From: a virus
DNA length: 64,000 nucleotides
Strand: one strand, 5' to 3'
IMG/VR virus record: IMGVR_UViG_3300028829_004004
Coordinates: 1-64,000 of that record
Part shown: positions 1-64,000 of the stretch, piece by piece
How the letters are laid out: the number at the start of each line of letters is the position of its first letter
How positions within the stretch are numbered: position 1 is the stretch's first letter
The notes under the pieces: model-generated
Seen by the model: only the letters and a program-made list of their open reading frames with translations
Database searches by the model: none
Told to the model about the DNA's origin: nothing
Made by a program: the position numbers and the translations under genes

Positions 1-3
1 CGA

Positions 4-267
4 ATGACCCCCGTAGACAAAGCCCTCGCTCTAATGAGGAAGGTCACCCACGGGCTGAATGGGATTGCTAACGATCCAGAGGTGGCAAAAAAGACAATCC
101 AGTGTATGTTAGATGAGATGTGTACACTATGCGACGAACTCACAGCAGTAAATCTACACATAACCGCAGAAGAAAGTAAACGCAGAAACAAACTACTGAA
201 CGAGATCAACAAGGGGGACGACGAGCAGTTGAAGATTGCTAAAGCTATCTCCCGAGATTTTCTCTAA
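4..267 (+). CDS. Small hypothetical protein
   Basis: Unrecognised 87-residue protein. It is charged and mostly helical in appearance, with two closely spaced Cys (CTLC) near the middle and a Lys-rich second half; no catalytic motif is visible. It is the first gene of a rightward group and ends 21 bases before the methyltransferase gene. Whether it is the first gene of its operon cannot be told because the window begins here. Confidence 0.6.
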   Translation: MTPVDKALALMRKVTHGLNGIANDPEVAKKTIQCMLDEMCTLCDELTAVNLHITAEESKRRNKLLNEINKGDDEQLKIAKAISRDFL

Positions 268-288
268 CCAACCGTAAAGGAAATAACT

Positions 289-942
289 ATGGACTCCCGC
301 GCACACGTAGGACCTAAGCCACTCTTCGATAAGATCGGAGAACACCAATTTGAAACCCTGCTTCAAGCCGGGGTACGTAAGACCCACAAGGTACTAGACT
401 ATGGGTGTGGTTGCCTACGTCTTGGCAAACACCTAGTCCCTTACCTTCGCAAGGGGAGCTACACTGGGCTTGACGTTGACCAGCAACTCCTTGATGATGG
501 AGTGCAGGAACTGACAGAAACTGTGAACAAAAAGAAGGCACCTACTTTTGTCTTAGGTGACCCTGAAAATTTTGACTCAGTGGAATTGCTGCAACTCTCC
601 GGCCCCTACAATTGGGCTGTGTACCATTCCATCTTTAACCATGCCTCTGTGGCGCAGGTGCAGGCCCTGCTCGCCGCTGCCTCATCCTACCTGAAGGAAG
701 GTGGACAGATCATCGCTACCTTTCTCGGTGGTGATGAGGACTATACGGGGGAGGATTGGAACTACCCACTTGCCCACACCTACACCCCCGAGACCGTTGT
801 GCAGTTGTTCCAGTACGCTGGTTTCACCAACGTAACTCTGCTCCCAGTGGAACATCCCACTGGGCAGACGTGGGTGACTGCTACTAAACCTGTAGAGGCT
901 AAACCTGTAGAGGTAGAGGAGACCACCTCAGAGAACCTGTAA
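289..942 (+). CDS. Class I SAM-dependent methyltransferase
   Basis: Predicted soluble methyltransferase of 217 residues. Residues 36-46 form the glycine-rich SAM-binding loop (LDYGCGCLRLG), and an acidic residue follows the next strand (GLDVD), as in Rossmann-fold methyltransferases. The C-terminus is a Pro/Glu-rich tail with a repeated KPVE motif. The substrate is not evident; small molecules or glycans are as likely as DNA, because no DNA-methyltransferase catalytic motif is seen. An ATG preceded by AAAGGAA fits the start, and a clear terminator follows the gene. Confidence 0.75.
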   Translation: MDSRAHVGPKPLFDKIGEHQFETLLQAGVRKTHKVLDYGCGCLRLGKHLVPYLRKGSYTGLDVDQQLLDDGVQELTETVNKKKAPTFVLGDPENFDSVELLQLSGPYNWAVYHSIFNHASVAQVQALLAAASSYLKEGGQIIATFLGGDEDYTGEDWNYPLAHTYTPETVVQLFQYAGFTNVTLLPVEHPTGQTWVTATKPVEAKPVEVEETTSENL

Positions 943-945
943 TAC

Positions 946-984
946 TAAAAGGGGATGCAGCACTTTGGCTGTGTCCCCTTTTTG
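946..984 (+). terminator. Rho-independent terminator
   Basis: The arms AAAAGGGGA (947-955) and TCCCCTTTTT (974-983) form a stem directly after the methyltransferase gene and end in a T run on the plus strand. This separates that gene from the virion-like gene downstream. Confidence 0.8.
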
Positions 985-988
985 AATC

Positions 989-1002
989 TGCAAACGTTTG
1001 CA
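989..1002. promoter_or_regulatory. Dispersed palindrome site 1 (intergenic)
   Basis: Perfect TGCAAACGTTTGCA. It lies between the terminator at 984 and the start codon at 1065, where an operator would sit. Confidence 0.85.
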
Positions 1003-1064
1003 AATAACAGCACAATCACCAATCTTAGTGACTAAGAGCTAGACTACCACAACACGAGGACAAT

Positions 1065-2420
1065 ATGAGTTTCCAGTTATTCAAGAATTTAGGACAATGG
1101 CTGCGCGGAGAAAACGCGCTGTCACCCACAATCACCGCTGAACTGGCAACCGGATCAGTATCCACAGATAATAGTACTGTGGCGCTACTTGGGCCAGCAG
1201 CTACATTTACAGGTACGGGTGAGCAGAACTTGCTGCCTCACGTAGGTGTCTTTTCCTTTGCAGATGTCGCGGGAACCCTGTACTTCGACTTCTCGGTAGA
1301 CGGGACCAACTGGCATGCATACCCTGTTGCGGGATTCACATGCTCCGCAGGTATCCCTGAGTTCCACACTGCTGTCAAACTGGGCAGGTACTTCCGAGTG
1401 CGCTATGTTAATGGAGCAGGCGGGCAAGCAACCTTCCGGCTATCCACTTACTTCGGTGACAACTTTGTTCCAAGCGTGGCACCCCTGAATCAATCATTGT
1501 CCCCCGACTCTGACGCTACCCTCGTTCGTTCAGTGGCCATAGGGGCAGAGCCTGATGGAACACTCACTAACACTAAGACAGACGGGTTGGGTTTTCAGAC
1601 GGCAACACCCCTGACTAATGGCGAGGTTTATTCAAGTGGGGTGCTAGATCTAAGAAACTATACTCAAGTTGAAACCCATGTACTCTCGGATAAAAACGGC
1701 ACAATCGACATAAGTTTCATCCGGGACTCGGCAGGAACTGACGTACTGCGTACCCTGCAAATTCCGTATGTTGGTGGATCTGGCTTCAAGACTTTCGCCG
1801 CACCTGCTTTCACCCCCTATGTCAAGTATGAATTTACCTGTGATGAGGCAGGGCAGGCCGATTTTTATTATGATACAAAGTTCTTAACTAAGTCTCTGAG
1901 TGCGCAAGTTCTGGGTGTAGACGACTTCATCGCACCCTCCATGGTGACTAACTTGGGCCGGAACATCATAGTGGGGCAAGACGGTGGAGGTACATTCAAG
2001 AACGTGACCACTGTAGAAACCACGAATGATCTGGGCACGTACACCAGTCTGCAAGTGGTCAACGGTGCGCGGCCATCTGAACTCTATGGACGTACTGCGG
2101 TGAGGGTGGTCTCTGACTCTGTTACGGCGGACGGCACACAGTACACGGTAACCGCAGACAAGACGCTCTATGTCACTGACATCATCATGTCGATTGAAGC
2201 TACGACCACTTCACAAGTTGATATCGAGGACGGCACGGCTGGTGGGGGAACGCTGCTCATGCCTTTGCGCATTCCCAACTCAAGTGGACAGTCAAGCGCA
2301 GTAACAGTAGTAGCGCACTCATTCACTGAACCAGTGCCCTTCACAACCGGTATCTACTTTGATATAACCACAGCAGGCACTGTCACCATCAGTAGCTTGA
2401 TAGTTGGCTACGAAGAGTAA
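1065..2420 (+). CDS. Putative virion structural protein
   Basis: A 451-residue protein rich in Thr, Ser, Gly and Val with a beta-sheet character and few charged stretches. The N-terminal third has the pattern of small beta-sandwich domains found in phage virion proteins (FDFSVDGTNWHAY, then GRYFRVRYVNGAG). The C-terminus resembles another jelly-roll-like domain. No signal peptide or enzyme motif is seen. It stands apart from the main leftward structural operon, so it may be an accessory, decoration or baseplate-attached protein. It starts at an ATG after GAGGAC. Confidence 0.6.
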   Translation: MSFQLFKNLGQWLRGENALSPTITAELATGSVSTDNSTVALLGPAATFTGTGEQNLLPHVGVFSFADVAGTLYFDFSVDGTNWHAYPVAGFTCSAGIPEFHTAVKLGRYFRVRYVNGAGGQATFRLSTYFGDNFVPSVAPLNQSLSPDSDATLVRSVAIGAEPDGTLTNTKTDGLGFQTATPLTNGEVYSSGVLDLRNYTQVETHVLSDKNGTIDISFIRDSAGTDVLRTLQIPYVGGSGFKTFAAPAFTPYVKYEFTCDEAGQADFYYDTKFLTKSLSAQVLGVDDFIAPSMVTNLGRNIIVGQDGGGTFKNVTTVETTNDLGTYTSLQVVNGARPSELYGRTAVRVVSDSVTADGTQYTVTADKTLYVTDIIMSIEATTTSQVDIEDGTAGGGTLLMPLRIPNSSGQSSAVTVVAHSFTEPVPFTTGIYFDITTAGTVTISSLIVGYEE

Positions 2421-2434
2421 CATCCTATAACTCT

Positions 2435-2500
2435 GGCTCCCTAAGTTACACATCAACCCAACCTTTGGTCAGGCGGGACGTGGGCTTAGGGAGCCTTCTT
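2435..2500 (+). terminator. Probable terminator, long hairpin
   Basis: Arms GGCTCCCTAAG (2435-2445) and CTTAGGGAGCC (2485-2495) are perfectly complementary over 11 bp, with a loop of about 39 bases, and are followed by TTCTT. The position just after the structural gene fits termination, although the T run is weak and the loop long. Confidence 0.6.
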
Positions 2501-2506
2501 CACTAC

Positions 2507-2520
2507 TGCAAACGTTTGCA
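2507..2520. promoter_or_regulatory. Dispersed palindrome site 2 (intergenic)
   Basis: Perfect 14-bp copy ending 17 bases before the metallophosphoesterase start codon and just upstream of its Shine-Dalgarno sequence. Confidence 0.85.
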
Positions 2521-2537
2521 AATGACAGGAGGTCCAA

Positions 2538-3401
2538 ATGAATTGGTCCGCTGAACAACTCACAAAAGTTACTACCGGAATTACCTTCAGCCTCAAGAGC
2601 CGTAAGGATACGGCCCGCGCACTGCTAATCAGTGACGCGCATTGGGACCACCCCTACTGCGACCGCAAGTTGTATGACAAGCACATACAAGAGGCAGTAG
2701 ATGAGGGAGTCCCTATCCTGTACAATGGGGATACCCTCTGCCTCATGCAAGCTACATCTGACCGCAGACAGAAGAAGGGACAGACACGTGAAGAGCATGA
2801 CGATCAAGACTACTTCCGTTCTGTATGTAAAGATTTCGCTGGCTCCCACGGTACAGCCGCCAACAACATCGCCATGCTCGGGTATGGTAACCATGAGACT
2901 GCTCCACTGAAATGGTGCTCAGTCGATCCTGTGCAACTACTTGCTGACCAGATTGAACTACGCACAGGCAAACGCCCCGTGGTTGGTGGGTATCGCGGCT
3001 GGGTATCCTTCCGTGTAAACCGCGGGAAGCGCCCCATGCACCGAGCTATCAACATGTACTACACACATGGAGCAGGTGGTGGTGGTCCGGTGACCAAAGG
3101 GGTCATCAAAACAAACAGACACAACGCATTCATCGACGGTGCTGACATCGTATGGATGGGCCACATACATGAAGAGTGGCAACTGAATACTCCCATGATT
3201 GCCATCAACAAGAATGGAAAAGAGTCCATGTACAAACGGTGGCATATCTGTACACCCGGATACAAGGAAGAATTCCTCGGGAGTAACCTTGGCTTCCACC
3301 ATGAAGGGGATCGCCCGCCTAAACCTACCGGTGCTAAGTGGTTGACCATCTACCAGAAAGGTGACGAACTCCGCACGGAGATCACACCTACCCGCGACTG
3401 A
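2538..3401 (+). CDS. Calcineurin-like metallophosphoesterase
   Basis: A 287-residue enzyme with the metal-binding blocks of the calcineurin-like phosphoesterase family in order: SDAHWDH near residue 32, NGDT near 63, GNHE at 117-120, THG near 176 and GHIHE near 208. These are the usual Asp, His and Asn ligands for two metal ions. Phage members act on DNA, nucleotides or phosphoproteins; the substrate cannot be named here. AGGAGG about 6 bases upstream decides the ATG at 2538. It is the last rightward gene before a convergent junction. Confidence 0.85.
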   Translation: MNWSAEQLTKVTTGITFSLKSRKDTARALLISDAHWDHPYCDRKLYDKHIQEAVDEGVPILYNGDTLCLMQATSDRRQKKGQTREEHDDQDYFRSVCKDFAGSHGTAANNIAMLGYGNHETAPLKWCSVDPVQLLADQIELRTGKRPVVGGYRGWVSFRVNRGKRPMHRAINMYYTHGAGGGGPVTKGVIKTNRHNAFIDGADIVWMGHIHEEWQLNTPMIAINKNGKESMYKRWHICTPGYKEEFLGSNLGFHHEGDRPPKPTGAKWLTIYQKGDELRTEITPTRD

Positions 3402-3411
3402 TTAACGCCTT

Positions 3412-3479
3412 CCCCCCTAGACCCCTTCTTGCATATCCGCGTATGTGGATCTTGTATAGGACTAGGGGGTTCTTTTTTT
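3412..3479 (+). terminator. Rho-independent terminator
   Basis: CCCCCCTAG (3412-3420) pairs with CTAGGGGG (3462-3469), followed by TTCTTTTTTT. It ends the rightward group at the convergent junction. There is no matching T run for the opposite strand. Confidence 0.7.
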
Positions 3480-3592
3480 GAGGGGTCGCCCTTTTCTCAG
3501 GGCTTCCCCCGCGTGTGTATTACGGATAGGTTGAGAAAATTTTTCCCGCTGCGTGACGTGTAGTCCGCTGGCACTGAGAAGAATTTTTCAAA
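3480..3592. other. Convergent intergenic stretch
   Basis: About 110 bases between the plus-strand terminator and the end of the RuvC-like gene. It holds a short GCCC/GGGC hairpin and A/T-rich blocks (AAAATTTTTCCC and GAATTTTTC). I see no gene and no clear terminator for the leftward operon. Confidence 0.5.
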
Positions 3593-4159
3593 TTATTTTA
3601 GGAGTCTAATTACTGGATCATTCTCTACAGTAATTACTGCGGCGATAGCATCCGCAATGTCCTCGAACTCCCCCTTGAATCCCGTCGTCTTTGACCGGGC
3701 GCTCTTATACTTGTCAGCAACTCCGGGGAACATAGCCGCGATTTCCTTCTGCATCTTGGCCTTACTTGCGTTCGCACATCCACCTACCCTCTTCTTCGAG
3801 TCCTTAGCGGGTACCTCCAAGAGAGGAAGTTCTAGTAGTGCCGTTATGCATGTGACAATAGCCGTAGCAAACGCCATCCCTTTCACCGCGGATGAGGACT
3901 TCCCTCCACCTGAGGGCTGCTCGGACACAACTACTAGTGGCTCGTAGTCATCTATGATAGCCTTGAGCTTATCGGTTATGTGAGCTATGCGGCGGGCGTC
4001 ATCGCTGCTCTTGTAGATGCCCCGCTTCTTATTCTCAGGCTTGGTTTGAATAGCTCCGCTTGCAACTACATCCCAACCCCCTGAGGCCGGGAGCATAATA
4101 CACCACCCAGTGCAAGTAAGGGATGGGTCTAACCCTAGTACAACTAGTGGGTCACTCAT
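3593..4159 (-). CDS. RuvC-like Holliday junction resolvase
   Basis: A 188-residue protein with the RuvC/RNase H-like layout. There is an N-terminal GLDPSLTCTGW strand with the first catalytic Asp, a middle SEQPSGGGKSS segment with a Glu, and a C-terminal EFEDIADAIAAV block with the last acidic pair. The lysine-rich segment SKKRVGG before it resembles the DNA-contact region. It would resolve branched DNA made during recombination or before packaging. It is the last gene of the leftward replication-recombination group. Confidence 0.8.
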   Translation of the reverse strand: MSDPLVVLGLDPSLTCTGWCIMLPASGGWDVVASGAIQTKPENKKRGIYKSSDDARRIAHITDKLKAIIDDYEPLVVVSEQPSGGGKSSSAVKGMAFATAIVTCITALLELPLLEVPAKDSKKRVGGCANASKAKMQKEIAAMFPGVADKYKSARSKTTGFKGEFEDIADAIAAVITVENDPVIRLLK

Positions 4160-4173
4160 TTACGCTCTTACTC

Positions 4174-5028
4174 CTATCTTGTTCCAAAACATTCAAACGC
4201 GAACGGGCACTTACATGCACGCTTGTCCTTCAAAGACAAACACTCCCTCATACTAGGGGGTGGTGGGGTGCCTGCGTCAATCGCCTCCCACAATGTGTGG
4301 ATCTTATCCACAGCCTTGTCCCACAACTCTGGTTCTGCCTTGTAGCTCAAGGTCATCATCTTCTTCGTGTTCATGTTTACGTAGAGGAACACAGTCTCCT
4401 CCATCCCTGTCATGTGCTGGTAGGCACACGCCTGTACACGGTTGTACTCCGGGGGTTGGCGATTACTGATGACGCTCTTGAATGACCACTCATTAGCTGA
4501 CTTGATCTCTAGGTGCTTGAGATCCTCCTCTAAATCATCAGAGGCTTTCACTTCGTCCCCCCTTGCTCCTGCCTCCAAGGCATGGAACACGCTGTTCATG
4601 CGGTTGTTACAGATCAACCCGTCAACATGCCCCGAGAGTTTTAGCTCCTTGTCATATAAGGTATACTCCTCGTAATGGAATGTACCCCCGTCGCATTCAA
4701 CGCAGGCGTCGGGATAGTAACAGTCCTTGTGGGAATGGTGGCAGGTGACACACACCCACTCCCCTTTGAGGAAACCAAGAGGACCAATCACAACTGATTG
4801 TAAGTACTCATGGATGAATGTTCCCAACGTAAAGGTGAAGTCAAGCTCCCGTGTCATCTCTACGTACTTGGCCTCAGGGACTTGGAAGTGTTTGTCCTTG
4901 AAGTACTCCTCCCAGATACACATGTTGAATATCTGGGAGGATCTCACATACTTGGGGGCCTCGAATACTTTCCTCTCCCCCGCAGTCTGCTTGAGAATGC
5001 GGGCAAGTCTCCCAGCCTCACACGCCAT
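4174..5028 (-). CDS. RecB/Cas4-like PD-(D/E)XK nuclease, Fe-S type
   Basis: A 284-residue nuclease of the RecB/Cas4-like superfamily. Motifs in order are an early GTFIHEYLQ helix, GHVDGLI with the metal-binding Asp, LEIKSANEW with the E-x-K pair, and QACAYQ. The C-terminus has Cys in the spacing C-x8-C-x-C-x5-C, which in this family holds an iron-sulfur cluster together with an upstream Cys. A further Cys group (CVTC and CVEC) lies mid-protein. It likely trims DNA ends during recombination. It overlaps the HAD gene by 11 bases. Confidence 0.75.
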   Translation of the reverse strand: MACEAGRLARILKQTAGERKVFEAPKYVRSSQIFNMCIWEEYFKDKHFQVPEAKYVEMTRELDFTFTLGTFIHEYLQSVVIGPLGFLKGEWVCVTCHHSHKDCYYPDACVECDGGTFHYEEYTLYDKELKLSGHVDGLICNNRMNSVFHALEAGARGDEVKASDDLEEDLKHLEIKSANEWSFKSVISNRQPPEYNRVQACAYQHMTGMEETVFLYVNMNTKKMMTLSYKAEPELWDKAVDKIHTLWEAIDAGTPPPPSMRECLSLKDKRACKCPFAFECFGTR

Positions 5029-5407
5029 GAGATGATACCCACTCCTCCAGTAGCTTGCGAGTCCTCTCCCAATCTACTTGGTGGTTAGCATCGAGGGGCA
5101 TACCTAACCCCCGGTCATCAATGTACAGGTTGGCGTAGGCTTTCGGACTACGGGTCCATGCCTCCTGCCCCGGTGTATGGTTAACCCCATAGAGGGTGAT
5201 GCCCCGGTTAGAGAACCAACGTACTGCCTCACGGAGTCCGTCGTCTGACCGCATTGTGAACAAGGTAATATGTGCTCCAATCTCCTCGGTCAACCAGCGA
5301 AGGGTCTCCACTGCTAGAGGGAGGTCGGGGCCTGTCTCAGGGTACCGCTGCTCAACAACAGTGCCATCAAAGTCTAGCCCTATATGGAATTCTGGGTGGT
5401 CATTCAT
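5018..5407 (-). CDS. HAD-like phosphatase
   Basis: A 129-residue protein with the HAD-superfamily motifs: LDFDGT near residue 12 (nucleophile Asp and general acid Asp), FTMRSDD near 50 (motif II Ser/Thr position), and YIDDRGLG near 96 (motif IV acidic pair). The small size, without a cap domain, fits the short BT0820-like members common in phages. The substrate is unknown, probably a phosphorylated metabolite or nucleotide. Confidence 0.7.
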   Translation of the reverse strand: MNDHPEFHIGLDFDGTVVEQRYPETGPDLPLAVETLRWLTEEIGAHITLFTMRSDDGLREAVRWFSNRGITLYGVNHTPGQEAWTRSPKAYANLYIDDRGLGMPLDANHQVDWERTRKLLEEWVSSHGV

Positions 5408-5411
5408 AAAT

Positions 5412-5741
5412 CTAATCTCCTTTCAAGGTGCTGAGTGGGACTACTGCCCACTCGTTCTCAAAGTTCTTGCAGTTGTTGAACACAACTACAATGGCAGGGT
5501 CGCGCGCCTGCCCGTCTGCCTCTGCTTGGATCTTCTGGAGATCCGCTAAGGTAATGCGGAAGGAGTTCATGTCAGTGGACTTTAAGTCTACCAAGAAATC
5601 CTCGAACTTGACATCTCCTTTGAAACCACTGATAGCCCCGGAACAAGGTTGCCGAAACCCTTTGTGCTTCTTAGCGAACTGCTTCTCAGCGTTGTTCACT
5701 TTCTTCTTCCTATTCTCTGGTGCATCAAACCGGAAAGCCAT
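5412..5741 (-). CDS. Putative Hjc-like resolvase/nuclease
   Basis: A 109-residue basic protein. The central segment reads as a minimal PD-(D/E)XK fold: a GAISGFKGDV turn with an Asp, then FLVDLKST giving the D-x-K pair, then a helix with KIQAEAD and a hydrophobic strand. This resembles archaeal Hjc-type junction resolvases. GGGAGGGAG upstream supports the ATG at 5741. It sits among recombination genes, which fits a DNA-processing role, but the family call rests on motif pattern only. Confidence 0.55.
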   Translation of the reverse strand: MAFRFDAPENRKKKVNNAEKQFAKKHKGFRQPCSGAISGFKGDVKFEDFLVDLKSTDMNSFRITLADLQKIQAEADGQARDPAIVVVFNNCKNFENEWAVVPLSTLKGD

Positions 5742-5744
5742 GGT

Positions 5745-6413
5745 TTACTCCCTCCCTAAAAACTTGAGTACCTGTTGTGACGCTGCCCACCCGGCTGACT
5801 CCTTGAAGGTAAGCTCAGGGAACTTCTGCTTGAACACACTAAGGGGATCATGCATGAAGACATCGAAGGATACCTCGCTCCATCGACCGTACTGCAAACG
5901 TTTGCACCACTTCGCCAAGGTCCCCCTATACTTCTCAACTAACTTGGTAGCTCGGTCGTTGGTAAGGAGATCCCGCACTAGGAAGCTATCCAGAATTCGG
6001 TTAAGCCTTCTACGTACATGGACGATGTGACACTTGATCCCCCGAGCTTCTAACTCTCTCACGTATACAGGTAGAGTTAGGGACAACCGAGGGTCTTTGA
6101 TACAGATAGCGGGACTGTCGTAACGATCAAGGATATCCTTCACCTGCTGGTCATACTTTGTCTCCGTCATTAGGTGGCTGAAGTCTGTCTCTAACTCAGA
6201 TAGAACCCAAGTCCCCGCCTCACCAAGGATAGTGTCATTGAGTCGCACTACCCTCTCATCCTCGAAGAACCCTTTGGGGTTGCCGCGGTCTGCGGGGATA
6301 AGGTCCAGCATCTGAACCGGCTCCCCTTTGTAGTGAGCACGGTAGAAAGTACCAGCCAGTGCCGAGGTACCAGACCGACCCACACCTACCAAAAGATAGC
6401 ATACCTCTGTCAT
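5745..6413 (-). CDS. Sulfotransferase-like P-loop protein (copy 1)
   Basis: A 222-residue protein starting with a strand and P-loop-like GVGRSGTSA (residues 10-18), the 5'-phosphosulfate-binding loop of PAPS-dependent sulfotransferases. KDPRLS at 105-110 fits the 3'-phosphate-binding region. It probably moves sulfate from PAPS to a sugar or other acceptor. It overlaps the recA-like gene by 4 bases, so it is translated from the recombination operon. A dispersed palindrome lies inside, coding CKRLQ. Two more sulfotransferase-like genes and an APS kinase lie on the right. Confidence 0.75.
   Translation of the reverse strand: MTEVCYLLVGVGRSGTSALAGTFYRAHYKGEPVQMLDLIPADRGNPKGFFEDERVVRLNDTILGEAGTWVLSELETDFSHLMTETKYDQQVKDILDRYDSPAICIKDPRLSLTLPVYVRELEARGIKCHIVHVRRRLNRILDSFLVRDLLTNDRATKLVEKYRGTLAKWCKRLQYGRWSEVSFDVFMHDPLSVFKQKFPELTFKESAGWAASQQVLKFLGRE
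5893..5906. promoter_or_regulatory. Dispersed palindrome site 3 (in sulfotransferase gene)
   Basis: Perfect 14-bp copy inside a coding region, read as CKRLQ on the minus strand. Confidence 0.8.
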
Positions 6414-7507
6414 GTTAAAGCTCCCACCACAATCGCGTAGAATACTTCGTATGCATCCAAATCATTTTGGAACTCTTTGATTAACCCATCCTTGCCTTTG
6501 GCCGATAGGGTAACCCCCGCCTCGGGTAGGTCGATCTTCCAAACCCCGGCCCCTACTTTGATTAAATCAAGTTTGCGCCCGTACTTGACAAGAGACTCAA
6601 TGTTGTTGATCTCCCCTGCCTCATACGTTGCCAGTAGCTTGCCCGCCTTTCTACTCTCGTAGTCCAAGAGGGCTAGGTGAAAGGTGTACTCCAGCTTAGG
6701 AGTGAACGTCTTGTTCTTGTGGGCAGTGCCATGGATTTCCACGTAAGCTGACTTCGCCTCACCGGGAGCGTCATGTACTTTCGCCTTAGTGTTGCGGAGG
6801 TGAATAGCCGGGTGGAACAGTTGCCCCTTACCACCGGGGAGGGTAGATGGGTCACCAAACATAACACCAATCTTCTCCCGCATTTGGTTTACACAAATGA
6901 GGGCGGGTCCTGTGCCCCGCTTCTCGGTTAACCCGTTGGTCCACTTGCGGAAACCCTTGTTCATCAGTCGCGCATGAAGTCCGGGGTTCTGCTTCTCAGC
7001 CCCATCCTCGATCTCCTTAGAGGGCAGAGTAGCCTCAATACTGTCAAGGATTATGAGGTCAACGGTGTTCTCCCGGATGGCGGTGTCAATCAAATTGATG
7101 GCGTCCTCCCCACAAAGGGGCCACACCACTAAGTTTCCTTCCGGGTCCATCCCATTTTGGATTGCCCACTTGACATCCAGTGACCCTTCCGTCTCTATCC
7201 ATAGAGCCGATCCCGGAATGAACTCCTCGCACTCACATGGGTAACGCTCCTTGCAGGTGTGGCAGTAGTTCACAACCTCAGAGCACGCCCTGAGTAGGAT
7301 GGTTGTTTTCCCGGAGGACTCTGGACCATACACGAGACTCGTGCGGTTGAAGGGCCAGCCACCTCCAAGGGCGAGGTCAAGTTCAAGAGAACCTGAGCGG
7401 AAGCGTTTCAGCTTGGGGATCTTACCTGCCATAGCTGATAACTCCCCGTCATACTTCTTGTTTATACGGTCTCGGAGATTCTTCAACCGTGTCTCTGTGC
7501 TCTCCAC
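6410..7507 (-). CDS. recA: RecA-like recombinase
   Basis: A 365-residue RecA/UvsX-type strand-exchange ATPase. Walker A is GPESSGKTT at 61-69, Walker B is the LIILDS strand, and the loop L1 region follows with RLMNKGFRK. It differs from bacterial RecA by a Cys cluster just after Walker A (Cys at about 82, 85, 91 and 93), which looks like a small zinc knuckle. The start is GTG at 7507; the RBS is weak and the gene is probably coupled to the upstream acidic-protein gene. It would drive recombination-dependent replication and repair. Confidence 0.85.
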   Translation of the reverse strand: MESTETRLKNLRDRINKKYDGELSAMAGKIPKLKRFRSGSLELDLALGGGWPFNRTSLVYGPESSGKTTILLRACSEVVNYCHTCKERYPCECEEFIPGSALWIETEGSLDVKWAIQNGMDPEGNLVVWPLCGEDAINLIDTAIRENTVDLIILDSIEATLPSKEIEDGAEKQNPGLHARLMNKGFRKWTNGLTEKRGTGPALICVNQMREKIGVMFGDPSTLPGGKGQLFHPAIHLRNTKAKVHDAPGEAKSAYVEIHGTAHKNKTFTPKLEYTFHLALLDYESRKAGKLLATYEAGEINNIESLVKYGRKLDLIKVGAGVWKIDLPEAGVTLSAKGKDGLIKEFQNDLDAYEVFYAIVVGALT

Positions 7508-7508
7508 T

Positions 7509-8060
7509 TCAGTTCACCAGTTCCGACATCTCGACTTCCATTAGTGCTGCTACCTTCTCCTTAGCGAAAACCGCGGCAGTGTCAATGTCTTCGACTCTAC
7601 AGGGAGTAGTGATTTCAATGTACACCTTGGCACCATTGTAGTCACCAAGGTTTACCGTGTTACCATAACCAAACCGGACACTCGCAGGGGCATGATTAAC
7701 TGGGGCTACTTCAATGTGGTCTTCATCACTGCTCTCTTCAATGACCTTGCCGTAGTGTGTCTTCTCCCGGTGGGTAGTCACTGTAGCTACTGCCTCTTGG
7801 ACTTCCTGAACTGGCTCGGCCTCTTCTGCCACGGGTTCCTCTTCGGGTTCCTCCGCCACTAGGACAGGAGCAGGGTCAGGTGGGTTGATGACTGCCCCGA
7901 ACTCATCCGTTTCAGGGGGAAGCTCTGGGACGGTGGTCTCTTCTTCCACTGGTGCTTCTTCTACAGTACTTGCCTCGGCCTCTTGCTTCTTACGAAGCTC
8001 TTCTAACCGTTGCAACTTCTTCTGCCGTAATTTCTCTAGGGCTTCTGCTCGTTCTCTCAT
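7509..8060 (-). CDS. Acidic recombination-operon protein, unknown
   Basis: About 183 residues from the ATG at 8060, chosen because AAGGAAG lies just upstream; a GTG at 8087 is the longer alternative. A basic coiled-coil start (LRQKKLQRLEELRKKQ) leads into a long Glu/Pro/Val linker. A compact C-terminal domain of about 60 residues contains NLGDYNGAKVYIEITTPC. The layout suggests a partner protein with a flexible arm, and the position between recA and the helicase suggests a mediator or cofactor. No family is recognised. Confidence 0.6.
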   Translation of the reverse strand: MRERAEALEKLRQKKLQRLEELRKKQEAEASTVEEAPVEEETTVPELPPETDEFGAVINPPDPAPVLVAEEPEEEPVAEEAEPVQEVQEAVATVTTHREKTHYGKVIEESSDEDHIEVAPVNHAPASVRFGYGNTVNLGDYNGAKVYIEITTPCRVEDIDTAAVFAKEKVAALMEVEMSELVN

Positions 8061-8070
8061 GGGGTCTTCC

Positions 8071-9429
8071 TTACTTTTTTCGTTCACGTGTGAAATCTAA
8101 CTTGGTATACACCTTCTCGCGTGCGCCGAAAAGGCCGTTGGCATAGGGGATTGCGCGGTCTACCACATCGACAACCATTGGAGGCTTCTTCTCCTTGGTA
8201 GGTCGCTGGATACGGCCTACCATCTGAGCGACCCTACTACGAGGTGTAGCAAGAACCAAAGTATCAAGGGAAGGAATATCGGTACCCTCTCCAAACATCC
8301 CATAAGTTGCCAGAACAACTCTGCACTCATCAGCCGTCGCACTCTCCATGTCGTCAGTAGAACGATATTTGACTATCTTACTTCCTGACGAGGATAAGAG
8401 ACCCTCAAGGCTGTCTAGTTGTTTTACTCTGTCGGTGAGCACAAGTGTTTTCCTACCGGCCTTGATTGCTCTCATGCAAACGTTTGCAATCATCTTGTTC
8501 CGGTCTTCGTCTTCTGCTATCATGGTTATCAACTTGGAGGTGTTCAGCCCACCTCCGCGGATCTTGGGGGGCGTCTTCTTTGCCTCCCACTCCATGACAT
8601 AGTAACTACCTTTAACGACTTGCCCGCGCATTGTAACAAGCTGCGGACCAATACTCCAATCGAGTAAGCACTTCAACCCATCCCGGCGATCCGGGGTAGC
8701 TGTGAGACCCAGCTTATAGCGGGCTGAGAAACTGTTAGCTACCTTGGAAAAGGTCTGGCTAGGGACACGATGTGATTCGTCGGACACAAGGAAACCAAAG
8801 TGGTCGAAGAACCCCGAGGCTCGGAAACTTTCGAGACGAGAGTACAAGGTCTGGAAGGTTGCGATCACAATGTGAGCATCCTTGACGCATGGCTCATTAG
8901 CCCGCACCTTGACTACCCGCGCCTCAGGCATGAACCTGTTGATCTCCCTCTCCCACTGGTCCATGAGGTCGCACTTGTGGACGAGGACAATAGTCGGGGT
9001 CTTCATACGTGCGATAAGGTGCAGGGCAGTGATAGTCTTACCCGCGCCGCAGGTTGCTTTGATCCAACCTCCGGTCTGCCCTTCACGGTACGCTTTGATT
9101 ACCGCCTCGTCAGCTACCTGCTGGCCCGGTCGCAATAGCCCCTCAAACTTTGGGGGTCTAGTCCATGGTCCTTTCAGGTGGCTATATTGGGTACAATCAA
9201 ACACTTCAAACCGGGTGAATGTTTTGAAGAAGTACTCACGTGGCATACCAAACCACACATCGCCACCTAGTGTGTTCCTCTCATAATGAGTAGAGACCTC
9301 CGGTGGTACCCCTTTTGCGTAGGGGTTCTCGACTACCAATGTAAGGTCTTCCTTCAACCGCTCAATACCTGTAGAGCCAAGGTCAACAGCGCGCGCCCAC
9401 GCTAATCTATCTAAGGTTACTCGTATCAC
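8071..9429 (-). CDS. SF2 DNA helicase, UvsW/XPB-like
   Basis: A 452-residue superfamily 2 helicase. Q-like upstream region LRPGQQ, Walker A TCGAGKT (Lys about 131), DESH box at about 217-220, motif III LTATPDRRDG, and motif VI QMVGRIQRP are all in order. The N-terminal 90 residues form an extra domain as in T4 UvsW. Such enzymes remodel R-loops and branched DNA to switch replication modes. The start is GTG 9429 with AGGAG upstream, and a good promoter lies just before it. A palindrome site inside codes ANVC. Confidence 0.8.
   Translation of the reverse strand: MIRVTLDRLAWARAVDLGSTGIERLKEDLTLVVENPYAKGVPPEVSTHYERNTLGGDVWFGMPREYFFKTFTRFEVFDCTQYSHLKGPWTRPPKFEGLLRPGQQVADEAVIKAYREGQTGGWIKATCGAGKTITALHLIARMKTPTIVLVHKCDLMDQWEREINRFMPEARVVKVRANEPCVKDAHIVIATFQTLYSRLESFRASGFFDHFGFLVSDESHRVPSQTFSKVANSFSARYKLGLTATPDRRDGLKCLLDWSIGPQLVTMRGQVVKGSYYVMEWEAKKTPPKIRGGGLNTSKLITMIAEDEDRNKMIANVCMRAIKAGRKTLVLTDRVKQLDSLEGLLSSSGSKIVKYRSTDDMESATADECRVVLATYGMFGEGTDIPSLDTLVLATPRSRVAQMVGRIQRPTKEKKPPMVVDVVDRAIPYANGLFGAREKVYTKLDFTRERKK
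8475..8488. promoter_or_regulatory. Dispersed palindrome site 4 (in helicase gene)
   Basis: Perfect 14-bp copy in coding sequence, read as ANVC, a different register from site 3. Confidence 0.8.
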
Positions 9430-9456
9430 TTCTGATTCTCCTAATTACTTTCTTGT

Positions 9457-9484
9457 ACTATACACCCTCAACCCCTAGAGTCAA
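9457..9484 (-). promoter_or_regulatory. Sigma70-like promoter, leftward
   Basis: On the minus strand TTGACT (9484-9479) and TATAGT (9462-9457) are 16 bases apart. The site lies in the 58-base gap between the polymerase stop and the helicase start and would drive the recombination genes. Confidence 0.65.
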
Positions 9485-9487
9485 GTG

Positions 9488-11332
9488 CTATTTCGCCTCA
9501 GACCAGTTGTCATGCACCCCTATATCCGCGTCCATGGGTACAGTCATTGGGTGAGCGTAGCGCATGTGGTACAGGATGATGTCACACACCTCGCTGGTTA
9601 GCACTTCCTCACACTCGAAGACTACCTCGTCGTGTACCTCTGCTACTAACCACACCCCCTTCCCCCAAAGGTCCAACTCTCTGAGGTCCTCTTTGATATC
9701 ACGCACCGCAGTCATCAAGTAATGGGCCTCAGCCGCCTGAATGGGTGCGTTAACCGCTTGGTTCAGGAAGTCTGCTCTCTTGTGCCGGTGGCTGCTTGCG
9801 GCATCTATCTCCTCACGGTCATACCTCCGTCGCCTGCCCCATGGGTCGGCAATGAAGTAGTTGTATATCACCTGCTTCTCAACATCGTGGTGCCACTTCT
9901 GTATACCTGTGTAAGCACTGAAAAAACTGCGCTGAACACGTTCCCATTCCTTCAAGGGGCCACCGTATTCCTTGTGTAGCTTCCACGGGGTAGCTCCAAA
10001 GCTCATAGCAAAGTTGCAGTTCTTCCCAATCTTGCGGGAAGTGTGGGCAATATCGGCTGTCTGCTGGTGGACATCCAGCCCATGGTAAAACCCCTTGAAT
10101 CCCTTGTCTTTCTCCTTGTTGGAGATAGTCCTCTTGTCTGCTTCCACCCCACACTTAGGACACTGGGTTAGGAGGGAGGTACTGTGCCCGGTTACCCGGC
10201 ATATCTTACACTGCCACGTCGTGTATGCCTCCCGCATCTTCTCATCTCCTGAGATGTCTGCGATGATCCGAAGCTGCGCTTGGGACAGGTCGGCTACTAA
10301 TAGCTTACACCCCTCACGGGTACCAATACATTGGCGGATACTCAGAGGACCGGGAACTACAGGTACGTTCTGCATATTGGGTTTTGAAGACCTCTTGCGC
10401 CCGGTGTAAGTGGTCTGCCAGAAGGAGGGGTGAATCCTACCGTCGATAGATTCTGTACACTTCTTCTGGAAAGGGTTCAGGTAAGTGTTCAGCATCTTTG
10501 ATGCATTGCGGTACTCAAGGATGTCCTTACAGAAAGGGTACTTCTCTGACAAGGTAGTGAGTATCTTCTGGTCTACCTTGTACCCACCCTTTTCTGTAAG
10601 CTCCACGTCCTTCTTTGGGAGGCGCACATCATCGAACAACCGCTCCCCCAACTTAGGGGAGCGGAGAGAGACATCATACCCTATGTGTGGGTACACCCGC
10701 ATCTCTGCATCATGGGCTTTCTTCTTGTATGCTTCGACTAGCTCGGGCATGTGGTTCCAGTGTACTCCATTACGTTCCATATCCGCAACGTACTTGGTCC
10801 CATCCATATACAACCAAAACACATCAAGGACTCCGTCCTCCTCAAGGCCGGGACGCACTACCTCCTGCCACAGACGGAGAGTTTGGCGCACGTCGTCCCG
10901 TGCATACTGGGCAAACTTCTTTACATCCGCTTCAGGGATAGCTGGTTCAAGTAGAGGGAGACCATGGAGGGGGTTAGCCTCGACAAACTCCACCATCTTG
11001 TAGCCAAAGTGTTTCTTTACTGAGTATTTAAGTCCTAGTTTCTTCTCGTTTTCATCTACCAGATTTAGCCCCATCATTGTGTCAGCAATGGCGAGATCAT
11101 CATACGAATCTATGTACCCTGCAATGAGCAATCCGTTGAGGTCAAACTTCAGATTGTGCCCAACCCAAAGGTCATCTTTGATAGCCCCTAATTGTGCGTG
11201 GATTTCGTCTGGATCACGGGTGTAAATCGTGGCTTCCTCAGTACCATCAGTGATAGCCAGCCCTTCCATCCTCCATGTCGGGCAGTACAACTCGGTATGA
11301 TTCGACTCAATGTCTATGCAGATATCTCTCAT
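9488..11332 (-). CDS. polA: Family A DNA polymerase with 3'-5' exonuclease
   Basis: A 614-residue replicative polymerase. The N-terminus has DEDD exonuclease motifs: D7-x-E9, HNLKFD at 59-64 and YARDD at 143-147. Polymerase motif A is VADLSQAQLR (Asp348), motif B is R433-x3-K437-x3-F441, and motif C is VHDE near 566-569. By alignment to E. coli Pol I, Glu710 is replaced by Gln353 and Tyr766 by Phe445, and the Phe762 position is Phe. A four-Cys insert (375, 378, 391, 394) lies between motifs A and B. No 5'-nuclease domain is present. It overlaps the GalE-like gene by 4 bases. Confidence 0.9.
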   Translation of the reverse strand: MRDICIDIESNHTELYCPTWRMEGLAITDGTEEATIYTRDPDEIHAQLGAIKDDLWVGHNLKFDLNGLLIAGYIDSYDDLAIADTMMGLNLVDENEKKLGLKYSVKKHFGYKMVEFVEANPLHGLPLLEPAIPEADVKKFAQYARDDVRQTLRLWQEVVRPGLEEDGVLDVFWLYMDGTKYVADMERNGVHWNHMPELVEAYKKKAHDAEMRVYPHIGYDVSLRSPKLGERLFDDVRLPKKDVELTEKGGYKVDQKILTTLSEKYPFCKDILEYRNASKMLNTYLNPFQKKCTESIDGRIHPSFWQTTYTGRKRSSKPNMQNVPVVPGPLSIRQCIGTREGCKLLVADLSQAQLRIIADISGDEKMREAYTTWQCKICRVTGHSTSLLTQCPKCGVEADKRTISNKEKDKGFKGFYHGLDVHQQTADIAHTSRKIGKNCNFAMSFGATPWKLHKEYGGPLKEWERVQRSFFSAYTGIQKWHHDVEKQVIYNYFIADPWGRRRRYDREEIDAASSHRHKRADFLNQAVNAPIQAAEAHYLMTAVRDIKEDLRELDLWGKGVWLVAEVHDEVVFECEEVLTSEVCDIILYHMRYAHPMTVPMDADIGVHDNWSEAK

Positions 11333-12312
11333 CGTGATTCCTCAGATTGGTGCCAGTTCCATGCTGTCTCGACAATGCTGTTGAGGGTCTCAAACCTTGG
11401 GGACCATCCCAATAAGTTTCTCGCCTTGTTGGCACACGCCACTAGAACGGGTGGGTCACCTTGGCGTCTACTGGATACCTTGAACTGGGGAGGTACTCCC
11501 GCGACTTGTTCTACTGCTGTGATAACTTGACGAACGGAGTGACCAGTGCCAAGGCCGAGGTTGAAGGCATCCGTTTCCCCTCCCTTGAGTAGGTAGTCAA
11601 GAGCGAGTAGGTGGGCATCCGCGATGTCGGAAACGTGAGTGTAGTCGCGGACGCACGTGCCGTCAGGGGTTGGGTAGTCTGTCCCATGTATGGTGATGTG
11701 ATCTGGTGTGGTAGCAGCCCGGATGACAAGAGGGATAAGGTGGGTTTCCGGGGAGTGCGCTTCTCCTACCTCCCCGTCGGGGTCCGCCCCCGCGGCGTTG
11801 AAGAAGCGAAGAACAACACAGCGGAGAGAGTGGGTGTGGCAGTGCCATTTGATCATTCTCTCAGCGAGTAACTTAGACTCACCATACGGGCTGGTGGGAT
11901 CTTGCGGTGCAGCCTCTTGGATTGGTTGTGAACTGGGGGCACCGTAGGTGGCACAGCTAGAAGAGAATATCATATGGCGAACAGCGGCCCGCCGCATTGC
12001 TTCGAGGAGACCCAAGGTATTAACCGTGTTGTTACGGAAATACTTGTCGGGTTCCTTCATGGACTCACCCACATAAGCATCCGCGGCACAGTGTACGACT
12101 GCGAGAATGGCGTAGACCTCGAAAGTCCGTTGCAGAAGCTGGGTGTCTGCGAGGTCCCCCACAACGAGAGGCCCCCACTTGACAGCCCATGGGTTACCGT
12201 TACGGAAATCGTCGTAAGTAACCGGGGTGAACCCAGCTTGCGCCAAGTGCTTGCACACCTGACTACCAATGTAACCCGCCCCACCAGTGACTAGAATGTT
12301 TTGGCCTCTCAT
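11329..12312 (-). CDS. GalE-like UDP-sugar 4-epimerase
   Basis: A 327-residue short-chain dehydrogenase/reductase of extended type. The NAD-binding loop is TGGAGYIG near residue 9, the catalytic region has SSSCATYG and YGESK (Tyr-x3-Lys), and a C-terminal sugar-binding region follows. UDP-glucose 4-epimerase interconverts UDP-Glc and UDP-Gal. In a phage this would feed UDP-galactose or a related sugar to the glycosyltransferases elsewhere in the window. Other NDP-sugar epimerases cannot be excluded. Confidence 0.8.
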   Translation of the reverse strand: MRGQNILVTGGAGYIGSQVCKHLAQAGFTPVTYDDFRNGNPWAVKWGPLVVGDLADTQLLQRTFEVYAILAVVHCAADAYVGESMKEPDKYFRNNTVNTLGLLEAMRRAAVRHMIFSSSCATYGAPSSQPIQEAAPQDPTSPYGESKLLAERMIKWHCHTHSLRCVVLRFFNAAGADPDGEVGEAHSPETHLIPLVIRAATTPDHITIHGTDYPTPDGTCVRDYTHVSDIADAHLLALDYLLKGGETDAFNLGLGTGHSVRQVITAVEQVAGVPPQFKVSSRRQGDPPVLVACANKARNLLGWSPRFETLNSIVETAWNWHQSEESR

Positions 12313-12313
12313 C

Positions 12314-12634
12314 CTACTCAGTTAGCATCCATTTAGGTATCTCAAGAGTAGCACGAATAGGGGATACCTCCTCTCCTCTGTCAAAGGAGTGAATCCACTC
12401 CTTTACCCTGTCAGGGTTCTCAATGATAGGGTCTGCATCTGGGTGGCTGTCCTCCCGACAATAGCTTATGTAGGGACCGGCTACACCGAAGTATATATCC
12501 TTCTTCACTCTCCTCCCAATCGCTAGAGAGAAAGGGCAGAAGCACACCGATCTTGGTTGCCCCATATCAATATCATTCTGGGTGACGTTGACTCTTACTT
12601 TTACCATCTCTACTCCCGTTACCTCTACTACCAT
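12314..12634 (-). CDS. Small protein of unknown function
   Basis: About 106 residues if started at the ATG at 12634. A longer frame runs back to 12706, but that would overlap the upstream gene and the palindrome, so the internal start is preferred. It contains CFCPFSLAIGRR and a C-terminal segment rich in charged residues. No family is recognised. It starts right beside a dispersed palindrome. Confidence 0.5.
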   Translation of the reverse strand: MVVEVTGVEMVKVRVNVTQNDIDMGQPRSVCFCPFSLAIGRRVKKDIYFGVAGPYISYCREDSHPDADPIIENPDRVKEWIHSFDRGEEVSPIRATLEIPKWMLTE

Positions 12635-12647
12635 TTCATTTACCCTT

Positions 12648-12661
12648 TGCAAACGTTTGCA
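12648..12661. promoter_or_regulatory. Dispersed palindrome site 5 (start-proximal)
   Basis: Perfect 14-bp copy in the 29-base gap between the end of one small gene (12664) and the chosen start of the next (12634). Confidence 0.8.
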
Positions 12662-12663
12662 TT

Positions 12664-12855
12664 TCAGTTCTTCTTCCCAAATTCTCGGTCGAGGCGCGCT
12701 TGCCAATCAGAGTTTATCCTGTCAAGCTCATCCGCTAACTCTCGTAGGTTACGGGCAGCATAGGCACCACCTGTATTCCACCAGTAGATAAGACCGTCCA
12801 CGTCTTGTACAAACTCCTCGCGTTCATACGCTAATTCCACGATGCTCACTGCCAT
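12664..12855 (-). CDS. Small helical hypothetical protein
   Basis: A 63-residue acidic protein that looks wholly helical, with regularly spaced charges and several Trp. The ATG at 12855 overlaps the stop codon of the glycosyltransferase gene (TAATG), which indicates coupled translation. No family is recognised. Confidence 0.55.
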   Translation of the reverse strand: MAVSIVELAYEREEFVQDVDGLIYWWNTGGAYAARNLRELADELDRINSDWQARLDREFGKKN

Positions 12856-13682
12856 TAGATTATGCCCTTAGCGATGTCGATCATCCCTTCTGCCCAGTGG
12901 TCAGTAGAGAAGCGGGCACGGACGAACTCCATCCCCTTCTTAGCAATCGCTGCACGCTCCTCAGGATTGTTCAGGTAGTAGTCAATCTTGTCGGAGAAAT
13001 CATCGACGCCTTGGAACGTACCGAGGTGTTCGCCGGGGGTGAACGTGTCAGTGATCTCGTCGCACTCATTTGTTAGGATGAACCCTCCTGCTGCCATGAT
13101 CTTAAACAACCGATCTGAGAACCCACCCAAACCCGGTTGAGTGAAGTTCAAGTTGATACGAGTCTCTGACACAGCAATGGCGTGCTCCTCCGGGGTGGCC
13201 TTACGACGGAACGGGAACTCCCGTGTATTCTTGTACTCCCTCCGGTGCCAGTTCTTGATCCGTCCTAGAAAGAGGACATCCCTAACTTTGGGAACGTCGC
13301 GGGGGTAGTCAAAGAGAGGATCGTACCCCTCAAACACATGGGGGACACTAAGCTGCTCCGCTAGTAAACGACTGTGATGTACCATCACCGTAGCGTTTCT
13401 CGCCCGCCGACGCTCACGCCCCGACCAGTGGTCTGTACCATCATTGTACCAATAGATTGTAGGGATCTTATCAGTCAACTCCTTGACATGTACAGGGTGG
13501 AACCCTCGGTACTTCCACACAATTGCGACATCCTTACCGGGGATGTTGTCCATCAAGTCTTTGTACACCTGAGGGTTACCGTTGTACTCAACAGGAGTTA
13601 CCTCATGTCCTAGTTTCTCAAGAGCGCGGACCTTCCCTGCCCCTACCCCTGTTGCAAACCTACCGCCGAAAACGATCTTCAT
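12855..13682 (-). CDS. Glycosyltransferase, GT-B, CgeB-like
   Basis: A 275-residue protein with a GT-B layout. The N-terminal strand is MKIVFGG, the middle has LFLGRIKNWHRREY, and the C-terminal half has RINLNFTQPG, then DRLFKIMAAGGFILTNE and a terminal helix. This matches the glycosyl transferase family 1 / CgeB-like group that uses a nucleotide sugar. The first domain is shorter than in most GT-B enzymes. It is set apart from the SSB gene by a terminator. Confidence 0.65.
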   Translation of the reverse strand: MKIVFGGRFATGVGAGKVRALEKLGHEVTPVEYNGNPQVYKDLMDNIPGKDVAIVWKYRGFHPVHVKELTDKIPTIYWYNDGTDHWSGRERRRARNATVMVHHSRLLAEQLSVPHVFEGYDPLFDYPRDVPKVRDVLFLGRIKNWHRREYKNTREFPFRRKATPEEHAIAVSETRINLNFTQPGLGGFSDRLFKIMAAGGFILTNECDEITDTFTPGEHLGTFQGVDDFSDKIDYYLNNPEERAAIAKKGMEFVRARFSTDHWAEGMIDIAKGII

Positions 13683-13708
13683 TTTACCATACCTTTAAGA
13701 GTCAGTGT

Positions 13709-13765
13709 TAAAAAAAGACCCGCGATTTCAGCGTGGCTCAGGAACAGGACGCTTACTCTCGCGGG
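13709..13765 (-). terminator. Terminator after the SSB gene
   Basis: Read leftward, CCCGCGA (13765-13759) pairs with TCGCGGG (13725-13719), with an inner GCGT/ACGC pairing, followed by a TCTTTTTTT run at 13718-13710. Confidence 0.75.
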
Positions 13766-13778
13766 GGTTAAGATTATA

Positions 13779-14450
13779 CTAGAAAGGAGGGTCGTCCAAC
13801 ACAGGCGCCGCGGATGCTGCCCCCACTGGGGCGCCACCAAACTGAGTGACTACCTCGTTCATCGCATCCACATTAGGCATGAGGATCTCTGCGAAGTCGT
13901 AGTCGTCGGTGTCCTTGAACTCCCAGTTGTCAAGGTCAATCATCTTACGGAACTCGAAGTCCTCACCTACTCCGGGAGACTTGGGGTCTTTGCCACGGAA
14001 GATGCGGAAAGCCGCGCCGCGAAGCGTGTGTCCATCTTCTTTGAGAAGACGACGCTTACGCTCAATGGTTTCCCATACCCCTGACTTGGCAATGAACAGG
14101 CGCTTGGTGAACCGGTGTTCGTTGCCATCCTTGTCTGTCCATGGGGAGCAGTCCACTACCGTGAACGCTGCCGCTTGGTACTTGTTGAAGCTCAAGTCAC
14201 AGTAGCCACAAGGCTCATCCAAGGGGGACATACACGTTCCCCAATTGCGGTAGGAACTACCAGACTTCCAGTTGTGCTCCAAGTAAATGAAGGGTTCCTC
14301 TGTGAGGAATACCACGGACTTTTCGCTGTCCTTAGGCATCCAGAAGCGGTTGCCCGCAGGGGATCGTTTGCCGCCGGACTCTTTTGCCTTGCGCTCTTTT
14401 TCCATAGCTGCACTGCCTGCGTCGAATCCGCGTTTGAACCAGTTTTTCAT
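13779..14450 (-). CDS. ssb: Single-stranded DNA-binding protein
   Basis: A 223-residue phage-type SSB. The central part is beta-rich with a Cys group (CMSPLDEPCGYC) that may bind zinc, as in T4 gp32. The C-terminus is an Ala/Pro linker ending in DDPPF, matching the acidic-Phe tip by which SSBs recruit replication partners. It is encoded next to primase and helicase (overlap of 4 bases with primase), which supports the call. Sequence similarity to bacterial SSB is low. Confidence 0.75.
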   Translation of the reverse strand: MKNWFKRGFDAGSAAMEKERKAKESGGKRSPAGNRFWMPKDSEKSVVFLTEEPFIYLEHNWKSGSSYRNWGTCMSPLDEPCGYCDLSFNKYQAAAFTVVDCSPWTDKDGNEHRFTKRLFIAKSGVWETIERKRRLLKEDGHTLRGAAFRIFRGKDPKSPGVGEDFEFRKMIDLDNWEFKDTDDYDFAEILMPNVDAMNEVVTQFGGAPVGAASAAPVLDDPPF

Positions 14451-15433
14451 AATGATATTGTCTCTCTAAACTCGTGTAATTGTAACTCGTTGGGGTCTTT
14501 GTTTGGGGGTAGTTTCTCGGTCAAATCTTCACAGCATGGTACTCTCCTTTCAAGTAGTTTGTGGGCTTGGTTGGCGCCTTTATTGCCAGCCGTGTCGTTG
14601 TCGAACATAACCCATGTTAGTAATTGTTCAAGTTCGATTTGGTCAATTTGTTCTCGGCTTATTGAACAGCCGCTGATAGCCACTGGCATTACTATCCCCG
14701 CCAACCCTAGCTTTGTTAGATGCTGCCAACAGCGCATGGCGTCAAATGGACCTTCAACCAGTATGTATGTTTTCGTTTCTCCCTCATAGTAAACGGGGGA
14801 GACAAAGCCTAACTCTGTCCTCGTTCCCCAGTAATGTTTCCACTTGTTGTCATCCTCACCGAGGGTTCTCCCACTTGCTCCTACAAACTTACCGGCAAGG
14901 GTATACACCGGGAACACTACCCGGTTATCCCTCTCATCCCACCGGCACCCAAAGTCGCGCCAAGTACGGGAGTCGAACCCTCGCTGAATGAGGTAATGCC
15001 CACCGGGATTGCAAACGGTTGCATTGGGGAGGTTGGTGTCAAACCAATTCCAGAGAGGGTCCATGTCATACACCTCCCTCACGTACTGTGGAGTACCTAG
15101 CCCACCTACAACGCGGCTTATTAAGGTGGATGGTCTACTCTCCTCAGCCATCAATGCCTGCCCCATCTCCCTAAGCTGGTCGCTCCCGCTGTAGATGGAG
15201 AGGGTGGTGAACAGTTGCCAGAACTTCCCCTTCTGCCCGCAACCGAAGCAGCGAAACGTGGAGGCACCATCATCATGGACTGACACAGTGAAGGAGGGAT
15301 TAGCGTCTGACCCCTCATGTGTCCACTGTGCGAATGGGCAAGAGAACTTCAAGTGATTGTTATTCTTCTGGATCGACAACTTGTCGGTTAGTCCTGCTGC
15401 CAACACATAATCTGTTACTTGATTCAGGTCCAT
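14447..15433 (-). CDS. dnaG: DnaG-type DNA primase
   Basis: A 328-residue primase. The N-terminal CHC2-type zinc finger uses Cys32, His39, Cys62 and Cys65. The TOPRIM domain has VEGPFDA for the catalytic Glu and FDNDTAG for the Asp pair. It is shorter than cellular DnaG because the C-terminal helicase-interaction domain is missing; the helicase is a separate gene just upstream. It would make RNA primers for the phage polymerase. A one-base variant of the palindrome lies inside. Confidence 0.85.
   Translation of the reverse strand: MDLNQVTDYVLAAGLTDKLSIQKNNNHLKFSCPFAQWTHEGSDANPSFTVSVHDDGASTFRCFGCGQKGKFWQLFTTLSIYSGSDQLREMGQALMAEESRPSTLISRVVGGLGTPQYVREVYDMDPLWNWFDTNLPNATVCNPGGHYLIQRGFDSRTWRDFGCRWDERDNRVVFPVYTLAGKFVGASGRTLGEDDNKWKHYWGTRTELGFVSPVYYEGETKTYILVEGPFDAMRCWQHLTKLGLAGIVMPVAISGCSISREQIDQIELEQLLTWVMFDNDTAGNKGANQAHKLLERRVPCCEDLTEKLPPNKDPNELQLHEFRETISL
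15010..15023. promoter_or_regulatory. Palindrome variant (GCAAACGGTTGC core)
   Basis: One mismatch from the core, inside the primase gene, read as ATVC. It fits the spacing of the perfect sites on either side. Confidence 0.5.
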
Positions 15434-15435
15434 GC

Positions 15436-16692
15436 CTAGTACGCCCCTTCTTCAAAGAGTTCTACCTTCTCAGAGTAGTCAAACTTCTTGTAGTCCCAGT
15501 TGGTCTTAAAGGAAGCTGTCCTCTTCTCCGCATCACGTAGCTTGAGGAACTGCCAGTTCATCTCCTTAGCCAACTCAAGGTCCTCGTTTTGTGAGAGGGC
15601 TACAACCACGTCAGGGTTGATCAACCACTCCTTAGCGTAGCGGACATTCCACCTCTCAGTGGACCCCTTGGTCATCCCCTTACCTGTCTCTGCTGCGTCC
15701 CCTAGCTGAGTGGTGACAACCCATGGGATGTTGGTGACTATTACCGCCCGCTGTAACTCTTCGATTACCCGGACCTGTTTCTCCCAATCGCCGCGGGTGC
15801 CTTTGGCTCGGAGTCGGTACCCACCGTCAAGCAATACCATGCGAGGTTTGTACCTGTAGCAAAGAGACAGGATGTCGTCTACGCAATTCACATACTGACT
15901 ATCAGCAATCTTCACGTCGCCACCGGGGGAATCCATCTCCTCTGCCATCGCGTTAGCCCACCGCTCTTCCTGTGCTGGGCTGAGTGTACCGTCACGTAGC
16001 TCAGTGAAGTCTAGTTGGTAACGGACGGAGTCGAGGCGGCGAGAGATACGTGCTTGTGCCATCTCAGTTGACACTATCAGAACACACTCGTCCTCTTTTA
16101 TCTTCCGAGAGGCGTCAAGTGCTGAGATGATAAGACTCCACGTCTTGCCCACCGTGGTGAAGCCCGCTAATACGTACAGGGTAGCCTCACACCACCCACC
16201 TGTCCACTTATCGAAACTCTCCCACATGGAGGGGATGGAACCCTCAGACTCCTTCGCCTTGTAATACGCTTCAAGACGCTCATCTGCGCTGAGTTTGAAT
16301 GACTTGACCGAATCCTCTTTGACTAACTCTGCCTGAAGCCCATCGAGTTGGGAGAAAAGAGCGAGGGCTTCCTCTACCTCGTTCTTTGAAACCTTATCCA
16401 TACCCTCATCTAAGATGGGGGACATCTGCTGTAGCACATGTCTCTTCTTGATGAGAGTGATTAGGTGGTCAAGGTCCCCCTCTTCCACCTCATGGGTTAG
16501 GTCTATTGGGAACTTATCCCCCACCTCGAAGGTGGTGGGAGTGCGGCCTCGTACACGGCACTCTCGGAGGTAAGTGAAGGCGTCTCGCGACTCACCAAGG
16601 AAGTGGTCATCCGAGACGCCCGAGGATATTACCTGCTCATAGGAGGAGTATGCCAGCACATGCTGAATGATTCTTGAGCCGATCGCTCCCAT
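15436..16692 (-). CDS. dnaB: DnaB-type replicative helicase
   Basis: A 418-residue RecA-fold hexameric helicase. The first 100 residues resemble the DnaB N-terminal helical domain. Walker A is GFTTVGKT at 177-184, Walker B is PRMVLLDG, and a Gln sensor TTQLGD follows. It unwinds the fork and should pair with the primase and loader encoded on either side. It touches the loader gene at one base (16692). Confidence 0.85.
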   Translation of the reverse strand: MGAIGSRIIQHVLAYSSYEQVISSGVSDDHFLGESRDAFTYLRECRVRGRTPTTFEVGDKFPIDLTHEVEEGDLDHLITLIKKRHVLQQMSPILDEGMDKVSKNEVEEALALFSQLDGLQAELVKEDSVKSFKLSADERLEAYYKAKESEGSIPSMWESFDKWTGGWCEATLYVLAGFTTVGKTWSLIISALDASRKIKEDECVLIVSTEMAQARISRRLDSVRYQLDFTELRDGTLSPAQEERWANAMAEEMDSPGGDVKIADSQYVNCVDDILSLCYRYKPRMVLLDGGYRLRAKGTRGDWEKQVRVIEELQRAVIVTNIPWVVTTQLGDAAETGKGMTKGSTERWNVRYAKEWLINPDVVVALSQNEDLELAKEMNWQFLKLRDAEKRTASFKTNWDYKKFDYSEKVELFEEGAY

Positions 16693-17267
16693 TAGTGGAT
16701 ACCTAGACGTTTAGACATTCTCGTTACTCGCTCTGCTCGGAAGTCCTTCCCGCCGATCTTGACCGGGTAGGTCGCCTCCCTACAAGCCTCATATAGGCCC
16801 TTCGCCTGTTTCTCTAACTGAGACAAAGGCATGTTTGTGGTCAGGATAGTAGGCTTCAACTCTGAGGTGCGGTACCTGAGAAGCTGCTCCACACGTCCTA
16901 AGGAATAGATGCGAGTCTTGTCATGGATTAACTCATCAATCACCAGCAACTCTGCTTCCTCCATCCTGTGGACGTAGGACTCGTACTCGTCAAACCGCGT
17001 GCTCTCAACGTAGTACTCTGCGATCTTATCGAATCGCACAAACAGCGCGGTCTTCGCTGCCTCTATGATTTTCTTTAGGGCAACACAGGCTATCGCGGTT
17101 TTCCCTGAGCCGTGGTCCCCCCAGAGGAGTAACCCCTGCCCCTCTGAAACCATACGCGGTAACTCATTTAGATAGCCGGTGACTATCTCTGAACTTATCT
17201 GCTCTTCAAGGGCACCCTCTCCCCAGTACAGCTTGGGTACCCTTGCCCGTTGTAAATACTTACTCAC
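16692..17267 (-). CDS. dnaC: DnaC-like helicase loader, AAA+ ATPase
   Basis: A 191-residue protein of the DnaC/IstB type. Walker A is GDHGSGKT at 50-57, Walker B is LLVIDEL near 107-113, sensor I is TTN and an Arg-rich C-terminal end carries sensor II. It would load the neighbouring DnaB-type helicase. The gene overlaps the initiator-like gene by 8 bases, a tight operon. Confidence 0.8.
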   Translation of the reverse strand: MSKYLQRARVPKLYWGEGALEEQISSEIVTGYLNELPRMVSEGQGLLLWGDHGSGKTAIACVALKKIIEAAKTALFVRFDKIAEYYVESTRFDEYESYVHRMEEAELLVIDELIHDKTRIYSLGRVEQLLRYRTSELKPTILTTNMPLSQLEKQAKGLYEACREATYPVKIGGKDFRAERVTRMSKRLGIH

Positions 17268-17967
17268 TGAATCCTGCCTCCGGTGAATCGTCTTCTTTGA
17301 ATCGCTTTAGCAGTGTCCGCTCATCAATAAAACCTGTGACCATAGTGTCACGGATTCGCCCAAAGAAGGACCCGGTGGCTAGTAAGTTGAGGGAAGGGGT
17401 TCCCTTCACCTTGAACTTCTCTTTGATCTCATCCCAGTTTTCCATGTAGAAGTGGACTGTCTTAACGTACCCGTCGAAGTCATCTGCCAACCAAGTTAGC
17501 AAACGTTTGCAATAGACACTTCCCATCTTGCTGCTGAGGGGGTAGGTTTTCTCGAACTTCTCCTCGTAGGCTTCCTTGAATACGTTGAAGGCTTTGCCTG
17601 AGGAGTGGCGTTTCTTCTTACCGAAAGCAGGGGCCGCTTTCTCAGTCAGTATCGAGTTCAACCCTGCGTTCCTGCTCTTAGTGAGTTTCTCTTTTACTGA
17701 CTCTGCTATCTTCGTTGCCGGGATAATGTGGTACTCCATCTCGGTTGCTTCATACTGAATAGGTCGGTTGTCTTCCGACAAAAGGCGTCGCCTCTTTAAG
17801 TCGGATATAGAAGCGGATACCCGACTAGGTAGCATCCCTAGTTGGGTGCTCATCTCCTTTACTGAGGGCGTCTCCTCAAAGCAACACAGAAGAGCATATA
17901 CTGCAATTGAGTTAGGGTTAGCTGTTGCGAACGCACCGGCCTGCAACGCCTGTAGGAAGTGTTCCAT
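17260..17967 (-). CDS. Winged-helix replication initiator-like protein
   Basis: A 235-residue protein. The N-terminal 70 residues form a winged-helix domain (SVKEMSTQLGMLPSRVSASISDLKRR), followed by a basic linker and a C-terminal helical domain with the Trp/Tyr pattern of replication organiser proteins of the DnaD/phage O class. First gene of the replication operon, right after a good promoter. It probably binds an origin and brings the loader. A palindrome inside is read as CKRL. Confidence 0.6.
   Translation of the reverse strand: MEHFLQALQAGAFATANPNSIAVYALLCCFEETPSVKEMSTQLGMLPSRVSASISDLKRRRLLSEDNRPIQYEATEMEYHIIPATKIAESVKEKLTKSRNAGLNSILTEKAAPAFGKKKRHSSGKAFNVFKEAYEEKFEKTYPLSSKMGSVYCKRLLTWLADDFDGYVKTVHFYMENWDEIKEKFKVKGTPSLNLLATGSFFGRIRDTMVTGFIDERTLLKRFKEDDSPEAGFSE
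17498..17511. promoter_or_regulatory. Dispersed palindrome site 6 (in initiator-like gene)
   Basis: Perfect 12-bp core GCAAACGTTTGC; the first flanking base is A instead of T. Read as CKRL on the minus strand. Confidence 0.8.
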
Positions 17968-17990
17968 GATTCTCCTTTTGGGTTGGGTCT

Positions 17991-18018
17991 AATATACACA
18001 ACCTTGTACAGTAGTCAA
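17991..18018 (-). promoter_or_regulatory. Sigma70-like promoter, leftward
   Basis: On the minus strand TTGACT (18018-18013) and TATATT (17996-17991) are 16 bases apart, 24 bases before the start codon of the replication operon. Same -35 and spacing as the promoter at 9457-9484. A 10-bp inverted repeat (17969-17978 and 18024-18033) brackets it. Confidence 0.65.
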
Positions 18019-18032
18019 CCCGGAAAGGAGAA

Positions 18033-19493
18033 TTAAGATGAGGAGGATTCTAGCTCCGGGGGGAGGAGAGCGAACTGATACATACTCATAAGCTCTGAGT
18101 TCCTTGCAGACCAGCGGGTAGACAAGCCAGTGAGGAGACACTTGTGGGTGACCGCAGGGTCCGTGTATGGGTCTGTCACGTTAACCACTAGGTTCACTTC
18201 CCGTATGGCGGGGATGAAAGGCCCAGACACTGAGAAGGAGGTAGCAAGCATCCGCTCCTCGTAGATGATGCGCTTCCCCACCTCTACAGCCTTCGCTTCA
18301 TCCTGTATGTATGGGTTGTCAACCCCCTCCATCCGATAGTTCTGGTCCTCGACTATCTCCTCAGAAGCAACTGTTAGAGTAATTCGGAAATCATCCAACT
18401 CGTTCTTGCGTTGGTTCTTCTGCCGGTTCTTGTTCTTGAGTCCTACCCCTTTCTGCTTCAGTCGTACATCAACCCACCTCGCACCATACTCACCCTCCCC
18501 CGCGGTGTGCGCCATGGGAAGCCGCTTCAACTCCTTATCGTCAGGAATAATGGTGTACACTTCCAACTCAATATCATTCATCTCCCCGACTTCAAACCCA
18601 CCGAACTTAGTGGCTTGTATTAGGATGTCCCCCGACTTGGGGTCCCTCTCCAACACTTCAAGGGTGATTGTGGAGTCAGTAGGGCTGACAACCATAGACT
18701 TCATCTGAGCATCGGTCAATACTTCCTTAGGGGTATAGCGTAACTTCACCCAATCCTGTGAATGTCCCATGACTTTCACAGTGTCTTGGTCTACAATCTG
18801 CCTGTTCCCGTCTTCTTGAGCGGAAAGGTACCGCCCTAAGACCTTCACCACCCCAATAAGTCGTAGGTTGGAGTCGGTGCTGGCAAAGCTGCTGATATTC
18901 TGCGCTGTGAGGGAGGTATCCACGGCAGAGTTTACGTCCTTCTTTACGTCGGTGACCAACGTACCATCACTCTTCACATACAACTCTACGTTGCACGCCT
19001 CTGAGATACGCCGGACTGCTTCCATCAAAGAGTCCTCCCCCACAATGATGGAGCTAAAGGTTTCCGAATCATCCTGTGTGACATCAAAGTAGGCTGAGTC
19101 AAGGGAACCATAGGTGGTGAGGAGGGTGGTCATCACCTGTGTGCCTGTCGTGGTGGTGAACTCCTCGGTCGCTACAGGACGCTGATCCAGTCCTTCTATC
19201 ACAGGGACTAGGGTGAAGTCCGCAACACTTGTTCCATCCCGTCCCTCCTTGCGGATAGCCACGTTCTTTATCTGCCCGACAAACAGGGTGTAGGTTGTCT
19301 TGTCGTAGTCTACGGTGAGGGTGAACAACTCATTTAAGTAGTTGGTCACATAGGGGGTATACTTGTCGTCCCTATTAGATAGACTGACAGTCGCTGAGGG
19401 GCTACCCCGTAATCGGAGGTTGGTGGAGAACCCTATGAGATCCTCCGGGTCGATTGTAAAGAAGATGTCGGAGGCGTCGGATGAAGAGGGCAT
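18033..19493 (-). CDS. Tail/baseplate hub-like protein
   Basis: About 486 residues from the ATG at 19493, chosen because it follows the upstream stop by one base with AAGGA before it; a longer frame reaches 19565. The protein is beta-rich, starts with a domain on coordinates and rates (TIDPEDLIGFSTNLRLRG), and has a mid-section like phage tail hub or late-control D-type proteins (SLMEAVRRISEACNVELYVKSDG). It ends in LESSSS, echoing the polyserine motif of the fibre proteins upstream. Assignment to the hub is by pattern and place. Confidence 0.6.
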   Translation of the reverse strand: MPSSSDASDIFFTIDPEDLIGFSTNLRLRGSPSATVSLSNRDDKYTPYVTNYLNELFTLTVDYDKTTYTLFVGQIKNVAIRKEGRDGTSVADFTLVPVIEGLDQRPVATEEFTTTTGTQVMTTLLTTYGSLDSAYFDVTQDDSETFSSIIVGEDSLMEAVRRISEACNVELYVKSDGTLVTDVKKDVNSAVDTSLTAQNISSFASTDSNLRLIGVVKVLGRYLSAQEDGNRQIVDQDTVKVMGHSQDWVKLRYTPKEVLTDAQMKSMVVSPTDSTITLEVLERDPKSGDILIQATKFGGFEVGEMNDIELEVYTIIPDDKELKRLPMAHTAGEGEYGARWVDVRLKQKGVGLKNKNRQKNQRKNELDDFRITLTVASEEIVEDQNYRMEGVDNPYIQDEAKAVEVGKRIIYEERMLATSFSVSGPFIPAIREVNLVVNVTDPYTDPAVTHKCLLTGLSTRWSARNSELMSMYQFALLPPELESSSS

Positions 19494-19494
19494 C

Positions 19495-20766
19495 TTAAAG
19501 ATCCTTGAAGGGTTGTACTTTATTATCGTAGACCACGGAACTATAACCGGATAAGAAGGGGGCATTAAGGATTGTCTCTAGGTTACTAGGGATCAACGTA
19601 ATGAACTCATGGTAGAACCGGCGGGAGAAACGGGCTAACTCACACCCCCTACATCTCCGGCCCTTCCTCTTCTGGGCTTCCGCGTCAGCGATTCTCTTCT
19701 TAGTCTTGTCTGCAAACGTTTGCAAATCGGGGAACAACTCAAGTATCTTGTCGCAGTCCTTCCAACATTGGGTAACCGTGTATGGCTTACCCCTACGTTT
19801 AGGGGGAGGTTGCTTCACAGGGGTCTCCTTCTCCTGTAGCGGGGAGGCGGGCACACCTGCAAGCATAGTACTAACCTTATCTACAGGGAGTTTTCTCTTG
19901 GGGGTGTACAGCCCGGATAGCTGCCGATCCTCCTTCAGTCCTTCTAATTTACTAGCCATACGTTTCCTTACAGCATACATGCCTTCAGTAATTTCCTTCT
20001 CCGGGTCACCTACCGGTTGCAAGGCGTACTCAATTGCCTCTTCAAAAGGGATGTGATCAAACGCCCGTAAGCCGCTATTCGCATAAGTGTTGTAGATGGT
20101 TACCCCTTCTGCCTCAAAGAATCTGCGGACTTCACTGAACATCAAGTTCAGCCCTGCGTAGGAGTTGTTGTTGGACCGGCACCCACCTGTATGTTTCTCC
20201 TCCTTGAACGAGTATGGTTGGTCGGGGTCCATGTGAAAATCGCACCCAACTATAAAAATTTTGGAGAACCCTAACTCATAAAGGAGGCGCATAGCTACCA
20301 GCATGACACTCCGTACGCCCGTTGCTTTCTTGTAGGTCTGGCCCTTCCCAAGTCCCCAGCATACCCGGTTAGAGGTGAGAAACTTCTCGGGGTCAAACCC
20401 CGTTTCCCTCGCGTACTGGTAGACGTTAGGAGCTTCCGTCAACTTTTTGGTATGGGGGACATCTAGCTCGGTGTCCCATAACTGCTTGGTGCAGAACCCT
20501 TGGGGGACAAACTTCATAATAGTCGGGTCAAAGTACACTGACTTTAGGAATCGGTCTGGAGGGTCAACACATGTCCACAAGTTGGGACGCACCGCTTTTG
20601 CTCCGTTGTTCACACACATCCTCGTTATGCCGGGTTTGTACAACAGCGACTTGTCAATCGCTGCCATAGCCTTTGGCCCATTAACGCAGAGGAAAGCAGA
20701 TGCCCCCTTCATCATACCCTTCAGGGGTACTGGTTCATCTTGGCAGTTTAGTATCATGGCGCTCAT
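19495..20766 (-). CDS. DUF115-like protein, putative sugar-modifying
   Basis: A 423-residue protein. The segment GFSKIFIVGCDFHMDPDQ resembles the DUF115/MptE-like Rossmann core found in flagellin-glycosylation accessory factors. An N-terminal part (AFLCVNGPKA) also fits that core. The C-terminal 120 residues are basic with a Cys pair (CRGC). In phages and bacteria, DUF115 proteins sit beside glycosyltransferases, as this one does. The reaction is unknown. A palindrome site inside is read LQTFA. Confidence 0.6.
   Translation of the reverse strand: MSAMILNCQDEPVPLKGMMKGASAFLCVNGPKAMAAIDKSLLYKPGITRMCVNNGAKAVRPNLWTCVDPPDRFLKSVYFDPTIMKFVPQGFCTKQLWDTELDVPHTKKLTEAPNVYQYARETGFDPEKFLTSNRVCWGLGKGQTYKKATGVRSVMLVAMRLLYELGFSKIFIVGCDFHMDPDQPYSFKEEKHTGGCRSNNNSYAGLNLMFSEVRRFFEAEGVTIYNTYANSGLRAFDHIPFEEAIEYALQPVGDPEKEITEGMYAVRKRMASKLEGLKEDRQLSGLYTPKRKLPVDKVSTMLAGVPASPLQEKETPVKQPPPKRRGKPYTVTQCWKDCDKILELFPDLQTFADKTKKRIADAEAQKRKGRRCRGCELARFSRRFYHEFITLIPSNLETILNAPFLSGYSSVVYDNKVQPFKDL
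19711..19724. promoter_or_regulatory. Dispersed palindrome site 7 (in DUF115-like gene)
   Basis: Perfect 14-bp copy in coding sequence, read as LQTFA, the third possible register. Confidence 0.8.
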
Positions 20767-21515
20767 CGCTGGACCTCAGTGTGAGTCTTAGTGTCGTTGT
20801 CTCGTATATGGTTGAGATGGTAAAGATAAGGGAGTGGCATGGATACCCTGCCTACCCTACGTCGGAAGGTTACATCTGACTTAGCTTTCTGGTACTTCTT
20901 CTCCCATGAGTAGTCACGGCAGTTGTTAGGAGGGATATAAAGCCCATCAAAATTCTCTCGCATAGATTTGACCGAAACGATCTGGCAGAAGCCTGCACCG
21001 CAGTTACGCCTCTTCTTCAACCGCGCTCCCTTGGCCTTACCGAAGGGATCTCTAACCCGGTACGGGTACTTATGCGCAGCAACTAGTTTGTCTGCATCCC
21101 CTACAGGCATAGAATACCTCCCGGTGTAGAACATCCGCTTGTCATTCTTGTTCTCCTCTAAGAAGGGGAGTAACTTCTCGAACCACCGGGGACCAAACAC
21201 CATATCACAATCTGAGAAGAATATGAAGTCTGCGTCCGACTCAGCTAACTGACGGTTTCGCACCAGCCCTCTGTACTGTAACGTCTCCGTCCCCACATAG
21301 GGGGTGTGCTTGAAGTCTATGACTATGTTGCTAGACTTAGGGAGGCTATCAAAGAAATGTAGAGTCTGCTCAGTGGTGGGGTTCCCTGTCCGTTCATCAT
21401 AAGCAACATTGAATACCAACTGTGGTATCTCACCAAGCTGCTCCAGTAGGGAGGAGATCATCCACGACATACGCCTTTGAAAATAGTGGCAGGATACTGC
21501 AATCTCAACTTTCAT
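20763..21515 (-). CDS. Glycosyltransferase family 2-like
   Basis: About 250 residues from the ATG at 21515, which overlaps the upstream stop as ATGA. GT-A fold: MKVEIAVSCHYFQ first strand, VRNRQLAESDADFIFFSDCDMVF with the D-x-D metal site, and a C-terminal catalytic region with CGAGFCQIVS and an Asp-Tyr pair. It transfers a nucleotide-activated sugar; the acceptor is unknown. Part of a four-gene glycosylation block downstream of the fibre genes. Confidence 0.7.
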   Translation of the reverse strand: MKVEIAVSCHYFQRRMSWMISSLLEQLGEIPQLVFNVAYDERTGNPTTEQTLHFFDSLPKSSNIVIDFKHTPYVGTETLQYRGLVRNRQLAESDADFIFFSDCDMVFGPRWFEKLLPFLEENKNDKRMFYTGRYSMPVGDADKLVAAHKYPYRVRDPFGKAKGARLKKRRNCGAGFCQIVSVKSMRENFDGLYIPPNNCRDYSWEKKYQKAKSDVTFRRRVGRVSMPLPYLYHLNHIRDNDTKTHTEVQR

Positions 21516-22195
21516 CGGGGGGAGAATCCGAGTCTTTTCATCTGGTACCTTAGTACAGGCTTCTCTAACTGGGTAGCTACATACCACATCACAGTGTCAT
21601 GGCTCGGGACCGGGAGTCGGTCACCACACAGTTTGCTGACTACCTTAGTTAACTCAGTTGACTGCAAACAGTAGTAGCTGGCTATCCGTTTATGTCCATA
21701 TCTCTCGTTGGGGGGTAGGCCCTCCGGGAAGAGCCGGGTTGCTCCGGGGAACTTATCTAACCACCAATCATCGAGTACGTTCAACCAGTGTTGGGTCTGA
21801 CCGGGGTCCCCTTTGACCTTGGTATACCCCCACTTGTGTCCGACTAGGTCGTAGTCGAACCACTCATCGAAGAAGACCTTACAGTACCTATCGTTGTTCC
21901 GCTGTAGGAGGTGAACGTCTGCGTCTAGCTTTACCCAGTAAGGGGTCTTTACTTTTTCCGCGGCAAGGAACACAAACCCTGACAGCATCTTTTCCCTTTG
22001 GTTGTCTCCCGCCGGGGGGAACTCCCACTCAAAGATCTGTAGGTCCTTAGCGGGGAGAATGGTGCGGATCTGTTCATCGGTTACTGAGTCGTCCCTAAAC
22101 ACAATGAGGGGGTAGGACATTATGTTCATCCGCTGTTTCCAGTTTGCTGCATTCATCTTGAACTTCTTCATGTACTTACGATCCACTGCGGTCAC
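21512..22195 (-). CDS. Glycosyltransferase-like protein, GT-A
   Basis: A 227-residue protein opening with the strand TAVDRKYM and holding KLDADVHL, a D-x-D metal-nucleotide site. Cys and His residues in the last third could line an active site. The start is GTG at 22195, since no better start lies between it and the upstream in-frame stop; GAGGT sits about 17 bases before it. Likely works with its neighbours on one glycan. The family is not certain. Confidence 0.6.
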   Translation of the reverse strand: MTAVDRKYMKKFKMNAANWKQRMNIMSYPLIVFRDDSVTDEQIRTILPAKDLQIFEWEFPPAGDNQREKMLSGFVFLAAEKVKTPYWVKLDADVHLLQRNNDRYCKVFFDEWFDYDLVGHKWGYTKVKGDPGQTQHWLNVLDDWWLDKFPGATRLFPEGLPPNERYGHKRIASYYCLQSTELTKVVSKLCGDRLPVPSHDTVMWYVATQLEKPVLRYQMKRLGFSPR

Positions 22196-22217
22196 AAACG
22201 TAACCCGCTCGTCTACC

Positions 22218-23726
22218 TCAGTGAACTACCCCTAAGTCTCCCTGTGCTTTGATCCCTATGTCCTGCACCCTCAAAGGGATGTGAAGCCTGCCCCGGAACC
22301 CACGGGAATTCCGAATGAGGGCTAACTCTGAGTCGCCCTCCTCTACCCCTCGGGATATCGGCCAGTTATCAAGCTGGAATTTAATCAGCTTAGTTGACCA
22401 CCATGAAGGGGAGGTTGACCCCGCCCTGACCCCGCGGTCTAGGAAAGAGATATGGTCTGCTTTCTGCGCTTCTGCTATACATCGAAGGTCCGCGAACTTA
22501 AACCCCTTGCCCGCCACCTTATCATCTTCCCAAATTATAGCATCGTGCTTGGTTTGTTCAAAACACCACTTGAGAGATAGACCATGCCCGACATTCTCAG
22601 TCCTCTGATGGAATACTGCGTCATCAAAGAGGGGAGTCACCTCTTTGATCTGGGAGAGGGTCTCCTCTATCTGAGACTCCATAGCAGGTACGTAATCAAG
22701 GTGTGCAACCCAACGTAACTTACACCCCTGCTTGTCAAACTTAGATAGGAAGTTACGCATTGCCTCCCCAACGGTAGCCCGTGGGACAATAGTGGTGACA
22801 ACGTCAAGCCACACCCCCTCACTTTTGGGAGGGTTCCTCCGAGAGGGAGGAGGGTAGATTGGGATAGCGGGTTCCTCTTGTACTTGCTCCACTTCAGGTT
22901 GTCCCCCTTTTGAAATGTAGGGAGATACTGGGAGACGAACCTTCCGCATGTGGTCGGATAGTGCTTTGTCCCCTAGCGGATCTGAAAGGTAAAGGAGTTC
23001 TTGTTTCTCCCAGTAATAACTACGCCACTTCTTACTTAATGCCCACTTGCCTGTGTGCTTCCTGCCATGGAAGTGGGCTACCACACACCCGTCAAGACTA
23101 CCATACCGTGCAGACCGATTGTACTCCTTGGGGGCAAGGTAATGTTTGAAGGAGGGGGCAAGGATCTGAGCACTAATCTCGTCTGGAATGAATAGGTTTT
23201 TTGCTGCCCCTAAGGGAGCGAGTTCTGTCCAGACCTTGATTATCTCGTGCCCCTTCTGGATACCAAAGACGCCTGTATTGATTGCCGTCCCATAGTTCAG
23301 GGCTTGCTCAATGTAGGGAGGGGAAACAATCCCCCGCCACCCTTCTATCCTGCCTTGGATAGTCTTACCTCGGGTGAACCAATCCTCGAAGTTAGTGAAG
23401 ACTAGCCCATGTGTCTCGGTCCACTCAAAAAGCTGAGAGATATCCTGCATTACAAGAGTGTCAGCATCTAAGAAAACAACAGTGTCGTGCTGGAGGTATT
23501 CCAGTATAGCCACTTTGGTGACCAGTGTTTTCTCCTGCCCCCTCTCCGGGAAGGTAACGATCTTCACCGAGTATGACTCGCACACGTCCATCAGTAGGGG
23601 GTGGGGTTCCCCCTCGTTATACACAACAACATCACCTGAGTAGTGGTCGCGTAAAGAGGCAATACTCACTGCCATGCGAACTAAACATTTGGTTCCAGAG
23701 TTAAAGTAAACTACAGCCTTGCTCAT
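22218..23726 (-). CDS. Two-domain glycosyltransferase (GT8-like plus GT2-like)
   Basis: About 502 residues from the ATG at 23726, selected because GGAAGG stands just upstream and it overlaps the previous stop (ATGA). The N-terminal half is GT8-like: a MAVSIASLRDHY opening and VVFLDADT with the D-x-D site at 87-89. After a Pro-rich linker (PPPSRRNPPKSEG) the last 200 residues form a second transferase-like domain with IIWEDDKV. Fusion suggests two sequential sugar additions. Confidence 0.65.
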   Translation of the reverse strand: MSKAVVYFNSGTKCLVRMAVSIASLRDHYSGDVVVYNEGEPHPLLMDVCESYSVKIVTFPERGQEKTLVTKVAILEYLQHDTVVFLDADTLVMQDISQLFEWTETHGLVFTNFEDWFTRGKTIQGRIEGWRGIVSPPYIEQALNYGTAINTGVFGIQKGHEIIKVWTELAPLGAAKNLFIPDEISAQILAPSFKHYLAPKEYNRSARYGSLDGCVVAHFHGRKHTGKWALSKKWRSYYWEKQELLYLSDPLGDKALSDHMRKVRLPVSPYISKGGQPEVEQVQEEPAIPIYPPPSRRNPPKSEGVWLDVVTTIVPRATVGEAMRNFLSKFDKQGCKLRWVAHLDYVPAMESQIEETLSQIKEVTPLFDDAVFHQRTENVGHGLSLKWCFEQTKHDAIIWEDDKVAGKGFKFADLRCIAEAQKADHISFLDRGVRAGSTSPSWWSTKLIKFQLDNWPISRGVEEGDSELALIRNSRGFRGRLHIPLRVQDIGIKAQGDLGVVH

Positions 23727-24178
23727 ATTGCCTTCCATTTCCCTAGTGGGCAGGACTCAACCGCGAGTCCCGCTTTCGCTACCATTATACAACCACAGTC
23801 CCCGCACACTCCCTCGTCAGGATCAAATAATGCGCATGAGTTGCAGATATCTAACCGAGTGTTGTGGACTTCTTTTGTTACCTTTATATGCTTGTCTCGG
23901 ACTAACCCCCTTATCACCCTCTTCCCTGCCCCGGCTAAGTTCTTAATCCTCTGAGGGAGAGGTGGTGGGGTTATGGGGGTGGTGGTGAGCCAGTGGTTAT
24001 TTTCAACACTCACCTCTTCGGGTACCCCCGCGGCACACTCGTACGCACAGGGAGCGTCTCGCCACTCAACCCCGTTGGATTCCGCTTGCGTGATAAGGTG
24101 ACGGCGAAAAGTGCAGTCCCGTAAACAAGCGTGACAAAAAGACTCCGGGACTGCCTTCTGCAAACGTTTGCATTTCAT
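23723..24178 (-). CDS. Cys-rich zinc-binding protein
   Basis: A 151-residue protein with two Cys clusters. The N-terminal one is C-x2-C-x3-C, and the C-terminal one has CNSCALF, then CGDCGC and a final CPLGKW, a pattern seen in phage and bacterial zinc-ribbon proteins near tail genes. The second and third codons onward contain a dispersed palindrome (MKCKRLQ). The function is unknown. It links the fibre genes to the glycosyltransferase block by a 4-base overlap. Confidence 0.6.
   Translation of the reverse strand: MKCKRLQKAVPESFCHACLRDCTFRRHLITQAESNGVEWRDAPCAYECAAGVPEEVSVENNHWLTTTPITPPPLPQRIKNLAGAGKRVIRGLVRDKHIKVTKEVHNTRLDICNSCALFDPDEGVCGDCGCIMVAKAGLAVESCPLGKWKAI
24159..24172. promoter_or_regulatory. 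Dispersed palindrome site 8 (at gene start)
   Basis: Perfect 14-bp copy beginning in the third codon of the Cys-rich gene, close to its ribosome binding region. Confidence 0.8.
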
Positions 24179-24192
24179 ATCTTACCTCTTAC

Positions 24193-25509
24193 TTAAATGT
24201 AAGGGAACGGGTCAGCAAACAACGAACCCGAAGGTGTGTAGTTTGATAGGCTAACCGTCCCGCCATTCCTTATGTAAACCTGATCTATGTAACCTTCAAC
24301 ATCTGCATCAGTATCTTCTAAATTATTTCCAAGACAGAGAACTCCGTCAGACTCATGGATAGTATCTGACAGGGTAAAAGAGTGGATGGAGGTACCGTCA
24401 AGAAAGATCTTCGCTGAACTACCCGACCGGGCTATTCGGACCTCATACCATGTGCTTGACGAGATAGATGAGGTGACATCCACCTGCTCAATCGTGAAGT
24501 CGGTCCCGTTAGATGTCCATGCGAAAGCGAGATACCAGATAGAGCCACTTTTATAGAAGTCCATGGTCCAATCGCGGAAGGGGGGTGCCTGCCACTTCGC
24601 GATGTGTGTCTGATTGTTCTCGTTCCCGTTCCAGAAGAAAGCATACTGAATAATGAAGTTGTTGTCAAGGAGATTAAAGCAGGACTGATCATCAACCAAA
24701 GCACCATCGTCAGAAGGTTCCTGACTACGAACGAGCGCGTAAGTATTATTCCCATTCATCTTTAGTGAATCGGTGCCCAAGTAAGACTCAGTGCCTGAGA
24801 CTGCCGCGCCTCCATTGAAAACAAGAGTGTGCCCTGCTGCGGAGACATCCTCATAAGTCCCACCGTCGAAGTTGAGAGCTAGTGGTACCTCGTCACAAAG
24901 TTCCGAACTAGAGGAGTTGTTACTGAGAGACGCGCTAGATGATGAGGAGCTAGAGGATGAGGAACTAGAACTCGATGACGAGGAGGAGTCGGTCCCCTCA
25001 CAATTGGCACAGGAGGGGTAGGGTCCAGACACATCTGTGATAAGGGTGAGTTCCTGACAAGGGTCGGAGTCCTCCTCAATGTCAGGGATCTCGTCAATGA
25101 TCTCGTAGCAGGTACCTGTTATTGAGACCACATCTCCTACATCGTACCCCGGTAACTCCTCCACACACACGTAAGCACAAAAGGGAGGTCCATCACACTG
25201 GTCTAACTTAAAGTATGATGGGCAACCCGATGAGCTTGAGCTTGAGCTTGAGCTTGAGCTTGAGCTTGAGCTTGAGCTAGAGGACGAGAGGAAGCATTCC
25301 TCGTACAACCAGTGGCCTAAACTAGAACTAGATGATGAGGAGTTAGACGAGAGAGAAGAAGAGGAACTGGAGGATGAGAGGAAGCATTCCTCGTACAACC
25401 AGTGGCCTAAACTAGAACTAGATGATGAGGAGTTAGACGAGAGAGAAGAAGAGGAAGAAGACTCTTCGTCGCAACAATTATCGCAAGCGTTCTCTATAGG
25501 CCAAAACAT
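24193..25509 (-). CDS. Serine-rich tail fibre with LamG-like domain
   Basis: A 438-residue protein. The first 200 residues alternate runs of up to about 20 Ser with short Cys-bearing segments. A 30-residue unit containing SLGHWLYEECFL is duplicated in tandem. The C-terminal 220 residues look like a concanavalin A/laminin G-like lectin domain (LALNFDGGTYED, then WYEVRIARSGSSAKIFLDG), typical of carbohydrate-binding phage adhesins. It is probably a receptor-binding or decorating tail protein. The Ser tracts are candidate O-glycosylation sites. Confidence 0.65.
   Translation of the reverse strand: MFWPIENACDNCCDEESSSSSSLSSNSSSSSSSLGHWLYEECFLSSSSSSSSLSSNSSSSSSSLGHWLYEECFLSSSSSSSSSSSSSSSSSSSSGCPSYFKLDQCDGPPFCAYVCVEELPGYDVGDVVSITGTCYEIIDEIPDIEEDSDPCQELTLITDVSGPYPSCANCEGTDSSSSSSSSSSSSSSSSSSASLSNNSSSSELCDEVPLALNFDGGTYEDVSAAGHTLVFNGGAAVSGTESYLGTDSLKMNGNNTYALVRSQEPSDDGALVDDQSCFNLLDNNFIIQYAFFWNGNENNQTHIAKWQAPPFRDWTMDFYKSGSIWYLAFAWTSNGTDFTIEQVDVTSSISSSTWYEVRIARSGSSAKIFLDGTSIHSFTLSDTIHESDGVLCLGNNLEDTDADVEGYIDQVYIRNGGTVSLSNYTPSGSLFADPFPYI
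25232..25279 (-). repeat. Hexanucleotide repeat coding serine
   Basis: Eight tandem GAGCTT-type units (the last GAGCTA) on the plus strand encode a Ser run in the fibre gene. Unit-number change keeps the frame. Confidence 0.85.
25286..25459 (-). repeat. 90-bp tandem duplication in the fibre gene
   Basis: Two nearly identical 90-base units, for example GAAGCATTCC at 25291 and again at 25381. Each encodes about 30 residues (WLYEECFL plus a Ser run). Confidence 0.8.
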
Positions 25510-25525
25510 CTAGGGAGTCCATTTC

Positions 25526-25819
25526 TCAGGGGAGTGTGGCAGGGTAAAAATCGGAGGCGGGATCGGACAACAAAGGCTTTACCTCAGCCTCTGTCAAAAA
25601 GGTAACCCCTGCGTCTACCATCTGTTGGACTGCGGCTGCTGCGGCAGGGATAGTCTGTGCAATGTCATTGTCCCACTCAATCAAACATAGGCGGGGATTG
25701 ACATCCTCACGACTTAAAACCACCGACTCCATCACCGTGTTTAACCCGGTGGCCCGGATCAACTGGATATGCTCCTCTGTTAACTGGGAGTGATGAATCA
25801 TTGCGTACTTGATATCCAT
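25526..25819 (-). CDS. Small tail-operon protein, unknown
   Basis: About 97 residues from the ATG at 25819, which overlaps the upstream stop (TAATG). It has a mixed helix/strand pattern, an Ala-rich middle (IPAAAAAVQQM) and a short C-terminal tail. Its place between two serine-rich fibre genes suggests a tail-fibre chaperone or attachment factor, but no motif shows this. Confidence 0.5.
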   Translation of the reverse strand: MDIKYAMIHHSQLTEEHIQLIRATGLNTVMESVVLSREDVNPRLCLIEWDNDIAQTIPAAAAAVQQMVDAGVTFLTEAEVKPLLSDPASDFYPATLP

Positions 25820-26992
25820 TAGCAAGGTACCTCAGTTTGGATGACAGACCCGAGCGAACCGTTAAAGTACTCGCCATCGTTACTGTTCCCGGATTGGTCT
25901 GGTATAGTGGACAGAGCCACTACCTCTTCCGCACGGTAGTGAATGAAAGTACTGACTGCGGGGGTTATAGGGCAAGCAGTCGCCCCACCAAAGTCCGCGA
26001 AGTCTGATGGGTCGTCATACCCTTTTGTGACAATAAACTCATCAAAGTAGCAATCGGGTTCCATCATCTGGATATAACTGGTGGGAGAAGCGAGAGTCCC
26101 TGTGATTGTGGTACTACTCGCTTCCACGGTATTGTCTATTATAATCTGGGCATTCCCTGTGGTGGTATTGATCCGAATAAGAACATGATGCCAAGCACTG
26201 TCTGCCCACCCCCCACCGGTTTGAATGCCAATGTCACCGGGGCGGTAGAAGATAGCGCGTATACTTGACCCTGTATCGGGCCGAACAAACATCCAAGTGT
26301 TGCCGCCGTTGTTGCCTTTGATAAATGGTTTTGCTTGGTTGGCTGAGATCCACTTCATAAAGAAACTGACGGTTGCTGTGTTCCCCCAACTTGAGAAACC
26401 AGAGTCAGTACGTAGGTAGTCATTACTCCCGTCGCTCTTAAACGACTCAGTAGACTCAAACCCTGCGCTGGAACTGGAACTGGAACTGGAACTGGAACTA
26501 CTTGAAGAAGAGCTACTCGAAGAAGAGCTACTTGAAGAAGAGCTACTCGAAGAAGAGCTACTTGAAGAAGAGCTACTCGAAGAAGAACTCGAAGAAGAAG
26601 AGCTACTCGAAGAAGAACTCGAAGAAGAAGAACTAGACTCAAGAGCACCAGAAGAACTGGAGGAGGAACTAGACTCAAGCGCGCCAGAAGAACTGGAGGG
26701 GACCAGAAGAACTAGAGGAGGAACTAGACTGAAGGGGACCAGAAGAACTAGAGGAGGAACTAGACTGAAGGGGACCAGAAGAACTGGAGGAGGAACTAGA
26801 CTGAAGGGGACCAGAAGAACTAGAGGAAGAACTGGAAGAGCTTTCAAAGACGCAAGCGTCACAGTCACTGAAGATAGCGTCTACGTCTTCCAACGTGTGA
26901 GTGATGGGGGCAACGGTAGTCCCCACCGATTGGTAGCATACCCCGTCAATGCGAAGCACCTCACCATAGTAGTCTTTTGTTACAACACTCAT
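25819..26992 (-). pseudogene. Serine-rich tail fibre, split by a frameshift
   Basis: Two frames together make one fibre-like gene. The first (26992 down to about 26700) starts MSVVTKDYYGEVLRID and enters GPLQ-polyserine repeats. The second (about 26700 to 25819) continues with GALE-polyserine repeats and a C-terminal LamG-like domain. Compared with neighbouring 36-base repeat units, the junction near 26695-26705 lacks 17 bases, which breaks the frame. It could be a real inactivation, a phase-variable state or a sequence-assembly error in the repeats. Confidence 0.65.
26470..26830 (-). repeat. Degenerate polyserine-coding repeats
   Basis: Short GAAGAAGAGCTACTC-type units (about 26500-26640) followed by 36-base units coding eight Ser plus GALE or GPLQ (about 26640-26830). 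Strongly biased codon use and near-identical units make this stretch prone to slippage. Confidence 0.75.
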
Positions 26993-28354
26993 TTACGCAC
27001 CAGAGCAGGGGTCAGGGCAAGCCCACCGGGGGTCTGCCGAATCGTTGATCAAGAAGGAGTAGCCCTCTCCCATACAAAGAGTCTGAGGCTCTATGGTGTA
27101 ACAGCAGGTTTCCGGGTTGATCCCCGTTACGACTGCGATACATACACATCTGTCGTCGCCTGAACTTGAAGAAGAAGAACTACTTGAGTTTGAAGATTCC
27201 GAGGACTTGAAGGCGGATGAACTTGAGGAAGAGGAAGAACTCGAAGAAGTAGAACTTGAAGAAGTAGAGCTTGAGGAACTTGAGGAGGAACTAGACTCAA
27301 GAGCACCAGAAGAACTTGAGGAGGAACTAGACTCAAGAGCACCAGAAGAACTGGAGGAGGAACTAGACTCAAGAGCACCAGAAGAGGAGTCGTCAAAAGT
27401 GTCGTCCTCCAATACCTCAACCTCTACCCGGCGAACACAGATGAGGCTGGCACCCGAGCTAGAGGAACTGGAGGAGGAGAGTTGGTCATTGGGGTCACCT
27501 TCAAACTCAGGGGGTACTGAAGGGACAGGATCGTTATCTGGGTCCTCCACTAGGAACTCGATATAGAAGCTACCGCGGCTCGCTGCCTCAGTACACTTGA
27601 ACTCAATGAACCGGTCAGTGGCGCGTTGTACTTCGATAGAACCTAGACCCACGTCGGAGTCGTCAATGTTCCAAGAGTAGGAAGCCGACGTTGGATTCTT
27701 TGTCAACCAATCTACTGTACACTGCTTGGTGTCCCCCACTACCATGAAAGGTTCTACCGTGAAGTCCGTGATCTTAGTAGTTCCGGGGCAGTTCCCCTTC
27801 ATGTTCTCTGTGACTAGGTTAGCTGTGTTAGTCACGGACACAACAGTGTCTCCGGGGGCACCACCTTGACCCAATGCGGCAGGAGCAGCCGCGGCTTCCG
27901 CGTTGAAAGTGTCTTGGTTCCTATTGGAGGAATTAAGGTGGTCCCTCCAACTCTCGCGGATCTCAAGGCTGAATGCCCCTACCTCTGAAGAGACACTAGC
28001 ACAGCCGCTATCATTGTTGGCGAATACCCGCCACTTCCACTTCATCCCTGAGTAGATGTGCTGGCCTAACGTCAGGTCGTATGTCTTTGTCTCTCCTGCC
28101 CCACTAAGTACCTTCTCACTGCGGACCATAGGTCCTCTGAAGTTAGTGTCGGGGCACCACTGCACAATGTAGAAGTCGGTGTTAGGCATCTCTTGCCACT
28201 CAAGAGTGACCCCCGACTCAATAACATCCTTGGCCTCGAACACCTTCTCGTTGTGAGGGTTCTTGAGGAAAGGAGGGGTAAGCGCACAAGCGGTGTACAG
28301 GTCTACTGGACCTGACCCCGCCTGTATAGAAATTGAATGTGCTTCTGTGGCCAT
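26993..28354 (-). CDS. Serine-rich tail structural protein
   Basis: A 453-residue protein. Residues 30-130 form a fibronectin type III/Ig-like beta domain (VTLEWQEMPNTDFYIVQW, then KWKWRVFANNDSG). A second beta region follows (DFTVEPFMVVGDTKQCTVDW). The last third is polyserine with GALE spacers, closing with a short Cys-rich module (CCYTIEPQTLC and CPDPC). It lies just downstream of the tape measure and a small tail gene, so a tail-tip or fibre-base role is likely. Confidence 0.6.
   Translation of the reverse strand: MATEAHSISIQAGSGPVDLYTACALTPPFLKNPHNEKVFEAKDVIESGVTLEWQEMPNTDFYIVQWCPDTNFRGPMVRSEKVLSGAGETKTYDLTLGQHIYSGMKWKWRVFANNDSGCASVSSEVGAFSLEIRESWRDHLNSSNRNQDTFNAEAAAAPAALGQGGAPGDTVVSVTNTANLVTENMKGNCPGTTKITDFTVEPFMVVGDTKQCTVDWLTKNPTSASYSWNIDDSDVGLGSIEVQRATDRFIEFKCTEAASRGSFYIEFLVEDPDNDPVPSVPPEFEGDPNDQLSSSSSSSSGASLICVRRVEVEVLEDDTFDDSSSGALESSSSSSSSGALESSSSSSSSGALESSSSSSSSSSTSSSSTSSSSSSSSSSSAFKSSESSNSSSSSSSSSGDDRCVCIAVVTGINPETCCYTIEPQTLCMGEGYSFLINDSADPRWACPDPCSGA
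27280..27392 (-). repeat. 36-base GALE-polyserine repeats
   Basis: Three near-perfect 36-base units, each coding eight Ser plus GALE, in the tail structural gene. The same unit type recurs in the broken gene at 26.6 kb. Confidence 0.8.
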
Positions 28355-28746
28355 TAGGTAGCGTACGAATTCACAGTGGTTACATGGAAGGACCCGCTGA
28401 TGTCAAACAAGCCGCCCCCGTACACTAGCGGTGGGTCTATCTCAAGGAAGCGTACCTCGTAAGAGTCCCCCCAGTATCCGTTGAAGGAACGTTCGTTCGG
28501 GAGATCGTTAACATCATAGTCTGTGTAGTAGCCCAGCATCTGAACGTAGTCTGCTTTGCTCCCCCCTTTGATGTTCCAAGGGATGAGTATATCACCGTCC
28601 CGGATATCGGGGGCCGCATGAAGGACGGTCCCTGCCGCGGTCTGGATATTCTGGAACCGCTTCTTAGGAGCGGCAGGCTTGTAGCTGAACTGTTTTGGTA
28701 AAGCAATGATGCCTATGTATGCGTAAGTAATCCCAGTAGTGGCCAT
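28354..28746 (-). CDS. Small tail protein after the tape measure
   Basis: A 130-residue beta-rich protein with aromatic-rich segments (FNGYWGDSYEVRFLEID). It directly follows the tape measure gene and overlaps the next gene start (TAATG). In siphophages this place is usually taken by distal tail or minor tail proteins. The family is not recognised from sequence alone. Confidence 0.5.
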   Translation of the reverse strand: MATTGITYAYIGIIALPKQFSYKPAAPKKRFQNIQTAAGTVLHAAPDIRDGDILIPWNIKGGSKADYVQMLGYYTDYDVNDLPNERSFNGYWGDSYEVRFLEIDPPLVYGGGLFDISGSFHVTTVNSYAT

Positions 28747-31700
28747 TATACAATTGCTCCAAGGCTGGCGTTAAAGAACATGTTCTCCAACTTGCGAGTC
28801 AACTCGTCCTCGTCTATGGATGTGTTAATCGTGACTTCTAAAGTACGGTTGTCAGTGATCTCGGTTGCTCCCCCCGTCAGGGAAGAGGTGGCGTCATCAG
28901 AAGTCTTAGGTACACCAGAAGAGGGTAGGCCCTGAGCCATGTCGTCAAGGAAGGCGGGCCGTAGCTCAAAGTCAGGACCGAGGGTACGCCCCTTCATGTA
29001 CTCCTGCCAGATCGCGTCTATCTCCTCTTTAGGGATAATATTACCCCCGGTCTTGTCCAAGATAAATGACTTAGCCCGGTCAATTGCCTCCCCCATCCGC
29101 TCCATGGCACCTTCCGGTATCTTATGAGCATCTGGGTTGGATAGTAGTGGAGCTAGAGGTGCGTACTTCGGTTCTTTGTGTGGGACGGGACGTAGTTCAC
29201 GCTGTTTCTCGCTATCTGGTTTACCCATCCGAGCTTTGATGGTCCCATACTCTCTTTGGCCAAGGGGGTGGGCAATCATCCCTCCCTCAGAGAAGATTGC
29301 AGCCCTTTCTCTTCGCGTAGCTTCTTTCTTCTCAGCCGCCTTACGACGCAACTCAGCTATCTTAGCAGCACGAGGGTCAAGGGTCCCGCGTGTCCGGGCT
29401 ATCGCTGCCTCCATCACTGCTGCCCCGTGCTTGGCTCGGGCGGATGCGTTCCCTATCTTCTGCTTGATGTTTGCCCCTAGCTTACCGGGTCTACCCGTTC
29501 GGAAGCGGTTGCCTAACTTCAGACCATTCGATGCAAACTTTTGCACCTTCTCCGCTGTGTTGTTAGCAACCTCTCCTACCTTCTCCGCTACCCCTCCTAC
29601 CTTCTCCGCTGCCCTCTTCGCTGCCTTCTTTGCGTTCTCCACAACTGTGATCGAGGGGTCGTCCGCAAGGAGGTCTAACCCTGAATCCTCAAACTCAGGC
29701 CCTTCACCTATCCAAGGGGGTACACTTACCTGCCATGGGTCTGGTCGTAGTCCGTCGATGATCGGAGTGCTTTCTGAGGCTTCCCCCTCTGCTGCCGCTG
29801 CTGGGGCCGGTTCGCCCGCTGCTGCTGGGGCCGGTTCGCCCGCTGCTGCTGCTGCTGCTGCTGCTGCCGCCTGCCCCCCCTCCTTCTCACCTTTCTCCGC
29901 TCCCCCCGCTAACTTCGCTAACTTCTCCGAACTGTCCGAGAGCATCTGTTGCACCCGAAGGAGGAGACCTAAAAATCCGGACTGCTCTTTGACTGCCTTA
30001 GGCTGCGCCTTAGTCTGCTCCTTATCCTCGTTGATGAGCAACTGAAGGTAGCTTTCAAGTATCCTCTTCTCCCCGGAAGCAGTAGCATTCTTGATCTCCT
30101 CCCGGACTGACGCAATCTCTTTGGCGTTACTATCAAGGAGAGACCCTATGGCCCCCTCTGTGTGGATATCGTGGGTGTACGCGCTACCACGAGTGTTGAG
30201 CGCCTTTGCCGCATCCGACACCTCGTCAGCGTCGGGGAGATCATCTGATCCTACTGCGGGAACCTGCGCGCCTAGCCCCGGTAGTTGGGCTGGGCCTGCT
30301 TGTTGTGCTCCAAAGAAGTTGTCTGCCGCTCTAGCCACCTCCAAGATGTCACGGATAAACGCCGCCCTAGCTCCCTCATCGAAGATTGAGTAGCCCTTAA
30401 TTGCGTTAACCACCCCCTCAATGAACTTCACCCCCATTGACTTGGCAAAGTCCCCGAGCGTACCATGTATGCTATCCATAGCGTCGGCAATAGCTTGGGT
30501 GACTTGGTTGGAGAACTCCTGAAGAGGATCATCCGCCTCGAGGATGGTGACGAAAGCCGCCACACCATTATGAAAGCTGTCAATAACCCCCTTTAGAGTG
30601 GGGATCATCTTCTTCACTGAGGCAGTGAAGGAATCGAAGATGATCGCCCCTGACTCCGCAAGGTTCGCCATGAATGGGAATAGCATCTTAGCAAAGAATG
30701 CGCCTAGTACCCTAAAGGCGTTGTACACTCTCTCTACCCATGACGAGCCTAACTCGTCGCTGATCCCAAGAGCTTTACGCAACTCAGCACTTCCGTCCAC
30801 TGCGGCTTTCCACGCTGTATTCATTGCAGCAAGGAAGCGGTTTAGGGAGTCACGAACTACACCAAAGTTCTCTGTGATCCCTTTAGTCAACCCGAGGAGG
30901 ACCGTGGGGATAAGGGTCTTCAAGACAATGACTGCCTTCACCACGAACTTAGTGAGAGTCCCGAGTTCTCGCATAATAAACTTGATCGACTTACCTAAAG
31001 TGCGTAAGAGGGTTTTGGACTTGCCCTTCCCTTCCTTAAAGATAGATGAGAATACAGAAGATACCGCTTCCCCAAATCCCTTGAACTCCACTATAGCTAC
31101 GTCGAGCAAGCTAGAGATGAAGGAGATTAGAGGGGGGACAACACGGTGAACCAGTGAGCGGGATTGCGCAAATAGCACTACCATAACTCCATGGACTGCC
31201 GAGAGGTTATCTGCAATTGAAGCCAAAGCGGCACTGAACCCACTTGTCTTTACGTTGTTCATCATAGTAAAGGCAGCGACAAGTTCGTCAATAACCAACG
31301 CAACTAAGCGGTCACTCTCCTTGACGAAGCTCATAATGATATCCTTCAAAGCAACGAAGGAGCGGGTCACCGATTCGATGACATCCATCTTGTTTAGAGC
31401 CGCTTTAACTTGATCAAACTTCCGTACCAAATTAGAGATGGTAGAGGCAAGTAGCATTACCCCGAAGACAAGCGCAGCTACCACAGGGAGGGTGGTAGCG
31501 GTGAGAGCTAAACCGATAGACTCGATAACTCCTGCGAAGGCTAAGACCACACCAGACAGGACCATGACCGATATACCAAATGCCAGCAGCCCTACTGAGA
31601 GAGTACCAAAAATCAACCCAAGGACCTGTGCCGCTTGCTTACTAGATTTTAGGAACACCAGTACGCGATCCGCTTGTTCTAGCGCCCACTCGATCAACTC

Positions 31701-33113
31701 TCGGAGAGGTTCCTTCACTGATTGGAAAACTTCATTAGAGATACTGGCGATCTTAGAAGATAACCGCAACAGCGCACCAATTACGTTGTCCTCAATCTGA
31801 TCTGCCATTGAGGCACCAAGGTTCCCCTCTTGCGCTTCCTTTACCCCTGAGGTTAACTGCTTTAACTTCTCAAGGTTCTTCAGCAGGGACAAAGCCGCCG
31901 GACCACCACGTTGACCAAAGAGTTGGTACATGGAGGCGACGTTAGTCATGTCGTCTTCCAACTCGTCAAGGCTGGCTCCCGCCTCCAAAGCAAGCTCACG
32001 GAAAAGAGCAACAGCTTCGTCAGGGGAGATGTCCTCGGTGACGTTAGAGACCGTGGTCATAATCGCGTCGGCATCAATGCCTCTACGACGGAGTGCCGCC
32101 ATAGACTTAGTGGCTCCAAAGCCTGCTTCTTGAATCTTCTCAAGTATCTGGATTAGTGATACCTTGCTCGGATCAATATCGTCAAAGTCCAATCCAAGAG
32201 TAGTTAGCCCCTTTGCCACAGATGAGTTAGAACGGTCGGACAGGCGGGTGAACACACGCGCAAGACCGGTACCAGCACGGGAACCGCGGATTGCTTGGTC
32301 AGCCATCACACCAATGGCGGCAGTGATCATCCCCAAGTCTTGCTCAAGGAGACTCGCTTGGCCACCTACGAAACTCAAAGCGGTCCCGATCTCGGGGATA
32401 GTACCACTAGAGTTCTGGGCTACTTTGCCGATACCGTCTACGACATCCATGATAGCCGCAGCGTTCTCTTCAGTGGTCTTGGTGCCATCGCTGCCAAGTT
32501 TGAAAGTCTTCGCGATCATACCAAGGGTAGACGCTGCCTCGGCTGGGTCGAGGTCGCCAATAGAGGCTAGGGTTAAGGAGGCGCGGGTAGTCGAGGCTAT
32601 ACGCGCATAATCCTTTATCGCATCTCCTGCTGCGTTAAGGCGCCCTGTCTCGGCAAGGCCCTTCACCGTGATCTGCTCCATCGCTTTCGCTACTTGGACT
32701 GCGTTAAAGCGCGTCTCCTCAGCGAACTTGATGGAGCTTTGGGTGAGCATGTCAAATTCTTTACTGGTCTCGCTAAGAACAGCCTTAGCACCGACCATGT
32801 CCATGGCACGCTCAAACTCAGCGCCCACTTTCATCATCTTCACAAACCCCTTGGTCATCGCAGCACCAGCGAACGTTGCGTTCAAGCCGGTGGTACGGAG
32901 GTTTCTTCCCACTTGGTTGACGTTGTTACCAAGTGCGCGCAGCGATTTGCTTGCCATTGCCGCGGTGGAGGCAATGGCTTTTACAGAAGCTACGGAGCTA
33001 ACAGTAGCAGTTTTTGCTACATTCTTAGTTAAGCGAGCCAAGCCGCCTATCTGTGTGACGGCTTGACTTGTATTCGCTATAACTTTTAAGGTAGCTGAAC
33101 CTAGGCCTGCCAT
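28746..33113 (-). CDS. Tail tape measure protein
   Basis: A 1455-residue protein, the longest in the window. The N-terminal 350 residues match the TP901-type tape measure core (LRTTGLNATFAGAAM, FNAVQVAKAMEQITVKG). Around residues 480-550 is a long hydrophobic block that could form transmembrane helices during DNA entry. A long helical section, an Ala/Glu/Pro-rich linker coded by GCT repeats (near 29.8 kb), and basic helical ends follow. It sets tail length; at about 0.15 nm per residue the tail would be roughly 200 nm, an estimate only. Confidence 0.9.
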   Translation of the reverse strand: MAGLGSATLKVIANTSQAVTQIGGLARLTKNVAKTATVSSVASVKAIASTAAMASKSLRALGNNVNQVGRNLRTTGLNATFAGAAMTKGFVKMMKVGAEFERAMDMVGAKAVLSETSKEFDMLTQSSIKFAEETRFNAVQVAKAMEQITVKGLAETGRLNAAGDAIKDYARIASTTRASLTLASIGDLDPAEAASTLGMIAKTFKLGSDGTKTTEENAAAIMDVVDGIGKVAQNSSGTIPEIGTALSFVGGQASLLEQDLGMITAAIGVMADQAIRGSRAGTGLARVFTRLSDRSNSSVAKGLTTLGLDFDDIDPSKVSLIQILEKIQEAGFGATKSMAALRRRGIDADAIMTTVSNVTEDISPDEAVALFRELALEAGASLDELEDDMTNVASMYQLFGQRGGPAALSLLKNLEKLKQLTSGVKEAQEGNLGASMADQIEDNVIGALLRLSSKIASISNEVFQSVKEPLRELIEWALEQADRVLVFLKSSKQAAQVLGLIFGTLSVGLLAFGISVMVLSGVVLAFAGVIESIGLALTATTLPVVAALVFGVMLLASTISNLVRKFDQVKAALNKMDVIESVTRSFVALKDIIMSFVKESDRLVALVIDELVAAFTMMNNVKTSGFSAALASIADNLSAVHGVMVVLFAQSRSLVHRVVPPLISFISSLLDVAIVEFKGFGEAVSSVFSSIFKEGKGKSKTLLRTLGKSIKFIMRELGTLTKFVVKAVIVLKTLIPTVLLGLTKGITENFGVVRDSLNRFLAAMNTAWKAAVDGSAELRKALGISDELGSSWVERVYNAFRVLGAFFAKMLFPFMANLAESGAIIFDSFTASVKKMIPTLKGVIDSFHNGVAAFVTILEADDPLQEFSNQVTQAIADAMDSIHGTLGDFAKSMGVKFIEGVVNAIKGYSIFDEGARAAFIRDILEVARAADNFFGAQQAGPAQLPGLGAQVPAVGSDDLPDADEVSDAAKALNTRGSAYTHDIHTEGAIGSLLDSNAKEIASVREEIKNATASGEKRILESYLQLLINEDKEQTKAQPKAVKEQSGFLGLLLRVQQMLSDSSEKLAKLAGGAEKGEKEGGQAAAAAAAAAAGEPAPAAAGEPAPAAAAEGEASESTPIIDGLRPDPWQVSVPPWIGEGPEFEDSGLDLLADDPSITVVENAKKAAKRAAEKVGGVAEKVGEVANNTAEKVQKFASNGLKLGNRFRTGRPGKLGANIKQKIGNASARAKHGAAVMEAAIARTRGTLDPRAAKIAELRRKAAEKKEATRRERAAIFSEGGMIAHPLGQREYGTIKARMGKPDSEKQRELRPVPHKEPKYAPLAPLLSNPDAHKIPEGAMERMGEAIDRAKSFILDKTGGNIIPKEEIDAIWQEYMKGRTLGPDFELRPAFLDDMAQGLPSSGVPKTSDDATSSLTGGATEITDNRTLEVTINTSIDEDELTRKLENMFFNASLGAIV
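29532..29545. promoter_or_regulatory. Palindrome variant (GCAAACTTTTGC core)
   Basis: One mismatch at the central CG, inside the tape measure gene. It lies in the widest gap between perfect sites (24.2 to 34.7 kb). Confidence 0.4.
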
Positions 33114-33841
33114 TTATTGTCCCTCGGAGTTTTGGTAACCTAATCCAAGTTTCATTATATCCCCAGACTCTGCCGTCTGTAGATTATCCTTTGCTTTTGA
33201 CTTACCCGGTTTCTTGCGAAAAGAACGCATAGCTTTGTCAAAAGCTGGCTTATCTGCGTTGACAGCAAGCCTTATCAAGGTGGCTACTTCTACCCGTTTA
33301 TCCGATTGCCTGTCCAGAACATACTCATACAGAGACTTTAACTGGCGGATAGTCAGTCTCTTGAGGGAGGCTAGAGTGTACCCCGGACAGTTCTCAATCA
33401 AGAACCAGAAGACGTGGTCTATACTTAGGTTGGGCTTCCCTCGCTTTCTTCTTCGCCTTCTTTTGCCGGAGGACCGAGTACCTCCTCTTTGAGTTCCAAA
33501 AAAAGTTCAGTCATCTCCTTGATAGGATTGACTCGGATGAATGCCTTCGCCAGCTTCATGGTGTCACGGATGCCAAGGCCAGCCACATCTTTCTGGCTCT
33601 TACTGCCTGAACGGGCGATCATGTTGGTGATACATTGAGTGAGTTGCTTGCTCTTGACCGCAGTCATAAAGATCTTGAACCCATCCCCGGAACTGAGTAC
33701 CTCCTTATCCAAGCCTTCATACAACTTGAAGAGGTCTGAGATGATGAATTGCACATCTTCAATCACGAGTTCACGCATAGTTACATCACCAATCGAAGTG
33801 GCGATAGTCTCATTGCGTTCAAGAATAGTTTGGTCTTCCAT
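33114..33841 (-). CDS. Tail assembly chaperone, frameshift fusion (gpGT-like)
   Basis: A -1 shift at the slippery heptamer T TTT TTG (33503-33497) joins the first 115 residues of the upstream frame to the frame that ends at 33114, giving about 242 residues. Past the shift the protein runs through a basic stretch and then FWFLIENCPGYTLASLK without any start codon being needed. Position just before the tape measure gene and this layout match the G/GT pair of lambda-like phages. The fusion protein would coat or guide the tape measure during tail assembly. Confidence 0.75.
33425..33841 (-). CDS. Tail assembly chaperone, short form (gpG-like)
   Basis: A 138-residue acidic, helical protein made when no frameshift occurs, ending in a Glu-rich tail. 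The N-terminus (ERNETIATSIGDVTMRELVIEDVQF) fits small tail chaperones. Normal decoding would give much more of this form than of the fusion. Confidence 0.75.
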   Translation of the reverse strand: MEDQTILERNETIATSIGDVTMRELVIEDVQFIISDLFKLYEGLDKEVLSSGDGFKIFMTAVKSKQLTQCITNMIARSGSKSQKDVAGLGIRDTMKLAKAFIRVNPIKEMTELFLELKEEVLGPPAKEGEEESEGSPT

Positions 33842-33851
33842 TTTGTGTTCC

Positions 33852-34136
33852 TTACCTGTCGCTCTTTAGTGCTCGAAAAAGAATGGTTCTGATGTCGTTG
33901 AGGTTTTGGGCGTAAGCCTTGGGTTCGACAACTGTCGCTCGGTTGAAGTAAGTCTTACGGAGAACGCTAACGTCCTCGGGGGTCTTCCCGGAGAAATGGA
34001 AATAGATAGAGACTCCTTTCCCGCTCTGCTTATCCCGCCTCTCGGCTTCCTCGAAGGTAAGCCCGTCTTGGCACATGAGGAAAGCGGCTTCCTCGATATC
34101 CTTTGTGCAGAAGGTCTGCGTGCTATCTGTACTCAT
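33852..34136 (-). CDS. Small tail-operon protein, unknown
   Basis: About 94 residues from the ATG at 34136; an upstream extension to 34238 would run through a terminator hairpin and overlap the tail tube gene, so it is rejected. It carries FHFSGKTPEDVSVLRKTYFNRAT, weakly like small DUF5659-type phage proteins. It lies between the tail tube gene and the chaperone. Confidence 0.5.
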   Translation of the reverse strand: MSTDSTQTFCTKDIEEAAFLMCQDGLTFEEAERRDKQSGKGVSIYFHFSGKTPEDVSVLRKTYFNRATVVEPKAYAQNLNDIRTILFRALKSDR

Positions 34137-34147
34137 AGTCTTTATCC

Positions 34148-34183
34148 TATAAAGGGGGCACCCCCAGATTGAGGTGCCCCCTG
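34148..34183 (-). terminator. Terminator/attenuator after the tail tube gene
   Basis: Read leftward, AGGGGGCACC pairs with GGTGCCCCCT and is followed by TTAT. It lies inside the structural operon and may lower expression past the abundant tail tube gene. Confidence 0.7.
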
Positions 34184-34192
34184 AGATTTTAC

Positions 34193-34657
34193 TTATGGAC
34201 CAACGTCGGCAACGGTGCCGAACGAACCAGTCGCACAATTCTTGAGGACTTCAAACTCCACTTCAACTGCGGACTCCTCGTCACGGCTGAAGTTCAGCTC
34301 ACCATCTGCTGTCGAGATAGCAGAGGGGAAGGTGAAAGTTCGGGTGGTAGAAGCAGGTCCGGGACCTACGACAATCAATGCCTTGGAATTCTCGTCATCG
34401 TCACCAATGATGGTGCCGACAACTGTCATGTCCCAAGCGTGTTGCAGGTTAGCAATTGTGGGTTCGAGAAGAGTGGTAGCAACAAACATCTGTTCGTTGT
34501 TCTTCGCCTTCTTAACCAGCCCAATAAACTGATCTGCCTGAACATCCGTGTACTCGCGAGTGGTGCGGACTCGGATACCATCTTTAGTAAATCCGACATC
34601 GCTACCACCCACCGAAAGGGTAGCTGCTCCGACGACAACATTCGTACAAGTTCCCAT
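34193..34657 (-). CDS. Major tail tube protein (probable)
   Basis: A 154-residue beta-rich protein (GDDDENSKALIVVGPGPASTTRTFTF and a C-terminal sandwich strand), typical in size and composition for siphophage tail tube subunits. It is preceded by GGAGG at ideal spacing and by a palindrome site, and is followed by a terminator, which suits a highly expressed gene. The call rests on order (connectors, then tube, then chaperones and tape measure) and composition. Confidence 0.65.
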   Translation of the reverse strand: MGTCTNVVVGAATLSVGGSDVGFTKDGIRVRTTREYTDVQADQFIGLVKKAKNNEQMFVATTLLEPTIANLQHAWDMTVVGTIIGDDDENSKALIVVGPGPASTTRTFTFPSAISTADGELNFSRDEESAVEVEFEVLKNCATGSFGTVADVGP

Positions 34658-34682
34658 CTTAACCTCCGGGGGTTTTTAAGTT

Positions 34683-34696
34683 TGCAAACGTTTGCA
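34683..34696. promoter_or_regulatory. Dispersed palindrome site 9 (intergenic)
   Basis: Perfect 14-bp copy in the 48-base gap upstream of the tail tube gene. Confidence 0.85.
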
Positions 34697-34705
34697 AGAT
34701 TCAGG

Positions 34706-35146
34706 TCAACAGTATGACCATCTTACTTTTACTGAGTAGACGCAATGCCAGACATTCCTTTCATCCATATGTTTCCCACCTACCACATCTATTATAGATG
34801 TGGATTGGACATATATATCACCATTTGAGAAATTCCAGTAACTAAATGAGTTAGGGGACTGGTCAAACTGGCTCTCAAACTCAGTCGCAATGTCCGACAT
34901 TATCTCTAATGTGGGGGCGATTATGTTGAATTCCACCACCCACTCACGTAACTCTATGGAGTCAGAACCAAGTAGGTAAGGGGCGCCCGGTGCCTCCTCG
35001 TAATACACACCTCGATCATAGTCGGATGTCTGGAAGCTGGCACGGGTTATCGTGGGCTTGAATGGGGAAACGGTGTACCCACATAGTGAAACTAGATTGG
35101 CATTAGCAACAAGACTCTGATGCAATGCTCGCCAGAACTTTTTCAT
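34706..35146 (-). CDS. Tail terminator/completion-like protein
   Basis: A 146-residue protein with alternating strands and helices (WVVEFNIIAPTLEIMSDIATEFE, then VYSVKVRW at the end). Size and order before the tail tube gene match the tail terminator family (lambda gpU-like). No residue-level signature can be checked by eye. It overlaps the HK97 gp10-like gene by 4 bases. Confidence 0.5.
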   Translation of the reverse strand: MKKFWRALHQSLVANANLVSLCGYTVSPFKPTITRASFQTSDYDRGVYYEEAPGAPYLLGSDSIELREWVVEFNIIAPTLEIMSDIATEFESQFDQSPNSFSYWNFSNGDIYVQSTSIIDVVGGKHMDERNVWHCVYSVKVRWSYC

Positions 35147-35658
35147 TTCCCTCCTCTCCTCGTTATCTGCCGAAGCAAGCAGAACATGAACTCTCTGACC
35201 ATCTCGTCCCTTTGTGATACTACCGCGGGGAGAACAAACGGATAACTTTTTGTACCCTGTTTCTCAATAGTTCGGATCACTGCTTTTGTGAAAGCGTAAG
35301 GATCTGCCGCCCCTACTTTCTCGACTACCCACTGGTAAATAGGCTGGAAGGGGGGAGTGTGAGGGCGCCCTCCCTCCTCGATAGCCGCGGCATACTTCAA
35401 ACCAAAAGAGCCTAGCGTAACCGATGGGCGCTGTCTTGAGAACACCCCTCCACCTGTAGTCCCTTTCTTAGTTGCGATGCTCCTAATCAAAGCCCCCCGC
35501 CACATCGTACGGTTCCGTCTGATGTTCTTGAGTATCTCAGGCTGCATCGTCTTCTTAACGGATTCATGTAGACAGTTGACCACCGTGTTGTCCTTAAAGA
35601 GAGAGGCTAGTAGGGTAGCCTTCAGGTTCAACTCTGACATGTCAATCTTAATCTGCAT
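35143..35658 (-). CDS. HK97 gp10-like head-tail protein
   Basis: A 171-residue protein. The middle has the family's YAAAIEEGGRPHTPPF turn and the end carries PFVLPAV, both usual in HK97 gp10-like tail-completion proteins. It lies between connector and terminator genes as expected. Confidence 0.7.
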   Translation of the reverse strand: MQIKIDMSELNLKATLLASLFKDNTVVNCLHESVKKTMQPEILKNIRRNRTMWRGALIRSIATKKGTTGGGVFSRQRPSVTLGSFGLKYAAAIEEGGRPHTPPFQPIYQWVVEKVGAADPYAFTKAVIRTIEKQGTKSYPFVLPAVVSQRDEMVREFMFCLLRQITRRGGK

Positions 35659-35662
35659 GGCT

Positions 35663-36025
35663 TTAAGCTCGGTCCTGTCTTACAACGAGAGAAACGTGGT
35701 GCTGGTTACCTAGTTCATCAATCTGGGCTTTTGCTTTGAGGACCCGGTACCGGATGTTAGTGGTGTTGTCTTCAATCTGAAAGGTGGAGGTATGCTCCAG
35801 CAACCTGTCTTGAATGAGGTCAACGTGTGCAACTACTTTCCAGATATTATCCGCCCCTCTACCTTGATCAAAGTCTTCCTGCATACCGTTGAGGGTAGTG
35901 AAGCGTGCTGAGACCGCGGAGGCAACGGTAGTCTCCGTAGTCCCTACGGTCCCATACCCGGAGTCTGCCGCGGTTATTTCGATGAGGTCAATACTGGAGA
36001 TAAGCCCCGAAGTGAGTACGCTCAT
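35663..36025 (-). CDS. Head closure-like protein
   Basis: A 120-residue protein with Thr/Val-rich beta strands (SAVSARFTTLNGMQEDF) and a final strand VSLVVRQDR. Position and size suggest a head-tail joining or closure protein. No motif confirms it. Confidence 0.45.
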   Translation of the reverse strand: MSVLTSGLISSIDLIEITAADSGYGTVGTTETTVASAVSARFTTLNGMQEDFDQGRGADNIWKVVAHVDLIQDRLLEHTSTFQIEDNTTNIRYRVLKAKAQIDELGNQHHVSLVVRQDRA

Positions 36026-36035
36026 GTGGTTCCCC

Positions 36036-36365
36036 TTACTTGACTAATGAATCTTGAAGGAGTTTTTCAAGTTTGTCCAACCTACGGTTATAGTCTGCTT
36101 CAATCTTTTCTGAGGAGGATTCAATCTTACTCCCCATGTTAGTTGTAGCTGTGTCTAACTTTAACCCTAGTCGATCAATTGCCATTAAGAGTTTGTCTTG
36201 ATCATGTTGGTAGTCCGACCGAAGCACATAGGTGGTGGGGATCTCGTCTACCTTATCTGCAAGGTGGGTAACGTCATCCACAATCATCTTACCGACAAAC
36301 CCTATAGCAGCAAAAGCCACTGCGAATACCGAGTGGAGGAGCCAATTAAGTGTCTGTTTGTCCAT
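36036..36365 (-). CDS. Membrane-anchored coiled-coil protein (holin/spanin candidate)
   Basis: About 109 residues from the ATG at 36365; upstream codons would overlap the previous gene. A single hydrophobic segment (WLLHSVFAVAFAAIGFVG) lies at the N-terminus, followed by a long helical, probably coiled-coil region (KIESSSEKIEADYNRRLDKLEKLL). This layout fits an inner-membrane protein with a periplasmic coiled coil, as in i-spanins, or a small holin. A second protein of the same layout is encoded at 40.6 kb. Confidence 0.5.
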   Translation of the reverse strand: MDKQTLNWLLHSVFAVAFAAIGFVGKMIVDDVTHLADKVDEIPTTYVLRSDYQHDQDKLLMAIDRLGLKLDTATTNMGSKIESSSEKIEADYNRRLDKLEKLLQDSLVK

Positions 36366-36375
36366 GCTAAGTCCT

Positions 36376-36759
36376 TTACTTTTTGTCACGATGCCCGTTC
36401 CATGCTACCCAACCGAACCAGTTGACAGCTTGATAGTATAAGTGGCGTTTGAAGAAGTTCACTTCATTGACCTCCATCGCTTGTAGGAAGATTCGGTCGG
36501 CTGTCTTCCTACTCACAATGCCGGTTGAATAAAGATAATCGTGTATCACTGCGGGTTTCGCCGCTTTCTTCTTTGAAGAAAGGAGAGAGCGGAAAACTCT
36601 TGGTACACTTGCATAGTCAGTTTCAAACCCGGCTGGGACCGTTATCTTCATGCCCTTCCCCTCGTCGTCACCTAACCAGAAGTCAAAGGGTTCCACCAAC
36701 CTGTCCTTCCCAGTGTCAGACACCTCCACCACCAGCGGTGATTTGAAACTAGACTTCAT
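36376..36759 (-). CDS. DUF1353-family phage protein
   Basis: About 127 residues from the ATG at 36759. It contains the family pattern TVPAGFETDYASVPRVFR followed by AVIHDYLY. DUF1353 proteins are common in phages next to membrane or lysis genes; their activity is not known. The start lies 5 bases past a palindrome site. Confidence 0.7.
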   Translation of the reverse strand: MKSSFKSPLVVEVSDTGKDRLVEPFDFWLGDDEGKGMKITVPAGFETDYASVPRVFRSLLSSKKKAAKPAVIHDYLYSTGIVSRKTADRIFLQAMEVNEVNFFKRHLYYQAVNWFGWVAWNGHRDKK

Positions 36760-36763
36760 GGTT

Positions 36764-36777
36764 TGCAAACGTTTGCA
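36764..36777. promoter_or_regulatory. Dispersed palindrome site 10 (start-proximal)
   Basis: Perfect 14-bp copy immediately upstream of the DUF1353 start codon, covering the expected ribosome-binding region. Confidence 0.85.
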
Positions 36778-36779
36778 TT

Positions 36780-37535
36780 TTATTGTGCCCGGAGATTGTC
36801 ATAGTCGCTGAATCGACTGACATGGGCGGAACTATCAGTTGACATGAAAAGGGTGGACATGTTAACGTACCTCCCAAGGATGCGGTCAATCTCTACATAC
36901 CCTGTGATGTTAGGGACGGCCCCTGACGTTCTCACTGCTGCCCCCTCAGTCTGGTACTCTACTTCGTAGTCGTCCCACTTCTCCTTATCCTTGACAAGGT
37001 CGGAGGACTTCAGAAGACCAGACTCAGAAAGACCTAAACTGTTTATTACTGCCAGTGTATACCCAGCACGTGATACAACTGCGGGGGTACTAGACATACC
37101 AAAGGTACCAACAACCTTTATATTGCGGTGACCTCTAGGCCAAAAGCTATTCTTAGCCACAGAAGCACGAACAGAGTCGGGAAACCCTACGTCTGTATAC
37201 AAGTAGTGGCCATTGATCTTGAAGTCTGTCCCCTCGGTGTAAGTCGTAAGTACCGTCCCATTAAGATCCACTTCCTCGACAGATGTTACCGAAATGATAG
37301 GGTAGCTATAAGAGGCGTGCTGAGGTAGGAACAAGAAAGACTGATCCTCACCACTTACGTAAACAGTGTCCGAAAGAGAGTGAAACTTATTCTGCGTTGC
37401 TTTCTCAAATATCTCTTCCACTTCGTCCAAGATAGTCTGGAGTTCATTATCACTCCAGTTGGTAAAGTCTAAGGCAGCGGTGGACCCGCTAGGACGGAAA
37501 GCCTTGAGACCGGAGACGGTCAGGAAATTGCTCAT
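36780..37535 (-). CDS. Head-tail connector-like protein
   Basis: About 251 residues from the ATG at 37535. The N-terminal helices (WSDNELQTILDEVEEIFEKAT) and the following beta part (YPIISVTSVEEVDLNG) resemble gp6/phage head-tail adaptor proteins. The C-terminal extension is Tyr/Asp-rich. It lies between capsid and tail genes. Confidence 0.55.
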   Translation of the reverse strand: MSNFLTVSGLKAFRPSGSTAALDFTNWSDNELQTILDEVEEIFEKATQNKFHSLSDTVYVSGEDQSFLFLPQHASYSYPIISVTSVEEVDLNGTVLTTYTEGTDFKINGHYLYTDVGFPDSVRASVAKNSFWPRGHRNIKVVGTFGMSSTPAVVSRAGYTLAVINSLGLSESGLLKSSDLVKDKEKWDDYEVEYQTEGAAVRTSGAVPNITGYVEIDRILGRYVNMSTLFMSTDSSAHVSRFSDYDNLRAQ

Positions 37536-37544
37536 ATAAACCAC

Positions 37545-37603
37545 CTCAGCGTGGGTTGGAAAGGGACTGCTTACCTAACGGTAAACCGTTAGCCGCGGGT
37601 TAC
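37545..37603. other. Short gap with a hairpin
   Basis: CTAACGGT (37575-37582) and ACCGTTAG (37585-37592) form an 8-bp stem with a two-base gap on either strand. There is no T run, so it is not called a terminator. Confidence 0.5.
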
Positions 37604-40552
37604 TCACACCCTCTTAGAGTATTTTTGGAACTCGTCTACGAGGAAGTCTGTACTTATTGCTTGCATACATGGGGCTTCCTTAGGGAGTCTAGCACAAGCC
37701 TTCCCTACTTCCCTCGTTAGGATACTCGCCCAACAGCGACAAGAGCTTGGTGTCTTTACGTTATGATGAATGTCATAAGAAGATATTTCCGCTGAGGAAC
37801 TCCCTCCTACTATAACCATAATTGGCTTTCCTAACAGATAGCCAATGTGGTTAGCCAGCCCTTCAACCGCAACGATATGGCGCATTCGGGAAAAAGTGTC
37901 AACAAGCTCATAGAAAGTGCTTACTCTTTTATCCACCACCCCGTCAAGTAAAGGCTCACTAATATGCCCCAATTGATGTACCTTATACTCGGAGGAGATA
38001 CTGGATATGAAACTCTGAAGAGTAGCCAAAGGAAGTTCCTTGCTCTTGAAGGGGGCACCTGCATTAGAGAAGGGCATTATGCCGACATGCCCCTGCCGCC
38101 CTTTGTGCCTAGTGGTCCTCTTCGGTACCCACACACCTACCTCAGCTATCGCTCCTCCCATACCCTCGACAATATGCTCTCCCCTGCGCCAGCACTCCCC
38201 GTAGTCAACATAGTTGAATTCCTTGCGGATGCACTTGCCTGTGGATACTGTGATACTAGGGAAGGTTTTCTGTAAAGGTTCCTTCATTGTCTCGGAGGTG
38301 TGGAAAACAATGGGAGAATTAGTGGACTCAATGACCTTGCGGATAAGCGCAGTTGCCATAACGATGTCCCCAATCCCCTGCTCCCTGACAAGTTTGATTG
38401 TAGGAGGGAGACTCAAAGACTTCCCGAACACTTCTCGTATCGCCTTGCGGTAAATACTCCCCACATTCTCGGGGTTGCAAAGCTCCTGTACCTTTGTCTG
38501 CATGGACTGTGTACGGTGCGCTACCGGGAATTCCCCTTGCTTTATCCTATGCACAATCCGCTTCAACGAGGTCTGGCAATCCTTACCATTACCAGTGAAT
38601 TTTACAAAGGTGACCTCCTTTGGGAAGAGGGAAGGAAGGGACCCTACCTTAGTGCAGACCACAGGGGTACCAACCCAACCAGCTTCAAGCACCACCATAG
38701 GCAGTGCTTCCTCCTCGGAGAGTAGGCAGAGGGCATCACATGACCTGAGCGTCGTTCCTACATCGTCAGAGGGGGGAACAAAATGTATCTTCTCCGAGGA
38801 ACCGCTCTCGTAAGCTATGCGGGTAAGCTGATCCTTGGTAAGGCTATCGCTGTCCATCCCTTGGATGATTAGGTTAGCGTCTAAGTCTCGCATAGCTCGG
38901 ACCAACCATGCAATCCGTTTGTTCCCATCAAACCTACCAATGAACCCTAAGACCGGCTTATCCCCGGAAAAGAACTTCTTCTTGCCCCCGGACAGCTTAG
39001 AGACACTCACTGGATTTGGGGTGAACGACGAGCCGGGAATGTCTTGGCAGATGCCCGGATTCACACAAAGAGTTTTGTCGATCACCGACCCCCAAGTCTT
39101 AGTGAATTCTGACCCCTCTACTGGGTAAGACGTATGGACAACCCGGACAGTTGTAGGTCTCCTTGTCAAGGAGCGGAGTGAAATGCAAAGCCTCTCATTC
39201 ATACCATAGAACAGGATGGTGTCAAACTGAGAAAGGAATTCTGACTCAATCTCATTATCCTCTAAGATAGTCGCGCCGAACTCTGTGACTAACTCGTTCT
39301 TGATGGTGGGCTGATGTCTCACCCGGTAGTTGTTGTATGCAACCACTGTGACATCGAAGTACCTTTTAAGCTGCCGGGTAACTTCTAAGGTTGCTACCTC
39401 CCCACCACCTTTGAGGTAATGAGGGAACACGACTAGCACACGTTGCCGCCGCAGTAGATCAGGTACCCCGCCACTAGATACTCTTGGGGTTACTTTAGCC
39501 TTGGGGAGAGAGATACCCAAACGGGAATTAACTGCTGAGACCACCTCGTTAAGAGAGAGGTTCTTCTGGCAGGCGAACTCGTGCTGACAGTCTTTAGGGT
39601 GGAGGTACACCTTGCCGCACGGGCAGTCCGCTTGGATAGCTGACACGGAGGTGTACATCCTAGCACAGTTCTCCTTCCGAGACGGACCAAGGAGAGCGAG
39701 GGTGGGGGTGTTGCATACTCCAGCCACATGGAGGAAGCAGGAGTCCACGCAAACTACCAACTCAGCAGTTTGGGCTATGGTCACTTGGTCAACCACACTC
39801 AAGTGAGAAGCATCTATCACATCGCCGCCAAACCTCTTAGTAAAGGAACCTTTTCCCAGAACAACCTTGTTAAAATTATCACCTAATTTTTTGAATAGGC
39901 TCTTCCAGTTATTGTCAAACCAGCACCTGTGAGCCGCAGAGGCGTCAGTATGGAAAGCAACAGTCCGCTTCTTCGGGTCAAGTAAAGTAGTGACAGCAGG
40001 GCTAGGGGTAGCTCGCTTTATAGTGGGAAGACGGATAACGGGGTTCTCAATCCGTAGGAACTGGAATGCCCGAAAATGAAAGCATCCGTCGTACACCACC
40101 TGAGGCCCCGACTTTAGAAAGTCTGCGAGACTAAGGACAATGTCAAACTTGTCCCTCCGTAGAGTAGAGGAGACTTCGTCAACCTCCTCTATCAACCTAA
40201 TGAAATCTTCGGCGGGAGGGCTGGGCTTTACCGCAACCATACAAGGGGACTGCTTCAGGTACCTTGCTACTGAGCAAGCGATGATCGCGTCTCCTATCCC
40301 ACCGGGGACCTCGATCAAGATAGAGCGCCCACTCCAATCCTTGGGAAGGGAGAGGTCGGGGGCCTGTGCTACACGGAGTAGCCCAGTGATGTCCAATTGA
40401 TCTTCCTCTACGACCTCAAAGAAGAACCCGCGTTGAAGTAACTTCTCTGCTTCCTCTTCAGAACAGGAGAAGGGAACCCCCTCTACAACCGTCCGTTTCG
40501 TGATGGGGGTAGTGTACCCACCTTTACCTGCTACCATACAGATCTTTTTCAT
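37604..40552 (-). CDS. Three-domain glycosyltransferase (GT9-GT4-GT9 type)
   Basis: About 982 residues from the ATG at 40552, with GGAG upstream; a longer frame overlaps the next gene. It opens with a 50-residue domain (VEGVPFSCSEEEAEKLLQRG) like small phage head proteins. The first ADP-heptose-like transferase domain has IEVPGGIGDAI. The middle GT4 domain has VLGFIGRFDGNKR and a C-terminal VVLEAGWVGTPVV motif. A second heptosyltransferase-like domain follows (REQGIGDIVMATALI). It lies inside the head operon between connector and capsid genes, an odd place for a sugar enzyme. Confidence 0.75.
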   Translation of the reverse strand: MKKICMVAGKGGYTTPITKRTVVEGVPFSCSEEEAEKLLQRGFFFEVVEEDQLDITGLLRVAQAPDLSLPKDWSGRSILIEVPGGIGDAIIACSVARYLKQSPCMVAVKPSPPAEDFIRLIEEVDEVSSTLRRDKFDIVLSLADFLKSGPQVVYDGCFHFRAFQFLRIENPVIRLPTIKRATPSPAVTTLLDPKKRTVAFHTDASAAHRCWFDNNWKSLFKKLGDNFNKVVLGKGSFTKRFGGDVIDASHLSVVDQVTIAQTAELVVCVDSCFLHVAGVCNTPTLALLGPSRKENCARMYTSVSAIQADCPCGKVYLHPKDCQHEFACQKNLSLNEVVSAVNSRLGISLPKAKVTPRVSSGGVPDLLRRQRVLVVFPHYLKGGGEVATLEVTRQLKRYFDVTVVAYNNYRVRHQPTIKNELVTEFGATILEDNEIESEFLSQFDTILFYGMNERLCISLRSLTRRPTTVRVVHTSYPVEGSEFTKTWGSVIDKTLCVNPGICQDIPGSSFTPNPVSVSKLSGGKKKFFSGDKPVLGFIGRFDGNKRIAWLVRAMRDLDANLIIQGMDSDSLTKDQLTRIAYESGSSEKIHFVPPSDDVGTTLRSCDALCLLSEEEALPMVVLEAGWVGTPVVCTKVGSLPSLFPKEVTFVKFTGNGKDCQTSLKRIVHRIKQGEFPVAHRTQSMQTKVQELCNPENVGSIYRKAIREVFGKSLSLPPTIKLVREQGIGDIVMATALIRKVIESTNSPIVFHTSETMKEPLQKTFPSITVSTGKCIRKEFNYVDYGECWRRGEHIVEGMGGAIAEVGVWVPKRTTRHKGRQGHVGIMPFSNAGAPFKSKELPLATLQSFISSISSEYKVHQLGHISEPLLDGVVDKRVSTFYELVDTFSRMRHIVAVEGLANHIGYLLGKPIMVIVGGSSSAEISSYDIHHNVKTPSSCRCWASILTREVGKACARLPKEAPCMQAISTDFLVDEFQKYSKRV

Positions 40553-40566
40553 TACTACTCCGTGTA

Positions 40567-40878
40567 TTAGTCTTCCCAACCCCCAAGGGTAAGGGAGAGG
40601 TTCGGCCAAGGTGCAGGTTCAAGGTTACCTACATGTCTGAGCTTATTGATCTCATCCCTAGCCCACCCGTGAAGCTGCCAGTGCTTGGACAACTGTGAGT
40701 CCTGCTTCTTGTCAAGCTCCGACTTCTGTGAGAGGTCATCAATCGACTCCATCATGTATCGCTGCCGTTCAGTCATTACCTTCATTTCGGCATTCGTATC
40801 GAATGTCCACTTCATTGAGAAACCGACAGCGGCAAAACAGATAGATACGAGTATCCCGTAGATAGCATCTTTAGTCAT
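40567..40878 (-). CDS. Small membrane-anchored coiled-coil protein
   Basis: About 103 residues from the ATG at 40878. An N-terminal hydrophobic segment (YGILVSICFAAVGFSM) is followed by a long helical region rich in Glu, Lys and Gln. The same layout as the gene at 36.0-36.4 kb suggests related roles, perhaps holin or spanin. It starts 16 bases past a palindrome. Confidence 0.5.
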   Translation of the reverse strand: MTKDAIYGILVSICFAAVGFSMKWTFDTNAEMKVMTERQRYMMESIDDLSQKSELDKKQDSQLSKHWQLHGWARDEINKLRHVGNLEPAPWPNLSLTLGGWED

Positions 40879-40893
40879 GGGGAGTTCCTCAGT

Positions 40894-40907
40894 TGCAAAC
40901 GTTTGCA
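40894..40907. promoter_or_regulatory. Dispersed palindrome site 11 (intergenic)
   Basis: Perfect 14-bp copy between the capsid terminator and the next start codon. Confidence 0.85.
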
Positions 40908-40947
40908 AGAAAAACCCCCACTAGGATTATCAGTCCTAGTGGGGGTT
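40908..40947 (-). terminator. Terminator after the capsid gene
   Basis: Read leftward, AACCCCCACTAGGA pairs with its exact complement over 14 bp (40947-40934 with 40926-40913), followed by TTTTTC. A strong stop for capsid transcription. Confidence 0.85.
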
Positions 40948-40970
40948 AGTGTGTCAACGATTAGCCATTA

Positions 40971-41957
40971 TTAGGCGTAGTCGGTACCACCCTCCGAGAT
41001 GTTGTTCGTGAGAACAACCATGTTGGAGTCTTCCACCTGTGCGTCAGCACGGGTGTGGATGGTAACCTCCCACGAATCGCTGCGAGGCTGACGGTCCCAC
41101 TCAATAGTGATGTCACGCTGGATGAACCAGATGAGGTTATTGAGGGGGGTCAACGGGATCTTCGTGCCGTCCGTTGCCGTAGTACCAATGGTGAGGTCAT
41201 CGGGCATCAGAGGAACTTCAAACAGCGGAATGCCGTAGGGGCGACTGATGAACTGACCCACAAGGGCACTGTCACCTGCGTTAGTAGCACGATCACTCGT
41301 GTCCAGTTCCCACTTGTCGTGGACTGACTGGCTGACAAGCCAGCGGTAGTCAGGCATAGCGACACGGAAGCGAATCGGAACCTTACGCTTTGCGTCATGG
41401 AAGAGCTTCTTGGACGAAGCAGTTCCGTTAGCATCCAGCTTCTGGCCAGCCGGGACGTTGTCGTCAAGGATCTTGAGGAAACCGTCGTTGGCACCGAGCA
41501 GGTTGTTGGAGTCACTCTGTGCATCACCGGTCGTCAGTGAGCTATCACCTTCGATAGCGGCGAGTTCGAGGTCAATGGCGATACGCTTCGAGAACATACC
41601 GAGGAGGGTGTCACGTACACCCGCACCTTCGATGTTGTCTTCGACAAAGTCAGTGACCAAGTCGAAAGCCGAACGGTACTTGACAGTGTCGTAGTCCACC
41701 TTCGACTCCGACGGAGTACGGGTAGAGACACTGGTAAGACCGACGTTGGCACCTTCCGTAACGATGGAACCAAGGTTCAGCTTGTTGATCTCGCCCTTGG
41801 CGTGGTCAACTTTGCGCGTGCGAACGTTCTTCAGCAAGATCGAGTGGTCAATGACAAGGTCAATAAACCGGTCTGCCTGCTTGCGGTTGAGAACGGAGTT
41901 GGGCAGATTGGTCTCGTTGATGGTCTTCGAGAGAAGCTGCTGGGGATCAATGTTCAT
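40971..41957 (-). CDS. Major capsid protein, HK97 fold
   Basis: A 328-residue protein with the usual capsid pattern: an N-terminal helical arm (SVLNRKQADRFIDLVIDHS), an E-loop region (RKVDHAKGEINKLNLG), a spine and a C-terminal A-domain with WFIQRDITIEW and a closing beta strand. It lies right after the protease/scaffold gene and before a strong terminator, as expected for the most abundant virion protein. No delta domain beyond that of the scaffold is seen. Confidence 0.85.
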   Translation of the reverse strand: MNIDPQQLLSKTINETNLPNSVLNRKQADRFIDLVIDHSILLKNVRTRKVDHAKGEINKLNLGSIVTEGANVGLTSVSTRTPSESKVDYDTVKYRSAFDLVTDFVEDNIEGAGVRDTLLGMFSKRIAIDLELAAIEGDSSLTTGDAQSDSNNLLGANDGFLKILDDNVPAGQKLDANGTASSKKLFHDAKRKVPIRFRVAMPDYRWLVSQSVHDKWELDTSDRATNAGDSALVGQFISRPYGIPLFEVPLMPDDLTIGTTATDGTKIPLTPLNNLIWFIQRDITIEWDRQPRSDSWEVTIHTRADAQVEDSNMVVLTNNISEGGTDYA

Positions 41958-41972
41958 TTGAATAGTCTCCTA

Positions 41973-42554
41973 TTAAGAAGCAAAAGGCCAGCCCTGAGGG
42001 AAGACCGAATTGGGATTAACGTCTTTGGGTTGACCCTCACCGAGTTCCCGAGTAGACGGGGTGGCGACGGACTTAGTTACATTCGCAACTGCTTCTTCTG
42101 TTTTCTCCAACCGGCTGAAAAGACCTGAAAGAGCGTTTACCAACTGGGCCTGCTTAGAGGCTTCCACGGGAATTGACTTCCCTGCCTCGGCTGGCTCCTC
42201 AATGGCAACCTCCTCTTCGACCTCGTCAGTCTCCTCTGTAGTAACCTCAGCTTCCTCGGTCACGCTCTTAACGAGACTTTCGGACAGAGCTTCAACAGAC
42301 TGAACAACCGACTGAAGGGCGGGGTCGAGAGTGGAAATGACACTCTCGGTTACCTTCTCAGTGAGGGACTTTACAAGCTCGTCCAACTCAGAATCAGCGG
42401 GTGCAGTGAAGAAATCGGAAAGTTGCTTGAGGACTGCAAAAATCTGGGTGCCCTCCGCGGGAATTTCTTCAAAACTCTCCCCCTCGATAGAGGCGAGATT
42501 CTTGAAGAGATCCTGAAGGCTAGTCCAGTTGTCTTCAGTGAACTTGATCTTCAT
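41973..42554 (-). CDS. Nested scaffold protein
   Basis: The ATG at 42554, in frame with the protease (residue 304), is preceded by AAGGAG (42567-42562) at 7-base spacing. It would yield a 193-residue acidic scaffold, matching the lambda C/Nu3 arrangement in which a free scaffold is made in excess over protease. Confidence 0.65.
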   Translation of the reverse strand: MKIKFTEDNWTSLQDLFKNLASIEGESFEEIPAEGTQIFAVLKQLSDFFTAPADSELDELVKSLTEKVTESVISTLDPALQSVVQSVEALSESLVKSVTEEAEVTTEETDEVEEEVAIEEPAEAGKSIPVEASKQAQLVNALSGLFSRLEKTEEAVANVTKSVATPSTRELGEGQPKDVNPNSVFPQGWPFAS

Positions 42555-43463
42555 TTCACTTCTCCTTGTGATGAAAGTGTATTTGAGTAAATTCGACAAT
42601 TCGTCTGACGCGCTCTGCGCCTTGGTGAGTTCTCTGTATGATTTTTCTTTCGCTACTATTACTTGAATACCTTTTCCATATTGGAAACTGAGTGTGTCCG
42701 CTACGGCAAATTCGGTGTCTGACATACGATACTGTAACTCGGAGCCGGTGTTAGATAACGGCAATATCTCAAATCCATTATTTTTTAACCACTCAGCCGC
42801 AGACTCCTCCGTAAAGATATCGGTACTGAAACTTAGTGCCAGCACATCAAGGGGAGGACTATCCGAAGAACTCTTAGTCTTGCTTTGGGTTGACTCCCCC
42901 TGCAAACTCTTAGCCAACTCAAAGGTGGCGTTGTAGTTTGCTGGAATGTGTACCAGCGAAACCTCCATCAGATCAATGGAGTGGGCAACTAAGTTCTCGA
43001 TCCCGTTGACGACGACCCGCGCCATACGGACAAGACCACGCCACGAGAAAGAGTTCAGTTCCTTTGACTCCACCATTCTCTGTGCGTCGGGGAACTCAAC
43101 CTGCGCCCGGACGAAGAGACCTCGCATACCAGAAACTCCGTCCGGTAACCGTTCCTTGCTCAGAGTGTCTACTGTGTTCCCACTCTCAAGTTCAACCACG
43201 TCCCAGTAGTCACCCGCGTCTGTTACCTTGGCAACAGTAGCAAATAATACCTTACCAACTGTGCGCTGGTTTCCCTTCTCATCGAAGGTGAAGTCATGGT
43301 TGATCATCAGTTGGGGGTTCGCCATGAACTGCTTTATGTTGAAAGCCTCTGGCGGGATAAGATCCTCCTCCCGGTCAGGGGAATTCATTGAAGCGAATCC
43401 CTTGACTATGGAAGCGTCCCCTTCAGACTTCTGAAGACAACTATGGAATTTGAATAGCTTCAT
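41973..43463 (-). CDS. Prohead protease fused to scaffold
   Basis: A 496-residue protein. The N-terminal 190 residues form an HK97/U35-type prohead protease with the catalytic triad visible as His56 (INHD), Ser140 (NSFSWRG) and Glu167 (LMEVSL). A middle linker of about 100 residues is not recognised. The last 190 residues are acidic and helical, the capsid scaffold. An internal start at 42554 can make the scaffold alone. Confidence 0.85.
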   Translation of the reverse strand: MKLFKFHSCLQKSEGDASIVKGFASMNSPDREEDLIPPEAFNIKQFMANPQLMINHDFTFDEKGNQRTVGKVLFATVAKVTDAGDYWDVVELESGNTVDTLSKERLPDGVSGMRGLFVRAQVEFPDAQRMVESKELNSFSWRGLVRMARVVVNGIENLVAHSIDLMEVSLVHIPANYNATFELAKSLQGESTQSKTKSSSDSPPLDVLALSFSTDIFTEESAAEWLKNNGFEILPLSNTGSELQYRMSDTEFAVADTLSFQYGKGIQVIVAKEKSYRELTKAQSASDELSNLLKYTFITRRSEMKIKFTEDNWTSLQDLFKNLASIEGESFEEIPAEGTQIFAVLKQLSDFFTAPADSELDELVKSLTEKVTESVISTLDPALQSVVQSVEALSESLVKSVTEEAEVTTEETDEVEEEVAIEEPAEAGKSIPVEASKQAQLVNALSGLFSRLEKTEEAVANVTKSVATPSTRELGEGQPKDVNPNSVFPQGWPFAS

Positions 43464-43481
43464 ATCTCAACTCCTATAAAA

Positions 43482-43495
43482 TGCAAACGTTTGCA
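43482..43495. promoter_or_regulatory. Dispersed palindrome site 12 (intergenic)
   Basis: Perfect 14-bp copy in the 45-base gap between the portal and protease genes, 19 bases before the protease start. Confidence 0.85.
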
Positions 43496-43508
43496 AACCG
43501 TGATATAC

Positions 43509-45017
43509 TTACCCCTCGTTGGGCGGGGCATCACTCGTGTATGGGTCAATACTAGTCATGGTTTCCATCTCATCTATGAATATTAAAGAGTTAGCCGACC
43601 GGATATAATTACGGTCCCCTCCTGTAATCTTATCCTTCCCTTGGTGAGCACGTGCCTCATTGATACTCAGGATGCCTGCGTCACAAAGACGTGTGAGCCT
43701 CTCACTTTCTGCGGCTCGGTCCTCCACATCCAGTGCTTCAAACTCGACAAAAGCCTTAGTGATTCCCAACCCTTTGCAGAACAACTTGTTGAGAACCCTC
43801 TGCCATGTTAAACGCAGAGGATCAACCACTCGGTTCTTATACACCTTAGATTGGGCTTCTCCCTTACCCGACCCGAGGCTCGCGTTATCCACAATACCTA
43901 CGATGGCGGGGGTCACCCCATGAGCCACAATGATCTCATTCCAGTTGTTCTTGCGGGTCTCTTGGAAAGACCCCTCCTTAGTGTCGGAGGAGAGTCGTTC
44001 AAAGATGACCTCGACATTCTCAGACATAGAGGAAGGGATAGGGATAACCAGTGTTTTATGAGCCGCTCCTTTGACCTCTCGGGAGAAGAACTGTTGGATA
44101 GTCTGCTTTACCTCGTCCGTCAACTCTGCCCCTTTAAGAATGATAGCATACTGGGGGACAGTGTTGTTCTCGAAGAACTGTAGGAAGAAATCCCGGATGT
44201 TGATATTGGCGATGAGGGAACCAACTGCTGGGATTATGTCAGGTAGCCCGTAGTACATCGACCGCGGGTGGAACTTAGGAATGAAAAGTATCTCATTCGC
44301 TGCCTCCCTAATGTCCTCCTCGGGGGTGAGGTCTCTCTTACTCTTCAGATTCCACTCTGCCTTACCTATGTCCCCATCAAGGAGAGGGTCGTAAAATTCC
44401 TTACTACCCTGTAAGTTTACTCTCTTAGGACTAAGGAGCTTCTGTCCGAAAGGGAGGTAGTAGGTATTCTTGCCCGAGGGGGTACGCTCTACGTAACCCC
44501 GGAACCCTTTCAAAGCTCGGATGCGGTTTGCGGGGAGATGATACAAGTGCCGAATCCTTCCGTCCAGTGCTCGTACTACCTCAATAGCGCAGTACCCGAT
44601 AGACTCTCGGTCAAGGGAGGCTTTCTCAACCACTCCCTCAAAGTTGTCAACATCATTACAGGTCAGTAGGAAAGACCGTAGAGTGTCCGCTTCCGTCTTG
44701 TCCGGTTGCTCGTCACCTGTACCGACAATCTTGTACTCCCGCTTAACAGAGTCCGTTGTCTTAGCAGACACACATCGGAAGTGGACAGCCTCAGCCTCAA
44801 GGAGAAGGGCTAACATGTCAGGGTCGTATCTCGGCTCTACGATATCGTTGTCCGAAACAGACTCTACAGTAGGATCTTTGGATGTCTCCTGTTGGCTCCC
44901 CGGCATAGACTTCCGGTACATCTGGTAGAAGGATGATCCGGTGGTGACCAAATCTTCTGCGGAGACCACCTCATCATTGATTATGTATGCCTTAACAGTG
45001 GGGGCGTCTTGGTCCAT
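43509..45017 (-). CDS. Portal protein
   Basis: A 502-residue portal of the HK97/PBSX type. It has the usual wing region (LALLLEAEAVHFRCVSAK), the stem helices with IEVVRALDGRIRHLYHLPANRIR, and a conserved KFHPRSMYYGLPDIIPAV segment followed by FFLQFFENNTVPQYAIIL. It is directly downstream of the large terminase and upstream of the protease, as in most siphophages. Confidence 0.85.
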   Translation of the reverse strand: MDQDAPTVKAYIINDEVVSAEDLVTTGSSFYQMYRKSMPGSQQETSKDPTVESVSDNDIVEPRYDPDMLALLLEAEAVHFRCVSAKTTDSVKREYKIVGTGDEQPDKTEADTLRSFLLTCNDVDNFEGVVEKASLDRESIGYCAIEVVRALDGRIRHLYHLPANRIRALKGFRGYVERTPSGKNTYYLPFGQKLLSPKRVNLQGSKEFYDPLLDGDIGKAEWNLKSKRDLTPEEDIREAANEILFIPKFHPRSMYYGLPDIIPAVGSLIANINIRDFFLQFFENNTVPQYAIILKGAELTDEVKQTIQQFFSREVKGAAHKTLVIPIPSSMSENVEVIFERLSSDTKEGSFQETRKNNWNEIIVAHGVTPAIVGIVDNASLGSGKGEAQSKVYKNRVVDPLRLTWQRVLNKLFCKGLGITKAFVEFEALDVEDRAAESERLTRLCDAGILSINEARAHQGKDKITGGDRNYIRSANSLIFIDEMETMTSIDPYTSDAPPNEG

Positions 45018-45024
45018 ATTATCC

Positions 45025-46674
45025 TCAAACTATTGAAATGTTAATAGGCACTGCTGTAGTCGAAGCTATCCTCGCAGCTAAGAAATCATACACATCCGCG
45101 TGTCTATGATGGTCCTTGCCCTTTGTCCAAATGAATTTCGTATTACCACTCTTGTCAGTAACACTTTCTCGGACACTATACAACATCTCTTTCAGATACT
45201 CACCACCGAGTAAGTCTCGGAAGTTAGAGGGGAGAATGTTCAAAGCAGACTTTAGGTCTGAGAATGTCTTGTCAAGAATAGTGGTCCGGTCACAGGTAAT
45301 GAATTTAGTCTTCTTGTCTACTTTCATTAACCTATCCAACCCGTCTGACCCGTACCTGTTCAGGTACACCGGGAAAGGCGCATTAGCTTGAAACTCTTGG
45401 GAGATCTTTGCCTCTGGCATAGAGTCAATCACTGCTGACCTTACGTTGTACCTTATCCCTATATTGACGAGTTCGTCTTTAGAGGGGATCTTCCCTACAA
45501 AGACCATCCGTCGTGCCCCCGTGGGAAGCATCTCGGATACTCTAACGTCAAAGGACTTACCAACGTCTATCCCCATAGAGCAGGGACCGGGGTGCATGTC
45601 GTTCTCTACACAAGAGTAATCGCCTCGGTTGTGGAGTTTGTAATCCTCACAACAACGTGCCAGTAGCTCGGGGGTCACCTTCACCCCCCACCCTGTGTAA
45701 CCTGTACCTAAGATGGAAGTCCAAAAATGTTTCATAAGTTCAGTGTCACCCACCGAGTTCCTAAAGTCTAGGAAGATCTCGGCAAAGGAACTGAGCTTAG
45801 ACTGAAGGCGAGTAAGGTGGTACCCTTCTATGTTACTGGATGGGTTGTTTGACACCCACTGTCCTTTACCAAACCGGTCAAAGGGGTCTCCACAGGAGGG
45901 GCATATGGGGCGAAGTTCTTTCCCCGGCTCCCACCCCTTGTCCATCAGTTCGTAGTCCACTGGTACGCCATCGTTATCTAAGATGGGAGTTACCACAACT
46001 TTGAACCAATCAAGTTCATTGTACTCACCACAACCACACTGCACATGCCAATGCCTTTGATCAGACTCTAAGAACTTCTCTTCAATGCCGTAGCCTTTCA
46101 CGGAGGGGTTAGCGATGAACCGCTTTATTTGGTAAGGGCTGGCGCCCACACGGTCGTCTGCGTAACTGATGTTAGACAGGGTACACTCATCGTACTCGTC
46201 CACCATTATACAATCCGCTGGGAATTCCCGGAAGTCAGAGCGGACGTTAGACCCGACAAACTTGATGACACCCTTACCGAAGTTCTTCATCGTGGTGTTG
46301 TCAAAGAACCCTGAGGATAAATACTTCTTGTACTCCCCCACCTGCTGGATACATTTGTCAATTCGATTCTGGACGTACGCGGTCTTGTGGTCGTGCTTGG
46401 GCAAAACGTAGAAGACACTCAAACCACAAGCTGCTTGGGCAAACAAGTCTATGATAGCCCACTCGGTCTTGAAGGACTGTGTTGACCCCTTAACCACAAT
46501 GTTGCGGGATAGGGTATTGTACAAGGGGAGAAGGTGGTCACAGCGATCAAAGGACATTCGCTGGCCGCGGGTGTTGCGGTGGTGGTTCTTCGCGAAATCA
46601 ACGCGGAGATGCCGAACCTTTAACAGCATCTCCGCAACTCTAAGCTGGTCAGCACTTAGTGATTCTAAACTCAT
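45025..46674 (-). CDS. Terminase large subunit
   Basis: A 549-residue packaging motor. Walker A-like KGSTQSFKT is at 62-70, Walker B CIMVDEYDE near 155-162, and the nuclease domain starts at SMGIDVGKSFD (Asp370). Two Cys pairs (213/215 and 258/261) may bind zinc as in lambda gpA-type terminases. It overlaps the small subunit gene by 4 bases. Confidence 0.9.
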   Translation of the reverse strand: MSLESLSADQLRVAEMLLKVRHLRVDFAKNHHRNTRGQRMSFDRCDHLLPLYNTLSRNIVVKGSTQSFKTEWAIIDLFAQAACGLSVFYVLPKHDHKTAYVQNRIDKCIQQVGEYKKYLSSGFFDNTTMKNFGKGVIKFVGSNVRSDFREFPADCIMVDEYDECTLSNISYADDRVGASPYQIKRFIANPSVKGYGIEEKFLESDQRHWHVQCGCGEYNELDWFKVVVTPILDNDGVPVDYELMDKGWEPGKELRPICPSCGDPFDRFGKGQWVSNNPSSNIEGYHLTRLQSKLSSFAEIFLDFRNSVGDTELMKHFWTSILGTGYTGWGVKVTPELLARCCEDYKLHNRGDYSCVENDMHPGPCSMGIDVGKSFDVRVSEMLPTGARRMVFVGKIPSKDELVNIGIRYNVRSAVIDSMPEAKISQEFQANAPFPVYLNRYGSDGLDRLMKVDKKTKFITCDRTTILDKTFSDLKSALNILPSNFRDLLGGEYLKEMLYSVRESVTDKSGNTKFIWTKGKDHHRHADVYDFLAARIASTTAVPINISIV

Positions 46675-47345
46675 AATTTGTTGCCATACTTCAACAAGTT
46701 CTCCACTGATTCTTTTACTTCATCTTCGCTCCGCTCTGCGGCAAGTTCAATGTCAGAACTCTTCTCTTGGAAACGCTCCAGCCCCTTGAACAGTTCCTCA
46801 GGGTTCTTCGGAATAACCCCTGTCTTGAATAGGAGGTCTAGCCGCATCTCTCTTGCCTTCAGCGCCGCTTGGTAGAACCTAGACTTAGATCCAGTGTCGG
46901 GGGCGTCCACTTGGACTTTGATAGTTTCACCGCTCTGGGTGACTACCTCTTGTGTAGCCTTCGCATTACTGGAGCGGGCTACCTCAAACAATGCGACACG
47001 CTCCAACTCCTCTAGCCATTGGACATTCTCGGCTACCATTGTCAAGGGATCAGTGTGGAGAATGTCCTCTCGGAAACGCTTCCCTAAACTCTTTAGGTCT
47101 TGATAGATAACACTCTTTGTTACGTTCAAGGCCGCGGCTATGTTATGCGTGGACACACCGCGAAGGCGCATCTCCCATACCTTGGCCATGCGGTTATCCC
47201 TTTCTTCTTTGGTAGGCATGAACCCTTTCGGTTTCTTTGGCGCGATCTCAACAGCCTTGGTGGGCTTGTAAGGGGCGGCGTCCTCATCCACAAGCTCCGC
47301 GTCAACCGTCTCCGCTTCAGTCTTAGCTTTTCGGAAGTCTTTCAT
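46671..47345 (-). CDS. Terminase small subunit
   Basis: A 224-residue protein. Residues 48-95 hold a helix-turn-helix (MRLRGVSTHNIAAALNVTKS), followed by a helical oligomerisation region and an acidic C-terminus for binding the large subunit. Order and overlap with the large terminase support the call; it would pick the packaging site. Confidence 0.75.
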   Translation of the reverse strand: MKDFRKAKTEAETVDAELVDEDAAPYKPTKAVEIAPKKPKGFMPTKEERDNRMAKVWEMRLRGVSTHNIAAALNVTKSVIYQDLKSLGKRFREDILHTDPLTMVAENVQWLEELERVALFEVARSSNAKATQEVVTQSGETIKVQVDAPDTGSKSRFYQAALKAREMRLDLLFKTGVIPKNPEELFKGLERFQEKSSDIELAAERSEDEVKESVENLLKYGNKL

Positions 47346-47956
47346 TTCTTCTCCCTGAAGATGTGTAACATGAGCAACTGTTTAGCTGTTATCCAGCCCC
47401 GCTTCAGGTACTGTGCTCGGATGCTTTTAAGTATGGTTTGATCTTTCTCAGGCAATAGATCTTCTCGGGCAAAGCAAGTCTGAAAGGCTTCCTCAACCTG
47501 CTCCCCTTTCATCTCAAAGGGTTTCAAGTCTTCGCCACTGTACCGCTGCTCACAGTAGTAGGAGCACCGGTCTCGGAACTTCTTCTCCATGAAGCTCTCA
47601 ATGATCTCACCTGACTGCACTCGCCTTGATACAAAAGAAAGGAACCCGTCTTTGGTCCCGTCCTCTAAGTCATAGTTTCCTTCTTCAAACTCCTGAAGTG
47701 CTTTGAAGAACTCGGGGGAGTCTGCGGAGAGCTTCTCCATGTAGTCAGGGTCCATCGCTCTCGTAAGTCGCTCCTCCATCTTATCCCGTCTTTCCGTAGA
47801 CCGCTTCTTCAATTTAGCTTTCAGTCGCTCCCTCCGAACTGACTCGGGGGAGAGGTCGGGTTGGGAACAGTACCGACAGAGGGTGATGGCTCCTCTAACA
47901 GTGAAGTCTTTCTCGGGGTCTTCCCACCCGCACTCGTTACAAAGTTGTGATTCCAT
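47342..47956 (-). CDS. Cys-rich protein before the terminase genes
   Basis: A 204-residue protein. Residues 6-30 form a zinc ribbon (CNECGW, then CRYCSQ), followed by a basic helical linker and a charged helical body. It is coupled to the small terminase by overlap, so a DNA-packaging or HNH-like accessory role is possible, but no HNH His-Asn-His set is seen. Confidence 0.55.
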   Translation of the reverse strand: MESQLCNECGWEDPEKDFTVRGAITLCRYCSQPDLSPESVRRERLKAKLKKRSTERRDKMEERLTRAMDPDYMEKLSADSPEFFKALQEFEEGNYDLEDGTKDGFLSFVSRRVQSGEIIESFMEKKFRDRCSYYCEQRYSGEDLKPFEMKGEQVEEAFQTCFAREDLLPEKDQTILKSIRAQYLKRGWITAKQLLMLHIFREKK

Positions 47957-47974
47957 ATTCAGTTTCCCTTGCCT

Positions 47975-48331
47975 TTAAGCGAAGTCGCGACGGACTATTC
48001 CCTGCTGCTTCCAGTGGACACGGCAGGGTTTATCCTCGATGAATGTGCGGATGACCTCAAACGTCTGAGAGTCTACGACAAAATGAGAGTAGAAAGCGTC
48101 GAAGTCTTCGTGGGGTTCAACGTCTATGGCGGGTGTGCCCATCTCACTGTCTCGGTAGAAGACTACCCCAAGTTCTTGCAAACGTTTGCTTTCTTGGTTA
48201 ACTTCGAGTTGAGTGTCCGACCAATCCGCGTCCTCTACGAAGTAGGGAATGCGGTGGAGTTCCAGCGGCATACAAGGAAGGAGACTGTACACCTGTATGG
48301 TGAAGTGGCGATCTTCGTATAGGTCGTCCAT
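47975..48331 (-). CDS. Small early-block protein, unknown
   Basis: About 118 residues from the ATG at 48331, which overlaps the upstream stop (TAATGG). Acidic, with a palindrome inside read as SKRLQ. No family recognised. Confidence 0.5.
   Translation of the reverse strand: MDDLYEDRHFTIQVYSLLPCMPLELHRIPYFVEDADWSDTQLEVNQESKRLQELGVVFYRDSEMGTPAIDVEPHEDFDAFYSHFVVDSQTFEVIRTFIEDKPCRVHWKQQGIVRRDFA
48177..48190. promoter_or_regulatory. Dispersed palindrome site 13 (in gene)
   Basis: Perfect 12-bp core; the last flanking base is T instead of A. Inside a small coding region. Confidence 0.75.
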
Positions 48332-48699
48332 TATGCTACCACCTCGCACAGCACACTCTTACCTGACTTGGTCTTTGCAATGATGCGGATGGAAGAGACT
48401 TGCAAGTCGTTAGCGATGAGTTCTTCATGCTGACTGCGCACGATGATACAAACAATCCCCCGGTCCTCCTCCGTGATGAACCACTTCGGTCCTTCCTCGG
48501 AGTTGCGGACAACAGCGTGGCATGTGATAAACCAGCCACCTTCATTTCCCGGCTCCGACTTCAAAGTAATTTGGTCGGAGTCGAAAGGTCTGACGATACT
48601 CGAAGGGATTGGCCCACGCTCTACAAACTGGGAGAACACCCCCGGTGGGATGAAGTCAGAAGAGTACTTCTGCTCGGGCTGGGTTTCTTCTATAATCAT
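48331..48699 (-). CDS. Small protein, unknown
   Basis: A 122-residue beta-rich protein with repeated Val/Ile strands (GIVCIIVRSQHEELIANDLQ). It overlaps both neighbours and belongs to a block of small genes between the hairpin region and terminase. Confidence 0.5.
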   Translation of the reverse strand: MIIEETQPEQKYSSDFIPPGVFSQFVERGPIPSSIVRPFDSDQITLKSEPGNEGGWFITCHAVVRNSEEGPKWFITEEDRGIVCIIVRSQHEELIANDLQVSSIRIIAKTKSGKSVLCEVVA

Positions 48700-49031
48700 T
48701 TCTGCTTTACCTTTTTCAAACGTGGCTCAAACTTCTGGAAGAGATCAATGATCTCCTCTGTGGAAAGGATGTGGCCCTTAATGTGCTGCCCGTCAGTGGG
48801 GTCTATAAAAGGGAACACGAGAGTACAAGCGTGGGGTGTTACGTCACACACCATCCCGGTGGGCTTGCACTTAAACTCAGGGATCGGGAAGCGTGCGTGT
48901 TGCCCCGCTTCACAAAGGGGGAGGGGTAGTTGCATCTTACCTCGCAAGATCGTCTTCTTCATATCTGCTCGGACATCTAGCAGAACTGCGGTGACAGTGC
49001 GGGAGCGTTGGGGTACGCGGATCTTAGTCAT
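48696..49031 (-). CDS. Small protein, unknown
   Basis: A 111-residue basic protein with a PFPFIDP-like turn region and a C-terminal helix (IIDLFQKFEPRLKKV). Coupled by 4-base overlaps on both sides. Confidence 0.5.
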   Translation of the reverse strand: MTKIRVPQRSRTVTAVLLDVRADMKKTILRGKMQLPLPLCEAGQHARFPIPEFKCKPTGMVCDVTPHACTLVFPFIDPTDGQHIKGHILSTEEIIDLFQKFEPRLKKVKQK

Positions 49032-49300
49032 TGGGAGTTGTCCTCGAAGGAATAGCTAGGGTTCTCACCTTGCTTCTCTTTCATCTCATGGAAGACACCT
49101 GAACCACAACGGATGAGGGTAGTGCCTGAGGCCAAAGAAACGTCGAGTTCATGTGACTCCATGCGGGGACAGTGGTGTACCTTGACTCGGGGGTCCGACT
49201 TCACTCGGGGTGAACCAAGTTTGCTTCCCTCTTTGTCCATGATCTCATGTTGGGCCTCGCCAATGGAGGACACCAAATCTAGTGCGGAGACTTTGCTCAT
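49028..49300 (-). CDS. Small protein, unknown
   Basis: A 90-residue protein with one Cys/His-bearing turn (VHHCPRMESHE) and a later RCGSG. Overlaps its neighbours by 4 bases. No family recognised. Confidence 0.45.
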   Translation of the reverse strand: MSKVSALDLVSSIGEAQHEIMDKEGSKLGSPRVKSDPRVKVHHCPRMESHELDVSLASGTTLIRCGSGVFHEMKEKQGENPSYSFEDNSQ

Positions 49301-49620
49301 TGGGACGGGTCCAGTTTTGCAAGAGGTAGCAAGCCGGGGGTTGTCTTGGTCTCGCCTCCTGCTTCACGTAGGTCCTCCAACTCCTCGAAAAGGAGTGCCT
49401 TGCCGTGGCAAAGGCTGAGGAGTACGCCGTCCTCGGTTTCCACCGGTTCGGAGAACAGAGGGCAGTAATCTGTGCAGGGTAGTCCAGCGGGGACCACCTT
49501 CCCGCGGTTGACCCCTGTCTTCGCCCGGTACCAGTGAGTGGTTGCTCGGCAGTCCTGCTGCTTTAGCAGCCCACGTCGATCAATGAATAGGTGACCATGT
49601 TTGTCGATCTTACCTTTCAT
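49297..49620 (-). CDS. Small protein with Cys-containing turn, unknown
   Basis: A 107-residue protein starting with KIDKHGHLFIDRRG and holding CTDYCPLF, a possible metal site. Overlaps its neighbours by 4 bases. Confidence 0.5.
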   Translation of the reverse strand: MKGKIDKHGHLFIDRRGLLKQQDCRATTHWYRAKTGVNRGKVVPAGLPCTDYCPLFSEPVETEDGVLLSLCHGKALLFEELEDLREAGGETKTTPGLLPLAKLDPSQ

Positions 49621-49835
49621 TCGGACAACTCTTTGGTTGCCGGGGCTTCCACAGTAACCTGCTCAGGGTGTGGGGGACGCCAGCCTGTCTGCATACGGAG
49701 AAGTGCTCTGATCCATGCGATGAGGGGGAGACCAAGCTGGCTACTCTGGTCTCGGTAGAACTCAAGTTCCTGTCCATCGAGGTACAGGTTAACGCGGACT
49801 CCCTTCGAGAGTCGGTTGGGGGTACTCTTGCTCAT
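49617..49835 (-). CDS. Small ribbon-helix-helix-like protein
   Basis: About 72 residues from the ATG at 49835, preceded by GGAAGA. The stretch VRVNLYLDGQELEFYRDQ then LPLIAWIRALL has the strand-helix-helix pattern of MetJ/Arc-type DNA-binding proteins. A longer frame reaches 50072 but would be a low-complexity basic stretch through hairpins, so the shorter start is preferred. It is the gene nearest the hairpin array and could be its regulator. Confidence 0.5.
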   Translation of the reverse strand: MSKSTPNRLSKGVRVNLYLDGQELEFYRDQSSQLGLPLIAWIRALLRMQTGWRPPHPEQVTVEAPATKELSE

Positions 49836-50418
49836 TGATGTCTTCCAGTTTTTCTTTGGTTTACCCGTGCGGTGTTCCCGCGTTGAGATAAACTTATACC
49901 CGTTCGGAGATAAAACAACCCGGTTTCCAGTTCTTTTGTTGGTTTTTCTTTTTTTTCTTTTTCCGTCAGGAGGATCTGATGGGGGTTTTTCTGATGGAAT
50001 CTTTTGAGGATGGCGAGCGGAGCGAGCCATGCCGCGCCGAATGGCGCGGAGAGGTGGCGCCGAAGGTGCCATCCTCGGAATCTTCCGGCCTACCCCCGTA
50101 GGGGGTAGACCAAAGAAGAAAATGTGTGTGATACAAATGTGTGTGATTCCGATTTCGGATTTACCCCTTTCCCCCTAAAGGGGAAAGGGGTATGCTCGAG
50201 ATCTAATTTTGCACGAATAGGGTACTACTACGAAGTAGTAGTACCTATTCGTACGCTGTAAATTAGTAATCTGTACTATATCTTTAGATATAGTACTAAT
50301 AATAAAATATATCTAAAAAGCGCGTGCGAGCGTGCGCGGAGCGTGCGTGCGCGCACCCGTACGTAACGCGCGTGTATGTGGGCACATACACGTACGTAAC
50401 ACGCGCGCCCCTAGTTGG
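49836..50418. other. Gene-poor region packed with inverted repeats
   Basis: About 580 bases with at least eight hairpins and a GC-rich patch. CCGCGCC/GGCGCGG (50032-50049), CTACCCCC/GGGGGTAG (50090-50108), a 13-bp stem at 50162-50192, an 18-bp bulged stem at 50213-50252 with flanking arms CTAATTT/AAATTAG, GTACTATATC/GATATAGTAC (50273-50296), and CGTGTATGTG/CACATACACG (50371-50392). A 13-base direct repeat (AAATGTGTGTGAT) starts at 50120 and 50135. It lies at the divide between leftward and rightward transcription. Candidate origin of replication, transcription hub or multi-terminator; no function shown. Confidence 0.7.
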
Positions 50419-50628
50419 CTACTGCCCGAGTCGGTTGCTGAGTTGCTGCGCCCATCCACCAGAAGAAGGGGGTGGTTCACTTTGTGTAGTCGTGGTCAGG
50501 TTTAGTTCTGCCACTTCGGGAGCTTTCTTACACCGGGCTAATCCTACGATCAAACCCAAGTTCACCAGATTGAAAGCTGCGCTGCAAATTAGAGCGATGT
50601 CTGTTAGATTGAGGGATGTGTTGTCCAT
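50419..50628 (-). CDS. Small membrane protein
   Basis: A 69-residue protein with one hydrophobic helix (IALICSAAFNLVNLGLIVGLA) near the N-terminus and a Thr/Pro/Ser tail. A GGAG lies 11 bases upstream. It is the first leftward gene before the hairpin region. Holin-like size, but a single helix is not enough for a call. Confidence 0.55.
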   Translation of the reverse strand: MDNTSLNLTDIALICSAAFNLVNLGLIVGLARCKKAPEVAELNLTTTTQSEPPPSSGGWAQQLSNRLGQ

Positions 50629-50665
50629 TACTACGAGTCTCCATTACTACTTCGTTTCTCTGAAT

Positions 50666-50693
50666 ACTGTAGTAGCAAAAGTAGAAAATTCAA
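50666..50693 (-). promoter_or_regulatory. Sigma70-like promoter, leftward
   Basis: On the minus strand TTGAAT (50693-50688) and TACAGT (50671-50666) are 16 bases apart, just upstream of the small membrane protein gene. Confidence 0.45.
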
Positions 50694-50709
50694 CAAAGGA
50701 ATGGAAAGG

Positions 50710-51288
50710 ATGTCTAACATTAACCGAAGGTTAGGTCTGGCGTTTGTTCATATCCCAAAGACCGGAGGAGTCGCTGTGTGCGAGTCCCTTGGGTTAGCAA
50801 TACGAGGGCATCAGCGTCTCTCGGAGATGCGCCGGTTCCGTCGTAGGTACTTCTCTTTCTGCTTCGTCCGCAACCCTTGGGACCGAATGGTCTCTGCCTA
50901 CTCGTACTTCAGGGCAGGGGGAAGAGGCCACCGGAATGATATCAAAACTATGCGCGTTGTGCGAGAGAGTTCTACCTTCCCTGAGTTCTGCTCACGATTA
51001 GAAGACCCCGAGTTTAAGCGAAGGCTAGAGAGATGTCGCTCCCCTCACTTCCTACCTCAGGTCCACTGGCATGACCCGCGGATTAAATTGGTGGGGAGGT
51101 TTGATAACTTTGCGGAGGACTTCAAGGAGGTCTGCACGCAGGTGGGCTTACCGGACACTGAGCTTTTAGTTCGGAATACTAGTGAGCACTTACCATACCC
51201 CGAGTACTACACTGAGAGTGCTGCTCAGATTGTTGAGCGGGTCTACAAAGAAGACATTGAAAAATACAACTACAAGTTTGGAGATTGA
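50710..51288 (+). CDS. Sulfotransferase (copy 2)
   Basis: About 192 residues from the ATG at 50710; the ATG at 50701 is too close to the AAAGGA box, so the second is preferred. HIPKTGG at 14-20 binds the 5'-phosphosulfate and CFVRNPWDR near 51-59 the 3'-phosphate of PAPS, as in the Sulfotransfer_2 family. It is the first rightward gene and is followed directly by an APS kinase gene, so the pair can supply and use PAPS. Confidence 0.8.
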   Translation: MSNINRRLGLAFVHIPKTGGVAVCESLGLAIRGHQRLSEMRRFRRRYFSFCFVRNPWDRMVSAYSYFRAGGRGHRNDIKTMRVVRESSTFPEFCSRLEDPEFKRRLERCRSPHFLPQVHWHDPRIKLVGRFDNFAEDFKEVCTQVGLPDTELLVRNTSEHLPYPEYYTESAAQIVERVYKEDIEKYNYKFGD

Positions 51289-51290
51289 TT

Positions 51291-51785
51291 ATGGTTATCT
51301 GGTTCACCGGGCTTTCCGGTTCAGGGAAGACAACACTCGCAAAAGAAATCCTCAAAGTTTTACCCCGCGGATTCCTTGTGGACGGGGACATGCTCAGAGA
51401 AGGGTTGTGTGCTGACCTCGACTTCGACCCACCCTCTCGGCATGAACAGGCACGGCGGGCCGCAGGAGTTGCCAAGATAGCTCATGCAAACGTTTGCACG
51501 GTAGCCTGCTCTGTGATTACCCCACTGGAGAAAAGCCGGGAGGTAGCACGTGAGATGCTCAAAGACTGTGACTTCAAAATGGTCTATGTCAGCACTCCAC
51601 TAAAGGTCTGTCAGCAGAGGGACCCCAAAGGACTTTACGCAAAAGTTGCTGCCGGAGAGATCACTAAGTTTACTGGAATCAGTAGCCCTTTCTGGCCCCC
51701 CGCACAATACGACTCTGTTGTGGACACAACTGATAGAACAATCACTGACTGCCTTGATCAGATTCTTTCTGATATCGGCTTGTAA
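51291..51785 (+). CDS. cysC: Adenylylsulfate (APS) kinase
   Basis: A 164-residue CysC-like kinase from the ATG at 51291, with GGAG upstream. GLSGSGKT at 7-14 is the P-loop, DGDMLREGLC at 31-40 and the DLDF-x6-R-x-E-x3-R block follow, then RDPKGLY and KFTGI near the end, all diagnostic of APS kinase. It converts APS and ATP to PAPS, the sulfate donor. No ATP sulfurylase is encoded, so APS would come from the host. A palindrome inside is read ANVC. Confidence 0.9.
   Translation: MVIWFTGLSGSGKTTLAKEILKVLPRGFLVDGDMLREGLCADLDFDPPSRHEQARRAAGVAKIAHANVCTVACSVITPLEKSREVAREMLKDCDFKMVYVSTPLKVCQQRDPKGLYAKVAAGEITKFTGISSPFWPPAQYDSVVDTTDRTITDCLDQILSDIGL
51485..51498. promoter_or_regulatory. Dispersed palindrome site 14 (in cysC)
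   Basis: Perfect 14-bp copy in coding sequence, read as ANVC. Confidence 0.8.
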
Positions 51786-51842
51786 TTAAAGGCAGACGTG
51801 CTAGAGTACCTACCAAAGGAATCCAACACATAAGGAATAAGC

Positions 51843-52115
51843 ATGGACCTTGAACGAGAAAAAGTAAATACATTGCGAGAGGCGGGGTTAGGCCACTCGG
51901 TAGCATTAGCAGCGGAAGGGATGTGCCCCACCTGTGCCGAGCCAGTTAGCATCGACGCCCTAGCTGAGGCGGGCTACCTAGCTTTCTACAATGCTTTCGG
52001 GATGTGCCTCGATTGCATTACCCTCCACAAAGAGGAAGACCCGGACGAGCTAATCCTCAAATGTGAACTCCGAGCACATGCTCTCCAAGAGGAGACTTTC
52101 AATGACTCTCTCTGA
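51843..52115 (+). CDS. Small Cys-containing protein
   Basis: A 90-residue acidic protein. CPTC and a later CLDC form a possible zinc-binding set. Its end overlaps the start of the sigma-like gene by 14 bases. Confidence 0.55.
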   Translation: MDLEREKVNTLREAGLGHSVALAAEGMCPTCAEPVSIDALAEAGYLAFYNAFGMCLDCITLHKEEDPDELILKCELRAHALQEETFNDSL

Positions 52116-52590
52116 GCTACAAAACACAGAAGGGTTGGTTGTCAATCTGATAGATAGGATGGCACAAGATCTTCTTGTGTTCTTTGACTTCCGGGACCTT
52201 GTACAGGATTGTATAATTGCGGTCTCAAAAGAGCAACACCGATTCGATGAGGCAAGAGGGAAGTGGTCCACCTTCGTCTCCGTAGTGGTACGCACGGTCC
52301 TTAGCAGGACCCGCACTAAGTGCTACCGGTTACCCCTCTCGCAAGACCCTACCCTCCCTGAGTTCTCGCATTGCCCCGACCCTCACCCTCTACCTTGGGA
52401 AGGTGTGTCCCGAGAGGATATCGCAAGCGCGTACCTCTGCCTCGATGAGAGGGAGAAGAAAGTAGTGGAGGACTTCGTCCATAAGGTGAACCAAGAAGAG
52501 ACCGCGGAAGAGTGGAACATTCACAGGACACGGGTCGCGCAGATCAGAAAGCAGGCTTTTGAAAAAATTAGAACCACCCTCGTAAGGTAA
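52102..52590 (+). CDS. Sigma factor-like protein
   Basis: About 162 residues from the ATG at 52102. A region 2-like helix (FRDLVQDCIIAVSKEQHRFDE) is followed by WSTFVSVVVRTVLSR. A C-terminal region 4-like helix-turn-helix (DEREKKVVEDF, then TAEEWNIHRTRVAQIRKQA) ends the protein. This is the two-domain plan of short extracytoplasmic-type sigma factors. It may direct host RNA polymerase to phage promoters. Confidence 0.65.
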   Translation: MTLSELQNTEGLVVNLIDRMAQDLLVFFDFRDLVQDCIIAVSKEQHRFDEARGKWSTFVSVVVRTVLSRTRTKCYRLPLSQDPTLPEFSHCPDPHPLPWEGVSREDIASAYLCLDEREKKVVEDFVHKVNQEETAEEWNIHRTRVAQIRKQAFEKIRTTLVR

Positions 52591-52594
52591 TCAC

Positions 52595-53407
52595 ATGAAC
52601 ATCTACATCGCAGGACCGATGCGGTCCAAACCTGAATTTAATTTCCCTGCCTTCTTTGAGGCGGCTGAGTGGCTGTCTAGCTTAGGGCTGAATCCCATTA
52701 ACCCCGCGGAGTTCGACGTTGACCGGGGGTTCGATCCCCGCAGTGGAAGAGGGCAGTTGGTTACCCCTGAGTTCATCGCGGACGCTATCCGGCGAGACGT
52801 GGGTCTCATCCTAGATGAGGCGGAAGGGATTCTAATGCTCCCCGGTTGGACTGAGAGTATCGGAGCGTCAGCAGAGTACGCCCTCGCACGATGGAAAGAA
52901 TTGCCGGTGTTCAAGCGAGATGGTGACCTCCTCGTAGGAGAGGAAACCATAGGCCCACTTGATATGGAGTACTCTGAAGAGAAGAAGCAGAAGTTCACCC
53001 CTGACCCGGTGGTCAACACATCTGTCCCGAAGGGAGATCACTTATTCAATGCCAACTGGCCATTCACTGACCCCTCAGTTGAAGAGGAGGAAGACGTTCT
53101 TGAGGAGGCGCTTCGTCTCACAAGAGGCGACCGGCAGAACCAGTATGGCCCACCAGACCAAGACTTCCGACGTACCGCAGATATGTGGACCGCTTTGAAG
53201 GGGGTGAAGTTTGAGCCAAAGGATGTTGCCATGTTCACTATCTGTATGAAGCTCTCTCGGGAGACGCACCAGAAGAAACGTGATAACTGGGTGGACATCG
53301 CAGGGTACGCCCGGTGTGGTCACATCTGCGCTGAGGCCGCGGCACAGCGGGAAGTGGAACAGGACGAGGAGTGGAATTACTGCCGTATCAATCGAGGTGC
53401 AGAGTGA
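52595..53407 (+). CDS. DUF4406 plus DUF6378-like fusion
   Basis: A 270-residue protein of two parts. The first 110 residues match the nucleoside 2-deoxyribosyltransferase-like DUF4406 (MNIYIAGPMRS, later DEAEGILMLPGWTES). The last 110 match the DUF6378 pattern (LTRGDRQNQYGPPDQDF, then CMKLSRE and WVDIAGYA). An acidic linker joins them. A role in nucleotide handling or base modification is plausible and fits the nearby thyX. Confidence 0.7.
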   Translation: MNIYIAGPMRSKPEFNFPAFFEAAEWLSSLGLNPINPAEFDVDRGFDPRSGRGQLVTPEFIADAIRRDVGLILDEAEGILMLPGWTESIGASAEYALARWKELPVFKRDGDLLVGEETIGPLDMEYSEEKKQKFTPDPVVNTSVPKGDHLFNANWPFTDPSVEEEEDVLEEALRLTRGDRQNQYGPPDQDFRRTADMWTALKGVKFEPKDVAMFTICMKLSRETHQKKRDNWVDIAGYARCGHICAEAAAQREVEQDEEWNYCRINRGAE

Positions 53408-53613
53408 AACGTAAGAAAAGACATAACGACCCTGACCTTCGTAGTAAGGCAATGTACATTAGCGTTAGCCTCCCGGTATTACAGGCACTAGAGGGAGTAC
53501 GGCCTCTGCTTAACGGAAGTTCAGGGGCTTACCTCGGGGTGTATAAACATGCGGCAGCTACCCTCTGCCGTGAATTGGAGTGGGAAACTTATGGGGAGGT
53601 GCAAGGTGATTAA
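53404..53613 (+). CDS. Small basic protein, unknown
   Basis: About 69 residues from the GTG at 53404, overlapping the upstream stop (GTGA). Basic start (KRKKRHND), then YISVSLPVLQAL. Possibly DNA-binding; no family recognised. Confidence 0.45.
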   Translation: MKRKKRHNDPDLRSKAMYISVSLPVLQALEGVRPLLNGSSGAYLGVYKHAAATLCRELEWETYGEVQGD

Positions 53614-53944
53614 GGAATTTGACGATATCGTAGAATACCTACTTGACAATGGGTGGACACAATACACAGCATACGATACTAAGGTAGGGTGTCAGGACTT
53701 CTACAAGGTCTTCCCCACGCCTCACGGGTGTAGGGGGACAGGAAACCCCGGAATAGAAATCACTTGCCGGGTACAGCGGTTCATGGATGTAACTGTGTTT
53801 AGTTTCACCCTGCAAGGGGAGACTGTAAACGGAGGGTTCAAACTGAGTCGGTATGACCTTACTGATGATTTCGCTGAGGCTATCAAGGTGACCAACGACA
53901 TGGTTGCCCTGTGGGAAATAGCAAACATACCGAGGGTTGGATAA
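53606..53944 (+). CDS. Small hypothetical protein
   Basis: About 112 residues from the GTG at 53606, with GGGGAGG 6 bases upstream deciding the start. Mixed alpha/beta with Cys near the middle (GCQDFYKVF). Its stop overlaps the thyX start (TAATG). Confidence 0.5.
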   Translation: MIKEFDDIVEYLLDNGWTQYTAYDTKVGCQDFYKVFPTPHGCRGTGNPGIEITCRVQRFMDVTVFSFTLQGETVNGGFKLSRYDLTDDFAEAIKVTNDMVALWEIANIPRVG

Positions 53945-54600
53945 TGAGTATTCCACACGTAGAGTTAGTTACACACACCCCCAACCCTGAGTACATGATG
54001 GCTAGGGTTGCTAGGGTCTCTAATCCTAAGAACCAAGATAACCCTAAGTTTGGGAAATTATTAAGGTATATGATAAGGGAAAAGCATTATTCACCCTTTG
54101 AACACGCCAGCCTCACGCTGAAGGTCACGACGACATTGGACATAGCGACACAGATCCTCCGTCACCGTAGCTTCACATTCCAACAACTCTCTCGTCGTTA
54201 TGCAGGGGACAAAGAGGCGCCAGTGGTGATGCACATACCTGAGCTTCGGGCACCCCACCCCAAGAATCGTCAGAAGTCGGTGGAGACCCTCCCCCAACCG
54301 ATTCAGGACATGTACGCAAGACATATCAATCACCTCTTCACATTAGCGGAGGAACTCTATCAAGATATGCTTGAGGATGGGGTTGCTAAGGAGTGTGCCC
54401 GAGCAGTACTCCCACAGGCAACGCAGACTACCCTCCACATGACCGGGTCCTGCCGTTCGTGGTTGCATTACATTGCCCTGCGTGGCGGGAACGGCACACA
54501 GAAAGAACACATGGCAGTGGCCGAGCAAGCCAAGGGGATCTTTCGAGAAGTATTCCCCACCGTCGCCGGAGCGGTGGATAACCTGAACTGGGAGATTTGA
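53944..54600 (+). CDS. thyX: Flavin-dependent thymidylate synthase ThyX
   Basis: A 218-residue enzyme from the ATG at 53944, coupled to the upstream stop. The ThyX signature RHR at 73-75 followed by QQLSRRY (Ser83, Arg84) is present, as are the flavin- and folate-contacting HMTGS and RSWLHYIALR segments near the end. It makes dTMP from dUMP with FAD and methylene-folate. It would keep the thymidine supply for phage DNA replication. Confidence 0.9.
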   Translation: MSIPHVELVTHTPNPEYMMARVARVSNPKNQDNPKFGKLLRYMIREKHYSPFEHASLTLKVTTTLDIATQILRHRSFTFQQLSRRYAGDKEAPVVMHIPELRAPHPKNRQKSVETLPQPIQDMYARHINHLFTLAEELYQDMLEDGVAKECARAVLPQATQTTLHMTGSCRSWLHYIALRGGNGTQKEHMAVAEQAKGIFREVFPTVAGAVDNLNWEI

Positions 54601-54602
54601 CG

Positions 54603-54740
54603 ATGCTTGTTTGCGTAGACTGTGACCAATACGTGGACCCGGTGGAGGAACAAACTAAGTGGGGGGACCTTGAGTGCCGGTGTGGTGGGACCTTGTTCAT
54701 AGAGGAACCCGACGATCCCCCTGAAATGGAGATAAAGTAA
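54603..54740 (+). CDS. Tiny zinc-ribbon protein
   Basis: 45 residues: VCVDCDQY and later CRCGGTLF form a C-x2-C and C-x-C zinc ribbon, then an acidic tail. It ends by sharing a base with the next ATG. Too short to place in a family. Confidence 0.55.
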   Translation: MLVCVDCDQYVDPVEEQTKWGDLECRCGGTLFIEEPDDPPEMEIK

Positions 54741-55018
54741 TGGGCTGGGAAAGAGGAAGGTTTAAGTTCGTTAAGCCCCCCTCAAAGCAGGCTGAGATGG
54801 ACAGCCCTTTCCATGCAGAGTGTAGGGGGTTTATTGCGGGGATAATTACCGCCATAGTTATCTTCATGGTTACCTTAGCTGCGACGGGTCTCCTCGAACA
54901 AGAAAGAGCGTGCGAAATATTTCTTGACGAACAGGGGGAGATTGTTTGGATACAAGGTGACTACTTGTTACGACATGATGTCGGGGCCTCTTCTCAGACC
55001 AACACCCACACGGACTAG
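54740..55018 (+). CDS. Small membrane protein
   Basis: A 92-residue protein with a cytoplasmic-looking basic start and one strong hydrophobic helix (FIAGIITAIVIFMVTLAATG), then an acidic outer part. Function unknown; a lysis or exclusion role is possible. Confidence 0.55.
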   Translation: MGWERGRFKFVKPPSKQAEMDSPFHAECRGFIAGIITAIVIFMVTLAATGLLEQERACEIFLDEQGEIVWIQGDYLLRHDVGASSQTNTHTD

Positions 55019-55024
55019 CTATCA

Positions 55025-55279
55025 ATGATCACTGGTGCTCTACCTATCCCTCCCTCTGCGTGCCCTTGTAAGGACTATGCAAGAACCGACATACTAGAGG
55101 GAGGACACTCCTCTAGGTGCCCAAATAAAGACCGGGTGGCAGTAGACCTTGGGTGGTTAAAGCTACGGATCAACCACCTAATGAGGCGCGGGCTTTCAGT
55201 CAGTGCCGCCTTTGAGAAGGTGGAAGAGGAACTCTCACGCGAGAAGAAGTATGAGTCAAGAGAACTCAACCCATTCTAG
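55025..55279 (+). CDS. Small Cys-containing protein, unknown
   Basis: An 84-residue protein with a Cys pair (CPCKDY), a later Cys (RCPNKD) and a charged helical C-terminal half. It overlaps a palindrome at its stop codon. Confidence 0.5.
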   Translation: MITGALPIPPSACPCKDYARTDILEGGHSSRCPNKDRVAVDLGWLKLRINHLMRRGLSVSAAFEKVEEELSREKKYESRELNPF

Positions 55280-55291
55280 CAAACGTTTGCA
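55278..55291. promoter_or_regulatory. Dispersed palindrome site 15 (intergenic)
   Basis: Perfect 12-bp core (first flank A instead of T) covering the end of one gene and lying 12 bases before the next start codon. Confidence 0.8.
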
Positions 55292-55303
55292 TGGAGAAAA
55301 CCG

Positions 55304-55987
55304 ATGGACAAAGTAATCCTCAGTATGCACTTCGAGAAGTGCGGTGGCACTACCCTCAGATACTTCTGGAAGAAATCCTTCAACGACTCTGAGTTCTTCT
55401 TATACGAGCCTCACCTCTATGAGCATAACGTCCTCATAGAAGAGATTGATGAGGGCGTGGGGCAGTACAAAGATGTTAAGGTAATTCACGGACACTTCGC
55501 GCATGGGCTGCACCTTTCCCTAACAAGACCGTGTGAGTACGTGTGCGTCCTCCGTGATCCAGTGGATCGGTTCATTAGTCACTTCAACCATTGGCGGGAG
55601 TGGGGTCAGGCACCCGCGGGGAGTAACGTCACCGGACAAAAGATAACGATCGAAGAGTTCCTTGAAGACCCCAGCAGTAACAGCATACGCAACCTCATGA
55701 CGAAGAGGTTAGCGGGGTTAGGGTTAACGACAGACGCTACTTGCGAGGACTTCGAGGAGGCAGCTAAGAACCTCAGTGCCTTTTCCGCGGTGGGTTTTGT
55801 TGATAACCTCCCAGAGTTTGGTAAAGAGATCGCGCACAAGTTCGGGTTGAAGGATGCTAACTGTGACTTCAAACTAAACTCCCAGAGACTCGGGACGGTG
55901 AAGCACAAGTTGCCTAAAGAAACGTTAGAGAAGATAGAGATTCTGAACTATTGGGACAGACGGCTCTACAACTCAGTAGTAAAGTAG
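55304..55987 (+). CDS. Sulfotransferase (copy 3)
   Basis: A 227-residue Sulfotransfer_2-like protein. HFEKCGGTT at 9-17 is the phosphosulfate-binding loop and VLRDPVDRF at 82-90 the 3'-phosphate site, with a final NYWDRRLY. It probably transfers sulfate from PAPS to a glycan. The other two copies and the APS kinase make a complete supply-and-use set except for ATP sulfurylase. Confidence 0.8.
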   Translation: MDKVILSMHFEKCGGTTLRYFWKKSFNDSEFFLYEPHLYEHNVLIEEIDEGVGQYKDVKVIHGHFAHGLHLSLTRPCEYVCVLRDPVDRFISHFNHWREWGQAPAGSNVTGQKITIEEFLEDPSSNSIRNLMTKRLAGLGLTTDATCEDFEEAAKNLSAFSAVGFVDNLPEFGKEIAHKFGLKDANCDFKLNSQRLGTVKHKLPKETLEKIEILNYWDRRLYNSVVK

Positions 55988-55998
55988 GAGAAGAGAGT

Positions 55999-56286
55999 AT
56001 GGTCAGTATTGATTTACCCACCGCAAGGGAGCAGAGGGAAGCAGTCCAGAAGGAAGGTATCTCGGAGAAGACATTAGAGGTGGTACGGAAGCAGTTAGCT
56101 GACGCTGCTAAGAGTGGGTGGGGGTACACTCACTTCACCGAGGCTATGAGTTGGGATGAAGTTGTCCTCTTACGTGATGTCCTCATTGAGAAAGGGTACA
56201 CCACTAGCCTCTCGTTTGGAGAGAGTAACCCACGTACGCTGCAACCGTACACCTTTGACCTTCGAGTAGCATGGCTAGGTGAATGA
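55999..56286 (+). CDS. Small hypothetical protein
   Basis: A 95-residue protein from the ATG at 55999, which has GGAG upstream. Helical first half with charged residues, then an alpha/beta end. Overlaps the next gene as ATGA. No family recognised. Confidence 0.5.
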   Translation: MVSIDLPTAREQREAVQKEGISEKTLEVVRKQLADAAKSGWGYTHFTEAMSWDEVVLLRDVLIEKGYTTSLSFGESNPRTLQPYTFDLRVAWLGE

Positions 56287-56450
56287 AAGGGAAACCTAAA
56301 GCAAAGTGTTTAGCCTGCAACACTGAGTTAGCAGGCGGAAAGAGGAGCCGGTGCCCCCACTGTAACTCTTCTAATATAGAGTGGCCCTTCGACATGACAT
56401 CCTATGAGGGTGAGCGGAGGCAAGCGAAACGTCAACAACACCAGAGGTGA
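56283..56450 (+). CDS. Tiny zinc-finger protein
   Basis: 55 residues with CLAC and CPHC, a compact zinc ribbon, followed by a basic tail (ERRQAKRQQHQR). Probably nucleic-acid or protein binding. Overlaps the previous stop. Confidence 0.55.
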   Translation: MKGKPKAKCLACNTELAGGKRSRCPHCNSSNIEWPFDMTSYEGERRQAKRQQHQR

Positions 56451-56453
56451 CAA

Positions 56454-56570
56454 ATGAAATTCCTTATCCTAACCCTTTTGATTATCGTAACTACTGGATG
56501 TCAGACGGCACTACCTGAACAGGAGATAACCGTAGAACCTATCCTGCTCGGTGTAAAGGTGGGATTTTAA
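56454..56570 (+). CDS. Tiny lipoprotein (o-spanin candidate)
   Basis: 38 residues: MKFLILTLLIIVTTGC forms a short signal with a lipobox-like TTGC, then an acidic mature part of about 22 residues. This is the size and plan of an outer-membrane lipoprotein; Rz1-like spanins are the best-known phage case, but they are usually longer and Pro-rich. Suggests a Gram-negative host if real. Confidence 0.5.
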   Translation: MKFLILTLLIIVTTGCQTALPEQEITVEPILLGVKVGF

Positions 56571-56572
56571 CA

Positions 56573-56746
56573 GTGCTCACTATTATGATATGCTGTCCTT
56601 GGGGGCGCGGGTTAGTCTCCGTAGTATGGGAAGCCCGGAGTGAGGTCAAGCGGTACCGGATCTCATTCTTCCTACGTAAAGGCCAGAGGTTCCCTTCCCC
56701 TCCCCACGTCCTACGACTAGGGCGTATTGTAGAGGTCACCAAATGA
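56573..56746 (+). CDS. Small basic protein, unknown
   Basis: 57 residues from the GTG at 56573, with a Cys pair and an Arg/Pro-rich tail, ending as ATGA on the glycosyltransferase start. No recognisable family. Confidence 0.4.
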   Translation: MLTIMICCPWGRGLVSVVWEARSEVKRYRISFFLRKGQRFPSPPHVLRLGRIVEVTK

Positions 56747-57603
56747 GCAACGGTGTCTTTTACTACTCCAACTTTGCTAAGATCACTCCACTGTTAGCAG
56801 TGTCCATCCACAGTCTCCGAAAGTTCTACGATGGTGCCATCCACGTCTGCTTCGGTCCTAGTACCCCCGAGTTCTTTTTGAACGAGGCTCGCAACAGTAA
56901 GGACTTTACACATAATGTAGTAGACAAACTTTACTACGAGGGGAGAGTGAAGACCGCGCAGCAAGGATGGTACGAAAAGCCCTTTGCCCTAAAACACCAC
57001 TCCCCCTTTGAGAACACCTTGTTCTATGATGTCGATCATGTCTTCTACAAAGGGTTAGACCCCGCATTATTCCAGCTTATAGAGAAGGAAGGTATCTTCT
57101 CGGCTGTTGCAGAGGGTCTCCCCCGGAGGAACCGGAAGATATGCCAAGAGATCAAAGCGGCTACAGGGGTTGAGTTAGAAAACTCCCCAAGGATTAGTGG
57201 TGCCTGCATAGGATACAATAAGCAGTCAGGTTATGTGGACGATTGGATTCATTGGTTTCGGGTATTCCGAAAATACGGGCGAGGGGCCATAGGAAGAAAC
57301 AGTGAGGAGTTCGGGTTAGGGTTTGTGTTCAACCACCTCGGCAAAGGGGTGAGGATACCCCCTGACATTAGCTATGGGTACCCACGCAGAGGTCTCTTGA
57401 CTGAAGTACCTGAAGGGGTGACTGCCATCCACTTCTGTGCAGGTCGGTACTCACGCGGGGAACTCTGGTCAAAAGCCTACGCCGAAGCGTACAAGGCAGA
57501 CTACATGGGTACACGGCGTCTCCTAGAGGAGTACGCTAAAGCTAATGGGGCAGTAGCTCGATTAAAGAACAATCTGGGTGATAAAGTGAGTGGACCAGCT
57601 TGA
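56743..57603 (+). CDS. Glycosyltransferase, GT8-like
   Basis: A 286-residue GT-A enzyme. The opening VFYYSNFAKITPLLAVSIHS and the LFYDVDHVFYKGLD segment (D96-x-D98) match GT8-type transferases; AIHFCAGRYSRG near the end supplies a late His. It would add a sugar to a phage or host acceptor. Encoded among sulfotransferase and methyltransferase genes. Confidence 0.65.
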   Translation: MSNGVFYYSNFAKITPLLAVSIHSLRKFYDGAIHVCFGPSTPEFFLNEARNSKDFTHNVVDKLYYEGRVKTAQQGWYEKPFALKHHSPFENTLFYDVDHVFYKGLDPALFQLIEKEGIFSAVAEGLPRRNRKICQEIKAATGVELENSPRISGACIGYNKQSGYVDDWIHWFRVFRKYGRGAIGRNSEEFGLGFVFNHLGKGVRIPPDISYGYPRRGLLTEVPEGVTAIHFCAGRYSRGELWSKAYAEAYKADYMGTRRLLEEYAKANGAVARLKNNLGDKVSGPA

Positions 57604-57656
57604 CATCACGGAGATCGGTGGTAGAGTTACCCGCCACAGAAACAAAGGAGGAACCA

Positions 57657-57938
57657 ATGGAAGAGAGAAAGTTACTAGATGCCCCCGCGGCGAGAGACCT
57701 ATATGACGAGTTTTGGGGAGAGCTTCGTAAAAGCTCCCTCATTCAGGACAAGCTCAAAGAGTGTCTGGAGAAAATAGAGGCCGCGGCTAGAGAGGGGAAA
57801 GATATCGTGCGTATACCCGCAGCAGAGTTTGACCTGACCGGCCCCCACCGTGAGGCTCTTACTCACCAACTTGACGAGTTGGGTTTTTCTTTTAACCTGT
57901 ACTCCGCGACTTGGGAGATAAAGGGATGGGGGAAGTAG
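57657..57938 (+). CDS. Small hypothetical protein
   Basis: About 93 residues from the ATG at 57657, preceded by an almost perfect AAAGGAGG. Acidic and helical, with a terminal strand (FNLYSATWEIKGWG). No family recognised. Confidence 0.55.
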   Translation: MEERKLLDAPAARDLYDEFWGELRKSSLIQDKLKECLEKIEAAAREGKDIVRIPAAEFDLTGPHREALTHQLDELGFSFNLYSATWEIKGWGK

Positions 57939-58162
57939 AGGTGATTACTGACGAGAAGCCTACCACCTCCGTTCAACTACGGGTGTTCGCTATTTGCGGC
58001 CTTGGTTTAGATGGGAGGTTTGTCCATCAAAGCGATCTCCTCTGGTTAGAGGGAATAGTCAGGAAGTACCCCAAATGGACAGTCGATGAATTGCAACCGT
58101 TTGCATCTGGGGAGGGAGGAGTCTGCAAGATGGAACCAACAATCAAGGAACAATACAAATGA
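57926..58162 (+). CDS. Small hypothetical protein
   Basis: About 78 residues from the ATG at 57926, overlapping the upstream gene by 13 bases. It contains a palindrome variant (read as LQPFA). No family recognised. Confidence 0.45.
   Translation: MGEVEVITDEKPTTSVQLRVFAICGLGLDGRFVHQSDLLWLEGIVRKYPKWTVDELQPFASGEGGVCKMEPTIKEQYK
58092..58105. promoter_or_regulatory. Palindrome variant (GCAACCGTTTGC core)
   Basis: One mismatch from the core, inside a small gene; in the same register as site 7. Confidence 0.5.
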
Positions 58163-58530
58163 CGCCGTGTGCGCCTTACGCCCTTAGTAAATTAACTGGC
58201 ATCCCCTTCCACGATGTGCTAGACTTGTGGAAGCGCGCCTTCCGCCTCGATGATGATTGGGATGGACTTGGTACAGATGTCCAATGTGCGGGACTGCTTT
58301 GGAAGTTCAACATGCGGTTGGTCCCCCTCCAATCATACGCACGTAGCCTCCCCGATGTCTACGCAGACCTGCAAGAGTCTGAGGGGCAGTACCTTATATT
58401 CTTTGGTTGCCATTGTGTAGTCTTGCGCAGCGGTAAGATCATAGACCGGTATGGTAGCCACACCATAGCAGACTACCCTTGGGAGGGAGATGTTACAGTA
58501 GGTGCAGTTCACAAGGTAATAGAGGAATAA
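58159..58530 (+). CDS. Papain-like fold protein (tentative)
   Basis: A 123-residue protein with an early CAPYALSKLTG helix and a late HCVVLRSGKIIDRYGSH strand, the Cys and His order of papain-like and C39-like peptidases. The call is a pattern guess; the fold may have another use such as transglutaminase-like chemistry or be inactive. Confidence 0.45.
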   Translation: MTPCAPYALSKLTGIPFHDVLDLWKRAFRLDDDWDGLGTDVQCAGLLWKFNMRLVPLQSYARSLPDVYADLQESEGQYLIFFGCHCVVLRSGKIIDRYGSHTIADYPWEGDVTVGAVHKVIEE

Positions 58531-58570
58531 AGATGGAAGCAATAGATGCAGAAGATGATCGAAGGCCAGT

Positions 58571-59071
58571 ATGAAACTCCATATTGGATGCGGGAAGAAG
58601 TACATGAAAGGGTGGGTGAACATAGACGTAAACCCTAGACTAAAGACCGACCTGTGTATAGATGTTGACAAGGGATTACCCTTTGATGATAGTTCAGTCA
58701 CAGAGGTTAAGATGCACCACTCCCTTGAACATGTTAAGGGGTACCTCCAATTCATAGAGGAACTCTACAGGGTGTGTACCAAAGATGCGCTGTGGCACAT
58801 AACCGTACCGTACGTAACGTCGTCACACATGAACATGGTCAACCCCTACCACCATACCCACTTCAATGAATTCTCTTTCGACTTCTTTAACCCAAAGAAG
58901 CTGAGAGGCAGCGCACACGAAATGAATAGTGCGAAGCTGAATGTAGTGTCCTTTGACCTCACCTACTTCCCGGAGTCCCGTCACCTGACAAAGGAAGAGA
59001 AAGAGTTCGCACGTAGACACTACTGGAACGTAGTCTCTCAGGTTCACTTTAAGATAAAGGTGATCAAATGA
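58571..59071 (+). CDS. SAM-dependent methyltransferase
   Basis: A 166-residue class I methyltransferase. KLHIGCGKKYMKGWVNIDV at the N-terminus is the SAM-binding loop plus acidic ribose-binding residue; HHSLEHV follows as motif IV. The short length and PYHHTHFNEFSF region match small phage or sugar methyltransferases. It could methylate a sugar made by the nearby glycosyltransferase. Confidence 0.7.
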   Translation: MKLHIGCGKKYMKGWVNIDVNPRLKTDLCIDVDKGLPFDDSSVTEVKMHHSLEHVKGYLQFIEELYRVCTKDALWHITVPYVTSSHMNMVNPYHHTHFNEFSFDFFNPKKLRGSAHEMNSAKLNVVSFDLTYFPESRHLTKEEKEFARRHYWNVVSQVHFKIKVIK

Positions 59072-59097
59072 ATGCTGATGAAGCCGGAGGAGAGTAA

Positions 59098-59448
59098 ATG
59101 AGTTTAGACATTTCACTATACATGGACGTGGACACAGGTGGACCCGAGCTACACCGGGTGACATTGTATGAAGCTAACTACACACACAACATAACAGCGA
59201 TGGCTAGGGAAGCGGGGCTGTACGAATGTATCTGGTGCCCTGAAGACCACACCTCTTTTCCAGTGGCAGGTGCATTGATCGGCCCTTTGAGAGAGGGGCT
59301 GCTTCGTATGCGAGAGGACCCGGAACGGTTCACTGCTCTCAATCCAGAGAACGGGTGGGGGAGCTACGATACTTTCCTAGATTGGGTAGACAGGTACTTA
59401 CACGCCTGCACCGAACATCCGAAAGCATCTATCCACACTTGGAGATAA
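59098..59448 (+). CDS. Conserved-looking small phage protein
   Basis: A 116-residue protein beginning SLDISLYMDVDTG and holding YECIWCPED and a C-terminal FLDWVDRYLHAC helix. The layout recalls widespread small phage proteins of unknown role. GGAGG stands upstream of the ATG. Confidence 0.55.
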   Translation: MSLDISLYMDVDTGGPELHRVTLYEANYTHNITAMAREAGLYECIWCPEDHTSFPVAGALIGPLREGLLRMREDPERFTALNPENGWGSYDTFLDWVDRYLHACTEHPKASIHTWR

Positions 59449-59451
59449 ACC

Positions 59452-59733
59452 ATGGACAGCGAAGAAACCATTGCTTACAACAAGGGGATTGAAACCGCGA
59501 TCTCTCTAGTACATGAGAGTGTCTTCTGCCCAGAGGACCGAGAGACTATCCTCTGCGCTTTAGCCAGTAGTAAACTCACAGTACCCGAGGAGCTATCATC
59601 ATCATCTGAGGAAGAGGAAGAGGATTGGTACGCGCCTTTGGCCTGCGCAGCACCACACCAACAGGAACAAGAAAGCACAGTGAAAGAGAAAACGAGACCA
59701 GCCCCGCCTCCGGGGCAGGACGCATGGAGATAA
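59452..59733 (+). CDS. Small acidic protein
   Basis: A 93-residue protein with a Ser/Glu-rich acidic stretch (LSSSSEEEEEDW) and Pro-rich end. Function unknown. Confidence 0.45.
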   Translation: MDSEETIAYNKGIETAISLVHESVFCPEDRETILCALASSKLTVPEELSSSSEEEEEDWYAPLACAAPHQQEQESTVKEKTRPAPPPGQDAWR

Positions 59734-59738
59734 ACAAT

Positions 59739-59933
59739 ATGAAAACAACAACCCCCGTAACTAAACTAGCCAAATGGTTCGCCGCGCATATCCGGCCTGA
59801 CTTCATCCTATCCCCCATTGCCACTAGTAATATTAAGTACCGCTACCCCGGAGACCTCTACGTAGGGAAGACAAACGTCTTCATCTTCGGAGTAAGAGTA
59901 GCCCAATTCCAACGCACCGCACCTTGGGACTAA
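59739..59933 (+). CDS. Small basic protein
   Basis: About 64 residues from the ATG at 59739. Basic, with a hydrophobic strand (KTNVFIFGVRV). No family recognised. Confidence 0.4.
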   Translation: MKTTTPVTKLAKWFAAHIRPDFILSPIATSNIKYRYPGDLYVGKTNVFIFGVRVAQFQRTAPWD

Positions 59934-59934
59934 C

Positions 59935-60057
59935 ATGGAAGTAACACTAAATGCAAACGTTTGCATGAGCCTATCCTGCGCTAGAGCGGGGTTGCAGCCG
60001 ACGCGCCATGATTGTAAGGGATCTCTCGAGTACGGGAGCCACAAGCCCCATCTCTAA
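59935..60057 (+). CDS. Possible tiny protein over a palindrome
   Basis: A 40-residue frame beginning MEVTLNANVC, three Cys and a basic end. It may be an accident of reading through the palindrome at 59952-59965. Weakly supported. Confidence 0.25.
   Translation: MEVTLNANVCMSLSCARAGLQPTRHDCKGSLEYGSHKPHL
59952..59965. promoter_or_regulatory. Dispersed palindrome site 16
   Basis: Perfect 14-bp copy just after a small gene ends; only 304 bases from site 17, the closest pair in the window. Confidence 0.8.
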
Positions 60058-60094
60058 TGCGCAAGAAAGTGTTAATAAATTAGCTTTTAATGGC

Positions 60095-60122
60095 TTTATT
60101 GCTCATTAACCGCCATTATAAT
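60095..60122 (+). promoter_or_regulatory. Possible rightward promoter
   Basis: TTTATT (60095-60100) and a perfect TATAAT (60117-60122) are 16 bases apart in a gene-poor stretch. The -35 box is poor. Confidence 0.35.
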
Positions 60123-60165
60123 AGCGATATGGAGGATTCGCATAGGGTGCCTGTGTGATGAGTGT

Positions 60166-60288
60166 ATGAAGTGTGAGTGGAAAGACGATGTCCGCACAGA
60201 ATGGCAGGATACTTGGGAAGAAGCATTAGAACAGTGGGAAGAGATGATGGCAGAATGCAAACGTTTGCAACCAGAGAAACTAGGATGA
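60166..60288 (+). CDS. Tiny acidic protein
   Basis: 40 residues from the ATG at 60166 with many Glu and Trp. In frame upstream lies CLCDECMKC, a tight Cys cluster, and GGAGG at 60131, but no standard start codon precedes it, so the true start is unclear. Includes a palindrome read as CKRLQ. Ends overlapping the next ATG. Confidence 0.4.
   Translation: MKCEWKDDVRTEWQDTWEEALEQWEEMMAECKRLQPEKLG
60256..60269. promoter_or_regulatory. Dispersed palindrome site 17 (in a tiny gene)
   Basis: Perfect 14-bp copy, 16 bases before the next ATG (60285). Confidence 0.8.
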
Positions 60289-60401
60289 AAACTGATAGAA
60301 TAGAACTCACTGAGTACAAAGACTTCCGCATAGGCAGCATCATCCAATCCTACTTCAAAGGATACCCGCGCCCGCATATACCACATCTCCCCAGCAGGTG
60401 A
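60285..60401 (+). CDS. Tiny protein, unknown
   Basis: 38 residues, overlapping the previous stop (ATGA), with Pro and Arg in the last third. Nothing recognisable. Confidence 0.35.
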   Translation: MKTDRIELTEYKDFRIGSIIQSYFKGYPRPHIPHLPSR

Positions 60402-60430
60402 ACCTAACAGATAAACACTAGAGAACACAG

Positions 60431-60649
60431 ATGAATAACCTAGATAAAAGCGGGTGGCGCGAAGTCACCCCTAGACTAGTCAATACCTTCTATGACACCG
60501 CCCCACCCTATTGCAGACAATGTAAAGAGGAGATTCCTGAATCAACACTAGTCACTATAGATACAGATGGTTTGCACGACGGCGGCTTTGTCTGTACTAC
60601 ATGTACAGAAGCAATATTAGATAAGATCCGCCAGAACTTCAACCTATGA
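60431..60649 (+). CDS. Small zinc-ribbon protein
   Basis: A 72-residue protein with CRQC and CTTC, a zinc-ribbon pair, and a short C-terminal helix. Overlaps the next start (ATGA). Confidence 0.55.
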   Translation: MNNLDKSGWREVTPRLVNTFYDTAPPYCRQCKEEIPESTLVTIDTDGLHDGGFVCTTCTEAILDKIRQNFNL

Positions 60650-60720
60650 ATACTACTGAAGACACCGACTGCGATAGCTGTGGCGATGGTTATCCATCGC
60701 AAGAACAAGGGGAAGGCTGA
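60646..60720 (+). CDS. Very small Cys-pair peptide
   Basis: 24 residues with CDSCGDG, between two Cys-rich genes, overlapping both. May be a peptide or only a coupling frame. Confidence 0.3.
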   Translation: MNTTEDTDCDSCGDGYPSQEQGEG

Positions 60721-61067
60721 TGCACCAAGTACTTTGCGATACATGTGGCGCTGTTTGGGGCAAAGAAGATCGGGAGTCGCTATATCTCGTGAGTCCCACC
60801 ATGCAGACCGTGTACGGGATTGACGCTTGGCCTCAATTCGGATGGAAGGGAGACCAATGCAATGCCTGCGTTCACAAGGCGATGGAAGACATTCGATTGG
60901 TCGATGAGCGCGAGATGGACACGCTTCGCTACGGCTGGAAGGAAGAGCGTGAGCGTCGGCTGAATGCGGATGAGCCAATTCTGCCTGTTTTCAGGGCGAC
61001 GGATAACGACAAGAACAACTGCGAGCGAAGCGAGTCTGTTGATTCGATTTGTTCGGATAAGGAGTAA
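60720..61067 (+). CDS. Small Cys-rich protein
   Basis: A 115-residue protein opening LCDTCGAVWG and having CNACVHKA, a zinc ribbon, then a charged helical end. Base composition changes around here (see findings). Confidence 0.55.
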   Translation: MHQVLCDTCGAVWGKEDRESLYLVSPTMQTVYGIDAWPQFGWKGDQCNACVHKAMEDIRLVDEREMDTLRYGWKEERERRLNADEPILPVFRATDNDKNNCERSESVDSICSDKE

Positions 61068-61074
61068 TACGAAT

Positions 61075-61233
61075 ATGGACATCACAGGAAAAACCATCAC
61101 CAAAGTCACCGAGATGAAAAAACCGGAATACGACGATACCGGCTGGCTTAAGATCGACTTCACGGACGGGACTCACTGCGTCATCTATGCCGGATACTTC
61201 GGATACACGGGAAAGTCAGAAGACGAGGGATGA
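61075..61233 (+). CDS. Small hypothetical protein
   Basis: 52 residues, DITGKTITKVTEM with beta strands and a YFGYTG turn. Its end overlaps the next ATG. Unknown. Confidence 0.45.
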   Translation: MDITGKTITKVTEMKKPEYDDTGWLKIDFTDGTHCVIYAGYFGYTGKSEDEG

Positions 61234-61466
61234 AGCACTCCCCCACGCCATATTTGACATGTGACAACTGCTCGCGCAAGATCGAGTGCCATGATAACGG
61301 GCACATGAAATACCCCATCGCGACAAAGGGAAAAATAGATGGTCCTGAAGGGTGGTATACGGTGGAATTCCATATAGGTGACAAGCTGTGGGATTTCTGT
61401 TCACTCAAGTGCGGTTCTAAATTCTTAGGCCGTAAGCATGAACACCAAAAAAAGGTGCGTGGATGA
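61230..61466 (+). CDS. Small zinc-binding protein
   Basis: A 78-residue protein with CDNCSRKI and CSLKCG, likely one zinc site, and a basic tail. Overlaps both neighbours by 4 bases. Confidence 0.5.
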   Translation: MKHSPTPYLTCDNCSRKIECHDNGHMKYPIATKGKIDGPEGWYTVEFHIGDKLWDFCSLKCGSKFLGRKHEHQKKVRG

Positions 61467-61696
61467 AGGAGGCATGGATAGGAACCGGAGTCGCAGAGTT
61501 TCGCTGCAACGCATGCGGACGGGTTGTTACACGCAATCTCGGATGGAAAACGTGGCACCCTAGTCACTGCGGTGCCATGGATAGACATGCGCGTCTGTAT
61601 CGGATATCAGCGCCAGCAAGAGAAGATAACGCGGCCATCTGCGCGGATGCGCAGAATGGGCCTGGTTATCGAAACTCAGAACAAGGAGAGGACTGA
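61463..61696 (+). CDS. Small zinc-binding protein
   Basis: A 77-residue protein with CNACGR then Cys/His residues (HPSHC). It belongs to the run of ATGA-coupled small genes. Confidence 0.45.
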   Translation: MKEAWIGTGVAEFRCNACGRVVTRNLGWKTWHPSHCGAMDRHARLYRISAPAREDNAAICADAQNGPGYRNSEQGED

Positions 61697-61697
61697 G

Positions 61698-61883
61698 ATG
61701 CAGCCCATGGGACGCAAACCTGTGAAATTCCCCGGAAAGCGTGACTGTCACCCTCCGAAAGGTCTTGTGAACTGGTGGGAGGCCGATTTCGGGAACGGGG
61801 AGAACAAGAAATCTGCCCGACAAGAAGCGAAGCAGGCAATACGAAATCAAGAGGAAGAGTATAACGACGAGGTCCAGCCATGA
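61698..61883 (+). CDS. Small basic protein
   Basis: 61 residues from the ATG at 61698 with a GGAGAGGACTGAG Shine-Dalgarno region. Contains WWEADFGNGE and a basic helix. Unknown. Confidence 0.45.
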   Translation: MQPMGRKPVKFPGKRDCHPPKGLVNWWEADFGNGENKKSARQEAKQAIRNQEEEYNDEVQP

Positions 61884-62173
61884 GCGATAGCGAACTGGCT
61901 GCACCTCTTTGTTATGCCGAGGTCTACGTACATCGGCATTTCGCAACACATCAGCCGATTGATATTGACGTGTTCAGGTGGAGCGGCGACAGATACATGT
62001 TGGGCGTTCTTGAAGAAACCGAAATTGGTGATCTTGAGGACTGCTTACTTGGGCTGCCAACCGAGCAGGCAATCAGTGTGAAGATCACCTTCGCTCGCGA
62101 GGACGAATCCTTGGACGGTCCGCCAGTGTGGGCATATTACGTGGAGTCAATCACTCAATCGGAGAAGTCGTGA
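61880..62173 (+). CDS. Small acidic protein
   Basis: A 97-residue acidic protein with mixed helix and strand; overlaps the next start. Unknown. Confidence 0.45.
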   Translation: MSDSELAAPLCYAEVYVHRHFATHQPIDIDVFRWSGDRYMLGVLEETEIGDLEDCLLGLPTEQAISVKITFAREDESLDGPPVWAYYVESITQSEKS

Positions 62174-62436
62174 TGCAGTACGAGGGCAAACTCTATGGGA
62201 AGGTCGGCCGCAAATACTTCCCGCTCGAAATGGATTCCGCTGACGTTGACGTGCTCAAGCGCGCGTTGGCCGATTGGCTGGATTGCTGGGATACGCCCGA
62301 CGAATGGATGAGGTGTCGCAACAACGCGAAAATTGCGCTTGGTCGCTCGGCCGACCCTACGGAATATACCTGGCCAGATAACGACCAGCTCTGCTCGAAT
62401 GAGCAGCAGCGGCTGGTTGGCGAGGTGTCGGAATGA
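62173..62436 (+). CDS. Small hypothetical protein
   Basis: 87 residues from the ATG at 62173, which overlaps the previous TGA. Starts with a beta hairpin (YEGKLYGKVGRKYF), then a helical acidic part with WLDCWDTPDEWM. Unknown. Confidence 0.5.
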   Translation: MQYEGKLYGKVGRKYFPLEMDSADVDVLKRALADWLDCWDTPDEWMRCRNNAKIALGRSADPTEYTWPDNDQLCSNEQQRLVGEVSE

Positions 62437-62643
62437 GCGGCAATCACGTAATGGGCGAGGTGTGGGCATCCGCCGATAGCCGCACGGTTGCGCTCTTTGA
62501 GGTGCATCCACGCGGTACCAATCAACGACGAAGAGGCACACGGCCATTGGCGGCACATTGCGACCTTGACGCCGGGGGAACTCTGTGCCGCGATTTTGGC
62601 GGCTGCTGAAGCAAAAGCTAACAACCGGATATCCGAACAATGA
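62433..62643 (+). pseudogene. Small gene with a likely frameshift
   Basis: The ATG at 62433 overlaps the previous stop, and the next gene start overlaps a TGA at 62641-62643, yet no single frame spans both. The first frame stops at 62609. The second has a good-looking end (HWRHIATLTPGELCAAILA) but no start. The 211-base length is one more than a multiple of three, which fits a one-base insertion near 62510-62530. Confidence 0.5.
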
Positions 62644-62879
62644 CTGACTACGAAAAGGCAAAAGCTGCGGGACTGACGCAAGTTGACCGATGGGGTGAGG
62701 GCAAAGAACATCACCCTATGTCAGAGAGAATCGCCAACTTCCTTGTGGATCACGATTATCACGACTATGGGGATTATTTTTGCTGGAAGTTGGGAGGCGA
62801 TGGGGACAATGGCGAGACGCTCGCCTTCCAGATGGATGCTTTTTTTGAACTTCTGGATAACGCCAAGGATCTCCCATGA
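62640..62879 (+). CDS. Small hypothetical protein
   Basis: A 79-residue acidic protein with many aromatics (HDYHDYGDYFCWKLGG). Overlaps the methyltransferase start by 4 bases. Unknown. Confidence 0.5.
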   Translation: MTDYEKAKAAGLTQVDRWGEGKEHHPMSERIANFLVDHDYHDYGDYFCWKLGGDGDNGETLAFQMDAFFELLDNAKDLP

Positions 62880-63616
62880 CTGAACGAGGAACGAGAGAAG
62901 GCATTGGCGAGCATCCGCTTGTTCTGCTTGACCTGTTTTGCTGCGAAGGTGGAGCGGGCGAGGGCTATCGACGGGCGGGGTTCGACGTGGTGGGCGTGGA
63001 CATCGAAGATAAAAGTGGGCGCAACCCGCACCGCTTTATTCAAGGTGAAGCGTTGGAATATCTCGCCGCACACGGTCACGAATACGACATCATTCACGCT
63101 AGCCCGCCTTGCCAAAGTTACAGCAAGAACCTGAAACACATGGCCGCACCGAAACCGATGCTGATCGAGCCGACAATAGAACTCCTAAAAAGCACGGGGA
63201 AACCGTGGATCATGGAGAACGTCGATGGCGCACCGCTAGCGACCAGAAGTGAAAACGGCAGGCATGGCGTCGTCCTCTGCGGAACGATGTTCGGAAAGCG
63301 TGTTTACCGACATCGGATCTTTGAAACCTCGTTCCCGATTGTAGCGCCTCGCCCGTGCGACCACTCACGGAAGGCAATGAACCCTTTCAAGCACGAAGGA
63401 TGGTATCGAATCCGTGAGGAGTTCGGGACGGAACACACGCCCGAGAAAGTGTGGCGGCTAGAAATGGGCTTGCCTTGGATGAGCAAGCAGGGAGCAAGGG
63501 AAGCCGTGCCGCCCGTGTTCACGGAATACGTGGGGCGTGAATTTTTGAAGCAGAACGCCGAGATCAGCGGCTTGTCCGCTGCATCGGCTGGTTATCAATC
63601 GCAGGGAGAAGACTGA
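62876..63616 (+). CDS. dcm: DNA cytosine C5-methyltransferase
   Basis: A 246-residue enzyme. LDLFCCEGGAGEG is SAM motif I, VDIE follows, and ASPPCQS near 75-81 (Cys79) is the catalytic motif. ENV-like MENVDG is motif VI, and RHRIFE is present. The middle is short, so the target-recognition region is small, which is common for phage orphan methyltransferases. It would protect phage DNA from restriction; no paired nuclease is seen. Confidence 0.85.
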   Translation: MTERGTREGIGEHPLVLLDLFCCEGGAGEGYRRAGFDVVGVDIEDKSGRNPHRFIQGEALEYLAAHGHEYDIIHASPPCQSYSKNLKHMAAPKPMLIEPTIELLKSTGKPWIMENVDGAPLATRSENGRHGVVLCGTMFGKRVYRHRIFETSFPIVAPRPCDHSRKAMNPFKHEGWYRIREEFGTEHTPEKVWRLEMGLPWMSKQGAREAVPPVFTEYVGREFLKQNAEISGLSAASAGYQSQGED

Positions 63617-63831
63617 TGGGAACCGGACAGAGAAAGGCGCGGGAGGATGAGGAAGACTATATCGACTTATGTGAGAGGTTTGGTGAGGTAGTACAAACCA
63701 AAACCACTGTCGTAGGTGGAGGATGGGGACGGCGGGTCACTTTTGTAGACTGTTATGGTTCGCATGCATCTGAGTTGAGCCGTAGAGCTAACGCGGCCAT
63801 CTCAGACAGAAATCTGCGTGGCGACACGTAG
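63616..63831 (+). CDS. Small hypothetical protein
   Basis: A 71-residue protein with a Gly-rich strand pair (TTVVGGGWGRRVTF). Touches the methyltransferase stop by one base. Unknown. Confidence 0.45.
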   Translation: MGTGQRKAREDEEDYIDLCERFGEVVQTKTTVVGGGWGRRVTFVDCYGSHASELSRRANAAISDRNLRGDT

Positions 63832-63847
63832 CTGGAATACAACAAAA

Positions 63848-63930
63848 GACACGGTAGCTCAGGGCATTTAGTGGTAGAGCACCCGAGACTAATCGGAGAG
63901 GTCGTAGGTTCGAGTCCTACCCGTGTCTCC
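63848..63930 (+). tRNA. tRNA-like gene with CUA at the anticodon position
   Basis: The acceptor arms GACACGG/CCGTGTC, a D arm GCTC/GAGC and a TTCGAGT T-loop with GTAGG/CCTAC all fit. Counting from the T arm, bases 63889-63891 (CTA) are in the anticodon place, which would read UAG. But the anticodon stem pairs only if slipped by one (CCGA/TCGG), leaving a six-base loop, and base 33 is A instead of T. CCA is not encoded. It is a defective, unusual or suppressor tRNA. Confidence 0.6.
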
Positions 63931-63982
63931 TTTGTATTTCCGCCAAGAGCCTAAGCAACCATGATGACACCCTTTAAGCATT

Positions 63983-63996
63983 TGCAAACGTTTGCA
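63983..63996. promoter_or_regulatory. Dispersed palindrome site 18
   Basis: Perfect 14-bp copy after the tRNA-like gene, near the window end. Confidence 0.85.
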
Positions 63997-64000
63997 TAGC

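Follow-up and report, generated by a model that had tools for sequence, protein, structure and literature searches.

A clade-wide 14-bp dyad with lineage-specific cores, evenly spaced along phage genomes, points to a phage-made DNA-binding protein

Introduction

Why would a phage carry the same perfect palindrome every few kilobases along its genome? The question is raised by a stretch of 64,000 nucleotides (hereafter the window; positions 1 to 64,000 of the IMG/VR virus record IMGVR_UViG_3300028829_004004), in which a preliminary description had located 18 copies of the 12-mer GCAAACGTTTGC and had considered phage stoperators and parS/Noc-like DNA-organising systems as possible parallels. How phage DNA is organised between cell entry and packaging is a largely unknown field. 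Because related dyads occur in phages kept in the laboratory, with hosts in Pseudomonas, Vibrio, Rhodobacter and Agrobacterium, and because the predicted recogniser is one protein of unknown function, the question is directly testable.

Recurrence of the dyad in the window phage

A perfect-match scan of the window returned all 18 coordinates exactly as first described, and fifteen of the copies extend to the 14-mer TGCAAACGTTTGCA (Table 1). With one mismatch allowed, 21 copies were found against 0.12 expected, and the one-mismatch copies (15011, 29533 and 58093) fall within three of the four largest gaps in the window. Chance or codon effects as origin of the sites are ruled out by two controls: no copy of GCAAACGTTTGC occurred in 100 dinucleotide shuffles of the window, and at most 300 palindromes of shuffled half-site composition averaged 0.000 copies, compared to 18. 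The full virus record (65,525 bp) contains 20 copies, and the pattern read backwards, used as control, none. A stretch of approximately 1.1 kb at the window's end (record 63,984-65,005) holds, beyond the window, two further exact copies (64042 and 64994) and TGCAAATGTTTGCA at 64342. Inverted GCAA arms at the spacing of the dyad were observed 26 times in the window phage, with 1.0 expected.

The IMG/VR contig 3300028844_005013 (G004) is identical to the window record over 26 kb and overlaps both record ends, indicating that the virus record is incomplete and that the genome measures about 83.3 kb. The contig adds 9 sites, which gives about 29 exact sites per genome of about 83 kb. The window phage encodes virion proteins of tailed phages (large terminase, portal, head protease), a replication and recombination apparatus (family-A DNA polymerase, DnaB-type helicase, primase, RecA, RuvC) and, in addition, a sigma factor, ThyX, APS kinase and sulfotransferases. 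No close relative was found in the phage collection. Two environmental relatives with about 69–70% nucleotide identity to the window phage (G001 and G002) carry the sites at the same positions: all alignable sites are kept (4/4 in G001, 6/6 in G002), including sites within genes.

Table 1. Dyad sites and selected genes in the window (window coordinates; a dot marks features without strand)
Feature	Position	Strand	Remark
Site TGCAAACGTTTGCA	989..1002	.	Upstream of + gene at 1065
Site	2507..2520	.	Shortly upstream of + gene at 2538
RuvC-like resolvase gene	3593..4159	-	Same recombination module as RecA-like gene
Site	5893..5906	.	Within gene 5745-6413
RecA-like gene	6410..7507	-	Recombination module; candidate recogniser adjoins this module in relatives
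Site	8475..8488	.	Within helicase gene 8071-9429
Site	12648..12661	.	Immediately past stop of gene 12664-12855
One-mismatch site TGCAAACGGTTGCA	15010..15023	.	Fills 4.85-kb gap
Site AGCAAACGTTTGCA	17498..17511	.	Within gene 17260-17967
Site	19711..19724	.	Within gene 19495-20766
Site	24159..24172	.	At start of gene 23723-24178
One-mismatch site TGCAAACTTTTGCA	29532..29545	.	Middle of largest gap (10.5 kb), within 1455-aa gene
Site	34683..34696	.	Intergenic; same position in relative G002
Site	36764..36777	.	Conserved in G001 and G002
Site	40894..40907	.	Conserved in G001 and G002
Site	43482..43495	.	Between portal and protease-like genes; conserved in G001 and G002
HTH protein gene, small-terminase-like	46671..47345	-	Upstream of large terminase; disfavoured as recogniser
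Site TGCAAACGTTTGCT	48177..48190	.	Within gene 47975-48349; 12-mer conserved in G001 and G002
Site	51485..51498	.	Within APS-kinase gene; 12-mer conserved in G002
Site AGCAAACGTTTGCA	55278..55291	.	Shortly upstream of + gene at 55304
One-mismatch site TGCAACCGTTTGCA	58092..58105	.	Fills 4.67-kb gap
Site	59952..59965	.	Intergenic
Site	60256..60269	.	Exact copy
Site	63983..63996	.	Edge of ~1.1-kb stretch, record 63,984-65,005

A clade-wide dyad with lineage-specific cores

Scans of the phage collection and comparison with cultured relatives show that the GCAAACGTTTGC site represents one form of a 14-bp dyad shared by the clade, TGCAA-N4-TTGCA. Each lineage carries about 20–50 evenly spaced copies per genome, in which the arms are common and the central four bases lineage-specific. 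The version TGCAA-ACGT-TTGCA is found in the window phage, in the genomes G006 (17 copies), G007 (44) and G008 (15) and in Agrobacterium phage JP1, where 23 exact 14-mers were counted in the genome pieces read. Pseudomonas phage PaMx31 (genus Samunavirus) carries TGCAA-RCGY-TTGCA (28), and Rhodobacter phage RcTiptonus TGCAA-TCGA-TTGCA (19 exact copies, 29 with one mismatch). In Rhizobium phage RHph_I4 the version is TGCAA-CNNG-TTGCA, with 45 TGCAA-N4-TTGCA sites in total, and variants of TGCAA-TTAA-TTGCA occur in the Vibrio phages KarBoss and J26. In most carriers, GCAA outnumbers every other inverted arm at dyad spacing, and some environmental members of the clade have TGAAA or TCCAA arms. 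Nothing comparable was seen in the unrelated phages TCUP2199, Polewnik and psiM100. In the freely accessible literature searched, no report of the motif strings in phages was found, and no mention of palindromes was found in the RcTiptonus paper.

Spacing and placement of the sites

In 11 of 11 genomes the sites are spaced more evenly than expected from uniform placement (P = 0.026 to <0.0002), and close pairs of sites are depleted in most of them. For all near-consensus sites of the window phage, the coefficient of variation of the spacing is 0.55 compared to 0.94 for random placement (P = 0.0014). This regularity also holds over the late structural genes and inside coding sequence. All ten genomes tested have an excess of sites in non-coding DNA, but many sites still lie in genes. 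No conserved −10/−35 element or other sequence was present in the 45-bp flanks, and a promoter-linked element was therefore dropped from consideration. The sole feature of the flanks is an A/T adjoining the dyad in some lineages. The site is symmetric in the window phage, and no consistent orientation relative to transcription was found: the best-sampled asymmetric variant, that of PaMx31, occurs 12:9 in both directions, even though 114 of 145 genes lie on one strand. A few rarer asymmetric variants in other phages are skewed in direction.

These observations bear on a regulatory function, in which a phage repressor on the dyads would block initiation or elongation genome-wide and provide lineage-specific immunity. 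The number of sites, their enrichment between genes and the diversification of the motif resemble the stoperators of Cluster A mycobacteriophages (L5 repressor; PMC6550527), which are 20–30 short sites throughout the genome, many of them intergenic, and diverge by lineage together with their recogniser. However, a stoperator has no dyad symmetry, follows the direction of transcription and occurs in temperate phages (PMC6550527, PMC9283540). The Cluster A sites are asymmetric and oriented sequences of 13–14 bp with a known repressor, whereas the sites described here are perfect 12- to 14-bp dyads without consistent orientation that remain evenly spaced across late genes and inside coding sequence. 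In the window phage, neither an integrase nor a LacI-type or CI-type repressor was found among the ORFs scanned with Pfam, which include part of the small ORFs. The stoperator reading of the preliminary description is not supported, and we consider stoperator-like silencing unlikely, although it is the most probable of the alternatives, followed by recombination marks and packaging sites. Chromosome organisation accounts better than gene-by-gene control for the even coverage, for the symmetry and lack of consistent orientation, and for sites being retained in coding sequence.

Phage or host as source of the recogniser

The hosts of JP1 (Agrobacterium, ACGT core) and RHph_I4 (Rhizobium, CNNG core) both belong to the Rhizobiaceae, and the cores of the two phages differ. 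Conversely, JP1 has the ACGT core in common with phages that differ greatly from it in G+C content and protein identity, including the distant window phage. Differing cores within one host family and a shared core in distant phages argue for a phage-encoded recogniser. Among the matches listed (120 stretches), TGCAAACGTTTGCA occurs in bacterial genomes only as sparse single copies, and TGCAA-N4-TTGCA is found 3–24 times per multi-megabase genome in bacteria. The Rhodobacter phage core TGCAATCGATTGCA was present once in 61 Rhodobacterales genomes versus 19 times in RcTiptonus. From these low numbers in the genomes scanned, a host-wide chromosomal motif was rejected, and the dyads point to an unreported DNA-binding protein that is made by the phage and marks the whole phage chromosome.

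The bacterial copies of TGCAAACGTTTGCA plausibly include ordinary operators of LacI-family regulators. The phage sites might be decoys for PurR/CcpA/MalR-like proteins, titrating a host repressor such as PurR. GCAAACGTTTGC and TGCAAACGTTTGCA match the operator pattern TGNAANCGNTTNCA of this family, and the same 12-mer string appears in publications dealing with the regulons of PurR and MalR. In contrast to LacI-family operators, whose CpG core would be kept, the phage core varies freely, with TCGA, TTAA and CNNG in relatives, differs among phages of one host family and follows the phage lineage rather than the host. Titration would also not require regular spacing of the 20–44 copies per phage, and no phage-encoded LacI-type protein was detected in the Pfam scans of the ORFs. 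A decoy function therefore appears highly improbable.

A partition or nucleoid-occlusion system of the ParB/Noc/KorB type deserves equally little credence. The phage dyads resemble the sites of Noc, SlmA and MatP in being scattered palindromes with a presumed dimeric DNA-organising protein as reader. Those sites, however, lie on chromosomes, and their motifs are conserved and their proteins known, whereas the cores of the phage dyads differ by lineage and no Noc, SlmA or MatP protein was identified. KorB operators of IncP plasmids, about a dozen palindromes over a replicon of about 60 kb, are similarly dispersed across a replicon, yet KorB is a ParB-family protein and its operator sequence is unrelated to the phage dyad; the sequences of parS and of the Noc site differ from the dyad motif as well. 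A ParB profile did find members in G006, G007, G008, JP1, KarBoss, PaMx31, RHph_I4 and RcTiptonus, and in several carriers the ParB_N gene adjoins the terminase. However, the same profile detected no ParB_N protein in the window phage, the overlapping contig G004 or J26, which rejects ParB_N as universal recogniser. Of the earlier interpretation, the general part, binding sites for DNA organisation or regulation, is well supported by the perfect dyad, the positional conservation, the even spacing and the occurrence in relatives, the absence of which it had itself named as refuting. The systems named, stoperators and parS/Noc, do not fit.

A function in packaging is also conceivable, with the dyads as scattered sites to which the small terminase binds. 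The window phage encodes an HTH protein beside its large terminase, and the arrangement is syntenic in other phages. Nonetheless, this HTH region is strongly divergent among phages with the ACGT core (window phage compared to G007 and G008), and in JP1, RcTiptonus and KarBoss the terminase-adjacent HTH protein belongs to different families. Divergence within one core class and family switches led us to reject this protein as recogniser. Moreover, headful packaging normally relies on a single pac site. A packaging role seems very unlikely.

The candidate recogniser phrog_17202

Ten phages were compared, and the families common to all of them serve replication, recombination or the virion, apart from one family of unknown function, phrog_17202, which is the best candidate for the dyad recogniser. 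In most phages its gene directly follows a module encoding RecA, RuvC, a Cas4-like exonuclease and a putative Holliday-junction resolvase. The phrog_17202 gene of the window phage lies on the overlapping contig and is absent from the window record. When loci were selected solely by phrog_17202 homology, 18 of 35 contained an enriched dyad matching the frame, whereas none of the 22 phage loci that served as controls did (P = 2e-5), a result that ties the dyad to the phrog_17202 clade, not to the gene alone. The other 17 of the 35 phrog_17202-bearing loci had no detectable dyad, and the same applies to L354-L357.

Among approximately 2,000 alignment columns from eight families in 28 phages, residue 239 of phrog_17202 (window-phage numbering, as for residue 297 below) showed the strongest association with the core: it is W in TTAA phages, mostly A in TCGA/TYRA phages and mostly aliphatic in ACGT phages. 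RecA columns come near to it (reduced-alphabet z of 7.1 compared to 8.4). Residue 297, in a predicted strand, is mostly K where the core is T-C or C-N-N-G, and S, A or T in ACGT and TTAA phages. In the larger phage set it separates the core classes perfectly, but we weigh it lightly because the helicase and RuvC each have one such column too. Almost no simple class-diagnostic residues were found in ten phages for any family. Because the core class follows phylogeny, the covariation between protein and core is suggestive only.

In another explanation, the dyads mark the DNA for replication or recombination (as chi-like, origin-like or strand-processing sites) and are read by the RecA/Cas4/RuvC/helicase module and not by phrog_17202. 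The universal presence of this module in the clade and the even spacing of the sites would be compatible with such marks. Chi-type sites are asymmetric, however, in contrast to the perfect dyad, and phrog_17202 has columns that follow the core more closely than those of the module enzymes, so that we regard this explanation as quite unlikely.

Proposed function

We infer that TGCAA-ACGT-TTGCA is a 14-bp operator for a phage-encoded protein, likely phrog_17202, that organises or protects the phage chromosome, and estimate the probability of this reading at about one half. The protein would bind TGCAA-ACGT-TTGCA, with GCAAACGTTTGC as its core, symmetrically and would decorate the replicating or recombining chromosome every 2–5 kb. 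The decorated chromosome would thereby most likely be organised or protected by a phage nucleoid-type protein that belongs to the replication-recombination module and is loaded at regular distances. More tentatively, and with lower probability, a large and ancient clade of mostly virulent-looking phages might encode phrog_17202 as its own sequence-specific organiser of the chromosome, loading on the regularly spaced dyads of the entire genome, with core and protein co-diversifying between lineages, as a viral counterpart of nucleoid or loop-anchoring systems. The natural core swaps between relatives provide ready-made specificity controls. If the proposal is true, phrog_17202 would obtain a function and the dyad would serve as a signature to spot the clade in metagenomes.

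Predicted structure of phrog_17202

Proteins of this family consist of K/A/P-rich tails and a conserved helical domain with the signature RKAMYLI...GWSKAKE and are predicted to bind DNA. AlphaFold models contain a confident helical domain as well as a C-terminal strand region plus two helices, which could be a ribbon-helix-helix fold. In ribbon-helix-helix regulators (MetJ/Arc/CopG), a beta-alpha-alpha dimer contacts a dyad via the strand; strand residue 297 of phrog_17202 varies with the core. Sequence and fold searches against Pfam and the PDB returned no significant match to a known DNA-binding protein. Given this result, the phylogeny-linked cores and the closeness of the RecA columns, phrog_17202 stays a candidate. 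As a separate observation, its lysine-, alanine- and proline-rich tails resemble those of histone H1.

Additional features of the phage and its clade

Proteins with a ParB_N domain are encoded by Agrobacterium phage JP1 (PQ741606, 3505-4386) and by relatives, with a terminase adjoining in several clade members; unlike in these phages, no ParB_N protein was detected in the window phage. Close to the end of the full record, a stretch of approximately 1.1 kb without obvious genes contains A/C-rich short repeats together with degenerate copies of the dyad (TGCAA-N4-TTGCA), and could possibly represent an origin or packaging region. A sequence resembling a tRNA (GGTAGCTCAG...GGTTCGAGTCC...) was recognised by neither ARAGORN nor Rfam and is perhaps a degenerate tRNA. 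That the phage carries an APS kinase as well as sulfotransferase-like genes suggests that a metabolite or a surface polymer is sulfated.

Positions of additional features
Feature	Position	Remarks
Two sulfotransferase-like genes and one APS kinase	window 50701-51288, 51285-51785, 55304-55987	
Phage-encoded sigma-70-family factor	window 52063-52590	regions 2 and 4
Repeated GAGGAGGAACTAGAC	window 26510-27370	7 copies, spacing mostly 36 bp; tail-gene region
tRNA-like sequence	window 63850-63935	
A/C-rich repeats, degenerate dyads	record 64077-64140, 64343-64465	

Two IMG/VR control loci, L048 and L086, were enriched in different dyads, TGGAAACGTTGCCA (n=9) and TGGCATCGATGCCG (n=8) respectively, which may belong to further dispersed-dyad systems of other phages.

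Follow-up and report, generated by a model that had tools for sequence, protein, structure and literature searches.

Polyserine tracts of virion proteins recur beside a Maf-like glycosyltransferase cassette in uncultured tailed phages

A tailed phage recorded in IMG/VR carries a cassette of glycosyltransferase genes, including one for a Maf-like protein, next to tail-region genes that encode long serine tracts, and the same pairing recurs in the same orientation in many related viral loci. We consider it likely that the cassette is a phage-specific, cytoplasmic O-glycosylation system whose acceptors are the polyserine tracts on the phage's own virion proteins; the modification, its linkage and its sugars remain unshown. 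The initial annotation of this DNA had proposed self-glycosylation of the tail fibers. Our results strengthen that proposal without proving it, since the support is inferential and there are no data on modification.

The window, by which we mean the whole stretch analyzed, comprises 64 kb of a 65,525-bp virus record. Its phage has an ordinary tailed-phage layout, with genes for terminase, portal, tape measure, DNA polymerase, and helicases. On the minus strand, the tape measure gene (28746-33113) is followed by a gene for a 130-aa protein, the Ser-rich genes, and then genes for a DUF6171 zinc ribbon, a GT8-like plus GT2-like protein, a GT-A domain, a GT2 enzyme, and a DUF115-like protein, after which comes a baseplate-hub-like gene. 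The gene order and coordinates previously given for 19495-28354 were correct by ORF reading and profile searches, and the transferase block was confirmed to lie directly downstream of the polyserine tail genes.

Three serine-rich genes are indeed present between 24193 and 28354 on the minus strand, as annotated, but the middle one is not intact. The first (26993-28354) follows the 130-aa gene and encodes a 453-aa protein with its tract in the second half. The second (25819-26992) has the longest run of the polyserine proteins, 57 Ser, and a C-terminal domain beyond the tract. One of its 36-bp Ser-coding repeats is 17 bp short, near 26692-26705 of this record, which shifts the reading frame within the tract and leaves the gene as two overlapping ORFs (26675-26992 and 25819-26868). 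A sibling contig, L003, is 99.95% identical to the window and starts within this tract, offering no comparison for the shortfall. The second and third Ser-rich genes are separated by an ORF of 99 aa (25526-25825, minus strand) that has no Ser tract. The third gene (24193-25509) encodes a 438-aa protein that contains three Ser tracts and ends in a LamG/ConA-like domain; it matches PF13385 (E = 3.6e-9), phrog_3545 (E = 6e-12), and baseplate families. The C-terminal domains of the second and third proteins showed no significant similarity. At the DNA level, the Ser tracts contain tandem repeats, and they use all six Ser codons (TCN and AGY), like other genes of the window. We therefore rejected the idea that the tracts are DNA microsatellites; given both codon types, they look selected as residues.

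The first cassette gene after the tail genes (23723-24178, minus strand), annotated only as encoding a Cys-rich protein, proved to specify a DUF6171 zinc ribbon (PF19668, E = 1.9e-7; phrog_13558, E = 1.4e-17). It is followed on the same strand by a glycosyltransferase gene (22218-23738) whose product has a GT8-like N-terminal and a GT2-like C-terminal domain, with matches to PF01501 and PF00535. The Pfam GT8 match is below the cutoff; a profile of the GT8 domain reaches glycogenin with an E value of 2e-5 and its DxD motif (D88xD90) is invariant, so that our criterion for GT8 (glycogenin-like) membership, profile similarity together with DxD, is met. Next comes a GT-A domain (21512-22195, minus strand), whose structure model (pLDDT 75) resembles GT-A folds such as those of Ktr4 and glycogenin. 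The fourth gene (20763-21587, minus strand) encodes a 274-aa protein that scores just above the PF00535 cutoff (23.9 bits against 23.3) and has an invariant D102xD104, which sufficed for GT2 membership; its profile reaches TarS/SpsA with an E value of 5e-5. The DxD motif is thus conserved in all three families, GT8, GT-A, and GT2.

The boundaries between these genes need qualification. In L003, the GT8, GT2-like, and GT-A domains lie in a single ORF of 759 codons between stops, whereas in the window 34 bp are missing at about 22223, so that the GT8 plus GT2 gene ends early and is split from the GT-A domain. GT8 and GT-A also share one ORF in three other relatives (L007, L008, and L014), and in still others the GT-A domain is fused to a radical SAM domain. 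The two-domain glycosyltransferase of the initial annotation is therefore accurate for the window but continues into the GT-A domain in its sibling. Likewise, two GT-A-like transferases do follow it, one with a GT-A fold and one of the GT2 family, but the former joins the preceding gene in L003.

The last cassette gene (19495-20766, minus strand) had been called DUF115-like, a call that is weak by sequence and strong by structure. Against PF01973 the protein scores 15.8 bits (E = 0.012), below the cutoff of 34.6, and so fails by sequence. Residues 3 to 268 were modeled with a Maf/sialyltransferase-type fold (pLDDT 88.9 for this 266-residue core only). The best solved match is Maf (5mu5, residues 255-516) with a Z score of 14.6 over 198 residues; HPPK (10.8) and Cst sialyltransferases (about 10) score lower. 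On this basis, the model qualifies as a Maf_flag10/GT42-like catalytic fold. The Maf match came from a second-look aligner; Foldseek alone returned no match for the model at an E value of 0.001. Maf enzymes transfer CMP-activated ulosonic acids onto flagellin Ser/Thr residues; the pfam01973 domain at their center is similar to Cst-II (PMC11339370).

To evaluate how regularly such transferases accompany Ser tracts, we drew loci from 2.9 million viral contigs by GT-A or DUF115 profiles only, obtaining 46 GT-A and 79 DUF115 loci, and compared them with 112 random viral loci drawn with an arbitrary 15-mer. An ORF counted as Ser-rich if it had at least 18 Ser in 30 residues or, under a stricter threshold, at least 20 in 30. 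At the first threshold, 31/46 loci of the GT-A set and 47/79 of the DUF115 set contained Ser-rich ORFs, compared with 2/112 random loci. The stricter threshold gave 29/46, 43/79, and 0/112, respectively (Fisher p = 3e-19 for GT-A); a Ser-rich ORF beside the glycosyltransferases of the window is thus not a chance finding. The controls are shorter (1021 kb in 112 loci, or ~9 kb each, against 779 kb in 46, or ~17 kb each), yet the rate of Ser-rich ORFs per kb still differs about twentyfold. Relative to the GT-A gene, 46 Ser-rich ORFs lie on the same strand and 2 on the opposite one. Since the loci share ancestry, these counts are not fully independent; upon dereplication, a Ser-rich ORF was present in 30/39 GT-A clusters at 70% identity, 10/16 at 50%, and 3/7 at 40%. 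No Ser-rich ORF was within reach in 15 of the 46 GT-A loci, several contigs being incomplete. The full cassette of DUF115, GT8, GT-A, and GT2 is present in the majority of the 46 loci and absent from all controls. Gly- and Pro-rich ORFs were frequent in the DUF115 set only, in which, for one clade, the next gene downstream is Ser/Gly-rich; most of the Pro-rich ORFs are minus-strand shadows of that gene.

After masking of Ser, the 55 Ser-rich proteins fell into 33 families, indicating that the tract itself, rather than one fiber family, travels with the cassette. Its carriers in relatives include a head-completion-domain protein, a head-closure Hc2-domain protein, and baseplate/LamG-like proteins, and a 13-member group sits at the position expected for the major tail protein, an identity inferred from gene order. 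For this reason, tail fibers are too narrow a target and we speak of virion proteins instead. The suggestion that the Ser runs are O-glycosylation targets gains inferential support from the Maf-like fold, from the association counts, and from the presence of the tract on unrelated proteins.

Other functions for the transferases are conceivable. They might alter the host envelope (LPS or capsule) against superinfection, as serotype-conversion genes do, with the Ser tracts as plain flexible linkers. Cytidylyltransferase, methyltransferase, and sulfotransferase genes are generally known to occur in surface-polysaccharide clusters too, and phage glycosyltransferases often modify the envelope, as PMC12619734 also notes. 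However, the cassette proteins show no hydrophobic stretch of the kind expected in membrane proteins (best mean hydropathy over 19 residues, 1.55), which, together with the lack of a match to the relevant families, means that they do not fit gtr serotype conversion as defined by a GtrA flippase and membrane glycosyltransferases. The cassette genes are also co-directional and lie among tail genes, and a role at the envelope leaves the tie to Ser tracts and the Maf-like fold unexplained. We regard this explanation as unlikely.

Alternatively, the enzymes might glycosylate the virion at other sites, such as the capsid or tail tube surface, the tracts being linkers common in the same phage group. 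Polyserine linkers of the Saccharophagus type are usually regarded as spacers. There is also a precedent in mycobacteriophages, whose capsid and tail-tube subunits are believed to be glycosylated at their C termini by phage glycosyltransferases (Freeman et al. 2023, as cited in PMC12619734 and PMC11256854). A reverse test bears on this point: among 47 viral contigs picked solely for polyserine, 5 had a strong DUF115 relative, against 0/48 random contigs, and 13 had a PF00535 match, against 2/48 (p = 0.002). The contigs differ in length, so we take this result as supportive only. The reverse association is weaker than the forward one, and Ser tracts exist without the DUF115 family of the cassette, as in the other 42 of the 47 contigs. 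On the other hand, glycosylation elsewhere on the virion does not explain why 33 unrelated Ser-rich families sit beside one cassette, or why the enrichment is specific to Ser, tracts of Thr, Asn, Gln, Glu, or Asp being found in only 0-1 of the 46 GT-A loci. This possibility, too, appears improbable.

Glycosylation of phage DNA bases seems very unlikely. Phage glycosyltransferases able to hypermodify DNA are cited in PMC12619734, and the window has a C5-methylase-like gene, but a scan of the window proteins, which was not exhaustive, found no base hydroxymethylase or dedicated hypermodification gene, and both the location of the cassette among tail genes and its protein-glycosyltransferase fold argue against this reading. 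None of these three explanations accounts for unrelated Ser-tract proteins meeting one cassette on the same strand. Finally, that the tracts are by-products of repeat expansion located beside glycosyltransferase genes by chance is hardly tenable, the tandem repeats in its favor notwithstanding, as the association tests and the codon mix largely refute it.

If the polyserine tracts are the acceptors, as we favor, the Maf-like DUF115 protein and/or the GT-A/GT8 enzymes would put the first sugar on Ser in the cytoplasm, before or during assembly. The chain-starting enzyme can only be inferred: the Maf-like protein would be the most natural candidate for an ulosonic acid as first sugar, and a GT-A or GT8 enzyme for a hexose. 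The remaining glycosyltransferases may then lengthen the glycan. It counts against this explanation that one Ser gene and one glycosyltransferase gene are broken in the window record. Relatives encode further candidate sugar-pathway proteins, each found in 0-1/112 controls: a cupin in 34/46, FkbM methyltransferases in 18/46 and other methyltransferases in 21/46, a CTP_transf_3 (CMP-sugar-type) cytidylyltransferase in 15/46, and, in 14/46, proteins with a PRTGTTW motif that are sulfotransferase-like only tentatively, as they have no Pfam match. The cytidylyltransferase genes are suggestive of CMP-ulosonic acid transfer to protein Ser/Thr, for which there is no biochemistry here.

In the window, additional genes may participate. 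A sulfotransferase gene (50701-51288, plus strand; PF03567, E = 2.1e-11) overlaps one for an APS kinase (51285-51785, plus strand; PF01583, E = 2.8e-42), which could supply PAPS, and a second sulfotransferase gene (55304-55987, plus strand; PF03567, E = 2e-6; PF00685, E = 1.1e-5) lies beside a GT8-like glycosyltransferase gene far from the cassette (56743-57603, plus strand; HMM E = 1.9e-38, with DxD at the aligned position). Sulfation of the glycan with phage-made PAPS is thus conceivable in this phage. Other candidates on the minus strand encode a 1001-aa GT9-like plus GT4-like glycosyltransferase between head genes (37604-40609; PF00534, E = 6e-20; PF01075, E = 2e-8), another glycosyltransferase (12855-13682; PF13524, E = 3e-25), and a nucleotide-sugar epimerase/dehydratase (11329-12312; PF01370, E = 1.6e-54). 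That any of these enzymes acts on the glycan of the cassette is an inference.

The role of the glycan is likewise inferred. Glycosylated homopolymeric Ser would be extended and protease resistant, which would fit stalks with LamG-like tips; the tracts may thus form stiff, mucin-like stalks that keep lectin-like tips off the tail and shield the virion. In relatives with the tract at the C terminus of the protein at the major tail position, a coat might form. A bolder version, which we put forward only tentatively and consider somewhat doubtful, is that the Ser tract serves as a portable acceptor tag that many uncultured phages have grafted onto different virion proteins and that a shared, phage-specific Maf-like cassette coats with multi-sugar glycans, sulfated in the present case. 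If true, it would describe a mucin- or proteoglycan-like layer of phages, a class of virion glycoproteins not described before. The explanation that we favor, if correct, would extend Maf-type protein O-glycosylation to a phage branch. The combination of a Maf-like core, a GT8/GT-A cassette, and Ser tracts would then be a genomic rule predicting glycosylated virions in uncultured phages, its enzymes might be able to act on homopolymeric Ser as a minimal acceptor, and there would be implications for the construction, extension, and shielding of phage tails.

Serine-rich repeat adhesins of Gram-positive bacteria have dedicated glycosyltransferases (GtfA/GtfB) and accessory secretion. The phage locus resembles them in that the gene for a Ser-rich stalk protein adjoins those of its own cytoplasmic glycosyltransferases but differs in its enzyme types (GT8, GT-A, GT2, and DUF115), its homopolymeric Ser, and its virion proteins. 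With Maf it shares the catalytic-core fold, a cytoplasmic setting, a neighboring Ser-rich surface polymer, and, in relatives, cytidylyltransferases that could make a CMP-sugar; unlike Maf genes, the phage gene lies among tail genes with GT8, GT-A, and GT2 partners and no flagellin genes. As proposed for mycobacteriophages, phage glycosyltransferases would have structural proteins of the virion as targets, and the cassette does adjoin structural genes, although there are no glycan data for its phage; the accessible parts of the mycobacteriophage sources report no Ser homopolymer or Maf-like enzyme. The glycosylated fibrils of Megavirinae (PMC10117803) also involve sugar synthesis encoded by the virus, and glycosylation of proteins on the virion surface has been proposed there, but these are eukaryotic giant viruses, with which we made no homology comparison.

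Virion glycosylation in mycobacteriophages and Maf in flagella are each known, whereas the combination of a Maf-like cassette with polyserine virion proteins appears to be new. A literature search that paired polyserine or serine-rich tails of phages with glycosyltransferases brought up no relevant report, and tblastn of five different glycosyltransferase/DUF115 proteins against 50,697 named phage records gave no match. Ser-rich protein 1 had no match in the same records either, in searches in which BLAST masks low complexity. Relatives of DUF115 are also present in Verrucomicrobia MAGs, but they are rare in that group (DUF115 in 3/387 genomes and GT-A in 1/387), and so the cassette family looks mainly viral.

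The phage genome carries a sulfotransferase gene that overlaps a gene for an APS kinase (together at window 50701-51785) and a second sulfotransferase gene at 55304-55987. With these genes, the phage could synthesize PAPS and sulfate some substrate, perhaps its own glycan. A gene for a GT9/GT4-type protein of 1001 aa (window 37604-40609) is flanked by capsid-region genes and head-tail adaptor genes.

Some relatives carry the GT-A domain as part of a fusion with a radical SAM domain, whose substrate (peptide or sugar) is not established (L004:12122-13585, L009:9983-11371, L010:9950-11368, and L012:9974-11401). The DUF6171 zinc ribbon is a separate gene in the window; as judged only by eye, it resembles a Cys-rich N-terminal stretch on DUF115 ORFs of other relatives (L265:8553-9572, L274:8617-9630, L286:8431-9564, and L290:5565-7067), which may represent a fusion of the two partners.

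In one DUF115 clade (for example, L308:10705-12321; similar loci, L312-L375), Ser/Gly-rich genes with SGSGS and SSGGG repeats lie directly downstream on the same strand. One segment of the L308 product resembles, by eye, a HINT/intein-type domain. Three contigs from Verrucomicrobia metagenome-assembled genomes (L014, L015, and L018) combine DUF115 relatives with bacterial-looking genes; Ser-rich ORFs lie nearby in L015 and L018, and L014 also encodes GT8, GT-A, and GT2 proteins. Whether these DUF115 relatives serve a cellular use or belong to prophage remnants remains undecided.

Two length differences break reading frames: one of 34 bp at window ~22223, compared with the sibling contig L003, and one of 17 bp at 26692-26705, compared with the repeat unit. 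Both slipped-strand variation and assembly error are possible origins. The former difference is exactly twice the latter, which is probably a coincidence.

Follow-up and report, generated by a model that had tools for sequence, protein, structure and literature searches.

What is the role of a noncoding stretch of 583 bases, packed with hairpins, that lies before the structural genes of an uncultured virus? The sequence that we analyzed, hereafter the window, comprises bases 1-64000 of a 65,525-base IMG/VR virus record, which is linear and may be incomplete; the last 2 kb of the record were handled as a separate locus. The virus is a tailed phage. Genes of its leftward arm belong to tape measure, baseplate-type, portal, capsid and terminase families and, further along, to DNA polymerase, primase, DnaB-like helicase, DnaC-like loader and UvsX-like recombinase families. 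The rightward arm carries sulfotransferase, APS kinase, sigma factor and ThyX genes. The region at 48-52 kb gave zero nucleotide matches against 50,697 named phages, and nucleotide searches of named phages and plasmids returned nothing of use.

The hairpins at 49836-50418 were examined for their excess over chance. Perfect stems of at least 6 bp number six in the 583 bases and reach a summed score of 58; 500 dinucleotide shuffles averaged 4.7 and never exceeded 30, and no stretch elsewhere in the 64 kb scored above 33. With RNA parameters, the two strands gave folding z-scores of -11.3 and -11.0; with DNA parameters, on a slightly shorter stretch, the values were -11.4 and -12.1. With a stem score beyond all shuffles and such z-scores, the array is not due to chance. 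An initial annotation had listed here at least eight inverted repeats within about 580 bases, among them GC-rich stems, a 13-bp C/G stem, an 18-bp stem and an AT-rich stem, plus a 13-base direct repeat. All were recovered in place and the stems far exceed the shuffles, the 18-bp stem being present as 18 pairs with one bulge. An array of about nine hairpins, real and evolutionarily maintained, is therefore confirmed.

Relatives were sought with five proteins, namely the terminase, the portal, the capsid protein, the sulfotransferase and the product of the gene next to the ribbon-helix-helix gene. The locus was found in two contigs only, L005 and L006, the terminases of which are 79-80% identical to that of the window. 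The shared locus was not seen in the more distant matches (L007, L010-L014, L028-L040, L050), and a terminase search of bacterial genomes gave none. Also, when an 18-base piece of the relatives' array was searched against viral contigs, the contexts found beyond L005 and L006 resembled unrelated chance matches. In both contigs the hairpin gap occupies the same place and, as read by eye, has the same order of elements as in the window: an alternating GC zone, an AT stem, a TACTAC-type stem, a CCCCC stem, GAGCGNAGCGA hairpins, CATCAGA-type repeats, the GGTATAAGTT block and the ribbon-helix-helix gene. In L006 a stop divides the terminase gene (L006:9998-11650) into two ORFs, and tblastn matches run straight through; this is either a sequencing error or a real break.

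The array had been placed at the transcription divide. The divide is indeed close by, but the array itself lies between two leftward genes. To its right, and upstream of it, is a small membrane-protein gene of 69 aa (50628-50419, - strand), of which both L006 and L005 carry a homologue in the corresponding position (34-42% identity). Between the two relatives, changes in this gene favour the third codon position (27 vs. 15/11), with 21 synonymous and 18 nonsynonymous codons. Homologues in both relatives and a third-position bias in the leftward frame indicate that the gene is real. Because a real leftward gene stands to the right of the array, the array sits between two co-directional genes and the true divide is the divergent gap at 50629-50709; there, by-eye comparison found TTGAAT conserved in the leftward direction, and the rightward sulfotransferase starts at 50701/50710. 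To the left, the ribbon-helix-helix gene (49835-49617, - strand) heads the long leftward packaging/structural operon, which includes the capsid gene. The presence of such a gene beside the array, already proposed from the sequence, is borne out by sequence pattern, alignment, an AlphaFold model with helices at 21-34 and 38-50 (moderate pLDDT of 67) and Foldseek, whose top matches were Arc, VapB, ParG and CopG, none significant individually.

A place between two leftward genes would suit a region of transcript ends, in which terminators or RNase-processing hairpins 3' of the membrane-protein gene would insulate the structural operon at the RNA level. Clusters of intrinsic terminators at operon borders likewise have GC stems between co-directional genes, and a T run follows one stem in both relatives: L006 has a leftward terminator-like AGCCCCCTACGGGGGCT-TTTTTC, and in L005 the same stem, read by eye, is followed by TTTTT. 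However, the stem of the window itself has no leftward T run, the G.T bias described below lies on the strand opposite to that of a leftward RNA, and nine hairpins are needless for one or two terminators. We consider this explanation unlikely.

In the direction of leftward transcription, the locus begins with a GC-rich zone of alternating purines and pyrimidines (50320-50413), which is Z-DNA-prone and contains the stem 50371-50392. It is followed by the AT-rich stem GTACTATATC/GATATAGTAC (50273-50296, + strand), whose counterpart in L005 and L006, GTACTATAC(GTA)GTATAGTAC, lies within an imperfect hairpin of 77 nt in which all wobble pairs are G.T on the + strand. The 18-pair stem with one bulge (50213-50253, + strand) is capped by a C(GAA)G triloop; in the relatives it corresponds to CTCTCTTTAC(GTA)GTAAAGAGAG, where 6 of 10 pairs have changed on both sides with pairing kept. 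The 13-bp C/G-rich stem TACCCCTTTCCCC/GGGGAAAGGGGTA (50162-50192) has no counterpart in either relative. Next come two tandem copies, at 50120 and 50135, of the 13-base direct repeat AAATGTGTGTGAT (50120-50147), then the stem CTACCCCC(GTA)GGGGGTAG (50087-50111, + strand), which in the relatives is AGCCCCC(GTA)GGGGGCT, with two two-sided changes; in L006 it is this stem that has a leftward T run behind it.

Further left, the arms 49996-50014/50068-50086 enclose inner stems. On the + strand, these surroundings hold the stem TGGCGCC(GAA)GGTGCCA (50055-50071), with a G.T pair, and the stem CCGCGCC(GAAT)GGCGCGG (50032-50049), partly kept in the relatives (6 pairs the same, 1 broken). The hairpin ATGGC-GA-GC(GGA)GC-GA-GCCAT (50010-50030, + strand; motif GAGCGNAGCGA) combines a GNA triloop with potential tandem G.A pairs, which would flank GC(GGA)GC. 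Both relatives have the same design, as GTGGC-GA-...-GA-GCCAC, plus two more GAGCGNAGCGA units. A long imperfect stem ending in CTGATGG (49961-49999, + strand) overlaps CCATCAGA direct repeats, read on the - strand; L005 and L006 have equivalents of this stem that differ in sequence. Finally, alignment revealed a conserved block that reads leftward GGTTG..TTATC-N8-GGTATAAGTTTATCTC (49885-49921, - strand). As judged from its sequence, it is a candidate promoter or operator of the ribbon-helix-helix gene; GGTATAAGTT occurs in exact form only once in the 64-kb window. The phage also encodes a sigma-70-family factor (52063-52590), with a counterpart at L006:4139-4642 by position and sequence, and this factor is a candidate reader of the GGTATAAGTT block.

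Conservation of the stems had been proposed as a check on the array, and the stems are kept in both relatives, two contigs that are close to each other. In five helices compared between the window and these relatives, 27 pairs are unchanged, 10 differ on both sides and still pair, and 1 is broken, a count that leans towards pairing because the compared stems were picked as stems in each sequence. RNAalifold on L005 and L006 found eight pairs with changes in both partners, including one in the 77-nt hairpin. These two contigs are 96% identical over a 100-bp stretch from L005:1196, vs. 66-85% for most of the stretches around it, including coding DNA, and 82-90% again towards the terminase gene. 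The regulatory or insulating role suggested at the outset is supported by the position at an operon boundary and by conservation.

Selfish or neutral palindromes, accumulated as REP-like units in a tolerant gap, are another candidate explanation. The array does share with REP and other dispersed palindromic repeats its small imperfect palindromes and one widely dispersed unit type, GAGCGNAGCGA. It differs from them as a conserved single locus of fixed order whose other copies are absent in the phage: a search of its own record finds the stems of the window at this locus alone, order and pairing are kept between relatives, and one stretch is more conserved than neighbouring coding DNA. The dispersal of GAGCGNAGCGA hairpins, present in numerous viral contigs and one Acidimicrobiia MAG, speaks for such an accumulation, which we nevertheless regard as very unlikely.

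The GAGCGNAGCGA unit was followed in other genomes. A pattern scan for its twin form gave matches in at least 120 viral contigs. In the 80 viral loci that were read (L051-L130), 207 single units with complementary flanks were present, and their flanks continue outward for a mean of 1.78 pairs vs. about 0.33 at random. The motif is on the template strand in 19/26 tandem gaps of viral contigs (p 0.03) and occurs in 14 divergent vs. 3 convergent gaps (p 0.013), these being modest p values from 43 gaps and simple ORF calling. The Acidimicrobiia MAG (loci L045 and L046) holds 113 copies vs. 36 for the reversed control. From its sequence, GAGCGNAGCGA with complementary flanks appears as a common small hairpin unit of many viral contigs, dispersed in a bacterial MAG; in our literature search no title or abstract names the motif as a class. 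It was the loop and strand grammar of the array that pointed to this recurring unit.

This grammar is as follows. In the arrays of the window and the two relatives, all triloop stems of at least 6 bp carry C(GNA)G on the + strand (8/8, or about four independent families when homologous stems are pooled), compared with 2/25 elsewhere in the window (Fisher 3e-6). Leftward transcription uses this + strand as its template. Wobble mismatches, counted symmetrically over all arrays, are 24 G.T and 5 A.C on the + strand, a bias with p 0.008 against composition and 0.04 after redundancy removal. The alternation of purines and pyrimidines in the GC zone reaches 0.84 in the window, 0.80 in L006 and 0.75 in L005, the highest value of each sequence; in the genome of the window the background has a mean of 0.46 and a maximum elsewhere of 0.68. 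Folding energy alone did not decide between the strands, and nearest-neighbour DNA energies favoured neither of them consistently. DNA mini-hairpins closed by GNA or GNNA loops, in which a sheared G-A pair forms, are exceptionally stable (PMC4686876).

Judging by the shape of the hairpins, gene expression may be controlled through the folding of one DNA strand, or of its RNA copy. The G.T bias fits the + strand as single-stranded DNA or as RNA. The main rival to a DNA element is a structured noncoding RNA of the + strand, transcribed rightward from near 49.9 kb, possibly antisense to the membrane-protein gene or as a leader of the rightward operon. The 77-nt hairpin of the relatives pairs almost fully on the + strand only, with at least 6 G.U and zero A.C, and the wobble share over all arrays and the two-sided pair changes point the same way. 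Against it, a scan of the window with Rfam 15 at gathering thresholds gave 0 matches, the scanned region has no sigma-70-like promoter on the + strand, a conserved + strand terminator is lacking, and the transcript would run antisense into a protein-coding gene. Also, GNA triloops and an alternating tract have no special value for an RNA. We hold such an RNA to be possible, if rather improbable; were the array of this nature, it would be a phage noncoding RNA outside Rfam.

Since alternation is a property of DNA and not of RNA, a Z-prone zone in all three sequences favours a DNA element, and the loop type does so too. Our preferred reading, which we put forward tentatively, is a DNA-level control region of hairpins and Z-DNA that lies upstream of the structural-operon promoter and serves as an insulator, perhaps also as a recognition platform. 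The placement of GAGCGNAGCGA in the gaps of other viral contigs, given above, also speaks for it. The excess of G.T over A.C in the long hairpin of the relatives counts against it in so far as it fits RNA too. The position of the array, its stem excess and stem conservation, the loop and strand bias and the alternating tract are established here; to these we would add, by inference, supercoil-driven extrusion, insulation and protein recognition. Negative supercoiling, arising for example behind an RNA polymerase that leaves an early leftward promoter near 50.69 kb, could drive the GC zone into the Z form and make the GNA-capped hairpins extrude; their stable form would be that of the + strand, from which leftward transcription is templated. 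Once extruded, the array might keep early transcription out of the structural genes, and the folded template strand might be presented to a protein, of phage or host origin, by which late transcription or priming is started. As both strands extrude together in a cruciform, the strand bias would need a further step, and a protein reading such hairpins was not identified.

To our knowledge, structure-read DNA control elements have rarely been documented beyond N4 promoters, integron attC sites and similar cases. In N4 promoters, the hairpins contain a sheared G:A within their G-G-A loop, lie on the template strand and are extruded by supercoiling (PMC4496689). The array shares with the promoter hairpins of the N4 virion RNA polymerase a GNA-type triloop closed by C-G, the template strand, a place upstream of genes and potential extrusion by supercoiling. 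Unlike them, its stems are longer, more varied and many per locus, in a tailed phage with tape measure and baseplate-type genes. N4 encodes a virion RNA polymerase of about 3500 aa; the 64-kb window has no such ORF, its longest being the tape measure protein of 1455 aa, and no RNA polymerase was found, the PF00940 search being silent as were its controls. By analogy, the array may work somewhat like the extruded hairpins of N4, outside the N4 system. A broader proposal would make the array a supercoil-sensing switch, with GNA-capped template-strand hairpins and a Z-DNA tract before the structural genes, and would also make GAGCGNAGCGA a widespread DNA-hairpin element of phages and bacteria, mostly at the 5' ends of genes; taken as a whole, it is improbable. 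In any case, this uncultured phage lineage provides a concrete, testable locus, an array that is conserved and follows a clear grammar of loop and strand.

Two other roles had been proposed for the array. A recombination site is weakly indicated, as no site-specific integrase or recombinase was present among the proteins scanned (part of the ORFs). In a replication origin, the hairpins would serve the primase, DnaB-like helicase and DnaC-like loader of the phage for priming or loading; the phage encodes all three along with a DNA polymerase, and dense non-B DNA with an AT-rich stem would suit such a site. The GC skew, put forward as a check, merely tracks gene direction. The replication genes are about 33-42 kb distant, no initiator gene is adjacent, the array has no iteron family, and another noncoding stretch, at the right end of the record, has A-tracts, repeats and palindromic sites. 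An origin at the array is thus quite unlikely. The intergenic regions of ssDNA phages and the single-strand origins of rolling-circle plasmids are compact, hairpin-packed and noncoding, with one functional strand, and the array resembles them in all these respects; it differs in belonging to a dsDNA phage with its own primase, helicase and polymerase, and no Rep nickase was found among the phage proteins scanned.

The stretch at the right end (G000:C1:63960-65100, or L201:460-1600), mostly beyond the window, spans about 1.1 kb without an obvious gene. It contains A-rich tandem tracts, several repeat families and further sites of the TGCAAACGTTTGCA type; as an origin candidate it is preferable to the hairpin array. 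ARAGORN found zero tRNAs in it, although one part looks tRNA-like.

The palindrome TGCAAACGTTTGCA, which has the shape of a LacI/PurR-like operator, has 21 sites in the window with at most 3 mismatches, vs. 0.17 expected (988, 2506, 5892, 8474, 12647, 15009, 17497, 19710, 24158, 29531, 34682, 36763, 40893, 43481, 48176, 51484, 55277, 58091, 59951, 60255 and 63982). None is inside the hairpin array. Four sites are present in L005 and six in L006, and five more distant contigs have none or one weak match. A copy precedes the capsid-protein gene by 19 and 28 bp in the window and L006. These sites resemble the dispersed stoperators of mycobacteriophages.

The APS kinase and the two sulfotransferases (50701-51785 and 55304-55987) may serve PAPS synthesis and the sulfation of some target; the closest sulfotransferase among named phages is 26.5% identical. 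Also, a strong stem, AACCCCCACTAGG...CCTAGTGGGGGTT, is conserved upstream of a 1001-aa gene (window 40913-40947, L006:15731-15758, L005:10501-10528) and is probably a terminator.
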